From: Microbacterium kunmingense
Lineage (GTDB): Bacteria > Actinomycetota > Actinomycetes > Actinomycetales > Microbacteriaceae
Length of the DNA stretch: 64,000 nucleotides
Assembly: GCF_023155745.1 (NCBI RefSeq)
Contig: NZ_JAKNUS010000007.1
Span: 1 to 64,000 of the forward strand
Direction: 5' to 3'
The notes beneath the pieces were generated by a model. That model saw nothing but the letters and a program-made list of their open reading frames with translations, made no database searches and was not told the origin of the DNA. Shown one piece after another: positions 1 through 64,000 of the stretch (its first letter is position 1; each line of letters starts with the position of its first letter). Made by a program: the position numbers and the translations under genes.

Positions 1-127
1 CAACCACGTCCGACCACACGAAGCGATCGCTTGGAACCGGCCCGCCGACGTCTACGCCGGCACCGCCGACCCCACCACCCCCAACTTCGAAATCGAAGAA
101 ACCCTGCCAACTACTTGACGCGGGACA
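1..127 (+). mobile_element. Right end of an IS481-type insertion sequence, cut by the window edge
   Basis: Positions 2-118 encode the last 38 residues of a DDE transposase. The segment RPHEAIAWNRPADVY matches the usual C-terminal block of IS481/IS3-type integrase cores. The stop codon lies inside the terminal inverted repeat, which runs to about 127 and ends GACGCGGGACA; a coding end buried in the repeat is typical of IS481 elements. The left part of the element, with the catalytic residues, lies outside the window, so activity cannot be judged. The element ends exactly where the 66-bp repeat at 128 begins. The family call rests on the C-terminal motif and repeat layout only. Confidence 0.7.
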
Positions 128-193
128 TCCTGTCGCGTCACCGTTCAAGACTCACCCACCGAGGAGCGGAACCTCTTGATCAACACGCCCTAG
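128..193 (+). repeat. 66-bp direct repeat, copy 1 (left edge of accessory region)
   Basis: This 66-bp stretch is identical to 26471-26536 in the same orientation; homology stops abruptly on both sides of each copy. Here it directly follows the IS481 right end; the other copy directly follows a truncated ISL3 transposase. In one frame it reads as a coding end (TVQDSPTEERNLLINTP then stop), so it may be the 3' end of an unidentified gene, an attachment-site-like sequence, or the end of another insertion sequence. The two copies bracket about 26.3 kb. Confidence 0.9.
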
Positions 194-363
194 TAAGCCT
201 GATCTGCACCCTCGCCAGCTTCATCCCCGTTGAGAGCTTCCTAGCTCGCTCCATGCTCGTCATCGTGCCCTATCTGCTCGTGCCCGCCGGCCTCGCCGCC
301 ACGGCGTTCGCGGTCGTCGCCGCGGTGCTCACGCACAGGTTCCGCCGGGCGAGCCGAAGCTGA
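194..363 (+). pseudogene. C-terminal fragment of a small membrane protein
   Basis: The open frame here ends at 363 and encodes about 55 residues with one long hydrophobic stretch (LVIVPYLLVPAGLAATAF) and a basic tail (RFRRASRS), as expected of an integral membrane protein. No start codon with a convincing ribosome site is present, and the upstream part is replaced by the 66-bp repeat and the IS481 end. It is best read as a gene truncated by the rearrangement at 193/194. The family is not recognised. Positions 364-553 carry nothing further that can be supported. Confidence 0.4.
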
Positions 364-553
364 CGCTTACAGCTGTAAACCGGGGCCCCGCAGTGGCTCG
401 GCCGAAGAGAACCGGGAAGGGGCTCCGACGCCCGCTCGCCAGCAGGGATGTGTCGGCATCTGAGTGCTCTTTGGTGTGCACTGTAGGCTGTGGGGGATGG
501 TCTCTTCAGCCCGGATTCCGCGTTCCGCGACGCTGAACGAGCAGTGGTTGATA

Positions 554-949
554 ATGAGGCTCATTACTAGCATCGGTCTGGCGTTGCTACTGATGCTCGG
601 TCTGGCAGCAACGGCGCATTCGGAATCGAGTGAGGCGACGTCTATTCCGCTCGTGGTATCCGGGCTGATGGACCCGCACGTGGAACCGGTGGCCGACGCC
701 CCCGCAGAGCACGAGGAAGTCGGCAGCGGCGCATGGTCCGGATCGAACGCGCTGGCCGGTGCGGCGTTGTGTGTCTTCGGTGTTCTGTGTGGCCTCACAT
801 TCATGGTGGCTTTGCGAAGGCTATGGCACCGACGGATGCCGCCCGTTCTCCGTGAGGCACCTCGGGTGCCTTCGCTGTTTCCTGCGCCGGCCCTGAGCGC
901 GCACCCGGTCGTGTTGTCGTTGACTCAGCTGGGTCTTTCTCGAACCTGA
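554..949 (+). CDS. Small secreted or membrane protein, possibly DUF6153-like
   Basis: A protein of 131 residues. Residues 1-23 look like a signal peptide or first membrane segment (MRLITSIGLALLLMLGLAATAHS). A second hydrophobic segment lies near residues 62-84 and is followed by an arginine-rich cytoplasmic stretch, giving a two-pass layout with a short acidic outer loop. It is the first complete gene of the envelope/copper block and lies about 90 bp before the DsbA-like gene. The start at 554 is chosen because the signal-like sequence begins there; in-frame starts at 464 and 497 would add an uncharacteristic leader. Size and layout resemble DUF6153 proteins that travel with copper genes, but this is a resemblance only. 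Function unknown. Confidence 0.5.
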   Translation: MRLITSIGLALLLMLGLAATAHSESSEATSIPLVVSGLMDPHVEPVADAPAEHEEVGSGAWSGSNALAGAALCVFGVLCGLTFMVALRRLWHRRMPPVLREAPRVPSLFPAPALSAHPVVLSLTQLGLSRT

Positions 950-1042
950 CATCTGGCACGCCGCCCCGTGGTGGTGGTGTTTCGTCCCGGGCTGTGTGTG
1001 CTCGGGTGCTGTCCTGTGTTGTGTCTTGGTTTGGAGTACCCG

Positions 1043-1711
1043 ATGAAAACGTCAGTAAAGGCGACGTTGATCAGTATTGCCGTTGTGGTGGTGCTGATTG
1101 GGGCCGCGTTGATCTATGTCCTTATCAATCAGAGCAAAGCCGCTCTGCCCTCATCCGGGAACGGCTCCTCGTCGTCGCAGCTGGTGCGGCAGAACTCGCA
1201 CATTCTCGATGGCGGAGGTGAGGGAGCGGTCACGGTGGTGGAGTTCCTGGATTTCGAATGCGAGGCATGTGGGGCGTTCTACCCGATTGTGGAGGATCTG
1301 CGGGAGCAATTCGACGGGGAGATCACGTATGTGGTCCGCTACTTCCCTCTGCCGGGTCATTTCAACTCAAAGAACGCCGCGGTAGCTGCGGAAGCGGCCG
1401 CGCAGCAGGACCGGTTCGAGGACATGTACCACCGGTTGTTTGAGACTCAGGCGGAGTGGGGCGAGGCGCAGGAGTCGCGTGCCGATTTGTTCCGCGGCTT
1501 CGCGGAAGAGCTCGGCCTGGACATGGCGGCCTATGACGCCGCGGTGGCGGACCCAGCGACGACCGAGCGTGTCGAGTTTGACTTCGAGGAGGGGCGCGCT
1601 CTGGGGGTAAGGAGCACACCTACGTTCTTCATCGACGGGAAACTCGCCGAGCTGCAGGAGTGGGATGACCTGGAGAATGCCGTCCAGGCTGCGGTGAGCG
1701 GTGGGCAGTGA
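1043..1711 (+). CDS. DsbA-like membrane-anchored thiol oxidoreductase
   Basis: A protein of 222 residues. Residues 7-30 form an N-terminal membrane anchor, followed by a Ser/Gly-rich linker and a DsbA-type thioredoxin fold. The redox motif CEAC sits near residue 73 in the context FLDFECEACGAFYP, and the cis-proline loop reads RSTPTFFIDG. The family (DsbA/BdbD-like, thioredoxin_4) forms or isomerises disulfides in exported proteins. The start at 1043 has GGAG 8-10 bases upstream; the open frame extends further but without a ribosome site. The stop overlaps the next gene's ATG (TGATG). Its place beside CcdA and a TlpA-like protein suggests a local extracytoplasmic thiol-redox pathway supporting copper proteins or haem attachment. 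Confidence 0.85.
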   Translation: MKTSVKATLISIAVVVVLIGAALIYVLINQSKAALPSSGNGSSSSQLVRQNSHILDGGGEGAVTVVEFLDFECEACGAFYPIVEDLREQFDGEITYVVRYFPLPGHFNSKNAAVAAEAAAQQDRFEDMYHRLFETQAEWGEAQESRADLFRGFAEELGLDMAAYDAAVADPATTERVEFDFEEGRALGVRSTPTFFIDGKLAELQEWDDLENAVQAAVSGGQ

Positions 1712-2730
1712 TGCGGACGGGGTTGTCGCATCGTCGGGTGATCGTCGTCGGCGCCGGGCAGGCCGGTCTCGCGGTCGCTGTGGCGCTGAGCGCTGTAGGT
1801 CTTCGACCGCAACAGGATTTCGTGGTGATCGACGCGGCCCCGCCTGGGCACCGTTCCTGGGCGTCGCGGTGGCATTCGATGAAGCTGCTCAGCGACGCCC
1901 GCCACAGCGCGCTGCCTTCCCGACGGCTGCTGGGTGATCAACACCGGCATCCGCGCGCGGATGAGATGGCTGACTATCTCACTTTCGTAGAAGCAGGCTT
2001 TGGTGTGGAGACGGTCTGGGGCGTCCGCGCGACCAGGGTGGAGCATCGGGGAGATGGCTCGACATTGTTGTTGTCGACGACAGCGGGTGAGGTGCAGACC
2101 CGCAACGTGGTCTGCGCGACCGGTGCGCACACTCACCCCCGGGTTCCCGATTGGGCGAGCGGGCTGACGGTGCCAGGGGTAGTGATGCACAGCAGCGAGT
2201 ACTTGTACCCAAAAGAGATCCCCGCTGGCGACGTGCTGATCGTCGGCGGCGGAAACAGCGGTGTGCAGCTGGCCCGCGAATTATCTGCCTCGCACACCGT
2301 CACGCTGTCCGTGCGCACTCCGCGGCAGCATCGGCCTGAGAGAAGCTACCCCGCCGCAGCAGGTGAAAGCGTGTCGCTGTTGTCGCGGAAGAGGCGACCC
2401 GAGCCTGTCTTTGGCGACAGCTACGAGCGGCTTCGCCGTGCGGGCGTTACGATCACCCCCGCAGTGGAAGCCGCTAGCGGCGCGGTAGTGACCTTCGCCG
2501 ACAGCACCCACTTCTCCCCCCGATCGGTGATTCTCGCAACCGGCTACGACCCTGGTGATCGTTGGCTGCCGCAACCGCCCAGTTCTCCTCGGCCTCGGCG
2601 CACCATGACCGGTCTTCCCGGGTTGTTCGTGGCGGGGATGCCGCAGTACGGCGGTCGCGGGTCCGACACCGTGGCAGGGGTTCGGAGAGACGCGACGACG
2701 ATCGCCCAGCACATCATCAACCGGCCCTGA
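1711..2730 (+). CDS. Flavin-containing monooxygenase-like NAD(P)/FAD oxidoreductase
   Basis: A protein of 339 residues with an FAD-binding Rossmann motif at the N terminus (VVGAGQAGLAVAVAL), a central NADPH-binding motif (IVGGGNSGVQLA) and a C-terminal ATGY motif, the order found in flavin monooxygenases and thioredoxin-reductase-like enzymes. There is no CxxC redox pair, so it is not a thioredoxin reductase. Class members oxidise soft nucleophiles such as amines and thiols; the substrate here is unknown. It starts at ATG 1711, overlapping the upstream stop by one base; GTG at 1708 is also possible. Its position between a DsbA-like protein and CopC suggests a link with copper or sulfur chemistry, but that is inference. 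Confidence 0.8.
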   Translation: MRTGLSHRRVIVVGAGQAGLAVAVALSAVGLRPQQDFVVIDAAPPGHRSWASRWHSMKLLSDARHSALPSRRLLGDQHRHPRADEMADYLTFVEAGFGVETVWGVRATRVEHRGDGSTLLLSTTAGEVQTRNVVCATGAHTHPRVPDWASGLTVPGVVMHSSEYLYPKEIPAGDVLIVGGGNSGVQLARELSASHTVTLSVRTPRQHRPERSYPAAAGESVSLLSRKRRPEPVFGDSYERLRRAGVTITPAVEAASGAVVTFADSTHFSPRSVILATGYDPGDRWLPQPPSSPRPRRTMTGLPGLFVAGMPQYGGRGSDTVAGVRRDATTIAQHIINRP

Positions 2731-2743
2731 AAGGACCGAGACC

Positions 2744-3472
2744 ATGACCTCTATACCCGTTGCCGTCCGCGCATCCCGGCGCCGATCACCTACCCCCGGG
2801 GTCCGTCGACGCTCCGTTCTGCCCGGGCTGGCGGCGCTGCTGCTGACCGCCGGTCTGCTGTTCGCCGTTGCAGCTCCCGCGGCCGCGCACGATGAGATCG
2901 TCTCGTCCTCCCCGGAACCCGGTTCCACGATCACCGTGGTCCCGGAGGAGATCTCGCTGACCTTCAGCGGGGAGATTCTCACCGATTTCAGCGCGGTGAT
3001 CATCGAGGTCGTCGCGGCAGACGGGCAGAACCTCGCGTCCGGAGACCCCATCATTGACGGGACCACCGTCACCCAGGCTGTGCGGCCGGGTCAGACTGGG
3101 GTCTTCACGGTGCGGTGGCGGGTCGTCTCCAGCGACGGGCACCCGATCAGCAATGAGTACCAGTACACCGTCGAAGCCGTCGCGGTGCCCACCAGTACCC
3201 CCATCTCCGAAGCGACCGAGCAACAGACACCCGAACCGTCTGCGACGACCCCGGCCGCGACCTCCGCAGAGGTTCACAACGGCCCCTCCGGAGGGGGGGA
3301 GCTTCTACCCGTCTTCGCGGTCGTGAGCGGTGTAATCGTTGTCGGCGGCGCTCTGATTGTCGTACTCATGGTGGCTCGAGAGCGCCGCCGTCGCGACAGA
3401 GCAGCCGCAGCTGCTGCGTCCGGTCAGGGCAGCGGAGACACGAGGAAGGACGGTCCCGCTGATGAATCGTGA
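2744..3472 (+). CDS. copC: CopC domain copper-resistance protein, membrane anchored
   Basis: A protein of 242 residues. A long Arg-rich signal sequence ends at AAAAHDEI, so the mature protein would begin at or near a histidine, as in CopC proteins where this residue binds Cu(II). The CopC beta-sandwich spans about residues 47-142 (SSPEPGSTI, LTFSGEI, RWRVVSSDGHPISNEYQY). A Pro/Thr/Ser linker follows, then one C-terminal membrane helix near residues 187-210 and a basic tail. AAAGGA lies just upstream of ATG 2744. The 3' end overlaps lspA by 11 bases. The family carries copper in the extracytoplasmic space and usually partners with CopD, which is present further down this block as a CopD-CtaG fusion. 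Confidence 0.88.
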   Translation: MTSIPVAVRASRRRSPTPGVRRRSVLPGLAALLLTAGLLFAVAAPAAAHDEIVSSSPEPGSTITVVPEEISLTFSGEILTDFSAVIIEVVAADGQNLASGDPIIDGTTVTQAVRPGQTGVFTVRWRVVSSDGHPISNEYQYTVEAVAVPTSTPISEATEQQTPEPSATTPAATSAEVHNGPSGGGELLPVFAVVSGVIVVGGALIVVLMVARERRRRDRAAAAAASGQGSGDTRKDGPADES

Positions 3473-4010
3473 GCAGTCCCGACGATTCGCGATCGCCTGT
3501 CTGGCCGCCGGCGTGGTGGTCCTGATCGACCAGGCGACGAAAGCGGCCGCACTCAGCGGGTTGAGCCAGGACGAGCGCCTCCCGCTGCTGGGAGATCTGC
3601 TCGGGCTGCAGCTCGCATTCAATCCGGGCGCGATCCTCTCTCTCGGCGCCGGGTTCACGGGGCTACTCACTCTCCTCGGCGTCGGCGCGGTGGTGGTGTT
3701 GATCGTCGCCGCGGCGCGGGCACGGACGGGATGGTGGGCGGTGGGGATCGGGCTGATCCTGGGCGGCGCGATCGGCAACGTGATCGACCGGCTGTTCTCC
3801 CCGCCTGGCTTCGGGGTCGGGCACGTCACCGACTTCCTCGCCTACGGAACCCTCTTCATCGGAAACCTCGCCGATGTCGCCCTCGGCGCGGGCGTGATCG
3901 TGCTCGGCCTGAACATCTGGGTCCGAGACCGGCGCGCCCGCACGGACACAACGAATGACGGGGTGACCGGCGGGGCAGCGCCGGCGGGATCGGCGGTGAG
4001 CGGGTCATGA
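3462..4010 (+). CDS. lspA: Lipoprotein signal peptidase (signal peptidase II), copy 1
   Basis: A 182-residue, four-helix membrane protease of the LspA family that removes the signal peptide from diacylglyceryl-modified prolipoproteins. The family's conserved blocks are present: LIDQATK in helix 1, FNPGA, GGAIGNVIDRL with the first catalytic Asp, and VGHVTDFLAYG with the second. The start at 3462 lies inside the copC 3' end and gives the standard LspA length. The stop overlaps the next start (ATGA). A second, similar lspA lies at 23857 in the cadmium block. The likely local client is the lipoprotein encoded at 4339, whose signal ends in LLAGC. Confidence 0.93.
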   Translation: MNREQSRRFAIACLAAGVVVLIDQATKAAALSGLSQDERLPLLGDLLGLQLAFNPGAILSLGAGFTGLLTLLGVGAVVVLIVAAARARTGWWAVGIGLILGGAIGNVIDRLFSPPGFGVGHVTDFLAYGTLFIGNLADVALGAGVIVLGLNIWVRDRRARTDTTNDGVTGGAAPAGSAVSGS

Positions 4011-4342
4011 TGGCTAAGCAGCGCACCCCGTCTGTGTATCAGCGCAACGCGTTCGCCCCGGGGCTGCTTGCGGCCGCGGTGTTGTTCCTCGCGCCGGTTC
4101 TGATGGGCGGGGACTGGTTCACGCTGGTGCTGTTCGTCACCGCGATCTTCGCGGTCATCGTCGGCTGGTTCGCGATTCAGGCGCGGCAGTGGTGGTGGGT
4201 GCCGGTGTTCGCAGCGATCGTGGTGATCTGGAACCCGGTGTTCCCGTTTCCGTTCACTGGCCCGGTGTGGACGGCCGCGCAACCGGTCGCCGCGGTCGTG
4301 TTCCTGGTGGCCGGCGCACTGATCAAGGTCAAGCGACCATGA
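4007..4342 (+). CDS. Small multi-pass membrane protein (DUF6804-like)
   Basis: A 111-residue protein with about four hydrophobic helices (around residues 17-34, 36-52, 59-74 and 86-104) separated by short loops; an aromatic-rich turn (RQWWWVPVF) sits in the middle. Both ends are translationally coupled: ATGA with lspA upstream and ATGA with the TlpA-like lipoprotein downstream. The layout resembles small actinobacterial membrane proteins grouped as DUF6804. No catalytic or metal-binding motif is visible and the function is unknown; its place between lspA and a thioredoxin-like lipoprotein suggests a role in the membrane part of the same envelope pathway. Confidence 0.6.
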   Translation: MMAKQRTPSVYQRNAFAPGLLAAAVLFLAPVLMGGDWFTLVLFVTAIFAVIVGWFAIQARQWWWVPVFAAIVVIWNPVFPFPFTGPVWTAAQPVAAVVFLVAGALIKVKRP

Positions 4343-4941
4343 ACCACCGCCCTCTGATCGCCACCGCCTCGGTTCTGCTTGTGGTTGGGCTGCTCGCCGG
4401 GTGCGGATCCAGCGACTCGCTCGCGCAGCAGTACCGGGACGGGAACGAGAAAGGCTACATCTCCGGCGACTTCCAGATCGTCGAGATCCCCGACGCCGAT
4501 CGTGGAGAGCCGGTGGTGTTCGAAGGCGTCACCGAGACCGGCGAGACGGTGTCCAGCGACGACTACCGCGGCGGGGTGCTGGTGGTGAACTTCTGGTACG
4601 CCGCCTGCGGGCCATGCATCGTCGAGGCGCCGCTGCTCGAGGAGGTCTGGCAGGAGTACCAGGAGCAGGGTGTCGCGTTCCTCGGGGTCAACACCTACGA
4701 CCAGCCCGCGACCGCACTGTCTTTCGCCCGCGACAACAACGTCACCTACCCGAGCGTGATCGACGTGAACGACGGCAAAGTGAAACTCGCATTCGCGCAG
4801 GTCACCCCAATCCAGGCCACCCCCACCACCCTGGTTATCGACCAGGAAGGGCGGGTCGCCGCGCGGATCATCGGGCAATTGGCCAGCGCATCGATCCTGT
4901 CCACCCTGGTCGCCGACACCCTCGCAGAGGACAGCTCGTGA
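4339..4941 (+). CDS. TlpA/ResA-like thioredoxin-fold lipoprotein
   Basis: A 200-residue lipoprotein. The signal peptide ends in LLAGC, so Cys 22 should be lipidated and cleaved by LspA. The thioredoxin-fold domain (about residues 50-190) has the active site YAACGPC (WxxxCGPC type) and a cis-proline loop QATPTTLVID. ResA/TlpA/CcmG-like proteins reduce apocytochrome cysteines or thiols of copper-site proteins, taking electrons from CcdA, which is encoded by the next overlapping gene. It starts at ATG 4339 (ATGA overlap) and stops inside the GTGA start of ccdA. Function as the thiol-reducing arm of a System II cytochrome c or copper-centre assembly path is strongly suggested by context. Confidence 0.9.
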   Translation: MNHRPLIATASVLLVVGLLAGCGSSDSLAQQYRDGNEKGYISGDFQIVEIPDADRGEPVVFEGVTETGETVSSDDYRGGVLVVNFWYAACGPCIVEAPLLEEVWQEYQEQGVAFLGVNTYDQPATALSFARDNNVTYPSVIDVNDGKVKLAFAQVTPIQATPTTLVIDQEGRVAARIIGQLASASILSTLVADTLAEDSS

Positions 4942-5705
4942 ACCCGGGAGCGGTCATCGTCGACGGTGCCCTGTGGGTCGCGATCCCGGTCGCGATCCTC
5001 GCCGGGCTGGTCTCCTTCGTGTCCCCGTGCGTTCTCCCACTGGTGCCCGGTTACCTCGGCTACCTCGGCAGCACCACCACCACCACAACATCTCCCACCG
5101 TGAACGGCGGGCGCACCGCCACTGCGGAGCGCGCCCGGCTGCTGCTTGGCGTAACACTATTCATCGCCGGGTTCACGATCGTCTTCGTCGCCGTAACGAT
5201 CCTCGGGGGCACCTTCGGATACCTGCTGCTGCAATACGCGGGCATCCTCACCCGTGTGTTCGGGATCATCATCATCGCCCTCGGGCTGGTGTTCCTCGGC
5301 TTCTTCGGCATCGCGCAGCGCACCCTCCGCCCCCGCACCCAGGGCAGGGCCGGGCTGATCGGCGCGCCGCTCTTGGGGTTCGCGCTCGGCGTCGGCTGGA
5401 CCCCCTGCATCGGCCCGACACTCGCGGCGATCATCTCGATGTCGTGGAACCTCGGCGACCCCGCCCGCGCCGGCCTGCTCGGGCTGGCGTACTCGCTGGG
5501 CCTAGGCATCCCGTTCCTGATCCTCGCGGCCGGGTGGGGCTGGGCGTCCCGATCGGTCACGTTCCTGCGCCGCCACATCCGGGCGCTGAACATCATCGGC
5601 GGGGCCATGCTCATCGCCCTCGGCCTGCTGATGGTCACGGGACTGTGGACGGCGCTGATGTCGCAGCTGCAACAGGTGGTGATCAATGTCCCCCTCCCGC
5701 TCTGA
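4938..5705 (+). CDS. ccdA: CcdA/DsbD-family transmembrane thiol-disulfide transporter
   Basis: A 255-residue, roughly six-helix membrane protein of the CcdA family, which passes reducing equivalents from cytoplasmic thioredoxin across the membrane. The redox cysteines are in the conserved contexts FVSPCVLPLVPGYLGYLG in helix 1 and GVGWTPCIGPTLAAI in helix 4. A threonine-rich loop (a run of Thr near residue 47) follows helix 1. It starts at GTG 4938 in a GTGA overlap with the TlpA-like lipoprotein, its likely electron acceptor. It overlaps resB by 20 bases, which implies co-translation. This is the complete ResA-like/CcdA/ResB order of a System II cytochrome c maturation operon. Confidence 0.93.
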   Translation: MNPGAVIVDGALWVAIPVAILAGLVSFVSPCVLPLVPGYLGYLGSTTTTTTSPTVNGGRTATAERARLLLGVTLFIAGFTIVFVAVTILGGTFGYLLLQYAGILTRVFGIIIIALGLVFLGFFGIAQRTLRPRTQGRAGLIGAPLLGFALGVGWTPCIGPTLAAIISMSWNLGDPARAGLLGLAYSLGLGIPFLILAAGWGWASRSVTFLRRHIRALNIIGGAMLIALGLLMVTGLWTALMSQLQQVVINVPLPL

Positions 5706-7380
5706 CACCGGCACCGACGTCACAGCCGACCCGCTGCGGCCCCGTGACCACGCCGACACCGACGTCGATACCGCAACCGAGATCACCCAGCCGGCACTCG
5801 GCATCACGGGCTGGCTGCGGTGGGCGTGGCGGCAACTGACCAGCATGCGCACCGCGCTGGTGCTGCTGCTGTTCCTCGCCATCGCCGCCGTGCCCGGGTC
5901 GCTGTTCCCGCAACGCAGCGCCGACCCCAACGGGGTCATCCAGTGGGAGCGAAACAACCCCGACGTGTTCCCGCTAGCGGACGCGGTTGGGCTGTTCGAC
6001 GTGTACCTGTCGCCGTGGTTCTCCGCGATTTACCTGCTGCTGTTCACTTCCCTGATCGGTTGCGTGATTCCACGCGCCAAGCATCATTACAAGGCGCTGC
6101 GCACTCGCCCGCCGCGCACCCCGGCGCGGCTATCACGCCTGTCCGAGTACCGAGAGGCCACCATCCCGGTAGGGGACGCGCAGCCCGACGTCGCCGCGCA
6201 CGCGGTTGACGTCGCGGCAGAGCAGCTGCGTAAGTCCGGGTACCGGGTGGAACGCTACGACGCCCGCGGCGCCGCGTCGGTGTCTGCCGAGCGCGGATAC
6301 CTGCGGGAAACCGGCAACCTCATCTTCCACGTCGCCCTCGTCGGGGTGCTGGTCTCGGTGGGAATCGGCGGGTCGTTCGCGTACACGGGGCAACGAGTGG
6401 TGGTGGAAGGCACCACGTTCGTGAACGCGCTCAGCGACTACTCCTCGTTCAACCCCGGCCGGTTCGTCGACGGCACAGGTCTTGCCCCCTACTCGCTCAC
6501 CCTCGATGACTTCCAGGTCTCCTACCGGCTCCCTGGCACCCCGGGCGCAGGCCAGGCCGGCGACTTTTCCGCGGACGTCACCATCCGCCAGCCTGGGCAG
6601 GATGACCGGCCGCAGAACGTGATCGTGAATTACCCGATCACCGTCGAGGGTGACCGGATCTACCTGCTCGGCAACGGCTACGCCCCCACCCTCACGATCC
6701 GCGACGCCGCCGGCGAGGTGGTGTACAGCGAGTCGCAGCCGTTCCTGCCGCAGGACGGCAACATGACCTCGCTAGGGATCATCAAGATCCCGGATGGGCT
6801 ACCCGAACAGGTCGGGTTGGTCGGGTTCTTCTACCCCACCCAGGGCGTCTTGCCCTCCGGCGCGTTTACCTCGATCTACCCCGACGTCATCAATCCCGTG
6901 ATGACGCTCAATGTGTTCAGTGGTGATCTGGGCATCGACGACGGCACTCCGAGATCGGTGTACACGCTCGAAGTGGACGGGCTGACCCAGCACACCGGCG
7001 GCGACACCGCGGTCGATTCGCTCGAGCTCACTCCCGGCGCCACAGTGGACCTGCCGAACGGGTGGGGCACTATTACGTGGGAGGAGGTCACGGCGGAGGA
7101 GCCGGTGAAGCGGTTCGCGTCGTTGCAGATCCAACGGGACCCCAGCAGCGGCTGGGTGCTCGCGTTCTCGGTCCTTGCCACCCTGGGCCTGTTCGCCGGC
7201 CTGTTCGTGCCCCGCCGGCGGCTCTGGGTGAAAGCGCACACCACCCCGGGTGGCGTGCACGTCGAATACGCGGGGCTGGCCCGCGGCGAAGACCCTGCGT
7301 TGGCACGCGCCGTCGACGAGTTCGCGGCCCGCCACGCGCAGATCCTCGGCGTAGACCAGCCGGCGAAGGGTACGCTGTGA
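5686..7380 (+). CDS. resB: Cytochrome c biogenesis protein ResB (Ccs1)
   Basis: A 564-residue ResB-family protein: N-terminal helices (SMRTALVLLLFLAIAAVPGSLFPQR and a second near residues 110-128), a third helix near residue 215 (LIFHVALVGVLVSVGIG), a large extracytoplasmic beta-rich domain (about residues 235-480) and a last helix near 490-508. The PGSLFPQR block is characteristic. With CcsB (12325-13341) it forms the System II haem-export and cytochrome c synthetase complex. It overlaps ccdA by 20 bases and the next gene through GTGA. The CcsB partner is separated by four genes, unlike usual resB-ccsB pairs, so other functions have been inserted into this operon. Confidence 0.92.
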   Translation: MSPSRSDTGTDVTADPLRPRDHADTDVDTATEITQPALGITGWLRWAWRQLTSMRTALVLLLFLAIAAVPGSLFPQRSADPNGVIQWERNNPDVFPLADAVGLFDVYLSPWFSAIYLLLFTSLIGCVIPRAKHHYKALRTRPPRTPARLSRLSEYREATIPVGDAQPDVAAHAVDVAAEQLRKSGYRVERYDARGAASVSAERGYLRETGNLIFHVALVGVLVSVGIGGSFAYTGQRVVVEGTTFVNALSDYSSFNPGRFVDGTGLAPYSLTLDDFQVSYRLPGTPGAGQAGDFSADVTIRQPGQDDRPQNVIVNYPITVEGDRIYLLGNGYAPTLTIRDAAGEVVYSESQPFLPQDGNMTSLGIIKIPDGLPEQVGLVGFFYPTQGVLPSGAFTSIYPDVINPVMTLNVFSGDLGIDDGTPRSVYTLEVDGLTQHTGGDTAVDSLELTPGATVDLPNGWGTITWEEVTAEEPVKRFASLQIQRDPSSGWVLAFSVLATLGLFAGLFVPRRRLWVKAHTTPGGVHVEYAGLARGEDPALARAVDEFAARHAQILGVDQPAKGTL

Positions 7381-8318
7381 CGACCGTGTGGATTCCGGAC
7401 GCCCCGCCGACCCTGGGCGGGTTCCTCACCCCGGCCCCGCTTCCGGCCCCGGTGTTGCCGATCCTCGCGGGACTCCTCGCGGTCGTCTATCTTGCTGGCG
7501 CGATCCGCATGTGGGCGCGCGGCCGGGGCTGGCCGGTGTGGCGGACGATCAGCTTCCTGCTCGGCTGCGTCGCCCTTGCCGCCGTGACTGGGCTGGCGGT
7601 GGAGAACTATGGGTATGCCCTGTTCTCGGTGTTCATGTTCCAGCAGCTCACCTTGATGATGGCGATCCCGCCGCTGCTGGTTCTCGGCTCTCCCGGCACC
7701 CTGCTGTTGCGCGCTACTCCGCACCACGGCCCGGGTCTCCTGGTGCTGCGTGCCGCGCATGCTGGGCTGCGCAGTCGCACCGCGCGGTGGTTGCTCAGCC
7801 CGTGGCTGGCGGTGCCGCTGTACCTGGCCGCGTTCTATGGTCTGTACCTGGCGAACTTCGCCGACCCGATCCTGTCCACTATCACCGGGCACACCCTCCT
7901 CGAGGTCGGGTTCCTGGTCGCGGGGATGCTGTTCACCATCCCGATCCTGTCGTCTGACCCGCTGCCGGTGCGGATGAGTCACGGCGGCCGCGCCCTGGAC
8001 GTGTTCGCCGAAGCCGCCCTGCACGCGTTCTTCGGCGTCTTCCTGATGATGGCCACCACCACCCTCATCGATGGGTTCGCCGGCCCGACGAGCGCGCTGG
8101 GCATCGACCCAATCGAAGACCAGGGCCTCGCCGGTGGGCTGGCCTGGTCCTACGGCGAGGCCCCCACCTTGCTGATGCTCATCTACGTCATGCACCGCTG
8201 GTTCCGCGACGACACCGCCCAGGCGGTCGCCGCCGACCGTCGCGCCGACGTCCACGGAGATCCCGAGCTCGACGCCTACAACGACTACCTCGCCCGCCTC
8301 CACCAGAAAGACACCTGA
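7377..8318 (+). CDS. CtaG-like (caa3-type oxidase assembly) membrane protein
   Basis: A 313-residue multi-pass membrane protein of the CtaG/caa3_CtaG family, associated with copper delivery to the CuB centre of haem-copper oxidases. Typical blocks are FMFQQLTLMMAIPPLLVLGSP, HTLLEVGFLVAGMLF, HAFFGVFLMMAT and EDQGLAGGLAWSYGEAPTLL, with a charged C-terminal tail (DPELDAYNDYLARLHQKD). The tail pattern is shared with the CopD-CtaG fusion at 14905-16905, so the block carries two paralogues. It starts at GTG 7377 (GTGA overlap with resB); the open frame upstream belongs to the shadow of resB. lnt begins 4 bases after its stop. Confidence 0.85.
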   Translation: MTTVWIPDAPPTLGGFLTPAPLPAPVLPILAGLLAVVYLAGAIRMWARGRGWPVWRTISFLLGCVALAAVTGLAVENYGYALFSVFMFQQLTLMMAIPPLLVLGSPGTLLLRATPHHGPGLLVLRAAHAGLRSRTARWLLSPWLAVPLYLAAFYGLYLANFADPILSTITGHTLLEVGFLVAGMLFTIPILSSDPLPVRMSHGGRALDVFAEAALHAFFGVFLMMATTTLIDGFAGPTSALGIDPIEDQGLAGGLAWSYGEAPTLLMLIYVMHRWFRDDTAQAVAADRRADVHGDPELDAYNDYLARLHQKDT

Positions 8319-8321
8319 ACC

Positions 8322-9941
8322 ATGCGCACGACCCTGCCCACCCCTGCGTCGGCCGCCGCGCCGGAGCTGGAGGCGCCGCGCCGCACCGTTGCGGCGTGGT
8401 CGCTGCCGGTGTGGGCGGCGGTGCTGGCATCCGGGGCCGCCGGCCTGCTGCTGGATCTCGCCTCCGCGCCGGTGGGGTGGTGGCCGTTGACGTTCGTGAG
8501 CGTCACGGTCGCCCTAGTGGCGCTGATCGGCCGCAGCACCGGCGGAGCGTTGCTGGTCGGCACGGTCTTCGGCGCCGTGTTCTACATGACACATCTGGTG
8601 TGGGTGGGGGAGTTCCTCGGCCCGGTGCCGTGGCTTGCCCTCGCCGGGCTGGAAGCGGTCCTGTTCGGCGCCGGTGCGGTGCCGATCACCCTCGCCTACC
8701 GGTGGACCGCCCGATATCCGGCCCGCGGGGCCGTGCAGCTGCTCGTGGTGCCGCCGCTGATCGCGGTTCTGTGGACAGCCCGGGAGGTGGTGATGGGCGC
8801 GTGGCCGTATTCCGGATTCCCGTGGGCGCGCCTCGGCATGACCCAGGTGGGCGGGCCGCTCGCGGAGGTCGCGTCGTGGACCAGCGTGAACGGCCTCTCC
8901 TTGCTGATTGTCGTGGTGTGCGCCTCTGTGGTGCAGTGGGTCCGCGCTGGCGGCCTCCGGTTCATGCTGGGGCTGCACCCTGCCGTGAGCGTCGCTGTTC
9001 TCCTGGTCGTGACACCGCAGTTCCCCACCGCGCCGGCCGGGGAGTTCCGCGTGGGATGGGTGCAGGGAAACGGCCCGACCGGGTACTTCGACGACAAGGC
9101 GCCTGGCGACGTCCTGGCCGCGCAGACCGCCGCCACTGTGCCGCTGTACGGGCAGCCGATGGATCTGCTGGCCTGGCCGGAGGGCGGCGTCGACGCCGAC
9201 CCGCTCAGTGATCCCGCCGCCGCCGAGGCGTTGAACCGGGTCGTGCGCTCGGCCGAGGCCCCGCTACTGATGAACGCCGCCACCACCCGCGGCGACGATG
9301 TCTTCAACACCTCCCTGCTGTGGACTGCGGATCCCACGGACCGGCAGTGGCACGACAAGGTCAATCCGGTCCCGTTCGGGGAGTACGTGCCCGACCGGTG
9401 GTTCTACGAGCTGATCGTCCCCGACTTGGTGGGACTGATCCAGCGGGAGTACACCCCAGGCACCAATTCGCCGATTGTGCGGGTCGGCGATGTCGGGGTG
9501 GGGTTGGCGATCTGCTTCGACGTGATCTACGACGCTGTGATCTGGGAGGGCGCCCGCGCCGGCGCGGAGGTGTTCGTGTTCCAGACCAACAACGCCGACT
9601 TCCGTGGGACCGACGAGAATCTGCAGCAGCTCGCGTTCGCCCGGATGCGCGCCATCGAAACCGCTCGCGCCGTGGTCAACGTCTCGACGGTGGGCACCAG
9701 TCAGGTGATCGCCCCTGACGGCACCACCCTCGACAGTATCGGCGTCGACACCGCAGGCGCGTCGATCGGCGCCGTCCCACTGCGCACCGGACTCACCCCC
9801 GCGGTGATCCTCGGTCCCTGGCTCACGGCTCTCATCATCCTCGCCGCCGTCGGCGCTCTCACAGCGGCGGGGGTCTCCCACCGTGCTCGCACGTGTGCGG
9901 ACGGCGCAGATCGTTCGACTAATCCGGGGAGGCAGTCATGA
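8322..9941 (+). CDS. lnt: Apolipoprotein N-acyltransferase
   Basis: A 539-residue Lnt: a membrane domain of about six helices (residues 20-220) followed by a carbon-nitrogen hydrolase domain. The three catalytic positions are visible: Glu in LAWPEGGVD, Lys in HDKVNPVPFGEYVPDR, and Cys in GLAICFDVIYD. A C-terminal helix follows. The enzyme adds the third acyl chain to lipoproteins already cut by LspA, at the outer face of the membrane. It starts at ATG 8322, 4 bases after the CtaG-like gene, and its stop overlaps the next ATG (ATGA). Lnt and LspA in one operon with a lipoprotein is an unusual full maturation kit for a metal-handling island. Confidence 0.92.
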   Translation: MRTTLPTPASAAAPELEAPRRTVAAWSLPVWAAVLASGAAGLLLDLASAPVGWWPLTFVSVTVALVALIGRSTGGALLVGTVFGAVFYMTHLVWVGEFLGPVPWLALAGLEAVLFGAGAVPITLAYRWTARYPARGAVQLLVVPPLIAVLWTAREVVMGAWPYSGFPWARLGMTQVGGPLAEVASWTSVNGLSLLIVVVCASVVQWVRAGGLRFMLGLHPAVSVAVLLVVTPQFPTAPAGEFRVGWVQGNGPTGYFDDKAPGDVLAAQTAATVPLYGQPMDLLAWPEGGVDADPLSDPAAAEALNRVVRSAEAPLLMNAATTRGDDVFNTSLLWTADPTDRQWHDKVNPVPFGEYVPDRWFYELIVPDLVGLIQREYTPGTNSPIVRVGDVGVGLAICFDVIYDAVIWEGARAGAEVFVFQTNNADFRGTDENLQQLAFARMRAIETARAVVNVSTVGTSQVIAPDGTTLDSIGVDTAGASIGAVPLRTGLTPAVILGPWLTALIILAAVGALTAAGVSHRARTCADGADRSTNPGRQS

Positions 9942-11341
9942 ACACGCCACGGGAGAGGCCTGCCGGAGGTCGACTTGCCGGGTCGCGGCGAATGCTGGCG
10001 ACGGGCAGTGATCTCACCCTTCCTGATGATTTGATGGCGGAGGAGTGTGGGTGCGCGCCCACGCCCGCGGAGAGCCGCGCATTCCGGGCTGGTGTGGGCC
10101 GGCGCACTCTGCTGACCGCGGGAATATTGAGCTCGGTCGCCGTCCTGGTCGGCGGCCCGCTGCTGCCGCCAGCGTTCGCGGCGACCTATCCGTCCTGGGA
10201 GGACGTGCAAGCCGCGAAAGCAAAGGAGGCCACCAAAGCCGCTGAGGTGCAGCGGATCCAGGGCCTTATCCAGAGCCTGAACGGTGAGGTGGCGCGCACC
10301 CGCACCGCCGCCGAGCAGGCCGCTGGTGCGTTCTACACCGCCCAGCAGGAGTATTTCGACGCCTCCTTCCGGGCCGACACGTTGGAGTCCCAAGCCGACG
10401 TGGAAGCGCAAAACGCGGCCGATGCGGCGAACAAGGCCGGCCGCATCGCCGCGCAGCTATACCGCGATGGGGGCGACACAGCCTCCCTTGAACTGTTCTT
10501 TTCCGGGTCGGCAGCGACCGCGGACGATCTCCTGTCCCGGCTGGGCGTGATGGACAAGCTGCTGGAACGCAACCAGGGAGCGTATGCGGCCGCGATCACC
10601 GCCCGCGATGCTGCGCAGAGCCTCACCGATCAGGCCGTGGTCGCCCGAAACGAACGGGACCGGCTGCAGCAGGTCGCCGAGCAGAAGATGCTCGAGTCGC
10701 AGCAGGCCGCGGATGCCGCACAGGCCGCGGTGGACGCGCAGACTCTCCATCTCGGCGAGTTGCAGGCCCAGCTCGCCGCCCTCGAGGACACCACCGCGAA
10801 AACCATCGCCGATTATCAGGCTGGAATCGAGGCTGCCCGCATCGCCGAGGAGCAGCGGCGAGCGGCGGAGCGTGCCGAAGCAGAACGGCTCGCCGCCTCG
10901 GGCGGCGGCGGGGGTGTGGTCAGCTCCGGATGGGCACGGCCGACATCAGGGAATCGCACGTCGGGGTTCGGGCCGCGCAGCTCCCAGTGCGGAAACGGGT
11001 ACTGCTCGACCAGCTATCACTACGGCGTGGATCTCAGCGGCGGCTGCGGCGCGGGGATCTATGCCGTCGCGGCGGGCACCGTCGTCTACGCCGGGTACAA
11101 CGGTGGCTACGGCAACTACATCAAGATCGACCACGGCGAGGGGATCGGCACCGGGTACGCCCACATCCGCAACGGCGGCTTCTACGTCGGGTACGGGCAA
11201 CGCGTGAATGCTGGCGACCTGATCGCCCGTGAGGGAGAGACCGGCAACGCGTTCGGCTGCAACCTCCACTTCGAAGTGTACGTGGGCGGCTCCCCGGTCA
11301 ACCCCGCCACTTTCCTCGCCGCTCGCGGCGTCTCCATCTGA
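9938..11341 (+). CDS. Coiled-coil M23-family envelope protein with altered active-site motif
   Basis: A 467-residue exported protein. Residues about 50-82 resemble a Tat signal (GRRTLLTAGILSS ... AFA), followed by a long Ala/Glu/Gln-rich coiled coil (about 85-325), a Gly-rich hinge and a C-terminal LytM/M23 domain (about 340-467). The first metal motif is present (HYGVDLS), but the usual HxH motif reads NLHFEV: the first His, normally catalytic, is Asn. EnvC/NlpD-type proteins with degenerate LytM domains activate amidases rather than cut peptidoglycan, so a non-catalytic or regulatory role is plausible. It overlaps lnt by 4 bases. The next gene is a second M23 protein with an intact motif. 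Confidence 0.85.
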   Translation: MNTPRERPAGGRLAGSRRMLATGSDLTLPDDLMAEECGCAPTPAESRAFRAGVGRRTLLTAGILSSVAVLVGGPLLPPAFAATYPSWEDVQAAKAKEATKAAEVQRIQGLIQSLNGEVARTRTAAEQAAGAFYTAQQEYFDASFRADTLESQADVEAQNAADAANKAGRIAAQLYRDGGDTASLELFFSGSAATADDLLSRLGVMDKLLERNQGAYAAAITARDAAQSLTDQAVVARNERDRLQQVAEQKMLESQQAADAAQAAVDAQTLHLGELQAQLAALEDTTAKTIADYQAGIEAARIAEEQRRAAERAEAERLAASGGGGGVVSSGWARPTSGNRTSGFGPRSSQCGNGYCSTSYHYGVDLSGGCGAGIYAVAAGTVVYAGYNGGYGNYIKIDHGEGIGTGYAHIRNGGFYVGYGQRVNAGDLIAREGETGNAFGCNLHFEVYVGGSPVNPATFLAARGVSI

Positions 11342-11350
11342 CCGGAAATG

Positions 11351-11357
11351 AAGGAGG
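11351..11357 (+). promoter_or_regulatory. Strong ribosome binding site fixing the start of the second M23 gene
   Basis: AAGGAGG lies 5 bases before ATG 11363. An in-frame ATG at 11348 lies upstream of this site and so cannot use it, which fixes the start at 11363. Confidence 0.8.
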
Positions 11358-11362
11358 ACACC

Positions 11363-12244
11363 ATGGCTGAACGGACCACCCCAACGGGGGATCACCTCCA
11401 GTCGGTCCCGACACGACGCAGTCTTCGAGGGCTCGCGACACCGCCTCCCGCTTCGTGCGCATCCGTGACGTCGCGCGCGCCCAGTGCAGCAAGTGCTCTG
11501 CGTAGGCCGACGTCGTTGCGCCCAGCACGGACGCTGGTAGTCCTTGCGATGGTTGCTGGTCTCGTTGCCACTTTTGCTCTCCCGGCGTACGGGGCTTGGC
11601 AGCCCGCGGACTTGGAAACCCGCTCACTGCAGCAGGTCGCTTTGGAGGACGCGCAGTCATTGGTCGTCGCGTCCGATGCGGGCGCAGCGCAGCTCACCCG
11701 CGACAGCTACGCTGCCACCAGTCAGGAGGAGATTGATCAGAAAAAGGCGCGAGAAGCAGCGGCACAAGCAGCCGCTGAGCGTGCGCGGGCGTCCGCGCAG
11801 GTCGCGTCGGTACCGTTCGACTACGGCATGGTGCCCCCTGGCAGCGGAGCCGTGCGGTGGCCGGTCGGTGGCCCGTTCACTGTGACAGACAGGTTTGGAG
11901 CTCGCGGCGGCGCGCACATGGGGACCGACATGGTCGCTGCCGGCGGCACCCCCGTCTACGCCTCCGTCGACGGTGTCGTGCGGATTTCACAGGACAGCTA
12001 CGGCGCATACGGGGTCACCGTCGTCGTGGAATCCGTTCTGAACGGGCAACAGGTGAGGACGGTGTACCCCCACATGCAAACCGGCAGCCGACAGGTCGCC
12101 GCCGGTCAGACCGTCACGGCCGGGCAGACCGTCGGACTCGTGGGCAGCACGGGCCGCTCCACCGCGAACCATCTGCACTTTGAGGTCTACCTCGACGGAA
12201 CCGCCGTGGACTCGCTGGCCTGGCTGGAAGCGAACGCGGGCTGA
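11363..12244 (+). CDS. M23-family metallopeptidase with intact zinc motif
   Basis: A 293-residue exported protein. A membrane or signal segment lies near residues 50-72 (TLVVLAMVAGLVATFALPAYGA) after a basic leader; a short Ala/Arg-rich helix follows (about 125-145), then the LytM domain (about 160-290). Both zinc motifs are present: HMGTDMV and HLHFEV, so peptidoglycan endopeptidase activity is expected outside the membrane. The start is set by AAGGAGG at 11351. It pairs with the preceding M23-like protein, whose HxH motif is degenerate, suggesting an active enzyme plus a partner that shape the wall locally, perhaps to admit an envelope complex. The next gene is ccsB. Confidence 0.88.
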   Translation: MAERTTPTGDHLQSVPTRRSLRGLATPPPASCASVTSRAPSAASALRRPTSLRPARTLVVLAMVAGLVATFALPAYGAWQPADLETRSLQQVALEDAQSLVVASDAGAAQLTRDSYAATSQEEIDQKKAREAAAQAAAERARASAQVASVPFDYGMVPPGSGAVRWPVGGPFTVTDRFGARGGAHMGTDMVAAGGTPVYASVDGVVRISQDSYGAYGVTVVVESVLNGQQVRTVYPHMQTGSRQVAAGQTVTAGQTVGLVGSTGRSTANHLHFEVYLDGTAVDSLAWLEANAG

Positions 12245-12324
12245 CCCATGTGCCGCACGGATCTTCCGCACCACCCCGCTCGCGGGCACTCCCTGACCGA
12301 GATAACGAAGAGGACGACCCTGCC

Positions 12325-13341
12325 ATGACCGGAACCGACCCGCTCTCCCTCGACGGCATCTCACTGCTGCTGGTGTGGACGTCGATCGGCACCTACCTGC
12401 TTGCGTTCATCGCGTACACCATCGACCTGGCTCAACGCTCCGTCCCCGCCGGCGTCCCACAGCAAGAGCCGGTCCTGGCCGGCGCTACCGCCCGGGCGAG
12501 CCAGCAGACGGAAAAGGCCCAGAGTGGGGCGGTGGATAGCGTTCGCACGCCGCCTCCACAGCGGCAACGGCTGCTGTGGGCACGGATCGGAACGTCGCTG
12601 ACGGTCCTCGCGTTCCTGTTCCACCTGGCCGGCACCATCCTGCGCGGGATCGCCGCAGAGCGGGTGCCATGGGCGAACATGTACGAGTTTGCGCTAACCG
12701 GCACCGTCTTGATCGTCGCCGTCTACCTGCTGGTGCTGCGCCGCTACGACCTCCGCTTCCTGGGTGCGTTTCTCATCGGCATGGTGGTGCTGCTGCTCGG
12801 CGGGGCGACAATCTCGTTCTACGTCGAAGTTGTGCCGCTGATGGATCCGCTCAAGAGCGTGTGGCTGGTCATCCACGTCTTCGTCGCCTCCCTGGCCACC
12901 GCCCTGTTCGCGATCGCCTGCGGCATCTCCATCACCCAGCTCCTGCAGGCCCGCCGTGAGCGCCGCGCCCGAGCATCCTCGGATACTGCCCACCCCGCCG
13001 GTCCCGGGTTCTTGCGCACTCTGCCCACCGCCGACGTGCTCGAGTCCCTCGCCTACCGGTTCGCGATCGTGGGGTTCGTGTTTTGGACCTTCACCCTGAT
13101 TGCCGGTGCGATCTGGGCCAACGACTCCTGGGGTCGCTACTGGGGCTTCGACGTCAAGGAAGTGTGGACGTTCGTGATCTGGGTGGTCTATGCCGGGTAC
13201 ATCCACGCCCGCGCGACCCGGGGGTGGCGTGGCACCCGCTCCGCCTGGCTGTCCATCATCGGGTTCGTCGCGGTGTTGTTCAATTTCACAATCGTGAACA
13301 TGTTCTTCCAGGGCCTCCACTCCTACTCCGGCCTCACTTGA
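12325..13341 (+). CDS. ccsB: Cytochrome c biogenesis protein CcsB/ResC
   Basis: A 338-residue protein of the CcsA/CcsB/ResC family with about eight membrane helices. The blocks WANMYEF, HVFVASLATALFAIACG and the tryptophan-rich haem-handling motif WGRYWGFDVKEVWTFVIW are all visible. It acts with ResB (5686-7380) to carry haem outward and attach it to CXXCH motifs. The start at 12325 gives the usual N-terminal outer segment and first helix; an alternative GTG start at 12250 would add 25 charged residues. The gene continues the envelope operon, but four genes now separate it from its ResB partner. Confidence 0.92.
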   Translation: MTGTDPLSLDGISLLLVWTSIGTYLLAFIAYTIDLAQRSVPAGVPQQEPVLAGATARASQQTEKAQSGAVDSVRTPPPQRQRLLWARIGTSLTVLAFLFHLAGTILRGIAAERVPWANMYEFALTGTVLIVAVYLLVLRRYDLRFLGAFLIGMVVLLLGGATISFYVEVVPLMDPLKSVWLVIHVFVASLATALFAIACGISITQLLQARRERRARASSDTAHPAGPGFLRTLPTADVLESLAYRFAIVGFVFWTFTLIAGAIWANDSWGRYWGFDVKEVWTFVIWVVYAGYIHARATRGWRGTRSAWLSIIGFVAVLFNFTIVNMFFQGLHSYSGLT

Positions 13342-13381
13342 TCCTCTTCCGCAACTCCTCACATGAACTGGAAGCACACCT

Positions 13382-14074
13382 ATGCCTTCGAACCGCTCGA
13401 ACTCGACCAACAGGTCTCAACATGGGCCGGTGACCGTCAAACAACAGCGTGAGCAAAAGCGCCAACAAAAGTTGGCCAAGTATCAGAAGCAGCTCGCCAA
13501 ACGCCGTCGCAGCAAACTGGTCTGGTGGGTTGTCGGGTCAACGGCGGCTGTGGTGATCATCGGCCTCGTCGTTGCGTCCGTCGTGCTCGCACCGTTACCG
13601 CCAAGACAGTACGAAGCCGGCAGCGAAGGGGCAACCATTGAAGGAGTCCAGACCTTCGAGAACACGGCTGAGCACGTCGCCGGTGCTGTCCAGTACGAGC
13701 AAAGCCCTCCAGCGGGCGGCCCGCACAACGCCGTCTGGTTGAACTGCGGCATTTATGACCAACCGGTCCCGAATGAGAACGCGGTCCACTCCATGGAGCA
13801 CAGCGCTGTGTGGGTGACCTACAACCCCGACGAGGTCGCCGGTGAACAACTCGGAACCCTCAAGAGCCTTCTGCCCGCAACCTACGTCGTTCTCTCGCCT
13901 TATGAGGGACTGGATGCGCCGATCGTGATGTCCAACTGGAACCAGCAGCTGAAGGTTGATTCGGCGAACGACGAGCGTATCGGCGCCTTTTTCGAAGAGT
14001 ACTGGCGCAGCCAGAACGCGCCTGAGCCGAACGCCGCCTGCACTGGCGCATACGACGCACCGGGAAAACAATGA
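13382..14074 (+). CDS. DUF3105 membrane-anchored protein
   Basis: A 230-residue protein: a very basic cytoplasmic N terminus (VKQQREQKRQQKLAKYQKQLAKRR pattern, about residues 18-43), one membrane helix (about 47-70) and an outer domain with the DUF3105 blocks YEQSPPAGGPHNAVWLNCGIY and AVHSMEHSAVWVTY. The conserved His, Cys and Met residues in these blocks are plausible metal ligands, but no function has been assigned to the family that can be cited from sequence alone. The stop overlaps the next gene's ATG (ATGA); DUF3105 and DUF305 genes occur as neighbours in actinobacteria. Confidence 0.85.
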   Translation: MPSNRSNSTNRSQHGPVTVKQQREQKRQQKLAKYQKQLAKRRRSKLVWWVVGSTAAVVIIGLVVASVVLAPLPPRQYEAGSEGATIEGVQTFENTAEHVAGAVQYEQSPPAGGPHNAVWLNCGIYDQPVPNENAVHSMEHSAVWVTYNPDEVAGEQLGTLKSLLPATYVVLSPYEGLDAPIVMSNWNQQLKVDSANDERIGAFFEEYWRSQNAPEPNAACTGAYDAPGKQ

Positions 14075-14754
14075 GCCGCAGTGAAACCAGCGACGCGTCC
14101 CCATCCCGAGGGTGGCCGCGGTGGTGGATCGTCGTCCTTATCCTGCTCGCGGTCGGCGCGCTGACCTTCGCTGCGGGGCGCTTCTCAACTTTCGGGTCGC
14201 AGGGCGCGGGCACACCGGGTACCGACTCTCCCGAGGCGGGGTTCTCACGCGACATGCAGGTGCATCACGCGCAGGCCATCCAGATGGCCATGGAGATCTA
14301 CCGCAAGACATCCGACGAGGAACTGAGGATCTTCGCGTACGACATCGCCACCGGGCAGGCGGGCCAGCGCGGCGAGATGTACGACTGGCTCGTGCAGTGG
14401 GGGCTGTCGCAGTCCGGTGGCCCGATGATGCAGTGGATGGATGCCTCTCCGGGTGGGAGCGACCATGCGATGTCTGACGGTGCGGCAATGACGGAGGAAG
14501 AGGCGCGCATCGCGATGGGCATGGCCTCCAGCGAAGAGATCTCCGCTTTGGAGGGCGCGACCGGGCAGCAAGCCGATTGTCTCTTCCTCGGGCTGCTCAC
14601 TCGCCACCACGAAGGAGCCATCCCCATGGCGGAAGCGCTCATCGAACTCGGCACAGATCCACGTGCCCTGACCGTCGCAGAGAACATCAAGAACGGACAG
14701 ACCGCCGAGATTAGCGCCATGAAATCCATGCAGGCGCGGATCGGCTGCGAATAA
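14071..14754 (+). CDS. DUF305 (CopM-like) membrane-anchored protein
   Basis: A 227-residue protein with one N-terminal membrane helix (about residues 20-40) and an outer ferritin-like helical DUF305 domain. The characteristic His/Met-rich pairs are present: FSRDMQVHHAQAIQMAM near the start, a Met-rich middle (GGPMMQWM), and LLTRHHEGAIPMAEAL near the end. DUF305 includes the copper-binding protein CopM, so extracytoplasmic copper binding is likely. It is translationally coupled to the DUF3105 gene by an ATGA overlap. A gap of about 150 bp follows before the CopD-CtaG gene. Confidence 0.88.
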   Translation: MSRSETSDASPSRGWPRWWIVVLILLAVGALTFAAGRFSTFGSQGAGTPGTDSPEAGFSRDMQVHHAQAIQMAMEIYRKTSDEELRIFAYDIATGQAGQRGEMYDWLVQWGLSQSGGPMMQWMDASPGGSDHAMSDGAAMTEEEARIAMGMASSEEISALEGATGQQADCLFLGLLTRHHEGAIPMAEALIELGTDPRALTVAENIKNGQTAEISAMKSMQARIGCE

Positions 14755-14904
14755 CACCCGACTGCACCTCCGCGGCGGGTGCCGCAAACCTGCTCCGCCT
14801 GGCTGCGAATGATCCCGACCCGAGGGAACCACCGTGACCCCAACGCCCAGAAAACGTCTCGCAGGCGACCGCGCGGCGAGCAACCCGATTCACACCGTGC
14901 ACGA

Positions 14905-16905
14905 ATGATGTCGCGCAGCAGAGAGATCAATTACCGCACGTTGCGGGTACTCGGGCCGACGATCCTCGTTGGGGTGGCACTCGCTGTGCTGGTCGGCGCA
15001 CTGGCATTCGGTGGCGGCGCTGCACAGCTCCCCCTCGGTGATGCCGGCCCGGTCGTACGCTGGGGGCTTCCGGCCGCGAAGCTGATCGTGAACCTCGCCG
15101 CGGCGGGAATGGTCGGTGTGCTCGTGACGGCGTTGTTCACGTTGCGGACGGGTGAGCGCGAGTTCGATATCGCCCTCGATACCGCCTCGATCTCCGCCGC
15201 CGTGTTCACCGTGGCGGCCGGTACGACCGGGTTCCTCACGTTTCTCAGCGTCTTCAACCCCGCGATCGACGTCGGACCGCAGTTCGGTGCCCAGCTCGGA
15301 CGGTTTCTCGTCGAACTCGAGGTGGGCCGGACGTGGCTGATCACAACGGTCGCGGGCGCAGCACTCACCGTTCTGACATTCGCGGTGCGGTCCTGGGTTG
15401 GAACGCTTCTGGTCGCCCTGCTGGCGGTCTCCTCGCTCGTGCCGATGGGCACGCAAGGGCACTCCGGTGATGACGCCCTTCACCGCGAGGCGATGATGGC
15501 GCTCATCCTGCACATCATCGGCGCCGCGGTGTGGCTCGGCGGTCTCCTCTTGCTCGTCGCCATCCGTCCAGTCCTCCAGCGGCAGCGCATCGCCGATGTC
15601 GTCGCCCGCTACTCAAGCATCGCCTTGGCCGCGTTCGTGCTCGTCGCCATATCCGGCATGGTGCGCGCGGCGATCGGCCTGCAGCAGTGGTCGGACCTGC
15701 TCTCCCCTTATGGCGCAATCTTGGCCGTGAAGGTTGTCGCGCTGGTCGGTCTCGGACTGTTCGGCGCGTGGTACCGCATGCGGCTGATCGGCAAGATGCG
15801 CGGTTCTGACGGGGCATCCCGCCCCTTCTGGATCTTGATTGTGTTCGAGTTGGCGTTGATGGGCGTCGCCAGCGGTGCCGCTGCAGCGCTGGCCCGCACC
15901 CCTCCCCCGAACCCGGCCCCGCTTCCTGCGACCCCGACGCCAGCGGAACGCCTCACCGGCGCACCGCTGCCCGCGGAGCTCACGATCGAACGGTGGGTCA
16001 CCGCATGGAACATCGATCTGCTGTGGGCGGTGATCGCCGGATTTGCGATCTTCTTCTACCTTGCCGGGGTATGGCGACTGCGCCGCCGCGGCGACCCCTG
16101 GCCGGTACACCGCACGATCATGTGGGTCACCGGCATGATGCTGCTGGTGTGGGTCACCGGCGGAGTCATCAACGTCTACCAGGACTACCTGTTCAGCATG
16201 CACATGCTCGGCCACATGCTGCTCACGATGGCGATCCCCGTGCTGCTGGTCGCTGGTGCCCCCGTGACCCTGGCGGCCCGGGCGATCCACAAGCGCGATG
16301 ACGGCACGCGCGGCGGCCGCGAGTGGATCCTCTGGGCGGTGCACACCCCCATCGCCCGCGTACTGACGAACCCCTTCGTCGCTGCGGGGCTGTTCATCGG
16401 GTCGCTCTGGGCGTTCTACTACACCGATCTCTTCCGCTGGTCGCTCTACGACCACCTCGGACACGAGTGGATGATCGCCCACTTCCTCATCACCGGATAC
16501 CTCTTCGCCCTCACCCTGATCGGCATCGACCCGGTGCCCTGGCGCCTCCCGTACGCGGGCCGGCTGCTGCTGCTCATCGGCGTCATGGCGATGCACGCCT
16601 TCTTCGGGGTGGCGATGATGATGCAGACCGGGCTCATGGTCGCCGAGTGGTTCGGGTCGATGGGACGTACATGGGGCCCCTCTCCGCTCGAGGACCAGTA
16701 CATCGGCGGCGGTCTCGCGTGGTCGGTCGGCGAGATACCGACGCTCATTCTCGCCATTACGGTGGCGATTCAGTGGAGCCGCAGCGACGCCCGCGACCAG
16801 AAGCGCAGCGACCGCCACGCCGACCGCACCGACGACGCCGAGCTCGAGGCGTACAACGCGCACCTCACCGCGCTGGCGAAGAAGGACGCCCGTGACCGAA
16901 GATGA
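14905..16905 (+). CDS. CopD-CtaG fusion membrane protein
   Basis: A 666-residue polytopic protein combining two copper-related modules. The N-terminal half (to about residue 330) is CopD-like, with HREAMMALILHIIGAAVWLGGLLLL. The C-terminal half (about 360-650) is CtaG-like, with HMLGHMLLTMAIPVLLVAGAP, DHLGHEWMIAHFLITGYLF, HAFFGVAMMMQ and EDQYIGGGLAWSVGEIPTLI. CopD imports copper across the membrane with CopC, while CtaG-type proteins serve oxidase copper insertion, so the fusion may couple copper uptake to delivery. The start is at ATG 14905 (ATG 14908 is adjacent). It closes the envelope block; an IS3 element inserts 11 bases after its stop. Confidence 0.88.
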   Translation: MMSRSREINYRTLRVLGPTILVGVALAVLVGALAFGGGAAQLPLGDAGPVVRWGLPAAKLIVNLAAAGMVGVLVTALFTLRTGEREFDIALDTASISAAVFTVAAGTTGFLTFLSVFNPAIDVGPQFGAQLGRFLVELEVGRTWLITTVAGAALTVLTFAVRSWVGTLLVALLAVSSLVPMGTQGHSGDDALHREAMMALILHIIGAAVWLGGLLLLVAIRPVLQRQRIADVVARYSSIALAAFVLVAISGMVRAAIGLQQWSDLLSPYGAILAVKVVALVGLGLFGAWYRMRLIGKMRGSDGASRPFWILIVFELALMGVASGAAAALARTPPPNPAPLPATPTPAERLTGAPLPAELTIERWVTAWNIDLLWAVIAGFAIFFYLAGVWRLRRRGDPWPVHRTIMWVTGMMLLVWVTGGVINVYQDYLFSMHMLGHMLLTMAIPVLLVAGAPVTLAARAIHKRDDGTRGGREWILWAVHTPIARVLTNPFVAAGLFIGSLWAFYYTDLFRWSLYDHLGHEWMIAHFLITGYLFALTLIGIDPVPWRLPYAGRLLLLIGVMAMHAFFGVAMMMQTGLMVAEWFGSMGRTWGPSPLEDQYIGGGLAWSVGEIPTLILAITVAIQWSRSDARDQKRSDRHADRTDDAELEAYNAHLTALAKKDARDRR

Positions 16906-16916
16906 CACCCGCGGAT

Positions 16917-16939
16917 TGAATCGGCCTGACTTTCGTTCC
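16917..16939 (+). repeat. IS3 left inverted repeat
   Basis: A 23-bp sequence exactly complementary in inverted orientation to 18202-18224. It is preceded by GAT (16914-16916), the left copy of the target duplication. Confidence 0.95.
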
Positions 16940-16964
16940 GTTCTTCAAGCAAGGATGGAACTCG

Positions 16965-17270
16965 ATGAACAGGAAGTACTCGCCGGAGATGCGTGAGCGT
17001 GCGTTGCGGATGCTCGCGGAGGCGCGGCCGGAGCACCCGAACATGATGAGCGCGGTCCGTCACGTCGCCGGCCTGCTCGGGATGAGCCCGGAGACGCTGC
17101 GGCTCTGGCAGCGCCGCTACGAGGTCGACGCCGGCACCAAGCCCGGCGTCACCACCGACGCCGCCGCCAGGATCAAGCAGCTCGAGAAGGAGGTCTCGGA
17201 GTTGCGGAAGGCGAACGAGATCCTCAAGGCTGCGAGCGTGTTTTTCGCGAAGGAGCTCGACCGTCCCTGA
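16965..17270 (+). CDS. IS3-family transposase OrfA
   Basis: A 101-residue helix-turn-helix protein. It starts MNRKYSPEMRERALRML, has the HTH block VAGLLGMSPETLRLWQRRYEVD, and ends in a leucine-zipper-like helix (IKQLEKEVSELRKANEILKAA), all usual for IS3 OrfA. It binds the element ends and, after a -1 ribosomal shift near its stop, is fused to OrfB. The sequence before the stop (around 17260-17272, CGTCCCTGA) would join ELDRP to LTEMIRF of OrfB if the ribosome slipped back one base; no classic A6G slippery run is present, so the exact slip site is uncertain. Confidence 0.93.
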   Translation: MNRKYSPEMRERALRMLAEARPEHPNMMSAVRHVAGLLGMSPETLRLWQRRYEVDAGTKPGVTTDAAARIKQLEKEVSELRKANEILKAASVFFAKELDRP

Positions 17271-17275
17271 CCGAG

Positions 17276-18202
17276 ATGATCCGGTTCATCGACGAACACC
17301 GGGATCGTTTCGGGGTCGAGCTCATCTGCCGGGTCCTCCGACCGGCAGTGCAGGGCTTCCTCACCTCCCGCGGCTACCGCTCCGCCGTCGGCCGCGCACC
17401 GTCCGCCCGGCAGCTGCGGGACGACCTTCTCGTCCCGGAGGTCGCCAGGCTGCATGCGGAGAACTACGGCGTGTACGGGCGCCGGAAGATGCACGCGCTG
17501 ATGCGCCGACAAGGCTGGGAGATCGGCCGTGACCAGACCGAACGGCTCATGCGGCTTGCCGGCGTGCGCGGGGTGAGGAAGTCGAAGCGGGTGTTCACCA
17601 CGCGCTCCGACAAGACGGCGGCGCTACCGAGCGATCTCGTCAATCGCCGCTTCACCGCCCCGGCGCCGCGACGGCTCTGGGTCTGCGACGTGACCTATGT
17701 CGCGACGTGGTCCGGGTTCGCCTATGTCGCGTTCGTCACCGACGTCTACTCGAGACGCATCGTCGGATGGAACGTCGCCGCGACGCTGCGGTCCGAGATC
17801 CTGCCGATGCAGGCGCTCGACATGGCGGCGTGGGGCGCCGGCGGCCGGCTCGACGGGCTGATCCATCACGCCGACCACGGGTCGAACTACACCGCGATGG
17901 TCTACACCGAGCGGATCGTCGAGCTCGGCGCGGTCCCTTCCACCGGGACCGTCGGCGACAGCTTTGATAACGCGATGGCGGAAGCGGTGAACAACCTCTA
18001 CAAGACCGAGCTGATCCGTCAGCAAGGACCATGGCGGACCGTCGAACAGGTCGAGTTGGCGACGCTCGAATGGGTGTGGTGGTGGAACAACCAGCGCCTC
18101 CACGGCGAGCTCGACATGCGCACCCCGGTCGAGGTCGAGACCGCGTATTACGCTGACCTGGAATCAGCCCAATCGGCGCCTGCCGGGCAAGGCTCCCGAT
18201 AG
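17276..18202 (+). CDS. IS3-family transposase OrfB (integrase core)
   Basis: A 308-residue rve-type integrase. The N-terminal HTH_21 part contains NYGVYGRRKMHALMRRQG; the DDE residues are in RRLWVCDVTYV, HHADHGSNY and DNAMAEAVNNLYKTELI; the C terminus has WWWNNQRLHGELDMRTP. It lies in the -1 frame relative to OrfA, and the functional transposase is presumably the OrfAB fusion. It ends in the right inverted repeat. No disabling change is seen. Confidence 0.94.
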   Translation: MIRFIDEHRDRFGVELICRVLRPAVQGFLTSRGYRSAVGRAPSARQLRDDLLVPEVARLHAENYGVYGRRKMHALMRRQGWEIGRDQTERLMRLAGVRGVRKSKRVFTTRSDKTAALPSDLVNRRFTAPAPRRLWVCDVTYVATWSGFAYVAFVTDVYSRRIVGWNVAATLRSEILPMQALDMAAWGAGGRLDGLIHHADHGSNYTAMVYTERIVELGAVPSTGTVGDSFDNAMAEAVNNLYKTELIRQQGPWRTVEQVELATLEWVWWWNNQRLHGELDMRTPVEVETAYYADLESAQSAPAGQGSR

Positions 18203-18224
18203 GAACGAAAGTCAGGCCGATTCA
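18202..18224 (-). repeat. IS3 right inverted repeat
   Basis: Exact inverted copy of 16917-16939, followed by GAT (18225-18227), the right copy of the target duplication. Between here and the mntH stop at 18491 (about 265 bp) only the tail of the small frame ending at 18307 is seen. Confidence 0.95.
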
Positions 18225-18490
18225 GATGGTGGTCGAGGGTAACCAGGAGGAAGCTTGTCGGGACGCAGACACCAAGGCCTGCCGTACCGTGCCCCGGCGC
18301 ACCGTAGCGGCGGGCGAGTGCTCAGATACTGAGCTCCTCGCTCGCGCGTCACGGCGAATGTTCGCGAATAGCCTCGACCCTGTTCCCCATCCCGACCACC
18401 GCCCTCCCCGCCCTCGGCGAGCAGGCCAAATCTCCAGGTAGGTCGGAATCAGACCGTCACCCTGGTCTCAGAACAAGCGGTCACAGACAC

Positions 18491-19813
18491 TCACGCCCCG
18501 GTGAGCACGAGCCATACCAGGACACCGTTAAGGATGATGAGAAAGACGGCTGCGGCGATTCCCGCTACCGTCGTCGCTACATGGTTGCGGAAGGGGCCGA
18601 GCACCTCAAACTTTGCCGTAACCACGATCAACGGCACAAGCGCAAACGGGATGCCGAACGAAAGCAACACCTGGCTCAGCACGAGCGCGAGAGTAGGATC
18701 GACGCCGAACCCAAGAAGAACAAGCGCGGGCACAAGCGTCACCAGCCGACGCGCGAGCAACGGTACGCGGAGGCGCAGCAAGCCTCGCATGATCTCCGCA
18801 CCCGCATACGCTCCGACTGACGTACTCGCCAGACCGCTGGCGAGTAGTCCGATGGCGAAAAGGGTCGCGACGACAGGACCAATGTCGTCGTAGAGAGCCG
18901 AGTATGCACCCTCGAGGGTGTCCGTGCCGGGCATTCCAGCGAGATTGGCTGCAGCCAGTAGAAGGATGCAGAGGTTGACGGTGCCGGCGATCAGCATCGC
19001 GAGCGTGACGTCCCAGCGCGTCGCGCGCAGTAGACGGGATGTCGAGATCCCGCGAACGTCATCGAGCATGACGCCTCGCGGTATGGCACCCGCTGTCGCC
19101 AGGTTCTTTGGCGCAGGCGGCGTGAACCGATCACGCGCGAGGGCGCCGTGCGCATAGATTGCGTGCGGCATGATTGTCGCACCGAGGATCGATGCAGCCA
19201 GGAGCACGGAGCCAGTGCTGTCGAAACGCGGAAGTAGTCCGCCGACCACCCGGGCCGGGTCAGGCGCTCCGACGAACACGCCGTAGGTAAAGCCGATCGC
19301 GATGATGACCGTAAGAACGATCACGGCAAACTCGAACGGCCTCGCCCCGCCGCGCGACTGCACGAGGAGCAAAGTGAGCGAGACGCCTCCGGTAATGATC
19401 CCACCCCACAAAAGCGGGATGTCAAATAGCAAGTACAGCGCAACCGCTCCACCTATGACCTCGGCGATGTCGGTCGCCATTGCGACGAGCTCGGCCTGGA
19501 ACCAGTACGCCCGACGCGCCCAGGAGTTGTGAATACGGTCGCCCATGGTTTCTGGGAGGCTCCGCCCTGTGACGATACCGAGTTTCGCCGACAGGTATTG
19601 AATAAGCCAAGCCATGACATTGGCGAGCACAATGACCCACACGAGCAGGTAGCCGTACCGAGCGCCCGCCGTCATATTGCTCGCCACGTTGCCCGGGTCA
19701 AGGTAGGCCACTCCAGCGACAATCGCCGGACCTATCAGCCAAGCCCTGCGGTTCGTGGACACGCGACGCGCCGCGCGGGAGCTCCGAGATCCCGGCCAAA
19801 AGGGAGTCGGCAC
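18491..19813 (-). CDS. mntH: Nramp-family Mn(II)/metal ion transporter
   Basis: A 440-residue Nramp protein with about eleven helices. The metal-binding motif of helix 1 (YLDPGNVASNM, supplying Asp and Asn) and of helix 6 (GATIMPHAIYAHGAL, supplying the metal-binding Met) are present, so proton-coupled uptake of Mn(II) or a similar divalent metal is expected. It uses a GTG start at 19813, only 14 bases from an MntR-like palindrome, which fits repression by manganese. Base composition across 18.5-21.4 kb is visibly lower in GC than the flanking copper and CmtR blocks, pointing to a separate origin within the island. Confidence 0.9.
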   Translation of the reverse strand: MPTPFWPGSRSSRAARRVSTNRRAWLIGPAIVAGVAYLDPGNVASNMTAGARYGYLLVWVIVLANVMAWLIQYLSAKLGIVTGRSLPETMGDRIHNSWARRAYWFQAELVAMATDIAEVIGGAVALYLLFDIPLLWGGIITGGVSLTLLLVQSRGGARPFEFAVIVLTVIIAIGFTYGVFVGAPDPARVVGGLLPRFDSTGSVLLAASILGATIMPHAIYAHGALARDRFTPPAPKNLATAGAIPRGVMLDDVRGISTSRLLRATRWDVTLAMLIAGTVNLCILLLAAANLAGMPGTDTLEGAYSALYDDIGPVVATLFAIGLLASGLASTSVGAYAGAEIMRGLLRLRVPLLARRLVTLVPALVLLGFGVDPTLALVLSQVLLSFGIPFALVPLIVVTAKFEVLGPFRNHVATTVAGIAAAVFLIILNGVLVWLVLTGA

Positions 19814-19827
19814 CCAAGAAGGCTAAT

Positions 19828-19845
19828 TTTTCGGTGTGCCGAAAA
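19828..19845 (-). promoter_or_regulatory. Probable MntR/DtxR-type operator of mntH
   Basis: TTTTCGGTGTGCCGAAAA is a perfect inverted repeat (7-bp arms, 4-bp spacer) immediately upstream of the mntH start. Spacing and symmetry are like MntR-family boxes in front of Nramp genes. Binding in the core promoter would block transcription when Mn is plentiful. The regulator itself is not in the window. Confidence 0.6.
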
Positions 19846-20050
19846 CAAGGGGGACGCTCGGTGACCGCAGTAGACAGGCTTATTCTCGCGGTCGATCCCA
19901 CGACGCTCCCCGCCTTGCACGAAAAACAGGCGCATGAGGTCCGCCGTAGTAGCTCGAAGAGGGCTACGCGTCATGGCGGCTGTCGCCTCGGCGCCCTCCC
20001 ACACATTCGTCAGATGACGTTGGCATAGATGCGTTGTCCAAAAAACGATA

Positions 20051-20070
20051 TCATCGCATTATGACGATGA
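20051..20070 (+). promoter_or_regulatory. Possible ArsR/SmtB operator overlapping the arsR start
   Basis: TCATCG and CGATGA form an inverted pair with 8 bases between them, centred on the start codon of the ArsR-family gene at 20061. ArsR/SmtB repressors often bind short imperfect palindromes at this place. The upstream region (19850-20050) shows no other gene. Confidence 0.35.
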
Positions 20071-20450
20071 AGGTCGCGGTTGGATCCCCGCTGGATGAAG
20101 GTGCCACCGAAGTGTATGCCCACCTGTTCGACGCACTCGGGGACCCAACCCGATTGGCGGTCCTACAGCACCTCGCCTCCGGCGAGCATCGAGTACGAGA
20201 TCTGGTTGAGCACATCGGTCTTGCACAGTCCACCGTGAGTAAACACCTGAGCTTCTTGCTCGACTGTCGCCTGATTACGGTCCGTCCGGAAGGTCGCTCC
20301 TCGTGGTATTCGCTGACCGAGCCAAACGCAACCGCCGCGCTCATCAACGCGGCTCAATCGCTCCTCAGCGCCACCGGAACCCACGCCCAACTGCACACAC
20401 ACCTGCGTGACCCCCACCTTGCCCACAAGGAGAGAACGGAGATCCGCTAA
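20061..20450 (+). CDS. ArsR/SmtB-family metal-sensing repressor
   Basis: A 129-residue winged-helix protein. The HTH reads DLVEHIGLAQSTVSKHLSFLLDCRLI, preceded by the usual FDALGDPTRLAVLQHLASGEH. The C-terminal tail is rich in His (HAQLHTHLRDPHLAH), like the alpha-5 or C-terminal metal sites of zinc and nickel sensors such as SmtB/CzrA. ATG 20061 is preferred over the upstream TTG at 20034. The stop overlaps the ATG of the CDF exporter (TAATG), so it very probably represses that gene until metal binds. Zn, Co or Ni are plausible inducers; the exact metal cannot be read from sequence. Confidence 0.85.
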   Translation: MTMKVAVGSPLDEGATEVYAHLFDALGDPTRLAVLQHLASGEHRVRDLVEHIGLAQSTVSKHLSFLLDCRLITVRPEGRSSWYSLTEPNATAALINAAQSLLSATGTHAQLHTHLRDPHLAHKERTEIR

Positions 20451-21388
20451 TGGGCGCTGGGCACAATCACGGTTCCACCCCGGGCGCCGCAGGCCAACCG
20501 GGGGACCACCGCAAGAGGCTTTGGATCGCTTTTGGCCTTACCGGGATAATTGTCGTCGCCCAAGCAATCGGATCAATTGTCACGGGCAGTCTCGCGCTAC
20601 TCACCGACACCGCACATGCGATCACGGACGCTTCTGGCCTCCTGGTTGCCCTGATCGCTGCAACCCTCGTATTGCGGCCGGCCAGCGCGAAGCGCACGTG
20701 GGGTTTCCGTCGCATCGAGGTCATCGCCGCAATGGGGCAAGCGACCCTGCTCCTCCTCGTTGGCGCCTACACCGCGATCGAGGGAATTCGCCGCTTGTTC
20801 GAACCGCCCGAGGTGCCGGGAACCGAGCTCCTGGTGTTCGGCATCATCGGCCTCACAGCCAACATCGCCGCAATAGTCCTTCTGTCCTCAACTCGCGAAG
20901 CAAACTTCAACATGCGCGCCGCGTTCCTTGAAGTACTCAACGATGCACTGGGATCGCTTGGCGTCATTACGGCAGCGATTGTGATCGCAACCACAGGTTT
21001 CATGCAGGCTGACGCGATCGCCGGCTTGTTGATCGCCGCGCTCATCGTGCCGCGCGCCTTCAAGCTCCTACGCGAGACCACTAGCGTTCTAATGGAATTC
21101 ACGCCTCCCGGCTTAGACCTCGACCAAGTTCGTGCCCACATTCTCAAGCTCGACCACGTCAAAGACGTCCATGATCTGCACGCTTCCATCGTCGCAACCG
21201 GGCTGCCCACCATCAGCGCTCACGTGGTCGTTGAAGATCGGTGCTTCTCAGACGGTCACGCTGCGAGAGTGCTGGAGGAGGTGAAGGAATGCGTCGCCAA
21301 CCACTTCGAGGTCTCTGTTCTCCACTCCACCTTTCAGATAGAAACAGCTCATATCCAAGAGGAGGAGGCGACCGTGACCCACGCTTGA
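20450..21388 (+). CDS. Cation diffusion facilitator (CzcD-like) metal exporter
   Basis: A 312-residue CDF transporter: six helices (about residues 25-215) and a C-terminal cytoplasmic metallochaperone-like domain (about 220-300, ending SVLHSTFQIETAH). It begins with a short His-containing tail (GAGHNHG). The helix-2 metal site reads DTAHAITD (His and Asp), while the helix-5 site reads LEVLNDALGS, with Glu where many CDF proteins have His. The family exports Zn, Cd or Co by proton antiport. The start overlaps the ArsR-family stop, so the two form a metal-responsive pair. The Glu for His change may affect metal choice. Confidence 0.88.
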   Translation: MGAGHNHGSTPGAAGQPGDHRKRLWIAFGLTGIIVVAQAIGSIVTGSLALLTDTAHAITDASGLLVALIAATLVLRPASAKRTWGFRRIEVIAAMGQATLLLLVGAYTAIEGIRRLFEPPEVPGTELLVFGIIGLTANIAAIVLLSSTREANFNMRAAFLEVLNDALGSLGVITAAIVIATTGFMQADAIAGLLIAALIVPRAFKLLRETTSVLMEFTPPGLDLDQVRAHILKLDHVKDVHDLHASIVATGLPTISAHVVVEDRCFSDGHAARVLEEVKECVANHFEVSVLHSTFQIETAHIQEEEATVTHA

Positions 21389-21599
21389 GGCTCTCGAACA
21401 GCCAGATGATTCGTGACCAATCGACGTAGGTGAGCTAGATAGGCGCAGTTCTCGCTACTGTTCATGCGCCGTTGGTTCGTTGAAATGGTCGTCCGAGGAT
21501 TCAGATAAGGCGGGATCCGCCGCGCCTCATCGGTCGATGACCGGCTGTACGGGCCGATCTCCCACCCAAATAGTTCATTGTCCAGTGTATAGTCATCGC

Positions 21600-21959
21600 A
21601 TGCTGACTCATGCCGATCGACTCGACATAATGAACCGGCTGGGGCGCGCCATGGCCGACCCGACCCGCTCACGCATCCTCCTGACGCTTTTGGCCGGCCC
21701 GAGTTACCCCGCGGTGCTGTCTCGCGATCTGGGGCTTTCCCGCTCGAACGTGTCGAACCATCTGACGTGTTTACGGGGGTGCGGGATCGTGGTGGCCGAG
21801 CCCGAGGGGCGGCAGACCCGCTACGAGGTCGCAGACCCGCACCTTGCCCGCGCCCTGACGGCGCTGGTTGATGTGACGCTCGCGGTCGACGAGAGCGTGC
21901 CGTGCATGGACCCAAACTGCGGGGTCGAGGGCTGCGTGCCGGGGGAGGTTCGGGCATGA
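21600..21959 (+). CDS. cmtR: CmtR-type Cd/Pb-sensing ArsR-family repressor
   Basis: A 119-residue ArsR/SmtB protein closely resembling mycobacterial CmtR. The recognition helix and adjoining motif read LGLSRSNVSNHLTCLRGCGIVV, in which the two cysteines (CLRGC) are the Cd/Pb ligands of CmtR. The third, C-terminal cysteine ligand is matched by Cys residues in SVPCMDPNCGVEGC. ATG 21600 gives the family length; a longer frame from 21480 has no counterpart. The stop overlaps the start of the P-type ATPase (ATGA), so CmtR should control the ATPase-lspA-cadD run and release it when cadmium or lead binds. Confidence 0.9.
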   Translation: MLTHADRLDIMNRLGRAMADPTRSRILLTLLAGPSYPAVLSRDLGLSRSNVSNHLTCLRGCGIVVAEPEGRQTRYEVADPHLARALTALVDVTLAVDESVPCMDPNCGVEGCVPGEVRA

Positions 21960-23860
21960 GCGCGGTCACGAGTTCGCAAGTCGAACACGTCGACCTCGAC
22001 GACGACGACGATGACGATGACCGGCCGTGGTATCGGAGCCCGAGCGTTCTGATCCCGATTGCCTCCGGCGTCGCGTTCGCCGCCGGCCTGGTGTGCGACT
22101 GGACCGGCGCGGAGACCGCGGGCCTGGTGCTGTTCTGGATCGGTCTGCTGCTGGGCGCGTACACATTCGTGCCGGGCGCACTGCGCAAGCTGTTCACCAA
22201 GGGCAAGCTCGGCATCGGGCTCCTGATGACGATCAGCGCCACCGGCGCCGTGATCCTCGGCTACGTCGAGGAGGCCGCCGCACTGGCGTTCCTGTACTCC
22301 ATCGCGGAGGCGCTGGAAGACAAAGCGATGGACCGCGCCCGCGCAGGGCTAAGGGCGCTGTTGAAGCTCGTGCCCGACACCGCACTCGTCAAGCGCGGCG
22401 ACGCCACAACGGAGGTTGAGGCGAAGGAGCTGCGTGTCGGCGATGTGCTCACGGTCCGGCCTGGTGAACGGATCGCGACAGATGGTATCGTGCGTGCCGG
22501 GCGGAGCAGCCTGGACACGTCCGCGATCACAGGCGAGTCGATCCCGGTCGAGGTCGAGCCCGGCACCGACGTGTCGGCCGGGTCGATCAACACCACCGGT
22601 GTCCTCGAAGTCGAAGCCACCGCCGCCGGCACCGACAACTCGCTCACCACGATTGTGGAACTGGTCGAGCAGGCGCAGGCGGAGAAGGGCGACCGCGCCC
22701 GCCTGGCCGACCGAATCGCCCGACCCCTCGTGCCCGGGGTGATGATCCTCGCCGTGCTGGTCGGCGTGCTCGGGTCGCTGCTGAGCGGCGACCCCGAGCT
22801 GTGGATCACCCGCGCCCTGGTCGTGCTGGTCGCAGCGTCGCCGTGTGCTCTGGCGATCGCGGTCCCGGTCACCGTCGTATCTGCCATCGGCGCCGCCTCT
22901 AAGTTCGGTGTGGTCGTGAAGTCCGGTGCCGCGTTCGAGCGGTTCGGTGGCATCCGCCACCTCGCCGTCGACAAGACCGGCACCCTGACTCGCAATGAGC
23001 CCACGGTCACCCATGTCGTCACCACCGGCGCGACAAAGGATGATGTGCTGGCATGGGCAGCGAGCCTGGAAGGTCACAGCACGCATCCCCTCGCCGCAGC
23101 GATCACCAACGCGGTTCCCGACGCTCCGGCCGCTACCGGCGTTGGCGAGACCGCGGGCCACGGCATCGTCGGCACGCTCGACGGTGCTCATCTCGCCGTA
23201 GGGAGTCCACGCTGGCTGGACGCTGGCACGCTGGCCGACGAGGTGCAGGCGATGGAGTCCGAGGGGATGACCGTTGTCATCGTCCACCGCAACGACCAGC
23301 CAGTCGGCGCGATCGGGGTGCGGGACGAGCTGCGTCCTGAGGTTCCTGAGGTCATAGCGACATTGAACCGGCGCGGGATCGGGGTGACGATGCTCACCGG
23401 CGACAACGCCCGCACCGCCGCGGCCCTCGCCGCGCAGGCCGGCATCAGCGACGTGCGCGCCGAACTGCGTCCCGAGGACAAGGCCACCGCCGTCGCGGAA
23501 CTGTCGAAGTCGCAGCCCACCGCGATGATCGGGGATGGCATCAACGACGCCCCCGCTCTCGCGGCTGCCGACCTGGGAATCGCGATGGGAGCCAAGGGCG
23601 CGGATGCCGCGATCGAGTCCGCCGACGTCGCATTCACAGGCCACGACCTGCGCCTCATCCCGCAGGCCCTCGCTCACGCCCGTCGCGGCCGCAACATCAT
23701 CAACCAAAACGTCGTACTGTCCATCGCGATCATCGCTGTCCTCCTGCCGTTGGCGATCACCGGAATCCTCGGACTTGCCGCCGTGGTGCTCGTCCACGAA
23801 GTCGCGGAAGTCATCGTCATCCTCAACGGCCTCCGCGCGGCGCGGCGCGCACAAGCATGA
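21956..23860 (+). CDS. P1B-type heavy-metal-exporting ATPase (CtpG-like)
   Basis: A 634-residue P-type ATPase. It has the actuator TGES motif (AITGESIPVE), the membrane metal motif SPC in VAASPCALAI, the phosphorylation site DKTGTLTRNE, HP motif (GHSTHPLAAAI), GDGINDAPAL hinge, and a last-helix motif HEVAEVIVILNGLRA. Where Cd/Zn ATPases often have CPC, this protein has SPC. There is no CxxC metal-binding domain at the N terminus; a run of aspartates (residues 14-21) takes its place. CmtR and CadD as neighbours point to Cd/Pb/Zn export. It overlaps cmtR by ATGA and the second lspA by ATGA. Confidence 0.9.
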   Translation: MSAVTSSQVEHVDLDDDDDDDDRPWYRSPSVLIPIASGVAFAAGLVCDWTGAETAGLVLFWIGLLLGAYTFVPGALRKLFTKGKLGIGLLMTISATGAVILGYVEEAAALAFLYSIAEALEDKAMDRARAGLRALLKLVPDTALVKRGDATTEVEAKELRVGDVLTVRPGERIATDGIVRAGRSSLDTSAITGESIPVEVEPGTDVSAGSINTTGVLEVEATAAGTDNSLTTIVELVEQAQAEKGDRARLADRIARPLVPGVMILAVLVGVLGSLLSGDPELWITRALVVLVAASPCALAIAVPVTVVSAIGAASKFGVVVKSGAAFERFGGIRHLAVDKTGTLTRNEPTVTHVVTTGATKDDVLAWAASLEGHSTHPLAAAITNAVPDAPAATGVGETAGHGIVGTLDGAHLAVGSPRWLDAGTLADEVQAMESEGMTVVIVHRNDQPVGAIGVRDELRPEVPEVIATLNRRGIGVTMLTGDNARTAAALAAQAGISDVRAELRPEDKATAVAELSKSQPTAMIGDGINDAPALAAADLGIAMGAKGADAAIESADVAFTGHDLRLIPQALAHARRGRNIINQNVVLSIAIIAVLLPLAITGILGLAAVVLVHEVAEVIVILNGLRAARRAQA

Positions 23861-24408
23861 CCGGGTCCGCTGACAGCCGTGCGCCCGGAAGTGGGGGTAC
23901 CGTAGTCAATGCCGCCGATCATATTGGTGCGCGCGTGCGACCCCGACTGTTTCTGCTCGCGTTCGCCGTTGCCGTCAGTGCCGTGCTGATCGACCAAGGC
24001 ACCAAAGCACTCGCCCTTTCACGGCTCAGCGAACAAGCCCGCATCCCACTCCTCGGAGACTGGCTCGGCCTGCAACTCGCGTTCAATCCCGGCACCGTCA
24101 TGTCCCTCGGATCCGGCTCAACCTGGTTGATCACCCTTATTGCTGCGGCGGCATCCGTGGGTCTACTGATCGCCTCCGCCCGCGCCCGCACCGCGGGGTG
24201 GGCCGTCGTGATCGGGCTAATCTGGGGCGGCGCGGTCGGCAACCTCCTAGACCGGCTGTTTGCTCCACCCGGATTCGGAGTGGGTCACGTCACAGACTTT
24301 CTCGCCTACGGCAACCTCTTCATCGGTAACCTCGCCGACGTCATCATCGGCATCGGCGTCGGACTCGGCCTCCTGCTATACCTCCGTCAGGGAAAGACCC
24401 GAGCATGA
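23857..24408 (+). CDS. lspA: Lipoprotein signal peptidase, copy 2
   Basis: A 183-residue LspA with all family blocks: LIDQGTKALA, FNPGTVMSLG, GGAVGNLLDRLFAPPGFGVGHVTDFLAYG, including both catalytic aspartates. It has a longer N-terminal tail than the copy at 3462 (about 25 polar residues before helix 1) but shares stretches such as PPGFGVGHVTDFLAYG and LIDQ.TKA.ALS.L with it, so the two are paralogues on one island. It is coupled to the ATPase upstream and cadD downstream by ATGA overlaps. LspA genes recur in metal-resistance clusters; its client lipoprotein here is not obvious. Confidence 0.93.
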   Translation: MTGSADSRAPGSGGTVVNAADHIGARVRPRLFLLAFAVAVSAVLIDQGTKALALSRLSEQARIPLLGDWLGLQLAFNPGTVMSLGSGSTWLITLIAAAASVGLLIASARARTAGWAVVIGLIWGGAVGNLLDRLFAPPGFGVGHVTDFLAYGNLFIGNLADVIIGIGVGLGLLLYLRQGKTRA

Positions 24409-25007
24409 TCTTCTCCTCCGTTCTGCAGGCGATCGGGCTGTTCCTCGCGACGAACATCGACGACATCATCGTGCTCTCCCTGTTCTTCGCCCGCGGCGCC
24501 GGGCAACGGGGAACGACACCTCGGATCCTCGTCGGTCAGTATGTGGGGTTCGCAGGTATTCTCGGCGCCGCCGTACTCGTATCCCTCGGCGCTGGGGCGT
24601 TTCTGCCTCCAGAGGTGATTCCCTACTTCGGGCTCATCCCGCTGGGGCTGGGGCTATGGGCGGCTTGGCAAGCCTGGCGCCGCCGACACGACGACGATGA
24701 CGACGAAAGCAAGATTGAAGGCACGAAAGTCGCTGTCTGGGCCGTGGCCGGAGTCACTTTCGCTAACGGTGGGGACAACATCGGCGTCTACGTCCCCGTC
24801 TTCCTCAACGTGGGATCTGCCGCCGTCGTCGCCTACTGCGTGGTCTTTCTCGCGCTCGTCGCGGTTCTGGTGATAGTGGCCAAGTTCATCGCCACACGAC
24901 GTCCGATCGCGGAAATCCTGGAACATTGGGAGCACATATTGTTCCCGCTTGTTCTTATCGGACTTGGCATCTTCATCTTGATCAGCGGGGGAGCATTCGG
25001 GCTCTGA
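24405..25007 (+). CDS. cadD: CadD-family cadmium resistance transporter
   Basis: A 200-residue five-helix membrane protein of the CadD family (LysE/RhtB-like exporters). Conserved polar motifs inside the membrane are ATNIDDIIVLSLFFA near residue 14 and GVTFANGGDNIGVYVPVF near 116. A charged His/Asp/Glu loop (RRRHDDDDDESK) separates helices 3 and 4 and could bind metal. The family confers modest cadmium resistance. It overlaps the second lspA by ATGA, placing it in the CmtR-controlled unit. Positions 25008-25217 hold no gene that can be supported. Confidence 0.9.
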   Translation: MIFSSVLQAIGLFLATNIDDIIVLSLFFARGAGQRGTTPRILVGQYVGFAGILGAAVLVSLGAGAFLPPEVIPYFGLIPLGLGLWAAWQAWRRRHDDDDDESKIEGTKVAVWAVAGVTFANGGDNIGVYVPVFLNVGSAAVVAYCVVFLALVAVLVIVAKFIATRRPIAEILEHWEHILFPLVLIGLGIFILISGGAFGL

Positions 25008-25217
25008 CATAAACGTCATTGCAGGGTGATTCAGACAGCTATGCGTCTCAACGTCATGGTCGTCGCCGCCCTCAGCTACTCGACAACGCCGCGCAGCTAC
25101 CCAGCTGACCACACAATCATGGCGCCGCGAGCCGAGCGGTTGTTCCACCGAACGCAATCGACAAGGCTGCCCTACATCGAGCACCCGCCAAGCGGGCCGC
25201 ACGTGACGAGGTGAACT

Positions 25218-25514
25218 ATGAAAGTCGACATTCTTCATATTGCCGACTGCCCGACCTGGCAAGCGGCGGTCGAAGAACTGCGCGCCGCACTCGACGCGAC
25301 GAGCCACGGTGGAGTCAACATCAATCCCATCCTCGTCGAGTCTGCTGATCAGGCTACGCAACTCCCATTCGCTGGTTCACCCACGATCGTTATCGACGGG
25401 ATAGACCTCTTCCCGTCCGACGACCGCTCAGACGACATGGCGTGTCGCATCTACTGGACAACGAGCGGTCTGAAAGGTCACCCGAAAAGGGGCTCTTCAC
25501 GAACGAGGGTGTAG
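25218..25514 (+). pseudogene. Thioredoxin-like metal-cluster protein, 3' end replaced by ISL3
   Basis: The frame begins MKVDILHIADCPTWQAAVEEL, then has LPFAGSPTIVIDGIDLFP and CRIYWTTSGL. These are the blocks of small thioredoxin-fold proteins found next to mercury and other metal-resistance genes, with a single N-terminal Cys, a cis-proline loop and a C-terminal Cys. The last eight codons come from the left end of the ISL3 element, which begins at 25491, so about 15-20 C-terminal residues have been lost. Whether the stump folds is uncertain. It lies 210 bp after cadD. Confidence 0.65.
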
Positions 25515-26470
25515 TCGGTTGAGCGCGTCGATGGCCGGGTAGGGGTCGAGGTCTCCCGGATGATGGAAGTTCTTCACGCTTGCCATCCCGAAAGACCTCG
25601 ACTTGCTCCACCCTACGTTCGCGACCCCTGACCTGACCACGTTCTGCCGCCTCGACGAGCTCGGGCTGGTCGCCGTGGGCCAGCTGCTCGACCCGGGTCG
25701 GGCGACGATCGAGTGCCGCGTCGTCGACGATGACCCGTGGTGCCGGAAATGCGGCGCCGAGGGCGCGCCGCGGGACACGGTGACGCGCCGGCTCGCGCAC
25801 GAGCCGTTCGGCCACCGGCCGACGACTCTGCTGGTGCGGGTGCGCCGGTATCGGTGCGCGCACTGCCGGCGCACATGGCGGCAGGACGCCAGCAAGGCGG
25901 CGACGCCGAGGACGAAGATCTCCCGCGGTGGTCTGGAGTGGGCGCTGCGGGGCATCGTCGTCGACCATCTCACCGTGTCCCGCGTCGCCGCCGGTCTCGG
26001 AGTGTCCTGGAGCGCCGCGAACGCCGCCGTCCTCGCCGAAGGCAAGCGGCGACTGATCGACGACCCCACCCGGTTCGATGGGGTGACCACGATCGGTGTC
26101 GACGAGCATGTCTGGCGTCACACCCGGCTCGGCGACAAGTACGTGACCGTGATCATCGACCTCACCCCAGCCCGCGAGAAGACGGGCCCGGCACGGCTGT
26201 TGGACATGGTCGAGGGCCGCTCGAAGGCGGTGTTCAAGCAGTGGCTCGCCGGACGGCCCAAGGAGTGGAGCAAGCGGATCGAGGTGGTCGCGATGGACGG
26301 GTTCGCCGGCTTCAAGACCGCCGCCGCCGAAGAGCTCCCCGACGCCGTCCCCGTCATGGATCCTTTCCACGTGGTCCGGCTGGCCGGTGATGCGCTCGAT
26401 GTCTGCCGTCGCCGCGTCCAGCAGGACACCACCGGTCACCGCGGGCTCAAGGGCGACCCGCTCTACGATC
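25491..26470 (+). mobile_element. Truncated ISL3-family insertion sequence
   Basis: The left end begins at 25491 with GGCTCTTCACGAACGAGGGT, an ISL3-style terminal repeat (GGCTCTTC start). No inverted copy is found on the right: transposase similarity stops near 26466 and is replaced by the 66-bp repeat at 26471. The element lacks its right end and about 130-150 C-terminal transposase residues, so it cannot move on its own. The 8 bases before it (25483-25490) would be one half of the target duplication; the other half is lost. Confidence 0.8.
25603..26470 (+). pseudogene. ISL3-family transposase, C-terminally truncated
   Basis: About 289 codons of a transposase that is normally near 430 residues. 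The N-terminal zinc-binding domain is intact (CRKCGAEG and RRYRCAHCRRTW), followed by the ISL3 HTH and the first catalytic region (TIGVDEHVWRHTR) and second (VVAMDGFAGFKTA). The part with the catalytic Glu is missing. The frame runs on through the 66-bp repeat into unrelated sequence to a stop at 26685. The start appears to be TTG 25603; the family N terminus LHPTFATPDLTTFCRLDELGL fits this. Confidence 0.85.
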
Positions 26471-26536
26471 TCCTGTCGCGTCACCGTTCAAGACTCACCC
26501 ACCGAGGAGCGGAACCTCTTGATCAACACGCCCTAG
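26471..26536 (+). repeat. 66-bp direct repeat, copy 2 (right edge of accessory region)
   Basis: Identical to 128-193 over 66 bp. It abuts the truncated ISL3 transposase on the left and ordinary sequence upstream of a sigma factor on the right. Being in the same orientation as copy 1, the pair could recombine to delete the intervening 26.3 kb as a circle. Confidence 0.9.
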
Positions 26537-26629
26537 GGCTCGACCTCCGCGCGACGCGGGTCGGCGATGTCGCGTTGTGCGTCGTGATGGAGGATGTAAC
26601 GAATCGGGAGGGTGTGGACAGTACAGGGT

Positions 26630-27211
26630 ATGGATGTGCCGGATCGGTCGGAGCGGGCGCTGTGGGAGCGTGGTGCTGCCGGTGATGGTGGCGCGTTCGG
26701 TCTGATCTTTGATCTGCACCGCGACCGTGTGTTCCGTCACGCGTACCGGATCCTGCAGGACGTCCACGATGCCGAGGATGCGTCCGCGGTGGCGTTCCTC
26801 GAGTTGTGGCGCCGACGACGGCAGGTGCGGCTGGTCGAGGGGTCGCCGTTGCCGTGGCTGCTGGCGACGACGACGAACACGTGCTGGAACCTCGACCGCG
26901 CCAAGCGCCGCTACCGGACCCTGCTCGACACGTTGCCGCACAGCACCATTGCACCGTCGGCGGAGGATGCCGCCCTCGACGGGCTTGTCGCCGACGGCGA
27001 GCTCGCGGCCGCGATGGGCACGCTGAGCCGGGCGGATGCGGAGCTGTTCGCCCTGGTCGCGGCGGAGGGCTACTCGATCACGGATGCCGCCGTCGTGGTT
27101 GGAGTGTCGCCGGGGGCGGCGCGGACGCGGATGCACCGGATCAGGAACAACCTGCAGCAACGTTTGGGGCACCACACCCTTGCCGGGTACCTCTCGAAGG
27201 AGGCGACATGA
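26630..27211 (+). CDS. ECF-type RNA polymerase sigma factor
   Basis: A 193-residue sigma-70 family protein. Region 2 is seen in LIFDLHRDRVFRHAYRILQDVHDAEDASAVAFLELWRRR and region 4 in LSRADAELFALVAAEGYSITDAAVVVGVSPGAARTRMHRIRNNL, with only a short linker between them, so it is an ECF-like sigma. The stop overlaps the next gene's ATG (ATGA), and that gene encodes a membrane-spanning protein likely to hold it inactive. ATG 26630 is chosen; GTG 26612 is an alternative. It begins about 90 bp after the right 66-bp repeat and probably belongs to the host backbone. Confidence 0.85.
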   Translation: MDVPDRSERALWERGAAGDGGAFGLIFDLHRDRVFRHAYRILQDVHDAEDASAVAFLELWRRRRQVRLVEGSPLPWLLATTTNTCWNLDRAKRRYRTLLDTLPHSTIAPSAEDAALDGLVADGELAAAMGTLSRADAELFALVAAEGYSITDAAVVVGVSPGAARTRMHRIRNNLQQRLGHHTLAGYLSKEAT

Positions 27212-27969
27212 ACACCACCCAGATGAGTCCCGAGTTCGCGACCGCGTTCCGGGCCCGACTCGTGGAACACGTGAACACCACCGCCCGGCCGAAGCGGCGC
27301 CGCGCGCTCCTCGCCGGCGGGATCACGCTGACCCTGGTCCTGGGCGGCACGGCCGCGGCCGCCGCGACCGGACTGATCCCCCTCCCCGGCGGAACCGAGA
27401 TCACCGAACTGGCCGAGACCACCTCCGGCACCTTCACCGGGACCGGCGCGCTCGAACTCGGCGAGCGGCCGGCAGATACGACCGGGGTCGCGGTGTCACT
27501 GACCTGCCTCACCCCTGGGACGTTCAGGTTCGACGACGGCGCATCCGTCACCTGCAGCACCGCGTCCGACAGTGCAAACCCGTCCACGTACGTCGTCCCG
27601 GCCGATGCGGTCACCGGCAACCAGGTCGGCATCGTCACCGGTCCGGATGCGGTGTGGTCGATGACCGCGACCTGGGTGCTGGCGGAGACGACCGAGTGGG
27701 CGGTCAACGCCGACGGGTACACCTACGGGGTCATCAACGAGAACGGCGAACCCGACCTGATCGCGGTCATGACCACCGACAACCAGCCGGGGTACGTCTG
27801 GCGGACAGACCTCAACGACGCCAACGGCACCACCGCCGCGGAATCGTTCACATCACCCGAAGACGCCCTCCGCTGGCAGGAAGCCAACGCCGGCGTCGTC
27901 CGCCACATCCCCGTCTACGAATCCGACGGCACCACACAGATCGGCGCATTCCAGGTCGGCGGCAACTAG
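27208..27969 (+). CDS. Membrane-anchored protein coupled to the sigma factor (possible anti-sigma)
   Basis: A 253-residue protein: a short cytoplasmic N terminus (about 35 residues, ending RPKRRRALL), one membrane helix (ITLTLVLGGTAAAAATGLI) and a Thr/Ala-rich outer domain of about 190 residues without a recognised fold. AAGGAGGCGAC lies just upstream, and the ATGA overlap couples it to the sigma factor. That layout suits an anti-sigma or signal-sensing partner, but the canonical zinc-binding anti-sigma HxxxCxxC motif is absent, so the role is inferred from position only. Confidence 0.5.
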   Translation: MNTTQMSPEFATAFRARLVEHVNTTARPKRRRALLAGGITLTLVLGGTAAAAATGLIPLPGGTEITELAETTSGTFTGTGALELGERPADTTGVAVSLTCLTPGTFRFDDGASVTCSTASDSANPSTYVVPADAVTGNQVGIVTGPDAVWSMTATWVLAETTEWAVNADGYTYGVINENGEPDLIAVMTTDNQPGYVWRTDLNDANGTTAAESFTSPEDALRWQEANAGVVRHIPVYESDGTTQIGAFQVGGN

Positions 27970-28051
27970 AGGTCACCCGCGCGACGGCGAACGGGGGAGC
28001 CCGTCAGCCGGTCCTTCATCGCTCAGCGCGTTGCGCCGTTATTGGGCGTGC

Positions 28052-28546
28052 TCAGCTCGCAGGAGCGGGAGGGGGCTCGACCGCCACGTCCGTGTCATAA
28101 CGCGGCGCAGTTCCGGCCTCGTCGGTCCGGGGGAGCATGTAGCTCGGCACCGGCTGTCCAATCGAATGAATCCGCCACCCGTGCAGTTCCGGCCGCCACA
28201 CCAGGTTGACGTACCCGAGCACGTCATCGCGCGGCACCTCGGACAGATAGACGCCCGTGTCGGGAACAACCTTCACGTACGCGATGTCGATTGCGTCGAT
28301 GGGCCGCAGCGCGCGCGTTGAGACCGCGATCACCTGGTCCAGGAAGAACTGGCTGGCGATTGAGAAGTCACCCCAATCTTCCCGCGCCTCAGGCGTAACG
28401 AACAGCTCCAGCAGCGCGATCGCACGCTCCTCCTCGTGGAACAAGTCGTTGAACGCGGTCACCACCTTGGACGGGTGGTCTGCCGCAAGCGCCCGGAACC
28501 GACCGCGCGCCTCTTCGAGTCCTTCGCCCCAGCCATCGTCGACCAT
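28052..28546 (-). CDS. Uncharacterised 164-residue protein
   Basis: A soluble, acidic protein starting MVDDGWGEGLEEARGRF and containing FNDLFHEEERAIALLELFVTPEAREDWGDF and WRPELHGWRIHSIGQPVP. The last part, with an aromatic ELHGWRIHS turn, looks like the final strands of a small alpha+beta (NTF2-like) fold, but no family is firmly recognised. ATG 28546 is chosen because GGAAGGATC lies 4-5 bases upstream; the frame extends further without a start signal. It is a single gene facing the sigma operon convergently. The region 28547-28829 separates it from a divergent gene and probably holds both promoters; no clear motif was found there. Confidence 0.55.
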   Translation of the reverse strand: MVDDGWGEGLEEARGRFRALAADHPSKVVTAFNDLFHEEERAIALLELFVTPEAREDWGDFSIASQFFLDQVIAVSTRALRPIDAIDIAYVKVVPDTGVYLSEVPRDDVLGYVNLVWRPELHGWRIHSIGQPVPSYMLPRTDEAGTAPRYDTDVAVEPPPAPAS

Positions 28547-28829
28547 GTTGCGATCCTTCCAGAGAGCGCCGACATCACAGCGCGGCGGCCCCATCTGACC
28601 AGGCGATGACTCGGCGGTAGGCGAACTGTCCGCGAGCGGTCCAGCGCATTCGAGACGATGACGCGATGCCTGAAGCAACGCACGGCAGCGGAGCTGCCTT
28701 AGGATTGGACCCACCCACCTTGAGGGCCGGCCGGATGCACAGCAGCGAGCGTAGACCGGTCCGCATACGCCCACGAGAGTCCGGCGGTTCGGGCATGGTC
28801 ACGTCGGTAGGTTGGGCGAGAATCGCTGC

Positions 28830-29840
28830 GTGAGCTTCAGAACGGCAGACGGCGCCTCGTACCAAGGTCGAGACTCTTCCGGTCACGAGCGCTTTAGCAT
28901 CTCGATTCCGTACGACGAGCATGGCTACTTCGGGCGCGAGTGCCCGGCTTGCCATCAGATCTTTCGCATGCGCGGTGAGGACTACGACGCGCTCCCCGAC
29001 GACCTGAATCTGACCTGCCCTTACTGCGGTCATCGAGAAGGGCACAGCGAGTTCATGACCGCCCAGCAACGCGACCGTGTGATGCGCGTCGCGCAGGACG
29101 CGGCGATGCAGTTGCTATCAGACGCCCTCAGCAAGAGCTTCGGCTCCATGGCACGGTCAACCAGGAGTAACCGCTTTGTGAAAGTCACCTATCGATCGAA
29201 GCCGTTCTACCCCCAGCCCCTACCCGGTATCGACGAAGAGCGACTCGTGCGGGAGCGGACGTGTCTCGAGTGCGGTGTGCGCTACGCCGTCTTCGGGGAG
29301 CACCGGTTCTGCCCGGTCAGTGGCGCGCTCAGCGCATCCGTCGTGGCAGAGGACGCCTTTGCTGCCGAGCGGGTGAAGCTGGCTGCGCTCGACGACATTC
29401 CTACGGAGCAGCGAGCTGTGCTTCGCGAACAGGGCGTCTATGACCGGATCGCGGTTGACACGCTTGGACGTGTGGTCGGGACCGTGGAGGCATTCGCGGA
29501 TTCCGAGTATCGCCGGCGCGTGCCGGATGCCGCCGCGTCATTGAAGGGCAGGGGTAACGTCTTCCAGCGGCTCGACGACCTGGCTGATCTGTTCGGTCCG
29601 CTCGGCACCGACCCGCGCGACGTCCCGGGTATCGATTGGGCGGCGCTCAAGCGCCTCTGGGCTGCGCGCCACGCGCACGTTCATGCGGACGGCCGCGTGG
29701 ATGACAAGTATCTTCGCGCTGTTCCCAACTCACCGCTCAAGCTCGGCCAGCGAATCTTCGTCTCACCGAAGGATGCGCGGAGCGCGATCGAACTGGCCGC
29801 GACGCTCTGCGCCGCGATCGACGGTCGGGGTGACGACTGA
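28830..29840 (+). CDS. Zinc-ribbon protein with a HEPN-like C-terminal motif
   Basis: A 336-residue protein of no firmly recognised family. Two cysteine clusters suggest zinc ribbons: CPACH with CPYCGH near residues 40-75, and CLECGVRY with FCPVSG near 150-170. The C-terminal part (about 225-336) is helical and contains LWAARHAHVHADGRVDDKYLR, which fits the RxxxxH-type motif and following pattern of HEPN RNase-like domains. HEPN proteins with metal-binding parts occur in toxin and antiphage systems, so a defence role is possible. The start is at GTG 28830 (TTG 28812 is an alternative). No antitoxin partner is evident. Confidence 0.55.
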   Translation: MSFRTADGASYQGRDSSGHERFSISIPYDEHGYFGRECPACHQIFRMRGEDYDALPDDLNLTCPYCGHREGHSEFMTAQQRDRVMRVAQDAAMQLLSDALSKSFGSMARSTRSNRFVKVTYRSKPFYPQPLPGIDEERLVRERTCLECGVRYAVFGEHRFCPVSGALSASVVAEDAFAAERVKLAALDDIPTEQRAVLREQGVYDRIAVDTLGRVVGTVEAFADSEYRRRVPDAAASLKGRGNVFQRLDDLADLFGPLGTDPRDVPGIDWAALKRLWAARHAHVHADGRVDDKYLRAVPNSPLKLGQRIFVSPKDARSAIELAATLCAAIDGRGDD

Positions 29841-30042
29841 ACGCTGTCGTGATGCTCTGCGCAGGCTCAGACCGCCGCGAACCTCACGCTGATGCCCTCG
29901 CGCACGAACAACGGTCCCCTCGCGGACGGATCCTTCGCGAAGTGCTCGGCCGGCTCGCGGACTACCGGTCCGGGATGCATCGGCCTGCCGAAACTGGGGC
30001 GGCGCACAGATCGACCCCGATCGGCCGAGGGCTATCGTCGGA

Positions 30043-30522
30043 GTGGTGACCAGAGTCGTTCTGATGTGCGGGCCAGCGGGTTCTGGCAAGTCGACCGTCG
30101 CCAGGCGGCTTGAAGCGGAGGGCTTGGTGCGCCTTTCATTCGATCAGGAAGCCTGGCGACGTGGGATTCAAACCATGCCCCTATCCAACGAGGTGCACGA
30201 CGAGATCGAGCAGGAACTCCGCGCTCGCCTCATCGCGCTCGTCGCGGCCGGCACAGACGTGGTGCTCGACTACTCGTTCTGGTCCAAGCGTGCCCGCCTC
30301 GCGTATCGGGAGTTGCTGAGCCCGCTTGGTGTGGTGCCGGAGACGATCTATCTAGCGACGCCGCGATCAGTCGCATTGGAACGGCTGGGCGCACGCAGCC
30401 ACGAGCACGCTGACGACTACGCGCTTCCCTACAACGTCGCTGCGGAGTACTTCGACCATTTCGAGCCCCCGAGCGCCGACGAAGGTCCCTTGACGGTCCT
30501 CGGCGCGCCGCCGACGCAATAA
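30043..30522 (+). CDS. P-loop kinase-like ATP-binding protein (AAA_33)
   Basis: A 159-residue small P-loop protein. The Walker A motif MCGPAGSGKST begins near residue 8; a DxxF-type region (LVRLSFDQEAWRRG) and a Walker B-like strand (AGTDVVLDYSFWSKRAR) follow, with a LID-like Arg segment (ERLGARSH). This is the pattern of AAA_33/zeta-toxin-like and nucleotide kinases that phosphorylate small molecules. The substrate is unknown. The start is GTG 30043 or the adjacent GTG 30046. It lies 200 bp after the HEPN-like gene; that gap holds nothing that can be supported. Confidence 0.75.
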   Translation: MVTRVVLMCGPAGSGKSTVARRLEAEGLVRLSFDQEAWRRGIQTMPLSNEVHDEIEQELRARLIALVAAGTDVVLDYSFWSKRARLAYRELLSPLGVVPETIYLATPRSVALERLGARSHEHADDYALPYNVAAEYFDHFEPPSADEGPLTVLGAPPTQ

Positions 30523-30738
30523 GGGGTCCGCGAGCGGGCGTGGTGGCCTCAGTCGTATCGCGTTCGCGGAAAATGCCGGCCGCGCGGGTGGCGTCGCCGA
30601 ATCGGAATTCCGACGTCCAGACGTGAGCGCACCGGGAGAATCACCGATTCGCGTATGACCCGCCCGACGAAGTGCCCGACGATGGTGCCCCATCCGCGAC
30701 GAACAGGGGCACGCGGTCAGCCGCTGTCCCCGAGCCGA

Positions 30739-31968
30739 TCAGGCCACCGCCCGGGCACGTACCGCCGCAGTCAGCGCGCGGATGCCGAGGTCGACGTCGG
30801 AGGCCGACACCGCCTCGTCGGGGTGGTGGCTGATGCCGTCGGGGTTCCGGAGGAAGAGCATCCCGACGCCCGTCACCGCCGCGAAGGCCATGCCGTCGTG
30901 GCCCGCCCGACTGAAGAGCGTCGGCGCCTCCCCCGTCCGACCAGGTAACGCCAACCGGATTCCGTCGCTGACGACGTCCTTCAGCAGCGGGTCGCAGAAC
31001 ACCGCTGACGCCTCGTGCACCTCGCGCGCCGACCACGTCAGACCCCGGCGCGCGGTGACAGCGGCCACCTCGTCCTGGATCACCCGCCACACCCGGTCGC
31101 GGTCACCGTCGAACTCGCCGCGGAGATCGAGCGACAGGTACGCGTCGCCGGGCACCACGTTGATGGCCCCCGGGTGGATCTGCAGCTCGCCGACCGTGCC
31201 GACGATATGGTGCTCGGCGCGGCACACGCGCTCCACGGCGAGCGCGATCTCGGCCGCCCCGAGCAGCGCGTCGCGCCGACGGTCGTAGGGAGTTCCCCCC
31301 GCGTGCCGAGCCTCGCCGGCGATGTCGAGCCGGAACCGCCGCGCCGACGCGATTGACGACACCACGGCCAACGGTTCGTCGCCCTCGTCGAGCTCGGGGC
31401 CCTGCTCGATGTGCGCCTCGAGGTACCCGACGAGGTCGTCCGGCCGACGCGCCGCATCGCCGATGCGCCCGGGGTCGAGACCGAAGTCGAGGAAGGCTTC
31501 GCGCAGAGTCGTGCCCGCGGCATCCCGCAGCTCCCACCACGTCGGGTCCCACACGCCCGCAGCCGCCGACGACCCGAGCAGCGCCCGGCCGAATCGGATG
31601 CCCTCCTCGTCCCAGAACGCCACGACCTCGAGCGCGAACGGCAGCGCCTCCGCGCGCAGCGCGCGGACCACCTCGATCGCCATGAGCACCCCGGCGATGC
31701 CGTCGTACCGGCCCGCGTCGGGCACGGTGTCGAGGTGCGATCCGAGCACCAGCGCCGCCGCTTCGCCGGCGGCCGCGCCGAGCCGGCCGATGAGGTTGCC
31801 CGCGGCATCCTGTCTCGTGGTCATCCCCGCTTCGCGCATCCACTCCGCCACCAGCCGGTTCACCCGCGCGTGCTCGGGCGAGAGGTACACCCGCTCGATG
31901 CCGCCCTCGGCGCCGCTGATGCGCGCGAGCTCGTCACAGCGCGCCATCACCCGCTCGGCGGCCGTCAT
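30739..31968 (-). CDS. allC: Allantoate amidohydrolase (M20/M28 Zn-dependent amidase)
   Basis: A 409-residue protein of the allantoate amidohydrolase / N-carbamoyl amino acid hydrolase family. Metal-site motifs are GSHLDTVPDAGRYDG, AFWDEEGIRFG, EAHIEQGPELDE and SRAGHDGMAF, with the closing HHPDE. The enzyme splits allantoate to ureidoglycine, ammonia and CO2. It is the last gene of a four-gene minus-strand purine run, 14 bases after the aminotransferase. ATG 31968 is chosen; a GTG at 32001 would overlap the upstream gene. Hydantoin or N-carbamoyl amino acid hydrolysis is an alternative activity, but the cluster favours allantoate. Confidence 0.85.
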   Translation of the reverse strand: MTAAERVMARCDELARISGAEGGIERVYLSPEHARVNRLVAEWMREAGMTTRQDAAGNLIGRLGAAAGEAAALVLGSHLDTVPDAGRYDGIAGVLMAIEVVRALRAEALPFALEVVAFWDEEGIRFGRALLGSSAAAGVWDPTWWELRDAAGTTLREAFLDFGLDPGRIGDAARRPDDLVGYLEAHIEQGPELDEGDEPLAVVSSIASARRFRLDIAGEARHAGGTPYDRRRDALLGAAEIALAVERVCRAEHHIVGTVGELQIHPGAINVVPGDAYLSLDLRGEFDGDRDRVWRVIQDEVAAVTARRGLTWSAREVHEASAVFCDPLLKDVVSDGIRLALPGRTGEAPTLFSRAGHDGMAFAAVTGVGMLFLRNPDGISHHPDEAVSASDVDLGIRALTAAVRARAVA

Positions 31969-31982
31969 CGCCCCCGCGCGCG

Positions 31983-33272
31983 TCACGCGTGCGCGGTCCA
32001 CACGGTCTCCCCCGCGCCCCGGAACACATCGGTCGCCGCCTCGACCCCGCCGCCGGCGGGCACCGCCACCCCATGCCGGCGCAGCACGGCCTCGAGCGCC
32101 GCCAGCGTCACCAGCACCGCGTCCTCACGGGCGTTGTACCCCATCGTGCCGATCCGCCACACCCGTCCGTGCAGCGGCCCGAACGACGTGCCGATCTCGA
32201 TGCCGAAGTCCTCGAGCAGGTCGCTGCGCACCGCGTCGCCGACCACCCCGTCGGGGATCTCGACGGCCACGACGTTGGTCATCTTGTGCGCGACGTCGCC
32301 GAACACGACCAGCCCGAGGCCCTGCACGCCGGCGAGCATCGCCGCGCCGGCGCGCGCGTGCCGCGCGAGCACATTGTCGGCGCCCTCTTCGAGCAGCAGC
32401 CGGGCGCACTCGCGCGCGCCGTAGAGCATCGAGGTCGCCTCGGTGTGGTGGTTCAGGCGCCTGGGCCCCCAGTAGTCGAGGATCATGCCGAGGTCGAAGT
32501 AGTTCGAGCGGATGAAATCGGATGCCGCCTCGTCGCCCTCCTCGCGGATGCCGGCCTCGATGCGCTTCCGCGACCGGATGATCTCCACCGCGCGGTCGGA
32601 CAGTGTCACCGGCGCCGACCCCGAGGGGCCGCCGAGGCACTTCTGCAGGCCCGCGGTCGCGGCATCCAGTCCCCACCCGTCGGCCTCGAACGGGTTGCCG
32701 CCGAGCGACGCGGTGGCATCGGTGTAGAACAGCACGCCATGCCGGGCGCAGATCTCGCCGACCCCGGCGAGCGGCTGGTTCATCGTCGTGGAGGTGTCGC
32801 CCTGCACGAGCGCGAGGAGGGTCGGGCGCACCCGCACGACGGCCTCCTCGATCACCGAGTCGGGGAACACCTGCCCCCACTCGGTCTCGATCGTGTGCAC
32901 CTCGGCGAGCGCACGCTCGGCGATCTCGGCGAGGAGGTGCCCGAACCGCCCGAAGATCGGGACGAGCACACGGTCACCGGGCCGGATGAGCGAGACGAGC
33001 ACCGCCTCGATCCCTGCCCGTGAGGTGCCGTCGACGAGCACGGTCGCCTCGTTGCGGGTGCGCCACACCTGCCGGTAAAGGGCCTGCGTCTCGGTCATCG
33101 TCGCGGTCATGAAGGGGTCGTACTGGCCGACGAGCGGCGCCGACATCGCCGTGAGCACGCTCGGGTACGCCGAGATCGGACCCGGGCCCATGAGCAGGCG
33201 CGGGGGCGGGGCGATAGGTCCGGGGAGGTGGGTCATGGCGCGTCCTGAGTCAGTGGGCCGGGGGTTGGTCAT
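31983..33272 (-). CDS. PucG-like (S)-ureidoglycine:glyoxylate aminotransferase
   Basis: A class V PLP aminotransferase of 429 residues from ATG 33272, which overlaps the amidase stop (ATGA); an internal ATG at 33236 would give 417 residues and fits the family N terminus (LPGPIAPPPRLLMGPGP). Active-site blocks are LVDGTSRAG, VQGDTSTTMNQPLAGV, FYTDATASLGG and the PLP lysine in LQKCLGGPSG. The alanine-glyoxylate-like fold, combined with the allantoate amidohydrolase next door, points to PucG, which converts ureidoglycine and glyoxylate to oxalurate and glycine. The amidase fusion upstream may handle the oxalurate. Confidence 0.8.
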   Translation of the reverse strand: MTNPRPTDSGRAMTHLPGPIAPPPRLLMGPGPISAYPSVLTAMSAPLVGQYDPFMTATMTETQALYRQVWRTRNEATVLVDGTSRAGIEAVLVSLIRPGDRVLVPIFGRFGHLLAEIAERALAEVHTIETEWGQVFPDSVIEEAVVRVRPTLLALVQGDTSTTMNQPLAGVGEICARHGVLFYTDATASLGGNPFEADGWGLDAATAGLQKCLGGPSGSAPVTLSDRAVEIIRSRKRIEAGIREEGDEAASDFIRSNYFDLGMILDYWGPRRLNHHTEATSMLYGARECARLLLEEGADNVLARHARAGAAMLAGVQGLGLVVFGDVAHKMTNVVAVEIPDGVVGDAVRSDLLEDFGIEIGTSFGPLHGRVWRIGTMGYNAREDAVLVTLAALEAVLRRHGVAVPAGGGVEAATDVFRGAGETVWTAHA

Positions 33273-35650
33273 TCCTGAACCGCCTCGGCGAGACGGCGGG
33301 CGAGCCGGACAAGCGCGACGTCGGTGCCGGCGCGCGAGGTTACGCAGACCCCGACGGGCGCGGGGGCGCTTCCCACGGCGGGCACTCGGAGGAGCGGCAC
33401 CGACAGCGACGGCAGGCCTGCGACCGCGGCGGGTGTCGTCATGCGGAGGGTCGCGGTGCGCGCCGCGTCGATGTCGGCGCCCGCGGCGGTGCGTCGCGGC
33501 GCGGGCCCGGGCGCGGTCGGCATGAGCAGCACCGCATCGGCGGTGAGCGCCTGCAGGCGCGCGGCGAGAGGAGCGAGGGCGCGGCGGGCGTCGCGCTCTT
33601 CCGCCGCGGTGATTCCGGATGCCGCGCGGAAGCGCTCCGCGACGGCCGGCCCGAGCGCGCCCGGATGCTTCTCGATCCACTCCCCGTGGTTCCGCCACGC
33701 TTCGGCGCCCTGCACCGTGCGGAAGGGGACGAGGTATTCGTCGAGGTCGCCGATCGAGACGGTGTCGACGTCTGCGGCATCCGACTCCAGCAGGCGTGCG
33801 ACGAGCGCGTTGAAAGCCGCGCGCGTCTCGGGCGCGGCGGCGGCGAGCATCTCGTCGGGGACGACGAAGCGCCAGGGGAGGTCGTCGTCGGAGGCGCCGA
33901 AGACGTTCTCGGTCGACTCGGACGAGTCGTAGCTCAGGCACCAGTCGGCGACCCGTTGCAGGGTCTCGCCGTCGCGGGCGAGCCACCCGACGGTGTCGAA
34001 CGACTGCGCGAGGGGTACGAGGCCCTGGCGGGGGACGAGGCCGTGGGTGGTGCGCAGGCCCCAGAGCCCCTGGTACGACGCGGGCACGCGGATCGACCCG
34101 GCCGTGTCGGTGGCCAGGCCCACCTCGGCGTGGCCGAGGGCGACCGCGGCGGCGGGTCCGCTCGACGAGCCTCCGGGGAGCGCGTCGGGGGCCGCCGGGT
34201 TCGGCGGGGTGCCGTAGTGGGCGTTGTCGCCGGCGATGCTGTACGCGAACTCGTCGGTGCGGGCGATGCCCCGCAGCGACGCTCCGCCGCGGAGCAGGTC
34301 GGCGACCGCCGGCGCGGTGGTCTTCTCGGGGCGGGCCTCGTCGAGGAAAGCGGGGTTTCCCGCACCGATCCGGTACCCGGCGATGGCGAAGAGGTCTTTG
34401 ACGGCGACGGTGAGTCCTGCGAGGGGTCCCTCCCACGCGCCCTGCCACAGCGGATCGCCGACGGTGCGCCAGACGGTGCGGTCGAAGGGGCCGTCTCCGG
34501 CCGCGGGGGCGGCGATCTCGTGCGGCGCCGGGCCCGCGGCATCCGTCCGTCCTTCGAAATCCGACACCCGGATGCGCGCGTGCACACCGCAGACGATGTC
34601 GACCACCTGCGAGATGTCGAAGTCGGTCGCGGCGCTGAGGTAGGCGTAGGCGAGGTGCTCGGCCATGCCGTACCGCGCTTCGAGGAGGGTGAGCGCCGCG
34701 CGCACGCACCGGCGCATCGCCTCGTTCAGGTCGGGGTGAAGGCCCGTGGGCACGAGGTACTCGGGCGTCCGCACGAGCGGGCCCGCGAGCTCGCCGAACT
34801 CGGCGAGCGCCTGCGCGCGCGGGATCACGTCGAAGCGCAGCGTCGCGCGCAGCGACGCCTCGAGCGCCGTCAGCGCGACCTCGCCGTCACCCTGCGCGAA
34901 GTGCGGGTCGCCGACGTAGGCGAGGGCCCCCTCCACCTGGACGGGAAGGTACAGCGCCGTCCCCTCGACGAGGAGGTTGATGTCGATGTTGCCGCCGTGC
35001 GGTCCGGGCGGCACCGAGTGGGGGCGCTCCGACCCCGCGACGGCGACGCCCATGGTTCCGAGGAACGGCGCGAGGGGGAAGGACACCACCCGCTCGCCGT
35101 CGTCGACGATCGGCAGCAGCCCGAAGAGCCGGCCGTCGCGCTCCTCGACCGGGGTGAAGACGCTCACGTGCCAGTCCCCGCGGGGAAGCTCTCCGACCAG
35201 CGCGCCCTTGCCGTGCCGGTTCGAGATCACGCCGTACGGCACGCGCGGCGCGAGCTTGTCGACCGTGATGCGCAGCACGTCGCCGGGCTGGGCACCCTCG
35301 ACGAAGACCGGCCCGGTCACCACGTGCGGCCCGTCGTTCGCGGGGTCGCGCGACAGCTGCGCGGCGATCGCGATCGCGTCTTCGAGCACGGCGTCGGGCG
35401 CGACGCCGTGACCGGTGAAGTAGCCGAGGGGGTCTTTGCCGTGGTCTTCGAGGATGCCCTCGTGGCTGACGGTGTCGATCGTGACCGACTCCCCCGAGCG
35501 GATCCGCAGCACCGGCGCATCCGTCTCGCAGGGAAGGCGCCCCCACCGCACCGTCTCGGGGGTCGCGCGCAGGTAGTGGTCGCCGGGGATCGCGCCGACG
35601 CCCGGCTGCAGGATGGGCGTCACCGGGGGCATGCTCTCATCCCACCCCAT
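33269..35650 (-). CDS. Fusion of acetamidase/formamidase (FmdA) and amidase-signature domains
   Basis: A 793-residue two-domain protein. Residues about 1-385 are FmdA/AmdA-like (DHYLRATPETVRWGR, HGGNIDINLLVEGTALYLPV, VGDPHFAQGDGEV, VSDFEG). Residues about 400-793 are an amidase-signature enzyme with its Ser-cisSer-Lys triad visible in LTVAVKDLFAIAG, PGGSSSGPAAAVALG and GLATDTAGSIRVPAS. The amidase half is compact and resembles AtzF-type allophanate hydrolases. Both halves cut amide or ureido bonds. The start overlaps the allantoinase stop (TGATG) and its stop overlaps the aminotransferase, so it belongs to the purine pathway. Oxalurate or oxamate hydrolysis is a reasonable inference, not shown. 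Confidence 0.85.
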   Translation of the reverse strand: MGWDESMPPVTPILQPGVGAIPGDHYLRATPETVRWGRLPCETDAPVLRIRSGESVTIDTVSHEGILEDHGKDPLGYFTGHGVAPDAVLEDAIAIAAQLSRDPANDGPHVVTGPVFVEGAQPGDVLRITVDKLAPRVPYGVISNRHGKGALVGELPRGDWHVSVFTPVEERDGRLFGLLPIVDDGERVVSFPLAPFLGTMGVAVAGSERPHSVPPGPHGGNIDINLLVEGTALYLPVQVEGALAYVGDPHFAQGDGEVALTALEASLRATLRFDVIPRAQALAEFGELAGPLVRTPEYLVPTGLHPDLNEAMRRCVRAALTLLEARYGMAEHLAYAYLSAATDFDISQVVDIVCGVHARIRVSDFEGRTDAAGPAPHEIAAPAAGDGPFDRTVWRTVGDPLWQGAWEGPLAGLTVAVKDLFAIAGYRIGAGNPAFLDEARPEKTTAPAVADLLRGGASLRGIARTDEFAYSIAGDNAHYGTPPNPAAPDALPGGSSSGPAAAVALGHAEVGLATDTAGSIRVPASYQGLWGLRTTHGLVPRQGLVPLAQSFDTVGWLARDGETLQRVADWCLSYDSSESTENVFGASDDDLPWRFVVPDEMLAAAAPETRAAFNALVARLLESDAADVDTVSIGDLDEYLVPFRTVQGAEAWRNHGEWIEKHPGALGPAVAERFRAASGITAAEERDARRALAPLAARLQALTADAVLLMPTAPGPAPRRTAAGADIDAARTATLRMTTPAAVAGLPSLSVPLLRVPAVGSAPAPVGVCVTSRAGTDVALVRLARRLAEAVQE

Positions 35651-37026
35651 CAGCCCGCCTCCCGCGAGAGCAGGCGACCGCCGGGTGCCCCGCGGAACTC
35701 CGGCGCCTCGCCCGGGCCGCCCTCGGTCACATCGAACACCGACCGGCCGTGCAGCCACGTTCGTCGTACCCGACCGCGCAGCACGCGGTTCTCGTACGCG
35801 GTGATGGGGTTCTTGTGCAGCAGCTGCGCCGCTCTGATCGGGTACGGGTCGTCGGTGCCGAAGACCGTCAGGTGCGCCGGCGCGCCGGGTGCGATGACGC
35901 CCGCCTCGAGTCCTGCGACACGCGCCGGCCCGGTCGTGAAGAGCGGCACGAGGGCCGGAAGAGGGATGCTGCGCCGCCGCGCCTCGGTCCACACCGCCGA
36001 GAGCCCCACCTGCAGGCCCGAGATCCCGCCCCAGGCGAGCCCGAAGTCGCCGCCGCCGCTGCGCTTGAGGTCGAGCGTGGAGGGCGAGTGGTCGCTGACG
36101 ATCGCGTCGATCGTGCCGTCGACGATCCCCTCCCACAGCCGGTCGCGATTCGCGGCGTCACGGATCGGCGGGCAGCACTTGAACTCCGCCGACCCGGCGG
36201 GGATCTCCTCGGCCGCGATCGTGAGGTAGTGCGGGCAGGTCTCGACCGTCAGGTCGACGCCCTCGGCCTTCGCGCGGCGGATCGCGGGAAGGGAGCCGGC
36301 GTCGCTCAGGTGCAGGATATGCGCGCGGGCGCCCGAGCGACGCGCCTCGGCGATGACCCCGTCGATCGCCGAGGCCTCGCTCTCGGCGGGGCGCGAGGCG
36401 AGGAACGCGGCGTAGTCGCGACCGAGCGGGCCGTCGTCGCGCAGCAGCGCGGGGTCTTCAGCGTGGACGATCAGGCGCGAGCCGAGAGCGGCGATCTCGT
36501 CCATCGCCGCCGCGAGCTGGGCACGGTCGAGGTGTCCGAACTCGGGCACCCCCGACGGGGAGAGGAAGCACTTGAATCCGTACACGCCCGCGTCGTGGAG
36601 CGGGCCGAGCCGCCCCAGGTTCTCGGGCACCGCCCCTCCCCAGAACCCCACGTCGATGTACGCCGAGGGCGCGGCTGCCGCCTGCTTCACCGCGAGCGCC
36701 TCGGCGGTCGTCGTCGGCGGGAGGGAGTTGAGCGGCATGTCGATGATCGTCGTCACCCCGCCGGCCGCGGCGGCGAGGGTCGCCGAGCGGAACCCCTCCC
36801 ACTCGGTGCGGCCGGGTTCGTTCACATGCACATGGGAATCGACGAGACCCGGCAGCAGCACCGCGTCATCCGGAACGATCTGCGCCCCCCGGGCGCTCCC
36901 CGACGGGTCGTCGACACGCGTGATCACCCCGTCGGCGAACTCGACGTCGGCGGGAACGAACCGGCCGCCGACCCACGCGTGCGCCGCGCGGATCACGCCG
37001 CTGCCGGCGCTTCGCGGGTAGGCCAT
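35650..37026 (-). CDS. allB: Allantoinase (cyclic amidohydrolase)
   Basis: A 458-residue dihydroorotase-like cyclic amidohydrolase. Metal-site motifs are LPGLVDSHVHVNEPG, the carboxylated lysine in GFKCFLSPSG, VHAEDPALL, HILHLSDAG and VSDHSPST. Allantoinase opens the hydantoin ring of allantoin to allantoate. It starts at ATG 37026 with AAGGAG a few bases upstream, and is the first gene of the minus-strand operon, divergent from uraD across a 171-bp region that holds nested inverted repeats. The next gene overlaps by one base. Confidence 0.9.
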   Translation of the reverse strand: MAYPRSAGSGVIRAAHAWVGGRFVPADVEFADGVITRVDDPSGSARGAQIVPDDAVLLPGLVDSHVHVNEPGRTEWEGFRSATLAAAAGGVTTIIDMPLNSLPPTTTAEALAVKQAAAAPSAYIDVGFWGGAVPENLGRLGPLHDAGVYGFKCFLSPSGVPEFGHLDRAQLAAAMDEIAALGSRLIVHAEDPALLRDDGPLGRDYAAFLASRPAESEASAIDGVIAEARRSGARAHILHLSDAGSLPAIRRAKAEGVDLTVETCPHYLTIAAEEIPAGSAEFKCCPPIRDAANRDRLWEGIVDGTIDAIVSDHSPSTLDLKRSGGGDFGLAWGGISGLQVGLSAVWTEARRRSIPLPALVPLFTTGPARVAGLEAGVIAPGAPAHLTVFGTDDPYPIRAAQLLHKNPITAYENRVLRGRVRRTWLHGRSVFDVTEGGPGEAPEFRGAPGGRLLSREAG

Positions 37027-37081
37027 CGGCGCTCCTTCGTCGGTTCCGCCGAGCGGCGGATGCCCCATCCTCCCTCCGCCG

Positions 37082-37142
37082 CGTTTCGGCGGTGTGAACG
37101 GCGGCGCGGCAACGCGATGTTTACACGAGGGAAACCGAAACG
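37082..37142. promoter_or_regulatory. Nested inverted repeats in the divergent allB/uraD promoter
   Basis: CGTTTCGG (37082-37089) pairs with CCGAAACG (37135-37142), and inside them GTGTGAAC (37092-37099) pairs with GTTTACAC (37119-37126, one mismatch). Symmetric sites centred between two divergent purine operons suggest a shared operator, for example for a PucR- or GntR-type regulator not encoded nearby. This is a reading of symmetry only. Confidence 0.35.
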
Positions 37143-37197
37143 TGCCGACGCGCTTCGTAGCGTGGGCCCCCAGCAGCACCCCCGCGGGAGGACCGTC

Positions 37198-37713
37198 ATG
37201 CGCATCGGCGACTTCAACGCCCTCGACGAGGGCGAAGCGCGTGATCTGGTGAGCCTGTGGGCGGCGATCCCGCGGTGGGTGTCTGCGGTGGTCGGGGGGC
37301 GTCCGTACCCGACCCGTGAGGCGCTGGAAGAGACGGCCGCCGCCGAGGCCGCGACGTGGGACGCCGCCGATCTCGACCAGGCGCTGGCGCAGCATCCGCG
37401 TATCGGGGAGCGCGCGACCGGCGATGACCCCTCCGCGACCGCGTCGCGCCGCGAGCAGGCCGCGATGACGGATGCCGCCTCCGACGTCGCCCAGCGGATC
37501 GCCACCGGCAACACCCGCTACGAGGCGCGGTTCGGGCGGGTGTTCCTCATCCGGGCCCGCGGGCGGTCCGCCGAGGAGATGCTCGCCGAGCTCGAGCGGC
37601 GCCTGGCGAACACCGCCGAGTCGGAGGTCGCCGAGGCGGCAGGAGAGCTCTACGAGATCGCGCTGCTGCGTCTGCGCGAGACCGTGACGGCGGATCGCGT
37701 GGCGGCAGGATGA
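37198..37713 (+). CDS. uraD: OHCU decarboxylase
   Basis: A 171-residue helical protein of the 2-oxo-4-hydroxy-4-carboxy-5-ureidoimidazoline decarboxylase family. The active-site block QHPRIGER with catalytic His, and FLIRARGRSAEEML near the C-terminal side, are characteristic. It completes urate degradation by making (S)-allantoin. ATG 37198 has GGAGG about 7 bases upstream (CGGGAGGACCGTC). uraH follows after 4 bases and hpxO after that, in the order opposite to the reaction sequence. Confidence 0.9.
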   Translation: MRIGDFNALDEGEARDLVSLWAAIPRWVSAVVGGRPYPTREALEETAAAEAATWDAADLDQALAQHPRIGERATGDDPSATASRREQAAMTDAASDVAQRIATGNTRYEARFGRVFLIRARGRSAEEMLAELERRLANTAESEVAEAAGELYEIALLRLRETVTADRVAAG

Positions 37714-37717
37714 GGCC

Positions 37718-38053
37718 ATGACCAGCCAGCTCACCACCCACATCCTCGATGCCTCCACCGGGTTCCCCGCGAGCGGAGTCGCCGTCGTCCTGTCGAAGAT
37801 GGGCGACGAACCTCGCATCGTGCAGGTCGCGTCGGGCGAGACCGACCTCGACGGGCGCCTCAGCCTCGGGCCCGAGTTCCTCGACCACGGCACCCACATG
37901 CTGACCTTCGCCACCGGCGCGTATTTCGCGGGGCTCGGCGTGGAGACGTTCTACCCGTCGGTGACGGTGACCTTCCGCGTCACCGACGACACCCACCTGC
38001 ATGTGCCGCTGCTGCTGAGCCCCTTCTCCTATTCCACCTACCGAGGGAGCTGA
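37718..38053 (+). CDS. uraH: 5-hydroxyisourate hydrolase (transthyretin-like)
   Basis: A 111-residue HIU hydrolase. The family signature LTTHILDASTGFPASGV near the N terminus and the C-terminal YRGS tetrapeptide, both lining the active site, are present, and the length is standard. It converts the product of urate hydroxylase to OHCU for UraD. It lies 4 bases after uraD and 3 bases before hpxO. Confidence 0.93.
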   Translation: MTSQLTTHILDASTGFPASGVAVVLSKMGDEPRIVQVASGETDLDGRLSLGPEFLDHGTHMLTFATGAYFAGLGVETFYPSVTVTFRVTDDTHLHVPLLLSPFSYSTYRGS

Positions 38054-38056
38054 TCC

Positions 38057-39250
38057 GTGAAGGTCGTGATCATCGGAGCCGGTATCGGGGGCACGAGCGC
38101 GGGGATCGCGCTCGCCCGGCACGGCCATGATGTGGTGATCTACGACCGGATGCGACAGAACCGACCCGTCGGCGCCGCCCTGTCGCTGTGGTCGAACAGC
38201 GTGAAGGTGCTCAACTGGCTGGGCCTCGGCGCCGAGGTCGCGCGCCTGGGCGGCCGGATGGACCACATGGCCTATCACGACGGGCACACCGGCGATCAGC
38301 TGTGCCGCTTCAGCCTCGAACCGGTGACCGCGCACACCGGCCAGCGGCCGTACCCGGTGTCGCGCTCCGAGCTGCAGGCGCTCCTCATGGACACGTTCGG
38401 GCTCGACCGGATCCACCTCGGGCGCGAGCTCGTCGGCATCCGCGAGGAGGGCGAGAAGGTCACCGCGGTCTTCGCCGACGGGTCGACCGACACCGCCGAC
38501 CTGCTGATCGGCGCCGACGGGGCCCGCTCGATCACCCGCGACTGGATCACCCGCGCCGACGAGGGCGGCTTCCGGGTCGAGCGGCGGTACTCGGGGTACA
38601 CGAACTTCAACGGGCTGGTGGACGCGTCGCCGGCGATCGCGCCGCTCGACCAGTGGACGACGTGGGTCGCCGAGGGAAAACGCGCCGCGGTGATGCCCGT
38701 CGCCGACGACCGCTTCTACTTCTGGTTCGACATCCCGCAGCCGTCGGGGCTCCCCTACGACCGGGGCGACGGCGTGGCACCCCTCGAGGCCGCGTTCGGG
38801 CACTGGTCGCCCGAGGTGCGGCGGCTGATCAGCGGCATCCGTCCTTCGGAGTCTTTGAACCGGGTGGAGATCTGGGACATCGACCCCCTGCACACGTGGA
38901 CCCGCGGGCGCGTGGCGATCCTCGGCGACGCCGCGCACAACACCGCGCCCGACATCGGGCAGGGCGCGTGCTCGGCGCTGGAGGACAGCTTCGCGCTCGC
39001 GATCAGCCTCACCACCCACACCGTCGGGGTGGAGGACTCGCTGCGGCGCTACGAGAAGATGCGCACCGAGCGGGCGGGCGAGCTGGTGCTGCGGGCGCGC
39101 AAGCGCGGCGAGGAGACGCACGGATACGACCCGTCGATCACCGCCGCCTGGTACGAGAGCCTGCGGGGCACCGACGGGACGGCGATCATCCGCGGCATCA
39201 TCGGCAACATCGAGGGGAGCCCCATCAACCTCGGGGTGGGGCTGCTGTAG
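38057..39250 (+). CDS. hpxO: FAD-dependent urate hydroxylase
   Basis: A 397-residue class A flavin monooxygenase with the FAD motif VIIGAGIGGTSAGIALARHGHDV, the DG motif LIGADGARS and the GD motif RVAILGDAAHNTAPDIGQG. In HpxO-type enzymes this fold oxidises urate to 5-hydroxyisourate with NADH and oxygen. The uraD-uraH-hpxO operon supports that substrate over other aromatic acids. It starts at GTG 38057 after GAGGGAG. It converges on the permease gene, with only 6 bases between the two stop codons and no separate terminator visible. Confidence 0.88.
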   Translation: MKVVIIGAGIGGTSAGIALARHGHDVVIYDRMRQNRPVGAALSLWSNSVKVLNWLGLGAEVARLGGRMDHMAYHDGHTGDQLCRFSLEPVTAHTGQRPYPVSRSELQALLMDTFGLDRIHLGRELVGIREEGEKVTAVFADGSTDTADLLIGADGARSITRDWITRADEGGFRVERRYSGYTNFNGLVDASPAIAPLDQWTTWVAEGKRAAVMPVADDRFYFWFDIPQPSGLPYDRGDGVAPLEAAFGHWSPEVRRLISGIRPSESLNRVEIWDIDPLHTWTRGRVAILGDAAHNTAPDIGQGACSALEDSFALAISLTTHTVGVEDSLRRYEKMRTERAGELVLRARKRGEETHGYDPSITAAWYESLRGTDGTAIIRGIIGNIEGSPINLGVGLL

Positions 39251-39256
39251 GGCGGG

Positions 39257-40828
39257 TCAGCGGGCCGGTGACTCCGGCGGCATCCGTCCCGAGCCCTCCT
39301 CGGGCATCGCGTCGCCGGGAACGGCGGCATCCGTCTCCGCGGCGGCGCGGCGGTCGGCGTCGAGCACCTTCGTCGGGATGAGGCCGGTCCCCTGGGCCTC
39401 GGGGTGCACGAGGGCGGCAGCGGCCGGGCCGCGGACGGCGTCGTGGGCGGAGAACGCGGGTTCCCCGGTTCGGCTCGCCCGCATCTCCTCGGTGTTCAGG
39501 AGCAGGTTCAACAGGATCGCCGTGATCGCACCCGCGCTGATCCCCGAATCGAAGATGAGCGTGAACCACTGCGGGAACTGGTCGTAGATCGTCGGGGCGA
39601 CCGTGGGAAGGAGCGCCACGCCGACCGAGATCGCCACGATGAGGACGTTCTTGTTGTCGAAGCGCACCTTCGCCAGCGTGCGGATGCCCGACGCCGCGAC
39701 CATCCCGAAAAGGGCGATCCCCGCACCGCCGAGCACCGCGCGCGGCACCCCCTCGACCACCGCCGAGATCTTCGGGATGAGCCCGAGGACCACGAGGATG
39801 ACGCCCGCCGCCGTCGCCACCCACCGCGATCGCACGCCGGTGAGCGAGACGAGACCGACGTTCTGCGCGAAGGCGGTGTATGGGAAGGTGTTGAACACGC
39901 CGCCGATGACGGTGCCGAGGCCGTCGGCGCGCAGGCCGTCGGCGAGGCGCCGGCGAGTCACGGGCTTGTCGACGATCTCGCCGACGGCGATCATGTCGCC
40001 GGTCGTCTCGGTCATGATGACGATGCCGACGATGATCAGCGACACCACCGAGGCAACCTGGAAGGTCGGCAGCCCGAAGTGGAACGGGGTGATGAGGGCG
40101 AACCAGCCCGCCTCGCCGACCCCCGACCAGTCGACCATCCCGGGCACGAAGAGCGCCGCCACGGTGCCGATCGCAAGGCCGAGAAGCACCGAGACGCGTT
40201 GCAGCGCCCGCGGCGCGAAGCGCTCGATGAGGATGATGACGAGGAGCGTCGCGGCGGCGAAGGCGACGTTGACCGGTGGAGCGCCGTCTTCCGAGCCATC
40301 CACGATCCAGCCCGTGGCGACCCGCATGAGGGAGAGGCCGATGATGAGGATGACGGTGCCCGTCACGATCGGCGGGAAGAAACGCAGCAGCTGCGAGAAG
40401 AACGGCGCGACGAGGATCATGAACAGGCCGCAGGCGATGGTCGCGCCGAAGATCGCCTGGATGCCCTCGGCCTGACCGATCGCGATCATCGGCCCGACGG
40501 CGGCGAAGGTCACCCCCTGCATGAGCGGGAGCCGTACCCCGAACCGCCAGAACCCTACCGACTGGATGATGGTGGCGATACCGGCGACGAAGAGGTCGGC
40601 GCTGATCAGGAAGGCGAGGTCTTCGGACGAGTAGCCGAGCGCGCCGCCGACGATGAGCGGCACCGCGACGGCGCCGGCGTACATCGCCAGGACGTGCTGC
40701 AGGCCGAGCGGGAACAGTCGCGCGAGCGGCGGGACGGTGTCGACGCCGTTCGCGGCTGCGCGGGCACGGCGCGCGGCCTGCTTGTCGGTCGGCTCCGTGG
40801 CTTCGCCTGCCTTCGCGTCAGTGGTCAT
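39257..40828 (-). CDS. NCS2-family purine (urate/xanthine) permease
   Basis: A 523-residue nucleobase transporter with about 12-14 helices. The NCS2 motif QNVGLVSLTGVRSR and the helix-8 region TETTGDMIAVGE, whose Glu binds the base, are present, along with HVLAMYAGAVAVPLIVGGAL near the N terminus. The family imports xanthine, urate or uracil with H+ or Na+; the neighbouring urate genes favour urate/xanthine. The N and C termini (to about residue 38, and after 470) are polar tails. It is convergent with hpxO. Confidence 0.88.
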   Translation of the reverse strand: MTTDAKAGEATEPTDKQAARRARAAANGVDTVPPLARLFPLGLQHVLAMYAGAVAVPLIVGGALGYSSEDLAFLISADLFVAGIATIIQSVGFWRFGVRLPLMQGVTFAAVGPMIAIGQAEGIQAIFGATIACGLFMILVAPFFSQLLRFFPPIVTGTVILIIGLSLMRVATGWIVDGSEDGAPPVNVAFAAATLLVIILIERFAPRALQRVSVLLGLAIGTVAALFVPGMVDWSGVGEAGWFALITPFHFGLPTFQVASVVSLIIVGIVIMTETTGDMIAVGEIVDKPVTRRRLADGLRADGLGTVIGGVFNTFPYTAFAQNVGLVSLTGVRSRWVATAAGVILVVLGLIPKISAVVEGVPRAVLGGAGIALFGMVAASGIRTLAKVRFDNKNVLIVAISVGVALLPTVAPTIYDQFPQWFTLIFDSGISAGAITAILLNLLLNTEEMRASRTGEPAFSAHDAVRGPAAAALVHPEAQGTGLIPTKVLDADRRAAAETDAAVPGDAMPEEGSGRMPPESPAR

Positions 40829-40938
40829 GCGTCGACGGTAGGGCGTGGTGGGCTCCGACTGAAGCGCGGGGCCGAGCTTGTTGCGGGACGTTCACGCCCG
40901 GAAACCTCCGGGCAACGCGGGCCGGGCGCCGGACCCGG

Positions 40939-41199
40939 TCAACCGGCGGTGACGAGCAGGGCGATGCCGGCCGCGACACTCACCGCCGCGAGGATCAGCG
41001 CGAGCGTGATCAGCACGACGTGCACGCGGTAGAACGCGGTGCGCCGTCCTCCGGCGTCGCGGGCGCGCGGGTCGTTGGCGATGCGCGGGTAGAACCGCGG
41101 CCACACGACGACGTTGAAGAGCGCATTGATGAAGAGGACGACCGCCGCGAGCACGAGCACCGCTTGATCGTACGCGTGAAGCGCCACATCGGCGCGCAT
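40939..41199 (-). CDS. Small SCO4848-like membrane protein
   Basis: An 86-residue protein with two membrane helices (about residues 12-32 and 62-84) around a basic loop (WPRFYPRIANDPRARDAGGRRTAFY). The pattern of an N-terminal helix followed by NALFNVVVWPRF resembles the actinobacterial SCO4848 family of unknown function. ATG 41199 gives that layout; a start at 41262 would add an unlikely Cys/Arg-rich leader. It is divergent from the nitrite channel gene. Confidence 0.6.
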   Translation of the reverse strand: MRADVALHAYDQAVLVLAAVVLFINALFNVVVWPRFYPRIANDPRARDAGGRRTAFYRVHVVLITLALILAAVSVAAGIALLVTAG

Positions 41200-41291
41200 C
41201 GGCCCACCCTCGCCGCGCCGGTCTCGGCCCCGACATGCGCAGTGCCGGCGCGTACATCTCACAAGTCGCGATCGGGCTGAGTGAGGAAAGA

Positions 41292-41329
41292 GTTACGTGC
41301 GGGGTACCTGTCGGGCCCCGGCGTGAAAC
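41292..41329 (+). promoter_or_regulatory. Possible GlnR-like sites upstream of the nitrite operon
   Basis: GTTAC (41292-41296), six bases, then GGTAC (41303-41307), and further on GAAAC (41325-41329). The first pair approximates the GTnAC-n6-GnAAC layout of GlnR boxes that activate nirBD in actinobacteria, but the second half-site deviates and the GAAAC is not at the expected spacing. Weak evidence. Confidence 0.25.
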
Positions 41330-41391
41330 ACCCCGCGCATACCGTCAGTCATCGGCTGGTTTCAGCTGCCAGGCCACACGAAGGAGACTTC

Positions 41392-42306
41392 ATGACGTAC
41401 GTCAAGCCGGTTGATCTCGTCGGCACGGTGATCGACGCCGGCGCCTCGAAGGTGCTGCTCTCAACCAGGGACACGCTCGTCCGCTCCATCATGGGCGGCG
41501 CGACCCTCACCATCGCCGCGGCGTTCGCCGTCACGGTGAGCGTCTCGACCGGGATGCCGCTGCTCGGCGCCATCCTCTTCCCAGTCGGCTTCATCATGCT
41601 GTACCTCCTCGGCTACGACCTGCTCACCGGAGTGTTCGTGCTGGCACCGCTCGCGTGGCTCGACAAGCGTCCCGGCGTGACGTTCAGCGGCGTGCTTCGC
41701 AACTGGGGACTCGTCTTCGTGGGGAACTTCATCGGCGCCTTCACGGTCGCCGTGCTGATGGCGGTCGTCGTGACGAATGGGTTCTCGACGCCGCCGAACG
41801 AGGTGGGTCAAGCGATCGGACACATCGGCGAGGGACGCACTGTCGGGTACGCGGAACACGGCGCCGCCGGAATGCTGACCCTGTTCGTTCGCGCCGTGCT
41901 GTGCAACTGGATGGTCGCAATGGGCGTCGTGCTGTCGATGGTTTCCAAGAGCGTCCCCGGCAAGATCCTCGCGATGTGGATGCCGATCATGCTCTTCTTC
42001 TATATGGGGTTCGAGCACTCCATCGTCAACATGTTCCTCTTCCCGTCCGGGCTGCTGCTCGGTGGCGACTTCACGATCATGGACTATCTCATCTGGAACG
42101 AGCTGCCCACGGTGCTCGGGAACCTCGTCGGCGGTCTCGCGTTCGTCGGCGTTCCGCTCTACCTCACCTACGCCCGCGGCACCTCCCCTCGTCCCCTGTC
42201 GGGACGGCGCCCGCGCCGGGGCCCCAGGGGAGCAGGAACCGCGCCGGCCGTCGCCACAGCCGCGACGGAGTCCGCAGCTCGCGAGCCTGCCGCCGTCACC
42301 GGCTGA
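41392..42306 (+). CDS. Formate/nitrite transporter (FNT) family channel
   Basis: A 304-residue FNT protein with six helices. The central histidine block MGFEHSIVNMFLFPSGLLLGGDFT and the N-terminal pattern are typical of NirC/FocA. A Pro/Arg/Ala-rich tail of about 40 residues extends past the last helix. ATG 41392 is preceded by GAAGGAGA, which fixes the start. As the first gene before nirB-nirD it most likely carries nitrite. About 110 bp separate it from nirB. Confidence 0.88.
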   Translation: MTYVKPVDLVGTVIDAGASKVLLSTRDTLVRSIMGGATLTIAAAFAVTVSVSTGMPLLGAILFPVGFIMLYLLGYDLLTGVFVLAPLAWLDKRPGVTFSGVLRNWGLVFVGNFIGAFTVAVLMAVVVTNGFSTPPNEVGQAIGHIGEGRTVGYAEHGAAGMLTLFVRAVLCNWMVAMGVVLSMVSKSVPGKILAMWMPIMLFFYMGFEHSIVNMFLFPSGLLLGGDFTIMDYLIWNELPTVLGNLVGGLAFVGVPLYLTYARGTSPRPLSGRRPRRGPRGAGTAPAVATAATESAAREPAAVTG

Positions 42307-42417
42307 ACCTGCCCGCAGCCCGCGACCGGATCGATCGGACACCTGATGCCTCGCACCGTCAAGAACCGGAAACATCACGCTGACGCCGTCGAAACAGCGT
42401 CCACGTACCGTGACGGA

Positions 42418-44997
42418 ATGAGCTCGACCGACACCACCTCTGTGCACGTGGTGGTGGTCGGCGCCGGAATGGTCGCTCACCGGTTCGTGGACAGTTTGCT
42501 CAGTCGCAGCGGAGACGACTGGCGTGTCACGCTGATCGGCGAGGAAGCACGGCATCCGTACGACCGCGTGGGCCTCACATCGTTCTTCGGCGGCGCGTCG
42601 GTCGAAGAGCTGGAGCTCGAGCGGTCCGTCATAGACGACGAGCGCGTGCGGTTCGTGTGCGGGGATGCCGTAACCGCGATCGATCGCGCCGCGCGGCAGG
42701 TCACGACGGCACACGGCCTCAGCGTCGCTTACGACCACCTGATCCTCGCCACCGGCTCCTACGCGGCCAAGGTCGCCGTCGACGGCGCCGGGTGGGAGGG
42801 ATGCTTCGTCTACCGCACGCTGGACGACGTCGAGCGGCTGCGCGAGTTCGTCAGAACTCGATCCGCTCAGCTCGGCCGACCGCTCACCGGCACCGTCATC
42901 GGGGGTGGGCTGCTCGGGCTCGAGGCAGCGGGCGCTCTCCAGAGCCTCGACGTCTCGTGCACCGTGGTGCAGTCGTCGGATCGGCTGATGTCGGCGCAGC
43001 TCGACCGGGCGGCTGGCGACGCCCTGCGTCGCCTCATCGAGTCGCGGGGTATCAGGGTGCGGACCGAGTCGATCACGACCCGTCTGGACGCCGATGCGTC
43101 GGGCAAGGTCGTCGGGCTGGAGTTTCGGGACGGCACCTGGGAGCCCACCGACGTCGTCGTGTTCACGGTCGGAGTGAGACCGCGCGACGAGCTGGCGCGG
43201 GCCGCGTCGCTCGACGTGGAGCCACGCGGCGGGATCGTGATCGACGCGGGCTGCCGCACGAGCGATCCCCGGATCCTGGCGATCGGCGAGGTGGCGAGCT
43301 TCGATGGTGCGTGCGTCGGTCTCGTCGCGCCGGGGTACGCGATGGCCGAGGTGGCGGCGACCCGCCTGCTGGGCGGGCACGCGCAGTTCTCCGGGTACGA
43401 CGTATCGACGAAGCTCAAGCTCTCGGGGGTGGATGTCGCGAGCTTCGGCGACGCGTTCGCAGAAACGCCGGGAGCGCTCGATGTCGTCTACGCCGACCCG
43501 GTGGCCGGCGTCTACAAGAAACTCGTGATGTCGGATGACGCGAAGACGCTGCTCGGCGGAATCCTGGTCGGCGACGCCTCCTCCTACGCGGCGCTGCGGC
43601 CGCTCGTCGGCGCGGCGCTCGGCGGCGACCCAGTCGTGTACCTGATGCCCGAGGGCGGTGCCGAAGCTGCTTCCGGAGACCTGCCGGACGAAGCGCTCGT
43701 CTGCTCCTGCAACAGCGTCACCGCGGGCACGATCCGTCATGCCGTGCGCGATGACGGATGCACCGACGTCGCGGCTGTCAAGTCGTGCACGAAAGCGGGT
43801 GCCGCGTGCGGGTCGTGCGTGACGATGGTGAAGAAGATCGTCGGCGTCGAACTCGCCAAGACCGGCGCGGCGCTCAGTACCGCGCTCTGCGAGCACTTCG
43901 CGATGTCGCGACGCCAGCTTTTCGACGCCGTGCGGGTTTCGGGGCTCACCACCTTCAGCACCGTGATCGACCGGTTCGGCACCGGGCGTGGTTGCGACAT
44001 CTGCAAGCCCGCCCTCGCCAGCATCCTCTCGACCCTCGTCGGGGCTCACGTCCTGGAAGGCGAGAACGCCACCCTTCAGGACACCAACGACCACGTCATG
44101 GCCAACCTCCAGAAGGACGGCAGCTACTCGGTCGTCCCACGAATCCCCGGCGGTGAGATCACACCGGAAGGCCTGCTCGTGATCGGCGAGGTTGCGCGCG
44201 ACTTCGGGTTGTACACAAAGATCACCGGCGGCCAGCGGATCGACATGTTCGGCGCCCGCCTCGAGCAGCTGCCCGAGATCTGGCGGCGACTGGTCGACGC
44301 CGGCTTCGAATCCGGACACGCCTATGGAAAGTCGCTGCGCACCGTGAAGTCCTGCGTCGGATCCACGTGGTGCCGGTTCGGCGTGCAGGACTCGGTCGGA
44401 ATGGCTGTCCGGCTCGAGCTGCGATACCGGGGGCTGCGATCGCCGCACAAGATCAAGCTCGGCGTATCGGGTTGCGCCCGCGAGTGCGCGGAGGCCCGAG
44501 GCAAGGACGTCGGCGTGATCGCGACGGAAGCGGGCTGGAACATGTACGTCGGCGGCAACGGCGGCTTCACACCGCGGCACGCCGTGCTTCTTGCAGAAGG
44601 TCTCGACGACGACGCACTGCTCACCGCAATCGATCGATTCCTGATGTATTACATCTTCACCGCTGACCGGCTGCAGCGCACAGCTCCCTGGTTCGAAGAC
44701 CTCGAAGGCGGCATCGACGGACTGCGGGCTGTCATCTTCGACGACAGCCTCGGACTGTGCGCCGACCTCGACTCCGCGATGGCCCGCCACGTCGGCGCGT
44801 ACGAAGACGAGTGGAAAGCGACCCTCGACGACCCCGACAAGCTGAAGCGATTCGCCTCGTTCGTCAACGCTCCCATAACCCCCGACCCCTCTCTCGCGTA
44901 TACCGCCGAGCGCGGCCAGCCGCGGCCGGCCACGGAGTCCGAGCGCTCGGACCCCCGCGTGCTCATCGCCGGCACGACACTGGAGGTGCGGAGATGA
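42418..44997 (+). CDS. nirB: Assimilatory NADH-dependent nitrite reductase, large subunit
   Basis: An 859-residue protein with the full NirB domain order: FAD/NAD reductase (VVVVGAGMVAHRF; second Rossmann VIGGGLLGLEAAGAL), a BFD-like [2Fe-2S] domain (LVCSCNSVTAGTI, CTKAGAACGSC), a second such segment (RGCDICKPAL), and the nitrite/sulfite reductase ferredoxin and sirohaem/4Fe-4S halves (TVKSCVGSTWC, LGVSGCARECAEARGKD). It reduces nitrite to ammonia in the cytoplasm. ATG 42418 is preferred over an upstream start at 42346. The stop overlaps nirD (ATGA). Confidence 0.95.
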   Translation: MSSTDTTSVHVVVVGAGMVAHRFVDSLLSRSGDDWRVTLIGEEARHPYDRVGLTSFFGGASVEELELERSVIDDERVRFVCGDAVTAIDRAARQVTTAHGLSVAYDHLILATGSYAAKVAVDGAGWEGCFVYRTLDDVERLREFVRTRSAQLGRPLTGTVIGGGLLGLEAAGALQSLDVSCTVVQSSDRLMSAQLDRAAGDALRRLIESRGIRVRTESITTRLDADASGKVVGLEFRDGTWEPTDVVVFTVGVRPRDELARAASLDVEPRGGIVIDAGCRTSDPRILAIGEVASFDGACVGLVAPGYAMAEVAATRLLGGHAQFSGYDVSTKLKLSGVDVASFGDAFAETPGALDVVYADPVAGVYKKLVMSDDAKTLLGGILVGDASSYAALRPLVGAALGGDPVVYLMPEGGAEAASGDLPDEALVCSCNSVTAGTIRHAVRDDGCTDVAAVKSCTKAGAACGSCVTMVKKIVGVELAKTGAALSTALCEHFAMSRRQLFDAVRVSGLTTFSTVIDRFGTGRGCDICKPALASILSTLVGAHVLEGENATLQDTNDHVMANLQKDGSYSVVPRIPGGEITPEGLLVIGEVARDFGLYTKITGGQRIDMFGARLEQLPEIWRRLVDAGFESGHAYGKSLRTVKSCVGSTWCRFGVQDSVGMAVRLELRYRGLRSPHKIKLGVSGCARECAEARGKDVGVIATEAGWNMYVGGNGGFTPRHAVLLAEGLDDDALLTAIDRFLMYYIFTADRLQRTAPWFEDLEGGIDGLRAVIFDDSLGLCADLDSAMARHVGAYEDEWKATLDDPDKLKRFASFVNAPITPDPSLAYTAERGQPRPATESERSDPRVLIAGTTLEVRR

Positions 44998-45407
44998 CCA
45001 TGGTCGAAACCGTACGCGCCGCCGTGGGGGCCGAGGCTGGTGCGCGGACGTCGAGGTGGGTGCGCGTGTGCGCCCTTGACGACCTCGAGATCGAGCGCGG
45101 CCGCGCAGCGCTTCTCCGTGACACGCAGATCGCCCTGTTCGTCCTGCGCGGCCATGACGGTGCACCCGGCCGTGTGCACGCCGTCTCCAACCTCGACCCG
45201 TACAGCGGCGCGCACGTGATCTCCCGCGGCATCGTCGGCAGCCGAGATGACGTGCCCACCGTGGCATCCCCGATGTACAAGCAGGTCTTCGACCTGCGCA
45301 CGGGCGTGTGCCTCGACACCCAGGGCGCGGAGCCCCGTTCACTGCGGGTGTGGCCGGTGGCCATCGACGGGGATCATGTGCTCGTGCGTTGGGAGGACCA
45401 CCGATGA
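44994..45407 (+). CDS. nirD: Nitrite reductase small subunit
   Basis: A 137-residue NirD: a Rieske-like fold without Rieske cluster ligands (no CxH...CxxH motif is visible), as in bacterial NirD. Typical segments are WVRVCALDDLEIERGRAALL and NLDPYSGAHVISRGIVGSRDDVPTVASPMYKQVFDL. It starts in an ATGA overlap with nirB and its stop overlaps the siroheme synthase start, keeping subunit and cofactor synthesis in step. Confidence 0.93.
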   Translation: MTMVETVRAAVGAEAGARTSRWVRVCALDDLEIERGRAALLRDTQIALFVLRGHDGAPGRVHAVSNLDPYSGAHVISRGIVGSRDDVPTVASPMYKQVFDLRTGVCLDTQGAEPRSLRVWPVAIDGDHVLVRWEDHR

Positions 45408-46636
45408 CGACGATGCTGGGGATCTCGCTGGCTGGCCGCCGCGTCGTGCTGGTCGGCGGCGGCGCCGTCACCGGCCGTCGGCTCCCGCGCTTCCTCGACG
45501 ACGGCGCCGACATCCTGATCGTGGCCCCGATCCTCAGCGACGACACCCGGGTGCTCCTCGAGCGGCACGGTCTGCGCCACGAGAGCCGTCCGGTGCGCGT
45601 CGACGACGTCGAAGACGCGTGGCTCGTGCACACCGCCACGGGTGACCCGCGCGTGGATGCCGAGGTCGCTGCGTGGTGCGAGAGCCGCCGCATCCTCTGC
45701 ATCAACGCGTCCAACGGAGCTCACGGCAGCGCGCGCCTTACGGCCGAGTCGCGCGCGGGCGACGTCGTCGTCGGGGTCATGTCGGACTCCGGCGTCGACC
45801 CCCGGCGCGCTGCGCGACTGCGCGACGCGATCGCCGGTCTGCTGCGAGAGGGGAGGCTGCCGCTGCGCCGCCGACGCCGCTCCGCGGCAGGGCGTGTCGA
45901 TCTCGTCGGGGGCGGTCCGGGACCGACTGACCTCATGACGATCCGCGGACGACGATTGCTCGCGGAAGCCGACGTTGTCGTCGCCGACCGGCTGGGACCT
46001 GCTGACGTACTGGCCGAACTCGATTCCGACGTCGAGGTGATCGACGTGGGCAAGCGTCCCGGTCACCACCCGGTGCCACAGGAGGAGATCAATCAAATCC
46101 TCGTCGACCGGGCGCGGCTCGGGCTTCGCGTCGTGCGGCTCAAGGGCGGTGACCCGTTCGTCTACGGGCGGGGCGGCGAGGAGGTCGCGGCATGCCTGGC
46201 CGCCGGCGTCCCTGTCGAAGTCGTTCCCGGACTCACCAGCGTCGTGTCCGTGCCGCAAGCGGCCGGCATACCGGTGACGCACCGCGGCACCGCCGTCGGC
46301 TTCCACGTCGTCAACGGCCAGGCGGAGGTCACGTCGTCCACGCTCGACGCACTGCGCGACGATTCCGTCACGACCGTGGTGCTGATGGGCGTCGCCGCGC
46401 TGCGAAAACTTGTGTCCGCCGCCGTCGAGGCCGGCGTACCAGCCTCGCGCCCCGTTGCAATCGTGGAGAACGGGCACACCCCGCAGCAACGCACCACGCG
46501 GACGACACTCGGTCGCGCCCACCTCGACGCCGAGGCGGCCCAGGTCCGCAACCCAGCTGTCATCGTGATCGGCGACGTTGCGCGCGCCAGCCTCCTGCTG
46601 GGCGTGCACGAGGAAGCGGGTGAGACGGTCCGGTGA
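45404..46636 (+). CDS. Siroheme synthase (precorrin-2 dehydrogenase plus uroporphyrinogen-III methyltransferase)
   Basis: A 410-residue CysG-like protein. The N-terminal NAD-binding domain (LAGRRVVLVGGGAVTGRRL, about residues 1-150) would oxidise precorrin-2; the C-terminal SUMT domain (from about 165) has VDLVGGGPGPTDLMTIRG, VVADRLGP, RLKGGDPFVYGRGGEE and VEVVPGLTSV. It makes precorrin-2 and sirohydrochlorin for the NirB siroheme. A CbiX-type protein two genes downstream probably inserts the iron. It overlaps nirD and the HemD-like gene by 4 bases each. Confidence 0.9.
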   Translation: MTTMLGISLAGRRVVLVGGGAVTGRRLPRFLDDGADILIVAPILSDDTRVLLERHGLRHESRPVRVDDVEDAWLVHTATGDPRVDAEVAAWCESRRILCINASNGAHGSARLTAESRAGDVVVGVMSDSGVDPRRAARLRDAIAGLLREGRLPLRRRRRSAAGRVDLVGGGPGPTDLMTIRGRRLLAEADVVVADRLGPADVLAELDSDVEVIDVGKRPGHHPVPQEEINQILVDRARLGLRVVRLKGGDPFVYGRGGEEVAACLAAGVPVEVVPGLTSVVSVPQAAGIPVTHRGTAVGFHVVNGQAEVTSSTLDALRDDSVTTVVLMGVAALRKLVSAAVEAGVPASRPVAIVENGHTPQQRTTRTTLGRAHLDAEAAQVRNPAVIVIGDVARASLLLGVHEEAGETVR

Positions 46637-47778
46637 CCTCGTCCGTGCGTCCGGCGCTCTCGACAGCGCTGATCGGCTGCTCCATCGTGATCACCGTCGA
46701 TCGGCGGTCGTCAGAGCTGGCCGCGGCGCTCGAGCGTCACGGCGCGCAGGTGCGGCACGCACCCGCGCTCACGATCGTCCCCCACATCGACGACGAGGCC
46801 CTGATAGCAGCGACCCGCGAGCTGGTCGAGCATCCGCCCGACATCGTCGTCGCGACGACCGGCGTCGGATTCCGCGGGTGGATGGAAGCCGCCGACGAGG
46901 CCGGCCTGCTCGACGACCTCGGTCGTGCGTTCGCCTCGGCCCAGATCGTCGCCCGCGGCCCAAAGGCCCGCGGCGCGATCCAACAGGCAGGGTTCACGGC
47001 CGACTGGGTCGCCGAGTCCGAGACATCCGCCGAACTGGGCGACTTCCTCCTCGCCGAGGGCGTATCTGGCCGCCGCGTCGCCGTGCAGCACCACGGCTCC
47101 GGCTCCGACGGGCTGGACGAGCTCTTCACGGGCGCGGGCGCTCTCGTCTCGAGCCTCACTGTCTACCGCTGGGGGCCACCGCCGGATGAGACGGTGGTGA
47201 CCAAGTCGGTCGTCGCGGCCGCAAGCGGTGAGGTCGACGCGGTGCTCTTCACCTCCGCGCCTGGTGCTGCGGAGTGGCTCGCCGCAGCCGAGCGAGCCGG
47301 GGCGCTCGGCGAGATCGCGGCCCTCTCAGCCGCCGGTCGCCTGCTGGCGGCTGCCGTCGGTCCCATCACCGCGGGGCCTCTTGTCGCCGCGGGAATCACC
47401 CCGCTCATCGCGGAGCGCGGTCGCCTTGGTTCGCTGGTGCGTGCTGTCGTCACGCACTTCGGCGGAGGGCACGCGCGATTCATTGAAACGACATCCGGTC
47501 GCCTGGAGTTGCGCAGCGGAGGCGCGATCCTCGACGGACGATTCACGCCGCTCTCACGAACAGGCCTCGCCGTGCTCACCGTTCTGGTCGACGGGGCAGG
47601 CGGCGTGGTGAGTCGTCCTCAACTCCAGCGCGCCCTGCCGCGATCGGCCGACAGCGAGCATGCCGTCGAGGTTGCGGTAGCCAGGTTGCGTGACGCTTTG
47701 GCTGCCCCCCAACTCATCAAGACCGTCGTCAAACGGGGATACCGCCTCGACACGGTCGAAACCGAGGAGGCCCGATGA
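46633..47778 (+). CDS. HemD-like protein with C-terminal winged helix (NnaR-type regulator)
   Basis: A 381-residue two-domain protein. Residues about 15-265 are a uroporphyrinogen-III synthase fold (VVATTGVGFRGWMEAA, VAVQHHGSGSDGL, VLFTSAPGAAEWL). Residues about 285-378 are an OmpR/PhoB-type winged helix (LSRTGLAVLTVLVDGAGGVVSRPQLQRALP, SEHAVEVAVARLRDAL, KTVVKRGYRLD). This fusion is the NnaR type, which assists GlnR in activating nitrate and nitrite assimilation genes in actinobacteria. It could still make uroporphyrinogen III; regulation is the likelier role here. GTG start at 46633. Confidence 0.88.
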   Translation: MTSSVRPALSTALIGCSIVITVDRRSSELAAALERHGAQVRHAPALTIVPHIDDEALIAATRELVEHPPDIVVATTGVGFRGWMEAADEAGLLDDLGRAFASAQIVARGPKARGAIQQAGFTADWVAESETSAELGDFLLAEGVSGRRVAVQHHGSGSDGLDELFTGAGALVSSLTVYRWGPPPDETVVTKSVVAAASGEVDAVLFTSAPGAAEWLAAAERAGALGEIAALSAAGRLLAAAVGPITAGPLVAAGITPLIAERGRLGSLVRAVVTHFGGGHARFIETTSGRLELRSGGAILDGRFTPLSRTGLAVLTVLVDGAGGVVSRPQLQRALPRSADSEHAVEVAVARLRDALAAPQLIKTVVKRGYRLDTVETEEAR

Positions 47779-48476
47779 CCACCACGCTGATCGCGTGCTC
47801 GCATGGCACCAGCGACGACGCCGGCCGACGCGCCATCCAGCTTCTGACGTCCCAGGTCGCTCGCCTCGTCCCCGGCATCCGCGTCGAGCAGGCGTTCGTC
47901 GACGTCGAACAGCCGGCCGTTGACGATGTCGTGGCTACCGCTGTCCGCCGCGGCACAGCGGTCGTCGTCCCCCTGCTGCTTTCGACAGGCTTCCACGTGA
48001 AAGTCGACATCGCGCGAGCCGTCGGCCGGTATCCGGGACGCGCTGTGGCGGCGGATCCGCTCGGTCCGCACCCACTAATCACCGCCGTGCTCGAGCATCG
48101 ACTCGCATCCAGCGGAGTGCGGGACGACGATGCGATAGTCCTCGCCGCGGCGGGATCCTCCGACCCCGCGGCCACAGTGGCCGTGCAGGAAGTCGCGCGC
48201 GATCTCGCCGACAAGGTCGGTCGCCACATCGATGTCGGGTTCGCCGCCGGTGCCGGAACACCCATCGAGGAAGCCGTCGCCATGGCGCGCGAACGCAGCA
48301 CCGGCCGCGTGATCGTCGCAAGCTACGTACTCGCGCCCGGCTTCTTCGCGGGCCGCATTGCGTCGTGCGGGGCAGACATCGCCACCGAACCGCTCGCCCC
48401 CGACGTGCGTGTGGCGGGAATCGTGCGCAGCCGATTTCAGGCGTCACTTGCGACACTCAACTCGGCTGCCGCGTAG
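47775..48476 (+). CDS. CbiX/SirB-type sirohydrochlorin chelatase
   Basis: A 233-residue protein with tandem CbiX-like halves. The metal-site histidines lie in LIACSHGTSDDAGR near the N terminus and in PLLLSTGFHVKVDIARA; the second half repeats the pattern (IVLAAAGSSDP, VIVASYVLAPGFFAGRIA). It probably inserts Fe(II) into sirohydrochlorin to finish siroheme. It overlaps the regulator gene by ATGA and ends the operon, converging on the ECF42 sigma gene 25 bases away. Confidence 0.85.
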   Translation: MTTTLIACSHGTSDDAGRRAIQLLTSQVARLVPGIRVEQAFVDVEQPAVDDVVATAVRRGTAVVVPLLLSTGFHVKVDIARAVGRYPGRAVAADPLGPHPLITAVLEHRLASSGVRDDDAIVLAAAGSSDPAATVAVQEVARDLADKVGRHIDVGFAAGAGTPIEEAVAMARERSTGRVIVASYVLAPGFFAGRIASCGADIATEPLAPDVRVAGIVRSRFQASLATLNSAAA

Positions 48477-48501
48477 CGAAGCGCATCGCTCCGCTCCTGG
48501 C

Positions 48502-49728
48502 TCAACGACCAGGCGTCCTTCGTACGGTTCCCGCCGCGCTGCGGAACCACCGGCGCTCTGCTCCGTTGCGGGTCAAGCCCGCGGCCCGCTGGTACTCGCG
48601 CCGCGCCTCGTCCGCGCGGCCGGCGCGACCGAGCAGGTGCGCCCGTACTGCCGCGACGCGGAGCGGCGATGCTCTGCCCTCGACCGCCGCGACGACCTGC
48701 AAGCCGGCGTCCGGACCGACCACCTCCCCCACCGCGACCGCCCGGCCGAGCTCGCTCACCGGGCCCGGGTCGAGGCGGCAGAGCACCTCGTACAGTCCAA
48801 GGATCTGTCGCCAGTCGGTGCCGCTCGCTGTCTCAGCCTCGTCGTGCACCGCGGCGATCGCGGCCCGAACCTGATAGCGCCCCGCGCGCTCCTGCGTCAG
48901 CGCGTCGGTGAGGAGCTCGACGCCCTCGGCGATGAGGTCGGCGCGCCACAGGCTCCGGTCCTGATGCGCGAGCGGAACCAGAAGGCCCTCTCGGTCTGCG
49001 CGCGCGGGCGCACGCGCATCGGTGAGAAGCATGAGAGCGACCAATCCCGCGGCCTCCGGGCGCCACGGGTCGTCGGGGCGACCGAGTGAGAGAAGGAGTC
49101 GAGCGAGCCGCAGCGCCTCGGCGGCGAGGAGGGGCCTCGTGATGTCCTCGCCCTCGACGGCCGAATGCGCCTCGGTGTGGATGAGGCTCAGCACATCGAG
49201 GAGCACCGGGATCCGCTCCGTCATCTCGCCGCCCGGCTCGAGCGGCACGCCGCGAAGCGTGGCTTTCGCCCGCGAGATCCGCTGCGCGACGGTCGCCTCG
49301 GTGGCGAGAAGTCCGCGCGCGATCTCCCGGGTGGTGAGCCCACCCACGCAGCGCAGGGTGAGCGCCATCTGCGACGCGGGCGACAGCGACGGGTGACAGC
49401 ACAGAAGGAAGAGGCGGAGGGTGTCGTCCACGTCGGCCGCGACGGCGCCGCCGGGCTCCTGCCGGGTCGCCCGCTCCTCCCGTGCCCGCCGCGCGGCATC
49501 TGATCTGACCGCATCGACATACCGGCGTGACGCCACCGACACCAGCCACGCGGCAGGATTCTCGGGCATCCCCTCCCGCGGCCACTGGCCCCATGCCGCG
49601 AGGAGCGCCTCCTGCACCGCGTCCTCCGCGTCGTCGAAGGCGCCCGTCCGGCGCACCATCACCGCGAGCGCGCGTGGAGCCGCCGACCGCACGGCGGCGG
49701 TCAGTGCCCCGAGCGGCGGCCGACTCAC
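48502..49728 (-). CDS. ECF42-type sigma factor with C-terminal TPR-like domain
   Basis: A 408-residue sigma factor. Region 2 is seen in AFDDAEDAVQEALLAAWGQWPREGMPENPAAWL and region 4 in LTLRCVGGLTTREIARGLLATEATVAQRISRAKATLRG. The remaining half (about 200-408) is a helical, TPR-like extension, which includes HTEAHSAVEGED and LYEVLCRLDPGPVSELGRAVAVGEV. This is the hallmark of ECF42, a group that relies on its own extension and a DGPF/YCII neighbour rather than a membrane anti-sigma. The GTG start at 49728 overlaps the stop of that neighbour (GTGA). Confidence 0.88.
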   Translation of the reverse strand: MSRPPLGALTAAVRSAAPRALAVMVRRTGAFDDAEDAVQEALLAAWGQWPREGMPENPAAWLVSVASRRYVDAVRSDAARRAREERATRQEPGGAVAADVDDTLRLFLLCCHPSLSPASQMALTLRCVGGLTTREIARGLLATEATVAQRISRAKATLRGVPLEPGGEMTERIPVLLDVLSLIHTEAHSAVEGEDITRPLLAAEALRLARLLLSLGRPDDPWRPEAAGLVALMLLTDARAPARADREGLLVPLAHQDRSLWRADLIAEGVELLTDALTQERAGRYQVRAAIAAVHDEAETASGTDWRQILGLYEVLCRLDPGPVSELGRAVAVGEVVGPDAGLQVVAAVEGRASPLRVAAVRAHLLGRAGRADEARREYQRAAGLTRNGAERRWFRSAAGTVRRTPGR

Positions 49729-50102
49729 GTGTTGGCGGCGAAGTCCGCGTCGGTCCATATGCGCGCGATCCGCATGCCGCCAGGAACCACGGCTTCGGGG
49801 AACCGTGCGGCGATCTCGGCGGCACGGGCCTCGTCGGCGACATCCACCAGGTAGTAGCCCGACACCACTTCGGTCAGTTCCGGCAGGGGTGCGTCGGTGA
49901 CGACCGGACCGTCGGCACCGCGGGTGACCTGCTGCTGTGCGTCGGTGTCGAGCGCCTTGGAGTCGACCAGCTCGCCGGTGGCCTGCAGGTCGGACTCGAC
50001 GTCCCAGTAGACCTGAAACGCCGCCGCACGCTCCTCGTCGCTCATCTTCGCGAACAGGTCGATCACGGCCGGGCTGTTGTGGATCAGGATCAGGTACTGC
50101 AT
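49725..50102 (-). CDS. DGPF/YCII-family protein, partner of the ECF42 sigma factor
   Basis: A 125-residue YCII-related protein starting MQYLILIHNSPAVID, with the DGPF-like block GADGPVVTDAPLPELTEVVSGYYLVDVADEARAAEIAARFP. Such proteins are found beside ECF42 sigma factors and are often their targets; the biochemical role is not known. Its stop overlaps the sigma factor's GTG start, so both are made from one message. The upstream region 50103-50285 holds no other gene; a GC-rich stretch there shares the GTTTCGGCGGGAAA word with the hairpin repeats further downstream. Confidence 0.85.
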   Translation of the reverse strand: MQYLILIHNSPAVIDLFAKMSDEERAAAFQVYWDVESDLQATGELVDSKALDTDAQQQVTRGADGPVVTDAPLPELTEVVSGYYLVDVADEARAAEIAARFPEAVVPGGMRIARIWTDADFAANT

Positions 50103-50285
50103 CGGAACTCCCTCGCTTCCGGCCGCTGTGCGCGGCCCTCTCAGTGTGTCGGAGCCGGGTGCCGTTTCTCGACACGCTCTCTCGCCCTGTTTCGGCGGGA
50201 AAGGGGGGTTTCGGCGAGGAAGGGGCGCCGCACCGCGCGTTTAGCCTCGTCGCTGCCCGCCCCGGTCGAAGCGCCCGCCGGCGGG

Positions 50286-51089
50286 TCAGGCGACCTGCTG
50301 CTGCAGATCGACCACCCAGCGGGTGCCGCCCGGATCCATCGGGGTCTCGAGGTACACCTCGCGGGCAGGACCCGCGGGCGTGAGCCCCCGGCGGTCGATC
50401 TCGGCGACGAGGTCCTGCCACGCCCGCTGGATGCCCAGCAGATCATCGGCCTCGTACCGCCCGGTCAGGGCGCGGGATGCCGCGGGCACGGTCGCCCGCT
50501 CGAGACCGGCCGGAGTCGCGGCATCCCCGATTTGCTCCGCCGCGGCGGCGATCATGCCATCTCCGTCGGTGGTGTAGATCGCCACTCCCGGCCCGGTGTG
50601 CACCGCCCCGGCCGCAGCGATCGCCTCGTTGACCCGGGTGAACATGTACCCGATCTCGGCTTCGATCTGCGACATCTCCTCGATGCGCATCGTCTCCTGC
50701 ACCACGTGCAGCTCGGGCAGGGCGGTTTCGACGTATTCCGTCATGGGAATCTCCTTCTGGATGACGCGGAGACGCGCCTCGACGGCGGCGAGCCGATGCC
50801 GGTCTGCGGCGATCTGCGACCGCAGCTCCTCGCGCCGCTCGCGGAGGAGGAGCGCGACGTCCTCCTGCGAGAGGCCGCCGTCCAGCATCCGTCCGACCTG
50901 ATCCAGGGTGAACCCGAGATCTTTCAGGGCGACGATGCGGTTGGCGCGCTCGAGCTGACCGACACCGTAGGAGCGGTAGCCGCTCCAGGGGTCGACCCGC
51001 TCGGGCGTGAGGAGACCGAGGTGGTCGTAGTGACGCAGCATCCGGACCGACACTCCGGCCAGCCGGGCGAACTCTCCGATGCTCAACAT
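50286..51089 (-). CDS. MerR-family regulator with GyrI-like effector domain
   Basis: A 267-residue protein. The N-terminal MerR winged helix reads LSIGEFARLAGVSVRMLRHYDHLGLL with the YRSYGVGQLERA wing. A dimer coiled coil follows (about 75-115), then a GyrI-like small-molecule-binding domain (about 120-267). Similar regulators (BmrR/TipA-like) bind drugs or hydrophobic compounds. Its own promoter carries a perfect palindrome at 51108-51124 in the position expected for MerR autoregulation. Target genes other than itself are not evident; the divergent side faces apt tail-on. Confidence 0.88.
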   Translation of the reverse strand: MLSIGEFARLAGVSVRMLRHYDHLGLLTPERVDPWSGYRSYGVGQLERANRIVALKDLGFTLDQVGRMLDGGLSQEDVALLLRERREELRSQIAADRHRLAAVEARLRVIQKEIPMTEYVETALPELHVVQETMRIEEMSQIEAEIGYMFTRVNEAIAAAGAVHTGPGVAIYTTDGDGMIAAAAEQIGDAATPAGLERATVPAASRALTGRYEADDLLGIQRAWQDLVAEIDRRGLTPAGPAREVYLETPMDPGGTRWVVDLQQQVA

Positions 51090-51107
51090 GGTGATTCCAC
51101 GACAGAG

Positions 51108-51124
51108 CCTGACACCGTGTCAGG
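51108..51124 (-). promoter_or_regulatory. MerR-type operator in the regulator's own promoter
   Basis: CCTGACACCGTGTCAGG is a perfect inverted repeat with 8-bp arms around one base. On the minus strand it is preceded by TTGACC, a -35-like hexamer, so the palindrome fills the -35/-10 spacer, the usual MerR arrangement. Confidence 0.7.
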
Positions 51125-51153
51125 GTCAAGCACCAGGGTTCGGGTTCACTCCG

Positions 51154-51687
51154 TCACACTCGGAAGACGGTGTGGATGTCACGTTCCACGCGACCCAGCA
51201 CCGCGCGACCGCCGAGCGCCTCGAGCTCGAGAAGCACCGCGGTGCCGGTGACCTGCGCTCCGACGGCGGCGAACAGCTCGTGCGCGGCGGCGAGGGTGCC
51301 GCCGGTGGCGAGCACGTCGTCGACGAGCAGCACCCGCGTGCCGCGGGGCAGGTCGTCGTGCACCTCGATCGTGGCGTGACCGTACTCCAGCGCGTACTCG
51401 ACCGCGGCCGCGGGACGCGGCAGCTTCCCTGCCTTGCGCACCGGCACGACGCCGGTGTCGGCGGCGATCGCCGCGGCGGCGGCGAGGAGGAACCCGCGCG
51501 CCTCGACGCCGGCGACCACGTCGAACGTGCCCGCGAACGGAGCGATCAGCGCATCGATGACGGCGCGGAGCGCGTCGGCGTCGGCGAGGAGCGGGGTGAT
51601 GTCGCGGAACTGGATGCCCGGCGACGGATAGTCGGGGATGACGGTGATCAGCGATTCGGCGCGGGCGAGGGGGCCGGAGGCGTTCAC
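51154..51687 (-). CDS. apt: Adenine phosphoribosyltransferase
   Basis: A 177-residue PRTase. The PRPP-binding motif VLLVDDVLATGGTLAAAHEL and the purine-side blocks DYPSPGIQFRDITPLLAD and VAGVEARGFLLAAAAA identify Apt. It salvages adenine to AMP. It starts at GTG 51687 and is divergent from the alpha-glucosidase gene, with 66 bases between the starts. Confidence 0.92.
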   Translation of the reverse strand: MNASGPLARAESLITVIPDYPSPGIQFRDITPLLADADALRAVIDALIAPFAGTFDVVAGVEARGFLLAAAAAIAADTGVVPVRKAGKLPRPAAAVEYALEYGHATIEVHDDLPRGTRVLLVDDVLATGGTLAAAHELFAAVGAQVTGTAVLLELEALGGRAVLGRVERDIHTVFRV

Positions 51688-51726
51688 CCCGCCACCCTAG
51701 TCCCGCGCCTCACACACTCAGGAAAA

Positions 51727-51740
51727 TGTAAGCGCTTGCA
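51727..51740 (+). promoter_or_regulatory. LacI-type operator of the alpha-glucosidase gene
   Basis: TGTAAGCGCTTGCA is a 14-bp near-perfect palindrome around the central CG step typical of LacI/GalR operators. It ends 13 bases before the GH13 start at 51754. The LacI regulator encoded at 53483 is the natural candidate to bind it. Confidence 0.7.
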
Positions 51741-51753
51741 GTATTGTGAGCGC

Positions 51754-53436
51754 ATGACTTCGCCCGATACGGTCACCTCCCCCGCAGACCGCGCCTCCAC
51801 CCCCGGCTCCGAGTGGTGGCGCACCGCCGTCATCTACCAGATCTACCCGCGTTCCTTCGCCGACACCTCCGGTGACGGCATCGGCGACCTCCCCGGCGTC
51901 ACCGCCCACCTCGACGACCTCGCCGAGCTCGGTGTCGACGCGATCTGGCTCTCCCCCTTCATGCGTAGCCCCCAGAAGGACGCCGGCTACGACGTCGCCG
52001 ACTACTGCGACGTCGACCCGCTGTTCGGCACGCTCGCCGACTTCGACGACATGCTCGAGGGAGCGCACGCCCGCGGCATCCGGGTCATCGTCGACCTCGT
52101 CCCCAACCACTCCTCCGACCAGCACGAGTGGTTCCAGCAGGCTCTCGCCGCCGCGCCCGGCAGCCCCGAGCGCGCGCGCTACATCTTCCGCGAGGGTCGT
52201 GGCATCGACGGCGACGTGCCCCCGAACAACTGGGAGTCGGTCTTCGGCGGCCCGGCGTGGACGCGCGTGACCGAGGCCGACGGCACCCCCGGCCAGTGGT
52301 ACCTCCACCTCTTCGACACCTCGCAGCCCGACTTCGACTGGAGCAACGAAGAGGTGCGCGAGGAGTTCCGCCGCATCCTGCGCTTCTGGCTCGACCGGGG
52401 CGTCGACGGCTTCCGCGTCGACGTGGCTCACGGCCTGGTCAAGGCCGAGGGGCTGCCCGACTACACCCCGCCCTCCACCGCCGACTCGATGGGCGGCGGC
52501 GAGGTGGACGTCCCCTACTGGGGCCAGGAGGGCGTGCACGACGTCTACCGCGACTGGCACGAGCTCCTCGACGAGTACGAGGGCGACCGCGTGCTCGCCG
52601 CCGAGGCGTGGCTCCCCACCGCCGACAAGACGGCGCTGTGGGTGCGCGAAGACGAGATGCACCAGGCCTTCAACTTCCCCTACCTCTCCACGCCGTGGAA
52701 CGCCGCGGAGCTGCGCGAGGTCATCGACGAGTCGCTGCGGGCGTTCCCGGGCGTCGGCGCGCCCAGCACCTGGGTGTTGTCGAACCACGACGTCGTCCGC
52801 CACGCCTCGCGCCTGGCGCTCACGGCCGAGAACCCACAGGGGCACGGCATCGGACCGAACTCCCCCGGCAAGCCGATTGCGGATGTCGGACTGCGGCGTG
52901 CCCGCGCGGCGACCACCGTCATGCTGGCCCTCCCCGGGTCGTCCTACCTGTTCCAGGGCGAGGAACTCGGCCTCCCCGAGGTCGTCGACCTGCCCGACGA
53001 CGCCCGTCAGGACCCGACCTGGTTCCGCACCGGTGGCGAGCGTTACGGCCGGGACGGCTGCCGTGTGCCGCTTCCCTGGAAGAGCGACGCCCCCGCCTTC
53101 GGCTTCAGCCCGAACGGCGAGGCCTGGCTGCCGCAGCCGACCGACTGGGCGGGTGTGGCCCGTGACGTCCAGCGCGCCGACGGCTCGTCGACCCTGTCGC
53201 TGTACCGGAGCCTGCTCGCCGAGCGCCGCACCCACCAGCTGGGCGCGGGGAAGCTGGAGTGGCTCGACGGCTTCGGCGACGACGTGGTGGCGTTCCGGAA
53301 TGGTTCGGTGCGCGTCGTGGCGAACCTCGGCGCCGCACCGGTGGAGCTGCCGGCGGGTGAGATCCTGGTCGCGAGCGGCCCGATCGACGGCCGCGCGCTG
53401 CCCGTCGACACCGCGGTCTGGCTGACCGAGGACTGA
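51754..53436 (+). CDS. GH13-family alpha-glucosidase
   Basis: A 560-residue cytoplasmic glycoside hydrolase. It begins WWRTAVIYQIYPRSFADTSGDGIGDLPG, then VDLVPNHSSDQHEWF, with the nucleophile Asp in GFRVDVAHGLVK, the acid/base Glu in VLAAEAWLPTAD and the stabilising NHD motif in VLSNHDVVRHA. No signal peptide is seen, so it likely acts on imported malto- or isomalto-oligosaccharides. It is preceded by a LacI operator and followed after about 46 bases by the lacI gene, suggesting control by its own sugar. Confidence 0.9.
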   Translation: MTSPDTVTSPADRASTPGSEWWRTAVIYQIYPRSFADTSGDGIGDLPGVTAHLDDLAELGVDAIWLSPFMRSPQKDAGYDVADYCDVDPLFGTLADFDDMLEGAHARGIRVIVDLVPNHSSDQHEWFQQALAAAPGSPERARYIFREGRGIDGDVPPNNWESVFGGPAWTRVTEADGTPGQWYLHLFDTSQPDFDWSNEEVREEFRRILRFWLDRGVDGFRVDVAHGLVKAEGLPDYTPPSTADSMGGGEVDVPYWGQEGVHDVYRDWHELLDEYEGDRVLAAEAWLPTADKTALWVREDEMHQAFNFPYLSTPWNAAELREVIDESLRAFPGVGAPSTWVLSNHDVVRHASRLALTAENPQGHGIGPNSPGKPIADVGLRRARAATTVMLALPGSSYLFQGEELGLPEVVDLPDDARQDPTWFRTGGERYGRDGCRVPLPWKSDAPAFGFSPNGEAWLPQPTDWAGVARDVQRADGSSTLSLYRSLLAERRTHQLGAGKLEWLDGFGDDVVAFRNGSVRVVANLGAAPVELPAGEILVASGPIDGRALPVDTAVWLTED

Positions 53437-53482
53437 GGGGCACCGGCCGCGGGGGCGGCGCGACGGAACGCGAGGGGGCGAC

Positions 53483-54499
53483 GTGGTCAGCATCGATGAG
53501 GTGGCGCGCCTGGCGGGCGTGTCCACCGCCACGGTCTCCCGCGCCCTGAGCGGCCGGGGTCACGTCTCGGCGACCGCCAAGACGAGGGTCGAGGATGCCG
53601 CGAAGAGCCTCGGCTACGTCGTGTCGGCATCGGCGTCGAGCCTGGCCTCCGGCCGCCGTCGCAACATCGGCGTGCTCGTGCCGTTCCTCGACCGCTGGTT
53701 CTTCAGCACGGTGCTGAGCGGCATCTCGACCTCGCTCATGCGCCGCGGGTACGACATCACGCTGTACAGCCTGACCAACGACGCCGGCGAGCGGCATGCG
53801 ATCTTCGAGACGTTCCTGCGCCGCCAGCGCGTGGACGGCGTCATCGCGATCTCGCTCGAGCTCGGCGAGGAGGAGCTCGAGCGGCTGCGTCAGCTCGACC
53901 TGCCGGTCATCGCGATCGGTGGGCCGAGCCCGCGGCTGGACACCCTGACGATGGATGACGTCGCCGTGGCCAGGCTCGCCACCGAGCACCTCCTCGCGCT
54001 CGGCCATCGCGACATCGCGCACATCGGCGCGAGCCCCGAGTTCGACGTCGACTTCCACGTGCCGACGCAGCGGCGACAGGGGTTCGAGCAGGCGCTGGCC
54101 GACGCCGGGTTCCCGGCGCGGCCGGCCCTGTACGAACCGGCCGACTTCACGATCGAGGGCGGGTTCCGCGCGGCGAAGCAGCTGCTCGGGCGCCCCGGCG
54201 AGCGTCCCACGGCGATCTTCGCCGGCTCGGACGAGATGGCGATCGGAGCGCTCCTCGCGGCCCGCGAGCTCGGCTACCGGGTGCCCGAAGACCTCTCGAT
54301 CATCGGGATCGACGGTCACGAGCTGGGCGAGTTCTTCCGACTCTCGACCGTCGACCAGTTCCCGCTCGGGCAGGGCGAGAGGGCCGCGGCGGCGATCCTC
54401 GCCGAGATCGACGCGACGGTGCCGCCCGAGGACCGCCCGTCGCGCCGCCTGCCGTACGAGCTGATCGTGCGCGGCTCCACCGCGCGCGCGGCCGGCTGA
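53483..54499 (+). CDS. LacI-family transcriptional regulator
   Basis: A 338-residue LacI/GalR protein. The HTH and hinge read SIDEVARLAGVSTATVSRALSGRGHVS and SLGYVVSASASSLASGR. The periplasmic-binding-like effector domain follows (NIGVLVPFLDRWFFSTVLSGI; AIFAGSDEMAIGALLAARELGYRVPEDLSIIGIDG). It most likely represses the upstream alpha-glucosidase gene through the palindrome at 51727-51740. It starts at GTG 53483 after GAGGGGG. Confidence 0.92.
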   Translation: MVSIDEVARLAGVSTATVSRALSGRGHVSATAKTRVEDAAKSLGYVVSASASSLASGRRRNIGVLVPFLDRWFFSTVLSGISTSLMRRGYDITLYSLTNDAGERHAIFETFLRRQRVDGVIAISLELGEEELERLRQLDLPVIAIGGPSPRLDTLTMDDVAVARLATEHLLALGHRDIAHIGASPEFDVDFHVPTQRRQGFEQALADAGFPARPALYEPADFTIEGGFRAAKQLLGRPGERPTAIFAGSDEMAIGALLAARELGYRVPEDLSIIGIDGHELGEFFRLSTVDQFPLGQGERAAAAILAEIDATVPPEDRPSRRLPYELIVRGSTARAAG

Positions 54500-54586
54500 G
54501 CGCCGCGGGGCGGGCCGCGCCGAGCGCCGCACCGCGAACGGCGCCCGCCCGGAGCCGCGCCCCGGGGGCGCGTTAGGCTCGGCGGT

Positions 54587-55825
54587 ATGGCCCTCGACCT
54601 CGATGCGATCTACACCGACCTTCACCGTCATCCCGAGCTGTCGTTCCAGGAGACCCGCACCGCGGGTGTCATCGCGCAGCGTCTGACGGAGCTGGGAATC
54701 GAGTTCGAAGAGGGCATCGGGCGCACGGGGCTTGCCGCGGTGATCCGAAACGATGATGCCGACGACGGCGAGCGCGGCCCGGTCGTGTGGCTGCGCGCCG
54801 ACATGGACGGCCTCCCCGTCGAGGAGCGCACCGGTCTCGCCTACGCCAGCACCGCCCGCGGCGTCGACCCGCAGGGCCTCGATGTGCCGGTGATGCACGC
54901 GTGCGGGCACGACATGCATGTCACCGCCCTCCTCGGCGCGCTCGAGCGCCTCGTCGCGACCACCGACGAGTGGCGGGGCACCGTGGTCGCGGTCTTCCAG
55001 CCCGCGGAAGAGTACGGCGCCGGGTCGCAGGCGATGATCGCCGACGGCGTACTCGACCGGTTCCCCCGCCCCGACATCGTGCTCGGCCAGCACGTCACCC
55101 CGCTCCCCGCCGGCACGATCGGCGTGCGCCCGGGCACCCAGATGGCCGCCTCCGACGGACTGCGCGTCACCCTCCTCGGCCGGGGCGGTCACGGTTCGCG
55201 CCCGCAGGCGACGATCGACCCGGTGGTGATGGCCGCCGCGACCGTGATGCGGCTGCAGACCGTCGTCTCGCGCGAGACCGATCCGCGCGATGTCGCCGTG
55301 GTCACCGTCGGGTCGATCCACGCGGGCCTGAAGAACAACATCATCCCCGCCGAGGCGGTGCTCGAGCTCAGCCTCCGCTATCCCGACGACGAGGCCCGCG
55401 CCCGGGTGCTGGAGAAGGTCGAGCGCATCGTCCGCGCCGAGGCGCAGGCATCCGGCGCCGAGGAGGAGCCCGTCATCAAGGTCGACCACAGTCTCCCGCC
55501 GACGATCAACGACGAGGAGGCGACCGCGCGCCTGCGCGCCGCCTTCGCCCGCGCCTTCGGCGACGAGAAGGTCGTCGACCCGGGCATGTTCACCGGCAGC
55601 GAGGATGTCTCGTGGTTCGCCCGCGAGGCGGGCGTGCCGCTGGTCTTCTGGTTCTGGGGAGGGGTCGACCCTCAGGTGTACGCCGACGCCGCGGCATCCG
55701 GAAGCATCGAACGCGACATCCCCACCAACCACTCGCCGTTCTTCGCGCCGCTGCTGCAGCCGACCCTCGACAACGGCGTGGCGAACCTCGTCACCGCGGC
55801 GCGGGAGTTCCTCGCCGCGCGTTAG
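54587..55825 (+). CDS. M20-family amidohydrolase
   Basis: A 412-residue metallo-amidohydrolase of the HipO/AbgA type. Metal and active-site motifs are HRHPELSFQETRTAG, WLRADMDGLPVEE, MHACGHDMHVTALLG and FQPAEEYGAGSQAMI, with NHSPFF near the C terminus. Members remove N-acyl groups from amino acids or hydrolyse related amides; the substrate cannot be told. It stands alone between lacI and the KimA-like gene. Hairpin repeat copy 1 follows its stop. Confidence 0.87.
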   Translation: MALDLDAIYTDLHRHPELSFQETRTAGVIAQRLTELGIEFEEGIGRTGLAAVIRNDDADDGERGPVVWLRADMDGLPVEERTGLAYASTARGVDPQGLDVPVMHACGHDMHVTALLGALERLVATTDEWRGTVVAVFQPAEEYGAGSQAMIADGVLDRFPRPDIVLGQHVTPLPAGTIGVRPGTQMAASDGLRVTLLGRGGHGSRPQATIDPVVMAAATVMRLQTVVSRETDPRDVAVVTVGSIHAGLKNNIIPAEAVLELSLRYPDDEARARVLEKVERIVRAEAQASGAEEEPVIKVDHSLPPTINDEEATARLRAAFARAFGDEKVVDPGMFTGSEDVSWFAREAGVPLVFWFWGGVDPQVYADAAASGSIERDIPTNHSPFFAPLLQPTLDNGVANLVTAAREFLAAR

Positions 55826-55896
55826 CCGCGGCATCCTCTCCCCCACAGCGCGGGCACCCGTCGTCCGCGCCGCCTCCGCTCGGCCTCCCCGCGCGC

Positions 55897-55957
55897 GGAC
55901 AATCGGCCGAGACGCGCACGTTTCGGCCGGAAAAGTCCTCCGGCGGGCCGATCGTCC
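55897..55957. repeat. Dispersed intergenic hairpin repeat, copy 1
   Basis: GGACAATCGGCC (55897-55908) and GGCCGATCGTCC (55946-55957) form an inverted pair with one mismatch. Between them lie GAGACGCG and a GTTTCGGCCGGAAAA core. The same layout recurs at 58177-58241 after the next gene. It could form a stem-loop and act as a terminator for the amidohydrolase gene, or be a mobile intergenic repeat. Confidence 0.6.
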
Positions 55958-56037
55958 TCTCGCCGCGAACCGCGGCCCAGGGCCGCCACGCCGCGCCGGA
56001 GTGCGCGCGCGCCCCGACAGGCGTAGTGTCATCGGCC

Positions 56038-58125
56038 GTGACGACTGATGGTCGCGAGCCGGTGGAGGAATCCCCTCGCGCGAAACGTCTCCTGCTGGGA
56101 GACCCCCTCACCTCCGAGAAGCTCGACGACCAGCTGCTGCCCAAGCGCCGGGCGCTGCCGATCTTCGCCTCCGACGCGCTGAGCTCGGTCGCCTATGCGC
56201 CGCAGGAGCTGCTGATGATCCTGCTGATCGGCGGGACCGCGTTCCTCGCCTTCAGCCCCGGGGTCGCGGTCGCCGTCGTCGTGCTCCTCATCGTGGTCGT
56301 GCTGAGCTACCGCCAGCTCATCAAGGCCTACCCCACGGGTGGCGGCGACTACGAGGTGGCGCGGACGAACCTCGGCGAGGTGCCGGGGGTCGTCGTCGCC
56401 TCGGCGCTCCTCGTCGACTACGTCCTCACCGTGGCGGTGTCGATCGCCTCGGGGGTCGACAACATCATCTCGGCGATCCCCGAGCTCGCGCCCTTCCGCA
56501 TCGAGTTCGCGGTCGGCTTCGTCATCCTGCTGGTGGTCGTGAACCTCCGCGGGGTGCGCGAGGCCTCGTTCGCCTTCGCGATCCCCACCTACGTCTTCAT
56601 CGGCTCGGTCGCGGTGATGGTGGTCGTGGCCCTCATCCGCACCGCGCTCGGCGACCCGCCGATCGCGTCGAGCGCCGAGTACGCCGTGCAGGCCGAGGAG
56701 CTCACCCAGGCCGCGACGATCCTCCTCATCCTGCGGGCGTTCTCGAGCGGATGCTCCGCCCTCACCGGTGTCGAAGCGGTCTCCAACGGCGTGCCGGCCT
56801 TCCGCCGCCCGAAGGTGCGCAACGCCCAGTGGACGCTCGTGCTCATGGGCGGGGTCGCGATCACTCTGTTCGCCGGCCTCACCGCCGTGGGACTCATCTC
56901 CCAGGCGCACTACGCGGAAGACCCTTGCAACCTCGTCGGCTTCGCCTGCGAGACCACTCCGCAACCGAGCCTCATGGCGCAGATCGCCGCCGCCACGTTC
57001 GGGATGGGCTCCATCCCGTTCTTCATCGTGCAGGCCGCGACCGCGTGCGTGCTGCTCCTCGCCGCCAACACCGCGTTCAACGGCTTCCCGCTCCTCGGAT
57101 CGGTGCTCGCCCGCGACGGCTACGCGCCGAAGGCGCTGAACACCCGCGGCGACCGGCTGGTCTTCTCCAACGGCATGATCATCCTGGGCCTCGCTGCCAT
57201 CGTGGTGCTCGTCGTCTACCAGGCGAACTTGACCACCCTCATCCAGCTGTACATCATCGGCGTGTTCGTGTCGTTCTCGCTCGGCCAGATCGGCATGGTG
57301 CGGCACTGGCGTCGAGAGCTTCGGCAGACGAGCCGCGTCGAAGCGCGGCGCGACCCGCGCGCCGCCGCCGAGCGCCGCGCGGCCCTGACGGGCCTGGCGA
57401 TCAACTCCACCGGCGCCGCGATGACCGTCGCCGTGCTCGTCATCGTCACCGCGACGAAGTTCATCTACGGGGCGTGGCTGGTCTTCCTCGCGATCCCGGT
57501 CCTTGCGATCCTCATGATCGGCGTGAACCGCTACTACCGAGACGTCGAGCACGAGATCCGCATCGACGAGCCGGTGCAGTACGGCTCATCGGGCGACATC
57601 GCCCTCATCCTCGTCAGCCGCCTGCAGAAGCCGGTCGCCAAGGCCGTCGACTACGCCCTCGCCGCCAAGCACGACAAGACGATCGCCCTGCACGTGGCGG
57701 TCGCCGGCGACGACGCCGAGGCCCTGCAGCAGGAATGGCAGGACCAGCGGATGCCGGTGCCGCTCGTCATCCTCGAGTCGCCCTATCGCTACTACGCCGG
57801 GCCCGTCGCGGAGTTCATCCGGCAGTACCGCGAGAAGCACGGGTCGGCCGTCGTCACGGTCTACCTGCCGCAGTACATCGTGGGGCACTGGTGGGAGACG
57901 CTGCTCCACAACCGCCGCGCGCGGCGCATCGCCCAGCAGCTCATGCTCATCCACGGCGTGACGATCACCCTCGTGCCGTGGCTGCTGGACTCCTCCGAGC
58001 TCATCTACGGGCGCCGCTCGCGTCCGCTCCCCGGTCAGGACCGCGCGGGCCGGCCGTTCGAACCCGACCTCGAGGCGCCCCCGATCGCCGAGCGCTCGAG
58101 CCTGGAGGCCCGGCCCGACGAGTGA
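56038..58125 (+). CDS. KimA-like APC-superfamily permease (probable K+ importer)
   Basis: A 695-residue protein with about 12 helices followed by a soluble C-terminal domain (about 500-695). The N-terminal block LPKRRALPIFASDALSSVAYAPQELL and YPTGGGDYEVARTNLGEVPG match the KimA (YdaO) type of high-affinity potassium/proton symporters; the C-terminal domain has a USP-like character (TIALHVAVAGDDAEALQQEW). An amino-acid permease is the alternative. It starts at GTG 56038. The upstream gap (55826-56037) contains the hairpin repeat and no recognised c-di-AMP riboswitch. Confidence 0.75.
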   Translation: MTTDGREPVEESPRAKRLLLGDPLTSEKLDDQLLPKRRALPIFASDALSSVAYAPQELLMILLIGGTAFLAFSPGVAVAVVVLLIVVVLSYRQLIKAYPTGGGDYEVARTNLGEVPGVVVASALLVDYVLTVAVSIASGVDNIISAIPELAPFRIEFAVGFVILLVVVNLRGVREASFAFAIPTYVFIGSVAVMVVVALIRTALGDPPIASSAEYAVQAEELTQAATILLILRAFSSGCSALTGVEAVSNGVPAFRRPKVRNAQWTLVLMGGVAITLFAGLTAVGLISQAHYAEDPCNLVGFACETTPQPSLMAQIAAATFGMGSIPFFIVQAATACVLLLAANTAFNGFPLLGSVLARDGYAPKALNTRGDRLVFSNGMIILGLAAIVVLVVYQANLTTLIQLYIIGVFVSFSLGQIGMVRHWRRELRQTSRVEARRDPRAAAERRAALTGLAINSTGAAMTVAVLVIVTATKFIYGAWLVFLAIPVLAILMIGVNRYYRDVEHEIRIDEPVQYGSSGDIALILVSRLQKPVAKAVDYALAAKHDKTIALHVAVAGDDAEALQQEWQDQRMPVPLVILESPYRYYAGPVAEFIRQYREKHGSAVVTVYLPQYIVGHWWETLLHNRRARRIAQQLMLIHGVTITLVPWLLDSSELIYGRRSRPLPGQDRAGRPFEPDLEAPPIAERSSLEARPDE

Positions 58126-58176
58126 CGCCGCGCCGCGGCATCCGCTCTTCTCTCTCATCGCGCCCTCTACTGACTC

Positions 58177-58241
58177 GAGGACGATCGGCCGAGACGCGGA
58201 CGTTTCGCGGCGAAACCTACGCGCCCGGACCGATCGTCCTC
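58177..58241. repeat. Dispersed intergenic hairpin repeat, copy 2
   Basis: GAGGACGATCGG (58177-58188) and CCGATCGTCCTC (58230-58241) are perfect 12-bp inverted arms. Inside is a smaller perfect hairpin, GTTTCG-CGG-CGAAAC (58202-58216). It is followed by the palindrome CCTCCCCTGGGGAGG (58238-58252). It shares arms and the GAGACGCG-ACGTTTCG core with copy 1, and may end transcription of the KimA-like gene. Confidence 0.7.
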
Positions 58242-58308
58242 CCCTGGGGAGGGTGGAGTGACCCGCGAGGAGGGCATCGCGGGCCTAGAGATCCCGTGAG
58301 GATGCCGC

Positions 58309-58567
58309 ATGGACACCACGATCGCCGCCCCCACCCTGATCACGAGCGCCGTGGCGCTGTCCACGATCTGCAACCCGATCGGCACGCTGCCGGTGGTCCT
58401 GTAGGTCACCGCCGGCCGCACCCCCGCCCAGCAGCGCCGGATCGGACTGCTCGTCGGGCTCGCAGTGATCGTCATCGTCGCCGTCTCGCTCATCGCCGGC
58501 ACCTGGGCGCTGCAGATCTTCGGCATCCACATCACCGCACGCGTCCTGACCGCCGCGGCGCACCAGG
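58309..58567 (+). pseudogene. Broken MarC-family membrane protein gene
   Basis: From ATG 58309 the frame reads like the N terminus of a MarC protein (FNPIGTLPVFL-type block: ICNPIGTLPVVL), but a TAG stop falls at 58402-58404. The same frame continues with MarC-like sequence (TAGRTPAQQRRIGLLVGLAVIVIVAVSLIAGTWALQIFGI) and is then cut off where the convergent oxidase gene ends. About two thirds of the gene is missing. It is a decayed remnant with an in-frame stop and a 3' deletion. Confidence 0.65.
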
Positions 58568-59965
58568 TCAGTGCACCGGCTGGGCCGCCGAGAACACCGC
58601 GCCGGGATCGAACCGGCGCTTGAGCTCACTGAGCCGACCGGCGGCCTTGCCGTAACCGAGCCGGCGGTCCGCCCCGCCGCCGTCCACGAACGTCAGGGCC
58701 AAGACGTCGATGTGCCACGGCTCGAAGTGTGCCACCGCTGCACGAACGGACGCGTCCGCGCCGGCCGCGGCCTCGGGGACCGGAACCATCGTGACCGCGT
58801 GGCAGACGAACTGCCCCCGCAGAGCCGACACCGCGCCACCGGCGGCGGCCGGGCGCGCGACAGCTCCGCCGATGTGGCGGAGCTCCGTCATGAAGAGTGC
58901 GCGGTCGGATCCGGCGCGAAGGAACGCCTCCACCGCGGCATCCGGAAGCTCGTCCAGCACTGCATGCGCCGTGACCGCGGGAGTCGGCTGCGGCGGGTCC
59001 ATGTGCACAGCGACCAAGCCCGCGGCGGGAATGCGGGCAAACGTGTCGATCTCCGGCGCGAGCTCCCGCAGCGGGGCGAGAGCCGCCATTGCCGTCTCAT
59101 CCGTCTCGAGCACCGCGCCGTCGATGACGACGACCGACCGACCGGAGAGGAAGGGCGGCAGCTCGGGCAGCGGCGGGAGATTCAAGATGCGAAGGGTCGT
59201 CGTCGCGCTCTCGGGAGCGGTCGCGGTCCACGCCGCCCAGGCGCGAGCGACCTCGGGGGCGTGCGCGGCATCCCACAGCAGCATTCCGGCGTAGACATCC
59301 GCGTAAGGAAGCAGGTCGATCTCGAGCGAGACGACGACCCCGAACGCGCCCGAGCCCCCGCGAACCGCCCAGAACAGGTCAGCGTTCTCTTCAGCACTGG
59401 CGCGGACGAGGACACCGTCGGCCGTGACGATCTGAACGGCGCGGACGAAGTTCACGGCCAGACCGTGCGTCCGCGCGTAGAACGACAGACCGCCGCTCAA
59501 GCTGTACCCGGCAACGCTCACATCTCCGGCGCTTCCGTGGGGAGCGGTCAGCCCGTGCGGCGCCGTCGCCTCGAGCACGTCGTTCCAGTGCGACCCGCCG
59601 AGGACGCGCGCGGTGCGCGAGACGGGGTCGACCGTGACACCGCGCAGGCGCGCCAGGCTGACGACGACGGTGTCGGCGAGACCGGTGTCGGCGAGAGCGG
59701 CGGCGGCATGTCCGGTGGACTGCGGCGCGACCCGGAGTCCCGCCGCCGTGGCCGCGCGCACGATCTCCACGACGTCTTCGGCGGTCGGGGGACGCGCGAC
59801 CGCGACCGGCCGCTGGTCGACGGCGAGGTTCCACGGCATGCGGGCGAGATCCCACTCGGCATCGCCGGGGAGCACGATCAGATCTTCGAGGGCGGACCGC
59901 AGGCGCGGGCCCCGCGGGTCTGCATCCGGACGGGCGGCGGCAGTCGTGGTGTCGGACAGGGTCAT
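58568..59965 (-). CDS. FAD-linked oxidase (BBE/PCMH type)
   Basis: A 465-residue oxidoreductase. The FAD-binding PCMH domain spans about residues 45-215 (RPPTAEDVVEIVRAATAAGLRVAPQSTGHAA, HGSAGDVSVAGYSLSGGLSFYARTHGL, LFWAVRGGSGAFGVV). The last residues (ELKRRFDPGAVFSAAQPV) are the berberine-bridge (BBE) tail. Substrates in the family are varied: sugars, alcohols and aromatics. No covalent His-FAD context is certain, although the STGHA motif could supply one. ATG 59965 is preceded by GGAGC. It is divergent from the LuxR-type regulator, with shared inverted operators in between. Confidence 0.85.
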   Translation of the reverse strand: MTLSDTTTAAARPDADPRGPRLRSALEDLIVLPGDAEWDLARMPWNLAVDQRPVAVARPPTAEDVVEIVRAATAAGLRVAPQSTGHAAAALADTGLADTVVVSLARLRGVTVDPVSRTARVLGGSHWNDVLEATAPHGLTAPHGSAGDVSVAGYSLSGGLSFYARTHGLAVNFVRAVQIVTADGVLVRASAEENADLFWAVRGGSGAFGVVVSLEIDLLPYADVYAGMLLWDAAHAPEVARAWAAWTATAPESATTTLRILNLPPLPELPPFLSGRSVVVIDGAVLETDETAMAALAPLRELAPEIDTFARIPAAGLVAVHMDPPQPTPAVTAHAVLDELPDAAVEAFLRAGSDRALFMTELRHIGGAVARPAAAGGAVSALRGQFVCHAVTMVPVPEAAAGADASVRAAVAHFEPWHIDVLALTFVDGGGADRRLGYGKAAGRLSELKRRFDPGAVFSAAQPVH

Positions 59966-60044
59966 GATGAGCTCCAGCATTCTGATGTCGATCGGGCAGG
60001 CACCAGAGAGGCGCCGCCGGAGAGTCTGACGGTGTTCGGATTCG

Positions 60045-60100
60045 TGCACCATCCCAGGGGAGAGGGGTCTTGGGGCATCCCAGATACCTGGGATGGTGCA
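60045..60100. promoter_or_regulatory. Inverted operator pair between the FAD oxidase and LuxR genes
   Basis: TGCACCATCCCAGG (60045-60058) and CCTGGGATGGTGCA (60087-60100) are perfect 14-bp inverted copies. A third half-site, CATCCCAG (60076-60083), makes a tight palindrome with the right copy: CATCCCAG-ATAC-CTGGGATG. The array lies between two divergent genes and is a strong candidate for binding by the LuxR protein encoded next door. Confidence 0.65.
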
Positions 60101-60128
60101 TCCGCTTCGGCAGGAGCACACTGTTCGC

Positions 60129-61262
60129 ATGGCCACCGCACTGGCGCTGGGGCGCGCGCGGAGCGACATCGACGTGATGTCGCGCGCCGGCCTCCCCTTG
60201 CACCGGTTCATGGACGAAGCCGCGGCTGCACTGGGCGTGGTCGTCCCGTTCGTCGCCGCCTGCGTGTCGACGCTCGACCCCGCGACCGCGATGGTCTCGA
60301 GTGCGCGCAAGCTCGGAGCACTCGACGGTCGGAACGAGCAGGACGTCTCGTGGTCTCAGCTCGAGTACGGCGGGGAGGAGCCGACAGCGATCCGCGGGAT
60401 GCTGCAGGCCGGCCGGACCGCGGTGGGCATGCAGCGCGAGACCAGAGGTGATCTGGATCGGTCCGCCCGTATGGCCGAGCTTCTCGTGCCCTACTTCGAC
60501 TTCCACGACGAGGCGCGCGTCGTCTTCGCCGACCGCAGCGGGGGATGGGGACACGTGTCACTCTTCCGCGGGAGCGACGACGACGGGTTCGCAGCGGACG
60601 AGCTGGCGTTCCTCGCCGCGGTCGCGCCCTCATTCACCCGCGGCATCCGCACCGGGCTTCTCGCGCAGATCGCTCTGACGCAACCCGTCCGCGAGACCGG
60701 CCCCGCCGTGGTCATCGTGGACGTGCAGAACCGCATCATCCAGTCCACGCCCGCGGCGGAGCAGCACCTGGCGCAGATGTCGGTGCTGCCGGGCATGGGC
60801 GACCCGCTCGTCTACGTCTACGCGCTCGTCGACGCCGCGCGTCGACTCGCTCGAGGCGAGACCGACCGTGTCCCCCGCGTGCGGGCGCGCGCGGCGGACG
60901 GGCTCTGGCTGGTGCTGCACGCCGCGCCGCTCGGCGGGCTCGGGGATCGCGGCGGCGACGTCGTGGTCACGATCGAGGAAGCGAGGCCGCAGGAGGTGAT
61001 GGATCTCGTCGCGGCCGCCTTCGGCCTCACCGCGAGGGAGCGCGATGTCGTCTCCATCGTGCTGCGGGGCGCCGACACGAAGGAGATCGCTGCGTCGATG
61101 CACGTCTCGCCGTACACGGTGCAGGACCACCTGAAATCGATCTTCGACAAGGCGGGGGTCACCAGCCGTCGCGAACTCGTCGCCCGGGTCTACTTCGACC
61201 AGTACCTCTCCCGTGCCGGGTCCGAACTCGCCCCCTCCGGGTGGTACGCGGCCACGCCCTGA
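60129..61262 (+). CDS. LuxR-family regulator
   Basis: A 377-residue regulator from ATG 60129; the ATG at 60093 lies inside the operator palindrome and is less likely. The C-terminal LuxR HTH (about 305-370) reads LTARERDVVSIVLRGADTKEIAASMHVSPYTVQDHLKSIFDKAGV. The N-terminal 290 residues resemble a GAF/PAS-type sensor (FVAACVSTLDPATAMVSSARKLG; WGHVSLFRGSDDDGFAADELAFLAAVAP) without a recognised ligand motif. It is divergent from the FAD oxidase, which it probably controls. Confidence 0.85.
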   Translation: MATALALGRARSDIDVMSRAGLPLHRFMDEAAAALGVVVPFVAACVSTLDPATAMVSSARKLGALDGRNEQDVSWSQLEYGGEEPTAIRGMLQAGRTAVGMQRETRGDLDRSARMAELLVPYFDFHDEARVVFADRSGGWGHVSLFRGSDDDGFAADELAFLAAVAPSFTRGIRTGLLAQIALTQPVRETGPAVVIVDVQNRIIQSTPAAEQHLAQMSVLPGMGDPLVYVYALVDAARRLARGETDRVPRVRARAADGLWLVLHAAPLGGLGDRGGDVVVTIEEARPQEVMDLVAAAFGLTARERDVVSIVLRGADTKEIAASMHVSPYTVQDHLKSIFDKAGVTSRRELVARVYFDQYLSRAGSELAPSGWYAATP

Positions 61263-61290
61263 CGGTTCTGCACGGACGCCTGGACGAGAG

Positions 61291-62199
<909 letters not shown>

Positions 62200-62258
62200 A
62201 TCGTAGGGGGGTGACCGGACCGGTCACCCCCCGTGATCTCGCGACCCGCCGCCGGTCG

Positions 62259-63239
62259 TCAGACCGTCGCGAGCACGCCCTCGAGCCGCGCGTAGCTGGC
62301 TTCCATGCCGTCGACCATTCCCGTGCCGAGGATCATGTCGCGGGTCTCGGCGTCGGGGTACTCGATGACGAGGGTCAAGAGCGTCATCCCGTCCTCCTCG
62401 TAGAACGAGAGGTCGTTGATCGTGCTGGGGCCGTCCGTCCCGATCATCCGCTCGGTCGTGACCGCGCGACGCGGCGGGTCGCTGAGGAGGAGTTCGCCTT
62501 CGAAGCCGAACTCCTCCCCTTCCACACCCGGGTCGGGCACCCAGACGTTTCGGTAGGTGTCGCCGACGGCCTCGGCCTGTTCGGCCACGGGCATGCTCCA
62601 CCCGTCGGGTCCGAGCATCCACTTCTTCGTCAGCTCCGGGTCGTGGTGGGCCTTCCAGACCAGCTCGCGCGGACCGCGGATGACGCGGGTGATGCGCACG
62701 TGCTGGTCGCCGAGGATCTCCAGTTCGGTGCCGCGGCCCGCGGCGTATTCGCGAAGGTCGTGCAGCACCAGGTCGAGCTGGTTGATCGCGAGCGTCGACC
62801 CCTCGACGGCGCCGAAGGCGACGACCTGCTCGAGCGCTTCGGACGAGGCGAAGTAGGTGGTGTTGACCAGGCGCGACCCGGTCGCGGTCGCCTCGAAGGC
62901 GAAGACGACCCGCATCACCGGCATCCCCTCGAGCGGCGCACCCTCGTCGTTGGCGAAGGCGTCGAGCACCGTGAAGCCGCGGGGGGCGTCGATGGAGAGG
63001 AACTCCCACGAACCCCACGACTCCTCGCCCTTCGGGCTGGTCATGACGTAGCGAGCACGGCCCCCGGGCGTGAAGTCGAACTGCGGGAAGCGCGCCGGCC
63101 AGCCGGGAGGTCCCCAGAAGCGCTCGAGCTGCTGCGGATCGGTGAAGGCACTCCAGAGGCGGTCGACGGATGCGTCGAACTCGGCCTCGAGCGTCATGGT
63201 GAGCGCTTCGGGATCGGTGGTGACATCGGTGACGGGCAT
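62259..63239 (-). CDS. Tandem AHSA1/SRPBCC-domain protein
   Basis: A 326-residue protein made of two AHSA1-like SRPBCC domains: about residues 10-155 (EFDASVDRLWSAFTDPQQLERFWGPPGWPARFPQFDFTPGG) and about 175-322 (RVIRGPRELVWKAHHDPELTKKWMLGPDGW). Each has the strand-helix grip start and the FWGP/KWMLGP turn. SRPBCC folds bind hydrophobic ligands. Single-domain versions next to ArsR regulators are common; the tandem form suggests a fusion or duplication. AAGGAG precedes ATG 63239. The ArsR gene ends 1 base upstream, so the two form one operon. Confidence 0.85.
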   Translation of the reverse strand: MPVTDVTTDPEALTMTLEAEFDASVDRLWSAFTDPQQLERFWGPPGWPARFPQFDFTPGGRARYVMTSPKGEESWGSWEFLSIDAPRGFTVLDAFANDEGAPLEGMPVMRVVFAFEATATGSRLVNTTYFASSEALEQVVAFGAVEGSTLAINQLDLVLHDLREYAAGRGTELEILGDQHVRITRVIRGPRELVWKAHHDPELTKKWMLGPDGWSMPVAEQAEAVGDTYRNVWVPDPGVEGEEFGFEGELLLSDPPRRAVTTERMIGTDGPSTINDLSFYEEDGMTLLTLVIEYPDAETRDMILGTGMVDGMEASYARLEGVLATV

Positions 63240-63240
63240 G

Positions 63241-63615
63241 TCATTCTCCTTCGTTGGATGCTGCGGATGTCGGTGTCTGCGGATCTTCGGCGAGCAGCTG
63301 GTCGAGGCGCGAGATGCGCGAGCGCCACAGCGCCTCGTAGGCGGCGAGCAACGCGCGGGCGCGGGCGATCATGGTCGGGTCGGCCCGGACCAGACGCTCC
63401 CGGCCCTCGGCGCGCTTGACGATGAGGCCGGCCGCTTCGAGCACCGCGACGTGCTTCTGCACCGCGGCGAACGACATGTCGTATTCGCGGGCCAGACCTG
63501 AGACGGAATGCTCGCCCTCGATCGCGCGGCGCAGGATGTCGCGACGCGTCGCTGCGGCGAGCGCGTGGAACACGCGGTCGATCTCGTCATCGGTCAACTC
63601 CGTTTGTACAACCAT
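63241..63615 (-). CDS. ArsR-family regulator of the AHSA1 operon
   Basis: A 124-residue winged-helix protein (VFHALAAATRRDILRRAIEGEHSVSGLAREYDMSFAAVQKHVAVLEAAGLI). No metal-binding Cys or His cluster is seen, so it belongs to the non-metal ArsR type usually found beside SRPBCC proteins. The start codon lies inside a perfect palindrome (63606-63625), indicating tight autoregulation and possibly a leaderless or very short message. Confidence 0.88.
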   Translation of the reverse strand: MVVQTELTDDEIDRVFHALAAATRRDILRRAIEGEHSVSGLAREYDMSFAAVQKHVAVLEAAGLIVKRAEGRERLVRADPTMIARARALLAAYEALWRSRISRLDQLLAEDPQTPTSAASNEGE

Positions 63616-63625
63616 TTGGTTGTAC
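63606..63625 (-). promoter_or_regulatory. ArsR operator overlapping the start codon
   Basis: GTACAACCATTTGGTTGTAC is a perfect inverted repeat with 9-bp arms and a 2-bp centre. The ATG of the ArsR gene lies within it, so a bound dimer would sit at the start of transcription or translation. Confidence 0.75.
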
Positions 63626-63715
63626 GTTAGACGTGCGAGTGCGGCCTGTCAAGGGTCGCCCGCCCGGGGCGGACCACGACGTTTCCGGGGAGCGAGATCT
63701 TCCGTCGGTGCGACG

Positions 63716-63749
63716 CCGAACGGCCCGGGCTTCCGCCCGGGCCGTTCGG
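63716..63749. terminator. GC-rich stem-loop terminator
   Basis: A perfect 15-bp stem (CCGAACGGCCCGGGC paired with GCCCGGGCCGTTCGG) with a TTCC loop. It lies 19 bases beyond the stop of the minus-strand gene at 63769, the place expected for a terminator, though no long U tract follows. Confidence 0.75.
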
Positions 63750-63768
63750 TAAGGCGACGTCGCGTTCG

Positions 63769-64000
63769 TCAGTCGTCGACGTCGGCCGTGAGCACGGCGA
63801 AGTCGGCGTCGAGGTTCAGATCGATGAAGCGGGCGTCGTCGGTGAGGACGGTCACGTCGTAGGGAGAGGTGGCGTCGTCATCCACCTCCAGGTCGGTGAT
63901 CCGTCCCTCGGTCTCGCCGAGCGCCGCTGCGACGAGGGCGTCGACGGTCGCGGGGTCGAGAACGCCCTGCGGCGCCTTGTCGTCGTCGTCCGCCGTGTCG
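63769..64000 (-). CDS. PepSY-like protein, C-terminal part, cut by the window edge
   Basis: The last 76 residues of a minus-strand gene. The segment is very acidic (DTADDDDKAPQG near its left end) and contains VDALVAAALGETEGRITDLEVDDDATSPYDVTVLTDD, which fits the helix-strand-strand layout of a PepSY domain (amphipathic helix, then EVELD and YEV strands). The N terminus, with any signal peptide, is outside the window. A strong hairpin follows the stop. Confidence 0.5.
   Translation of the reverse strand, partial: DTADDDDKAPQGVLDPATVDALVAAALGETEGRITDLEVDDDATSPYDVTVLTDDARFIDLNLDADFAVLTADVDD

What the first reader, a model, noticed from the sequence alone, without database searches (positions are those of the whole stretch)
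554..16905. A dense envelope operon joins copper handling, cytochrome c maturation, thiol redox, lipoprotein processing and wall hydrolysis
Seventeen plus-strand genes run with mostly 1-4 base overlaps: DsbA-like, flavin monooxygenase-like, CopC, LspA, TlpA-like lipoprotein, CcdA, ResB, CtaG, Lnt, two M23 proteins, CcsB, DUF3105, DUF305 and CopD-CtaG. A System II haem-attachment set is present, but no gene here encodes an exported CXXCH cytochrome. The combination looks like a self-contained kit for building or protecting an extracytoplasmic copper or haem protein, and is the best candidate in this window for an undescribed system.
Basis: partly seen in the sequence, partly recalled or inferred. 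Interest (0 to 1): 0.78.

Follow-up and report, generated by a model that had tools for sequence, protein, structure and literature searches.

The report
Mobile spare kit for respiratory-chain assembly
Soil bacteria of the genus Microbacterium pass around, inside metal-resistance islands, a 16-kb gene cassette that carries second copies of tools needed to assemble their own respiratory chain on the cell surface, probably so that breathing survives copper or other toxic metals.

Summary
In detail: 17 plus-strand genes (497-16905), tightly packed, with copper, System II, thiol-redox, lipoprotein and wall-hydrolase families and no CXXCH protein. The host is Microbacterium. The block is a discrete cassette (ends about 470 and 16,900). 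Of the best 80 ResB-centred loci, 34 carry accessory blocks, 45 carry none of the 12 extra families, one is intermediate. It moves horizontally: accessory ResB is 93-100% identical between nine genomes whose housekeeping ResB is 63-81% identical. It is not the host's only cytochrome locus; separate copies exist of System II, CtiP (CopD-CtaG), LspA, Lnt and DUF3105-DUF305. It brings no recognised client: all 31 of 149 genomes with two or more ResB have only the two CBB3 domains expected of QcrC, and extra CtaD is not associated. Known roles of the core genes converge on the host bcc-aa3 supercomplex (dihaem QcrC, lipoprotein CtaC, copper centres). Best reading: a mobile backup assembly line for that supercomplex within metal-resistance islands. 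Looser versions, some with ctaD, lie on plasmids of other actinobacterial genera. Metal induction and tolerance benefit are inferred, not shown. My searches of an open-access library found no description of such a module.

The parts
470..496 (+). Left edge of cassette and putative promoter (conserved TAGGCT about 7 bases before ATG 497)
   Evidence: Homology to the M. sediminis plasmid and L074 begins at 470; further upstream the sequence differs between groups of loci
497..949 (+). orf1: small protein with signal peptide and TM, function unknown
   Evidence: found in most close copies; no Pfam or NCBIfam hit
1043..1711 (+). DsbA-like thioredoxin protein (CEAC)
   Evidence: Thioredoxin_4 6e-26; CXXC at 73
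1708..2730 (+). FAD/NAD(P) oxidoreductase, ArsO-related but below the ArsO cut-off
   Evidence: Pyr_redox_3 1e-24; ArsO 136 bits against cut-off 425
2744..3472 (+). CopC with a C-terminal TM stretch
   Evidence: PF04234 3e-21
3462..4010 (+). LspA, signal peptidase II
   Evidence: PF01252; both catalytic Asp motifs kept and aligned to solved LspA
4007..4342 (+). DUF6804 small membrane protein
   Evidence: PF20619 4e-14
4339..4941 (+). TlpA/ResA-like thioredoxin lipoprotein (lipobox LAGC, CGPC)
   Evidence: lipobox and motif
4938..5705 (+). CcdA
   Evidence: DsbD_TM; two Cys
5686..7380 (+). ResB (System II)
   Evidence: PF05140 1e-131
7377..8318 (+). Caa3_CtaG
   Evidence: PF09678 2e-68
8322..9941 (+). 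Lnt, apolipoprotein N-acyltransferase, E-K-C triad motifs kept
   Evidence: TIGR00546 above cut-off
9938..11341 (+). M23 metallopeptidase-family protein
   Evidence: PF01551 2e-26
11348..12244 (+). second M23 metallopeptidase
   Evidence: PF01551 1e-23
12250..13341 (+). CcsB/ResC (System II haem exporter/lyase subunit)
   Evidence: TIGR03144 above cut-off
13382..14074 (+). DUF3105
   Evidence: PF11303 1e-43; a second DUF3105-DUF305 pair lies on contig C24
14071..14754 (+). DUF305, related to copper chaperone CopM
   Evidence: PF03713; CopM model 4e-20, below cut-off; CopM structures matched
14779..16905 (+). CopD-Caa3_CtaG fusion (CtiP type)
   Evidence: PF05425 and PF09678; 76% identical to the host's other copy on C1
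17276..25007 (.). Downstream metal island: IS3 transposase, Nramp (-), cation-efflux CDF, P-type ATPase, second LspA, CadD

Best explanation
A horizontally mobile backup assembly line for the host's own bcc-aa3 respiratory supercomplex, carried in metal-resistance islands. Under copper (possibly other metal) stress the outward-facing, thiol- and metal-dependent assembly steps are expected to fail. The cassette supplies second copies of those steps: CcdA/TlpA thiol reduction and ResB-CcsB haem attachment for dihaem QcrC; LspA and Lnt for the lipoprotein CtaC (and TlpA itself); CopC, CtaG and CopD-CtaG (CtiP) for the copper centres; a DsbA-like protein for oxidative folding; CopM-like DUF305 as copper buffer. 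Shown here: cassette conservation, horizontal spread, purifying selection, separate host copies, absence of a recognised new client, lipobox on CtaC. Inferred: expression under metal, service to the supercomplex, tolerance benefit. Unexplained: the FAD enzyme, DUF6804, orf1, DUF3105 and the M23 pair.
For: Cassette unit: of the best 80 (of 246) ResB-centred loci, 34 carry at least 4 of the 12 extra block families, one carries 3, 45 carry none. Horizontal spread: accessory ResB 93-100% identical among 9 genomes whose housekeeping ResB are 63-81% identical; the housekeeping loci fetched for this each have TlpA-CcdA-ResB-CcsB and match other housekeeping ResB best (12 of 12). Purifying selection. 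Duplicated functions: own genome has 3 ResB, 3 CcsB (one with an internal stop), 4 Lnt, 3 LspA (two in the window) and 3 Caa3_CtaG domains (two in the block), with separate copies of TlpA-CcdA-ResB-CcsB, CtiP and DUF3105-DUF305. No recognised client: one COX1 and one CBB3/Cytochrom_C protein, QcrC, in the genome; all 31 of 149 genomes with two or more ResB have exactly two CBB3 domains, as expected of one QcrC; more than one COX1 match in 2 of those 31 (G044, 88% complete in 650 contigs; G090, 68% complete) against 13 of the other 118. Convergence on the supercomplex: own CtaC has lipobox LAGC; the review PMC9145763 (passages) lists CtaG, CcdA, ResA, ResB, ResC, LspA and Lgt among proteins for B. 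subtilis caa3, and CtiP (CopD-CtaG) with CopC for the C. glutamicum bc1-aa3 supercomplex. Copper link: copper excess raises C. glutamicum periplasmic thioredoxin, ccsA and ccsB mRNA 3.6-4.6-fold (PMC3140484, passages); copper impairs lipoprotein acylation in E. coli (PMC6538781, passages); copper affects cytochrome c assembly in a Rubrivivax copI mutant (cited in PMC6247083, passages). ctaD itself lies near such genes on Rhodococcus, Kocuria, Gordonia and Pseudonocardia plasmids.
Against: No expression or phenotype data. No metal regulator among the 17 genes, and the copper-response claim rests on relatives. Assembly factors Sco/PCuAC, Surf1, CtaA, CtaB and Lgt are not in the block. FAD enzyme, DUF6804, orf1 and the two M23 proteins have no clear place; peptidoglycan hydrolases also occur in 3 of 4 control plasmid windows, so that link is not specific. 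The cytochrome count covers PF13442 (149 genomes) and PF00034 (own genome) only; other c-type cytochromes would be missed, and the one-QcrC reading was checked by sequence only in the own genome. Neighbours include Zn/Cd-type genes, so the metal may not be copper alone. Accessory blocks vary: several loci lack M23a, CopC, the flavoprotein or CopD-CtaG, and only a minority have DUF3105-DUF305. Selection is not uniformly strict: against AK009 M23a has dN/dS 0.70 and CopC 0.39, on few changes.
Confidence: 0.55

Rival explanations
1. Ordinary copper-handling island: CopC, CopD-CtaG, CtaG, DUF305 and DsbA bind, move or oxidise copper at the cell surface, and the System II and lipoprotein genes serve only to mature the island's own TlpA lipoprotein and thiol balance, with no service to the respiratory chain.
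For: Copper families in the block; metal transporters next to it; a lipoprotein-modifying gene in a copper operon has a precedent in Listeria lit2 (PMC7387801 and PMC12345273, passages).
Against: ResB and CcsB have no role in copper handling that I know of (recalled), yet both are kept under purifying selection in the cassette (dN/dS 0.08 and 0.14 against M. sediminis) and are present in most accessory loci.
Confidence: 0.22
2. Copper-scarcity module: the extra CopC/CopD-CtaG/CtaG set scavenges and inserts copper into the oxidase when copper is scarce, rather than protecting it from excess.
For: In C. glutamicum CopC and the CopD part of CtiP are proposed to import copper for the oxidase (PMC9145763, passages).
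Against: The cassette lies in islands with P-type ATPases, CDF and CadD and plasmid relatives sit among metal-transport genes; System II and Lnt are not needed for copper uptake.
Confidence: 0.1
3. Dedicated kit for an unrecognised client (an exported haem or copper protein lacking CXXCH, or encoded elsewhere).
For: Self-contained set; several proteins without function; System II present without a local cytochrome.
Against: No excess of CBB3-type cytochromes or CtaD in 31 genomes with extra ResB; in 39 accessory loci the only CXXCH after a hydrophobic stretch (ORFs of 80 aa or more; 6 CXXCH ORFs in all) is one doubtful ORF, and CtaD occurs only in the Rhodococcus and Kocuria plasmids.
Confidence: 0.1

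Closest known systems
System II cytochrome c maturation (ResB-CcsB with CcdA and TlpA/ResA)
   Same: All four parts present, same order TlpA-CcdA-ResB as the host housekeeping locus
   Different: Accessory duplicate on a mobile cassette; CcsB separated from ResB by CtaG, Lnt and two M23 genes; no apocytochrome nearby
C. glutamicum CtiP-CopC oxidase copper-insertion pair
   Same: CopD-Caa3_CtaG fusion and CopC with a C-terminal TM stretch (PMC9145763 passages)
   Different: Here a second copy beside a host CtiP (76% identical), joined to System II and lipoprotein genes
Transmissible copper operons with lipoprotein-modifying enzymes (Listeria lit2)
   Same: Mobile copper-linked locus carrying an enzyme of lipoprotein N-terminal modification (PMC7387801, passages)
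   Different: Here Lnt and LspA with a respiratory assembly set; copper induction not shown
C. glutamicum copper stimulon (CopRS regulon; hemL, ccsA, ccsB genes)
   Same: Copper response includes TlpA-like and System II genes (PMC3140484, passages)
   Different: There chromosomal System II genes respond; here there is a mobile second copy with no CopRS in the cassette
Cadmium/zinc cassettes with P-type ATPase and lspA (as at 21902-25007)
   Same: Extra lspA in a metal island
   Different: That neighbour lacks System II and oxidase factors

Membership tests
System II cytochrome c biogenesis | ResB and CcsB both present and open | tested here: met
System II cytochrome c biogenesis | Thiol-reduction arm CcdA plus TlpA/ResA | tested here: met
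System II cytochrome c biogenesis | A CXXCH apocytochrome to act on | tested here: met
   Not in window 1-26000 but in the genome: QcrC with two CXXCH on C2
System II cytochrome c biogenesis | Haem attachment activity | not testable with these tools
   needs experiment
bcc-aa3 supercomplex assembly factor set | Caa3_CtaG / CtiP-type CopD-CtaG and CopC | tested here: met
bcc-aa3 supercomplex assembly factor set | Lipoprotein processing, with a lipoprotein subunit II in the host | tested here: met
   LspA and Lnt in block; CtaC lipobox
bcc-aa3 supercomplex assembly factor set | Sco/PCuAC, Surf1, haem A synthesis (CtaA, CtaB) | tested here: not met
   none of the 17 block proteins matches these families at E 0.001; so the block is a partial set
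Copper resistance island | Copper-binding/transport families | tested here: met
   CopC, CopD, DUF305
Copper resistance island | Copper-responsive regulator in the locus | tested here: inconclusive
   none among the 17 genes; the window begins at the contig end, so the true upstream is not seen; the M. sediminis copy has ArsR-type regulators nearby
Copper resistance island | Confers copper tolerance | not testable with these tools
   needs experiment

The most novel reading that the evidence does not exclude
Resistance to metals by carrying a spare of the poisoned factory: a mobile cassette that duplicates the extracytoplasmic assembly line of the respiratory supercomplex, so that electron transport can be rebuilt while metal inactivates the host's own copy. 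Looser versions, some including ctaD, lgt or VKOR, lie in metal islands on plasmids of several actinobacterial families, which would make this a general, unrecognised resistance strategy.
Probability: 0.4. Interest if true: 0.72.

Novelty: new variant of a known kind. Interest (0 to 1): 0.55.

Why it matters
If true, it explains why metal-resistance plasmids of Actinobacteria carry cytochrome c maturation, lipoprotein and oxidase-assembly genes. It also names the steps that metals poison at the cell surface and makes a testable case of resistance by duplicating the target pathway rather than by export or sequestration.

Tried and rejected
Considered and set aside. (1) Host's only cytochrome locus: rejected, three ResB and three CcsB in the genome. 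(2) A functional change in the CcsB WWD motif of the cassette (W to F): rejected, the same F is in most Microbacterium housekeeping copies read, including the host's own, while Cryobacterium and others have W. (3) The cassette as a recent duplicate of the host's ResB: rejected; in the ResB tree 24 accessory rows of the Microbacterium-type blocks (one from a record titled Planococcus) are split from the housekeeping rows by a branch with support 100/99. That tree holds 75 rows: identical ResB sequences were collapsed, rows under 400 aa dropped, and the 20 loci (L053-L072) left out; two rows were in no group. Row L109 was a wrong reading frame with no ResB similarity and I disregard it; the tree was not rebuilt without it. 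The tree's own count gives 4 label changes for accessory against housekeeping: three distant plasmid copies (L006, L007, L010) fall among housekeeping rows, and L109 sits outside; the ungrouped L018/L144 also fall among housekeeping rows. (4) Peptidoglycan hydrolases as a specific part: not established, since 3 of 4 control plasmid windows also have one. (5) Fold of DUF3105: AlphaFold model too poor to use (mean pLDDT 38.9); no fold search was made. Solved-structure search with DUF3105 gave only weak haemoglobin hits that I take for chance (best E 0.04). (6) M23a HxH comparison across loci was uninformative. (7) The alignment of upstream regions showed no obvious operator to my eye; the promoter scan tool was not used. 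(8) Literature: searches listed no description of this module; not all of them aimed at it, and the library is open-access only. (9) DUF3105 is not specific to accessory blocks: 123 of 396 genomes of the order have it.
Full report
WHAT IS THERE. The window is bases 1-64000 of a 190,889-base contig (C26) of a 3.5-Mb genome; the closest named relatives of the block place it in Microbacterium. Nine of 16 junctions overlap, seven by exactly 4 bases. No ORF of 60 aa or more in window 1-26000 has CXXCH. Catalytic motifs of LspA and Lnt, the CXXC motifs of DsbA and TlpA and two cysteines of CcdA are present.

A DISCRETE CASSETTE. DNA homology to the M. sediminis plasmid copy and to L074 begins at window base 470 and ends at 16,874 (DUF3105-DUF305 missing between); with the closest relative (Microbacterium sp. 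AK009) it runs from 187 to 16,928. Sequence upstream differs between groups of loci (the window, AK009 and L093 share theirs), while about 85 bases before base 554 are conserved in the nine loci aligned, with TAGGCT followed by an ATG at 497 that I read as a leaderless start. Of 246 loci found with ResB in named genomes the best 80 were kept; 34 carry at least 4 of the 12 extra block families, one (L144) carries 3 and 45 carry none, most of these showing just TlpA, CcdA, ResB and CcsB, i.e. the housekeeping locus. The query was the accessory ResB, so these are not prevalence figures. In 149 genomes of the genus 144 have ResB and 31 have two or more (counted; a few, such as G044 and G090, are incomplete assemblies in which one gene may be counted in pieces).

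IT MOVES. In nine genomes the accessory ResB proteins are 93-100% identical while the housekeeping ResB proteins of the same genomes are 63-81% identical. Four further genomes in that call carry more distant accessory copies, 77-81% identical to the window's. All 12 housekeeping loci fetched for this show TlpA, CcdA, ResB and CcsB together and match other housekeeping ResB best. The same block lies on the M. sediminis plasmid NZ_CP038257 and inside chromosome-sized contigs (e.g. G137, G120). The ResB tree separates 24 accessory rows from the housekeeping rows (100/99; L109 disregarded as a wrong frame), while three distant plasmid copies fall elsewhere. The 15 genes that could be compared with M. 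sediminis show dN/dS of 0.05-0.23; against L084 all 17 lie between 0.08 and 0.30; against the near-identical AK009 M23a gives 0.70 and CopC 0.39 on few changes. Against AK009 the block is mosaic: LspA to CcdA 80-95% identical at protein level, DUF305 and CopD-CtaG 94-95%, the rest 97.8-100%.

NOT THE HOST'S ONLY COPY, AND NO RECOGNISED CLIENT. The genome has a housekeeping TlpA-CcdA-ResB-CcsB on C27 (64, 56, 65 and 65% identical to the block), another CopD-CtaG on C1 (76%), a DUF3105-DUF305 pair on C24 (64 and 61%), another LspA on C2 (37%) and Lnt on C25 (63%), the last two taken as housekeeping by inference. It also has two further accessory islands, on C8 (P-type ATPase with HMA, DUF305, M23, ResB, a CcsB with an internal stop, TlpA, CcdA, flavoprotein, Lnt) and on C28 (Lnt 75%, M23, DUF305). 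Yet it has one COX1 and one protein with CBB3/Cytochrom_C domains, the dihaem QcrC. Across the 149 genomes, every one of the 31 with two or more ResB has exactly two CBB3 domains, as expected for one QcrC; four domains occur only in G091 and G132, each with one ResB, and none in G016, G023 and G131. COX1 gives more than one match in 2 of the 31 (G044, 88% complete; G090, 68% complete) and in 13 of the other 118. So extra maturation machinery does not come with an extra cytochrome of this family or an extra oxidase.

WHAT THE GENES HAVE IN COMMON. Passages of the review PMC9145763 list Caa3_CtaG, CcdA, ResA, ResB, ResC, LspA and Lgt among twelve proteins for cytochrome caa3 in B. subtilis. They describe CtiP of C. 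glutamicum as a CopD-Caa3_CtaG fusion whose loss destabilises the bc1-aa3 supercomplex and which is proposed to work with CopC. The host's CtaC has a lipobox, LAGC, so its maturation should need LspA and, where lipoproteins are triacylated, Lnt (inference); QcrC needs System II. The core of the block is therefore a partial duplicate of the supercomplex assembly line. Sco/PCuAC, Surf1, CtaA, CtaB and Lgt are not in it.

WHY IN METAL ISLANDS. Downstream are an IS3 transposase, Nramp, a CDF exporter, a P-type ATPase, a second LspA and CadD. Published passages tie copper to the duplicated steps: copper excess raises C. glutamicum periplasmic thioredoxin, ccsA and ccsB mRNA (PMC3140484), copper impairs lipoprotein acylation in E. 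coli (PMC6538781), copper affects cytochrome c assembly in a Rubrivivax mutant (as cited in PMC6247083), and a lipoprotein-modifying enzyme sits in a mobile copper operon of Listeria (PMC7387801, PMC12345273). On plasmids I looked at 13 Lnt-centred regions (one per actinobacterial genus, picked by hand from the 60 listed of 274 records, Microbacterium twice). Twelve of 13 have a named metal transporter, metal regulator, CopC or CtaG gene within the stretch; the thirteenth (Streptomyces pFRL4) has only DUF305 and a cupredoxin domain. All 13 have a System II or thioredoxin-type gene; 3 have ctaD (Rhodococcus, Gordonia, Pseudonocardia), and a further plasmid region found through CcsB (Kocuria) has it too. 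Four control windows elsewhere on four plasmids list no metal-transport, System II, lipoprotein-enzyme or Dsb gene, though three have a peptidoglycan hydrolase. PLSDB gene tables are incomplete, the sample is small, and the Proteobacterial records among the 274 were not examined.

MECHANISM. Most likely (0.55): a backup assembly line for the bcc-aa3 supercomplex, used when metal disables the host's own outward-facing factors. Shown: composition, conservation, movement, selection, duplication, lack of a recognised new client. Inferred: metal induction, action on QcrC/CtaC/CtaD, tolerance. Rivals are an ordinary copper island whose System II serves only its own thiol balance (0.22), a copper-scarcity module (0.10) and a dedicated kit for an unknown client (0.10).

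NOVELTY. Parts are known; the mobile combined set and its reading as target-pathway duplication were not found in ten searches of an open-access library, not all aimed at it (listings). One paper on Arthrobacter plasmids (PMC6305408, passages) notes plasmid CcdA-DsbA clusters but reads them as tied to sulfur metabolism. I rate it a new variant of a known kind.

Noticed in passing
window 21902-25007: P-type ATPase, a second LspA and CadD overlap as a Cd/Zn-type cassette; the ATPase region (21648-23874) is 87% identical to DNA just upstream of the block in M. hominis (L077:1-2231).
   Followed up: partly
G000:C8 (L018:12179-13239): The CcsB of the second accessory island in the same genome carries an internal TGA, while ResB, TlpA and CcdA around it are open; related islands in other genomes have an uninterrupted CcsB (L070-L072).
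   Followed up: no
G000:C28 about 139200-144500 (L190): A third accessory locus: Lnt 75% identical to the window's, with weak orf1- and DsbA-like stretches, an M23 and a DUF305 gene.
   Followed up: partly
window 9938-11341: The first M23 protein has no HxH motif (NLH in its place) and a CGC near its N-terminus, so it may not be an active peptidase.
   Followed up: no
L105 and L126: Microbacterium sp. Marseille-Q6648 carries two different accessory ResB islands next to each other in opposite directions on one contig.
   Followed up: no
L092, L127: Records titled Planococcus sp. and an Acidobacteria MAG carry Microbacterium-like blocks; perhaps mislabelled or contaminated assemblies.
   Followed up: no
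window 3462-5705 against L073: Mosaic: LspA to CcdA differ by 6-16% in DNA from AK009 while most other genes are 97-100% identical, suggesting gene conversion within the block.
   Followed up: partly
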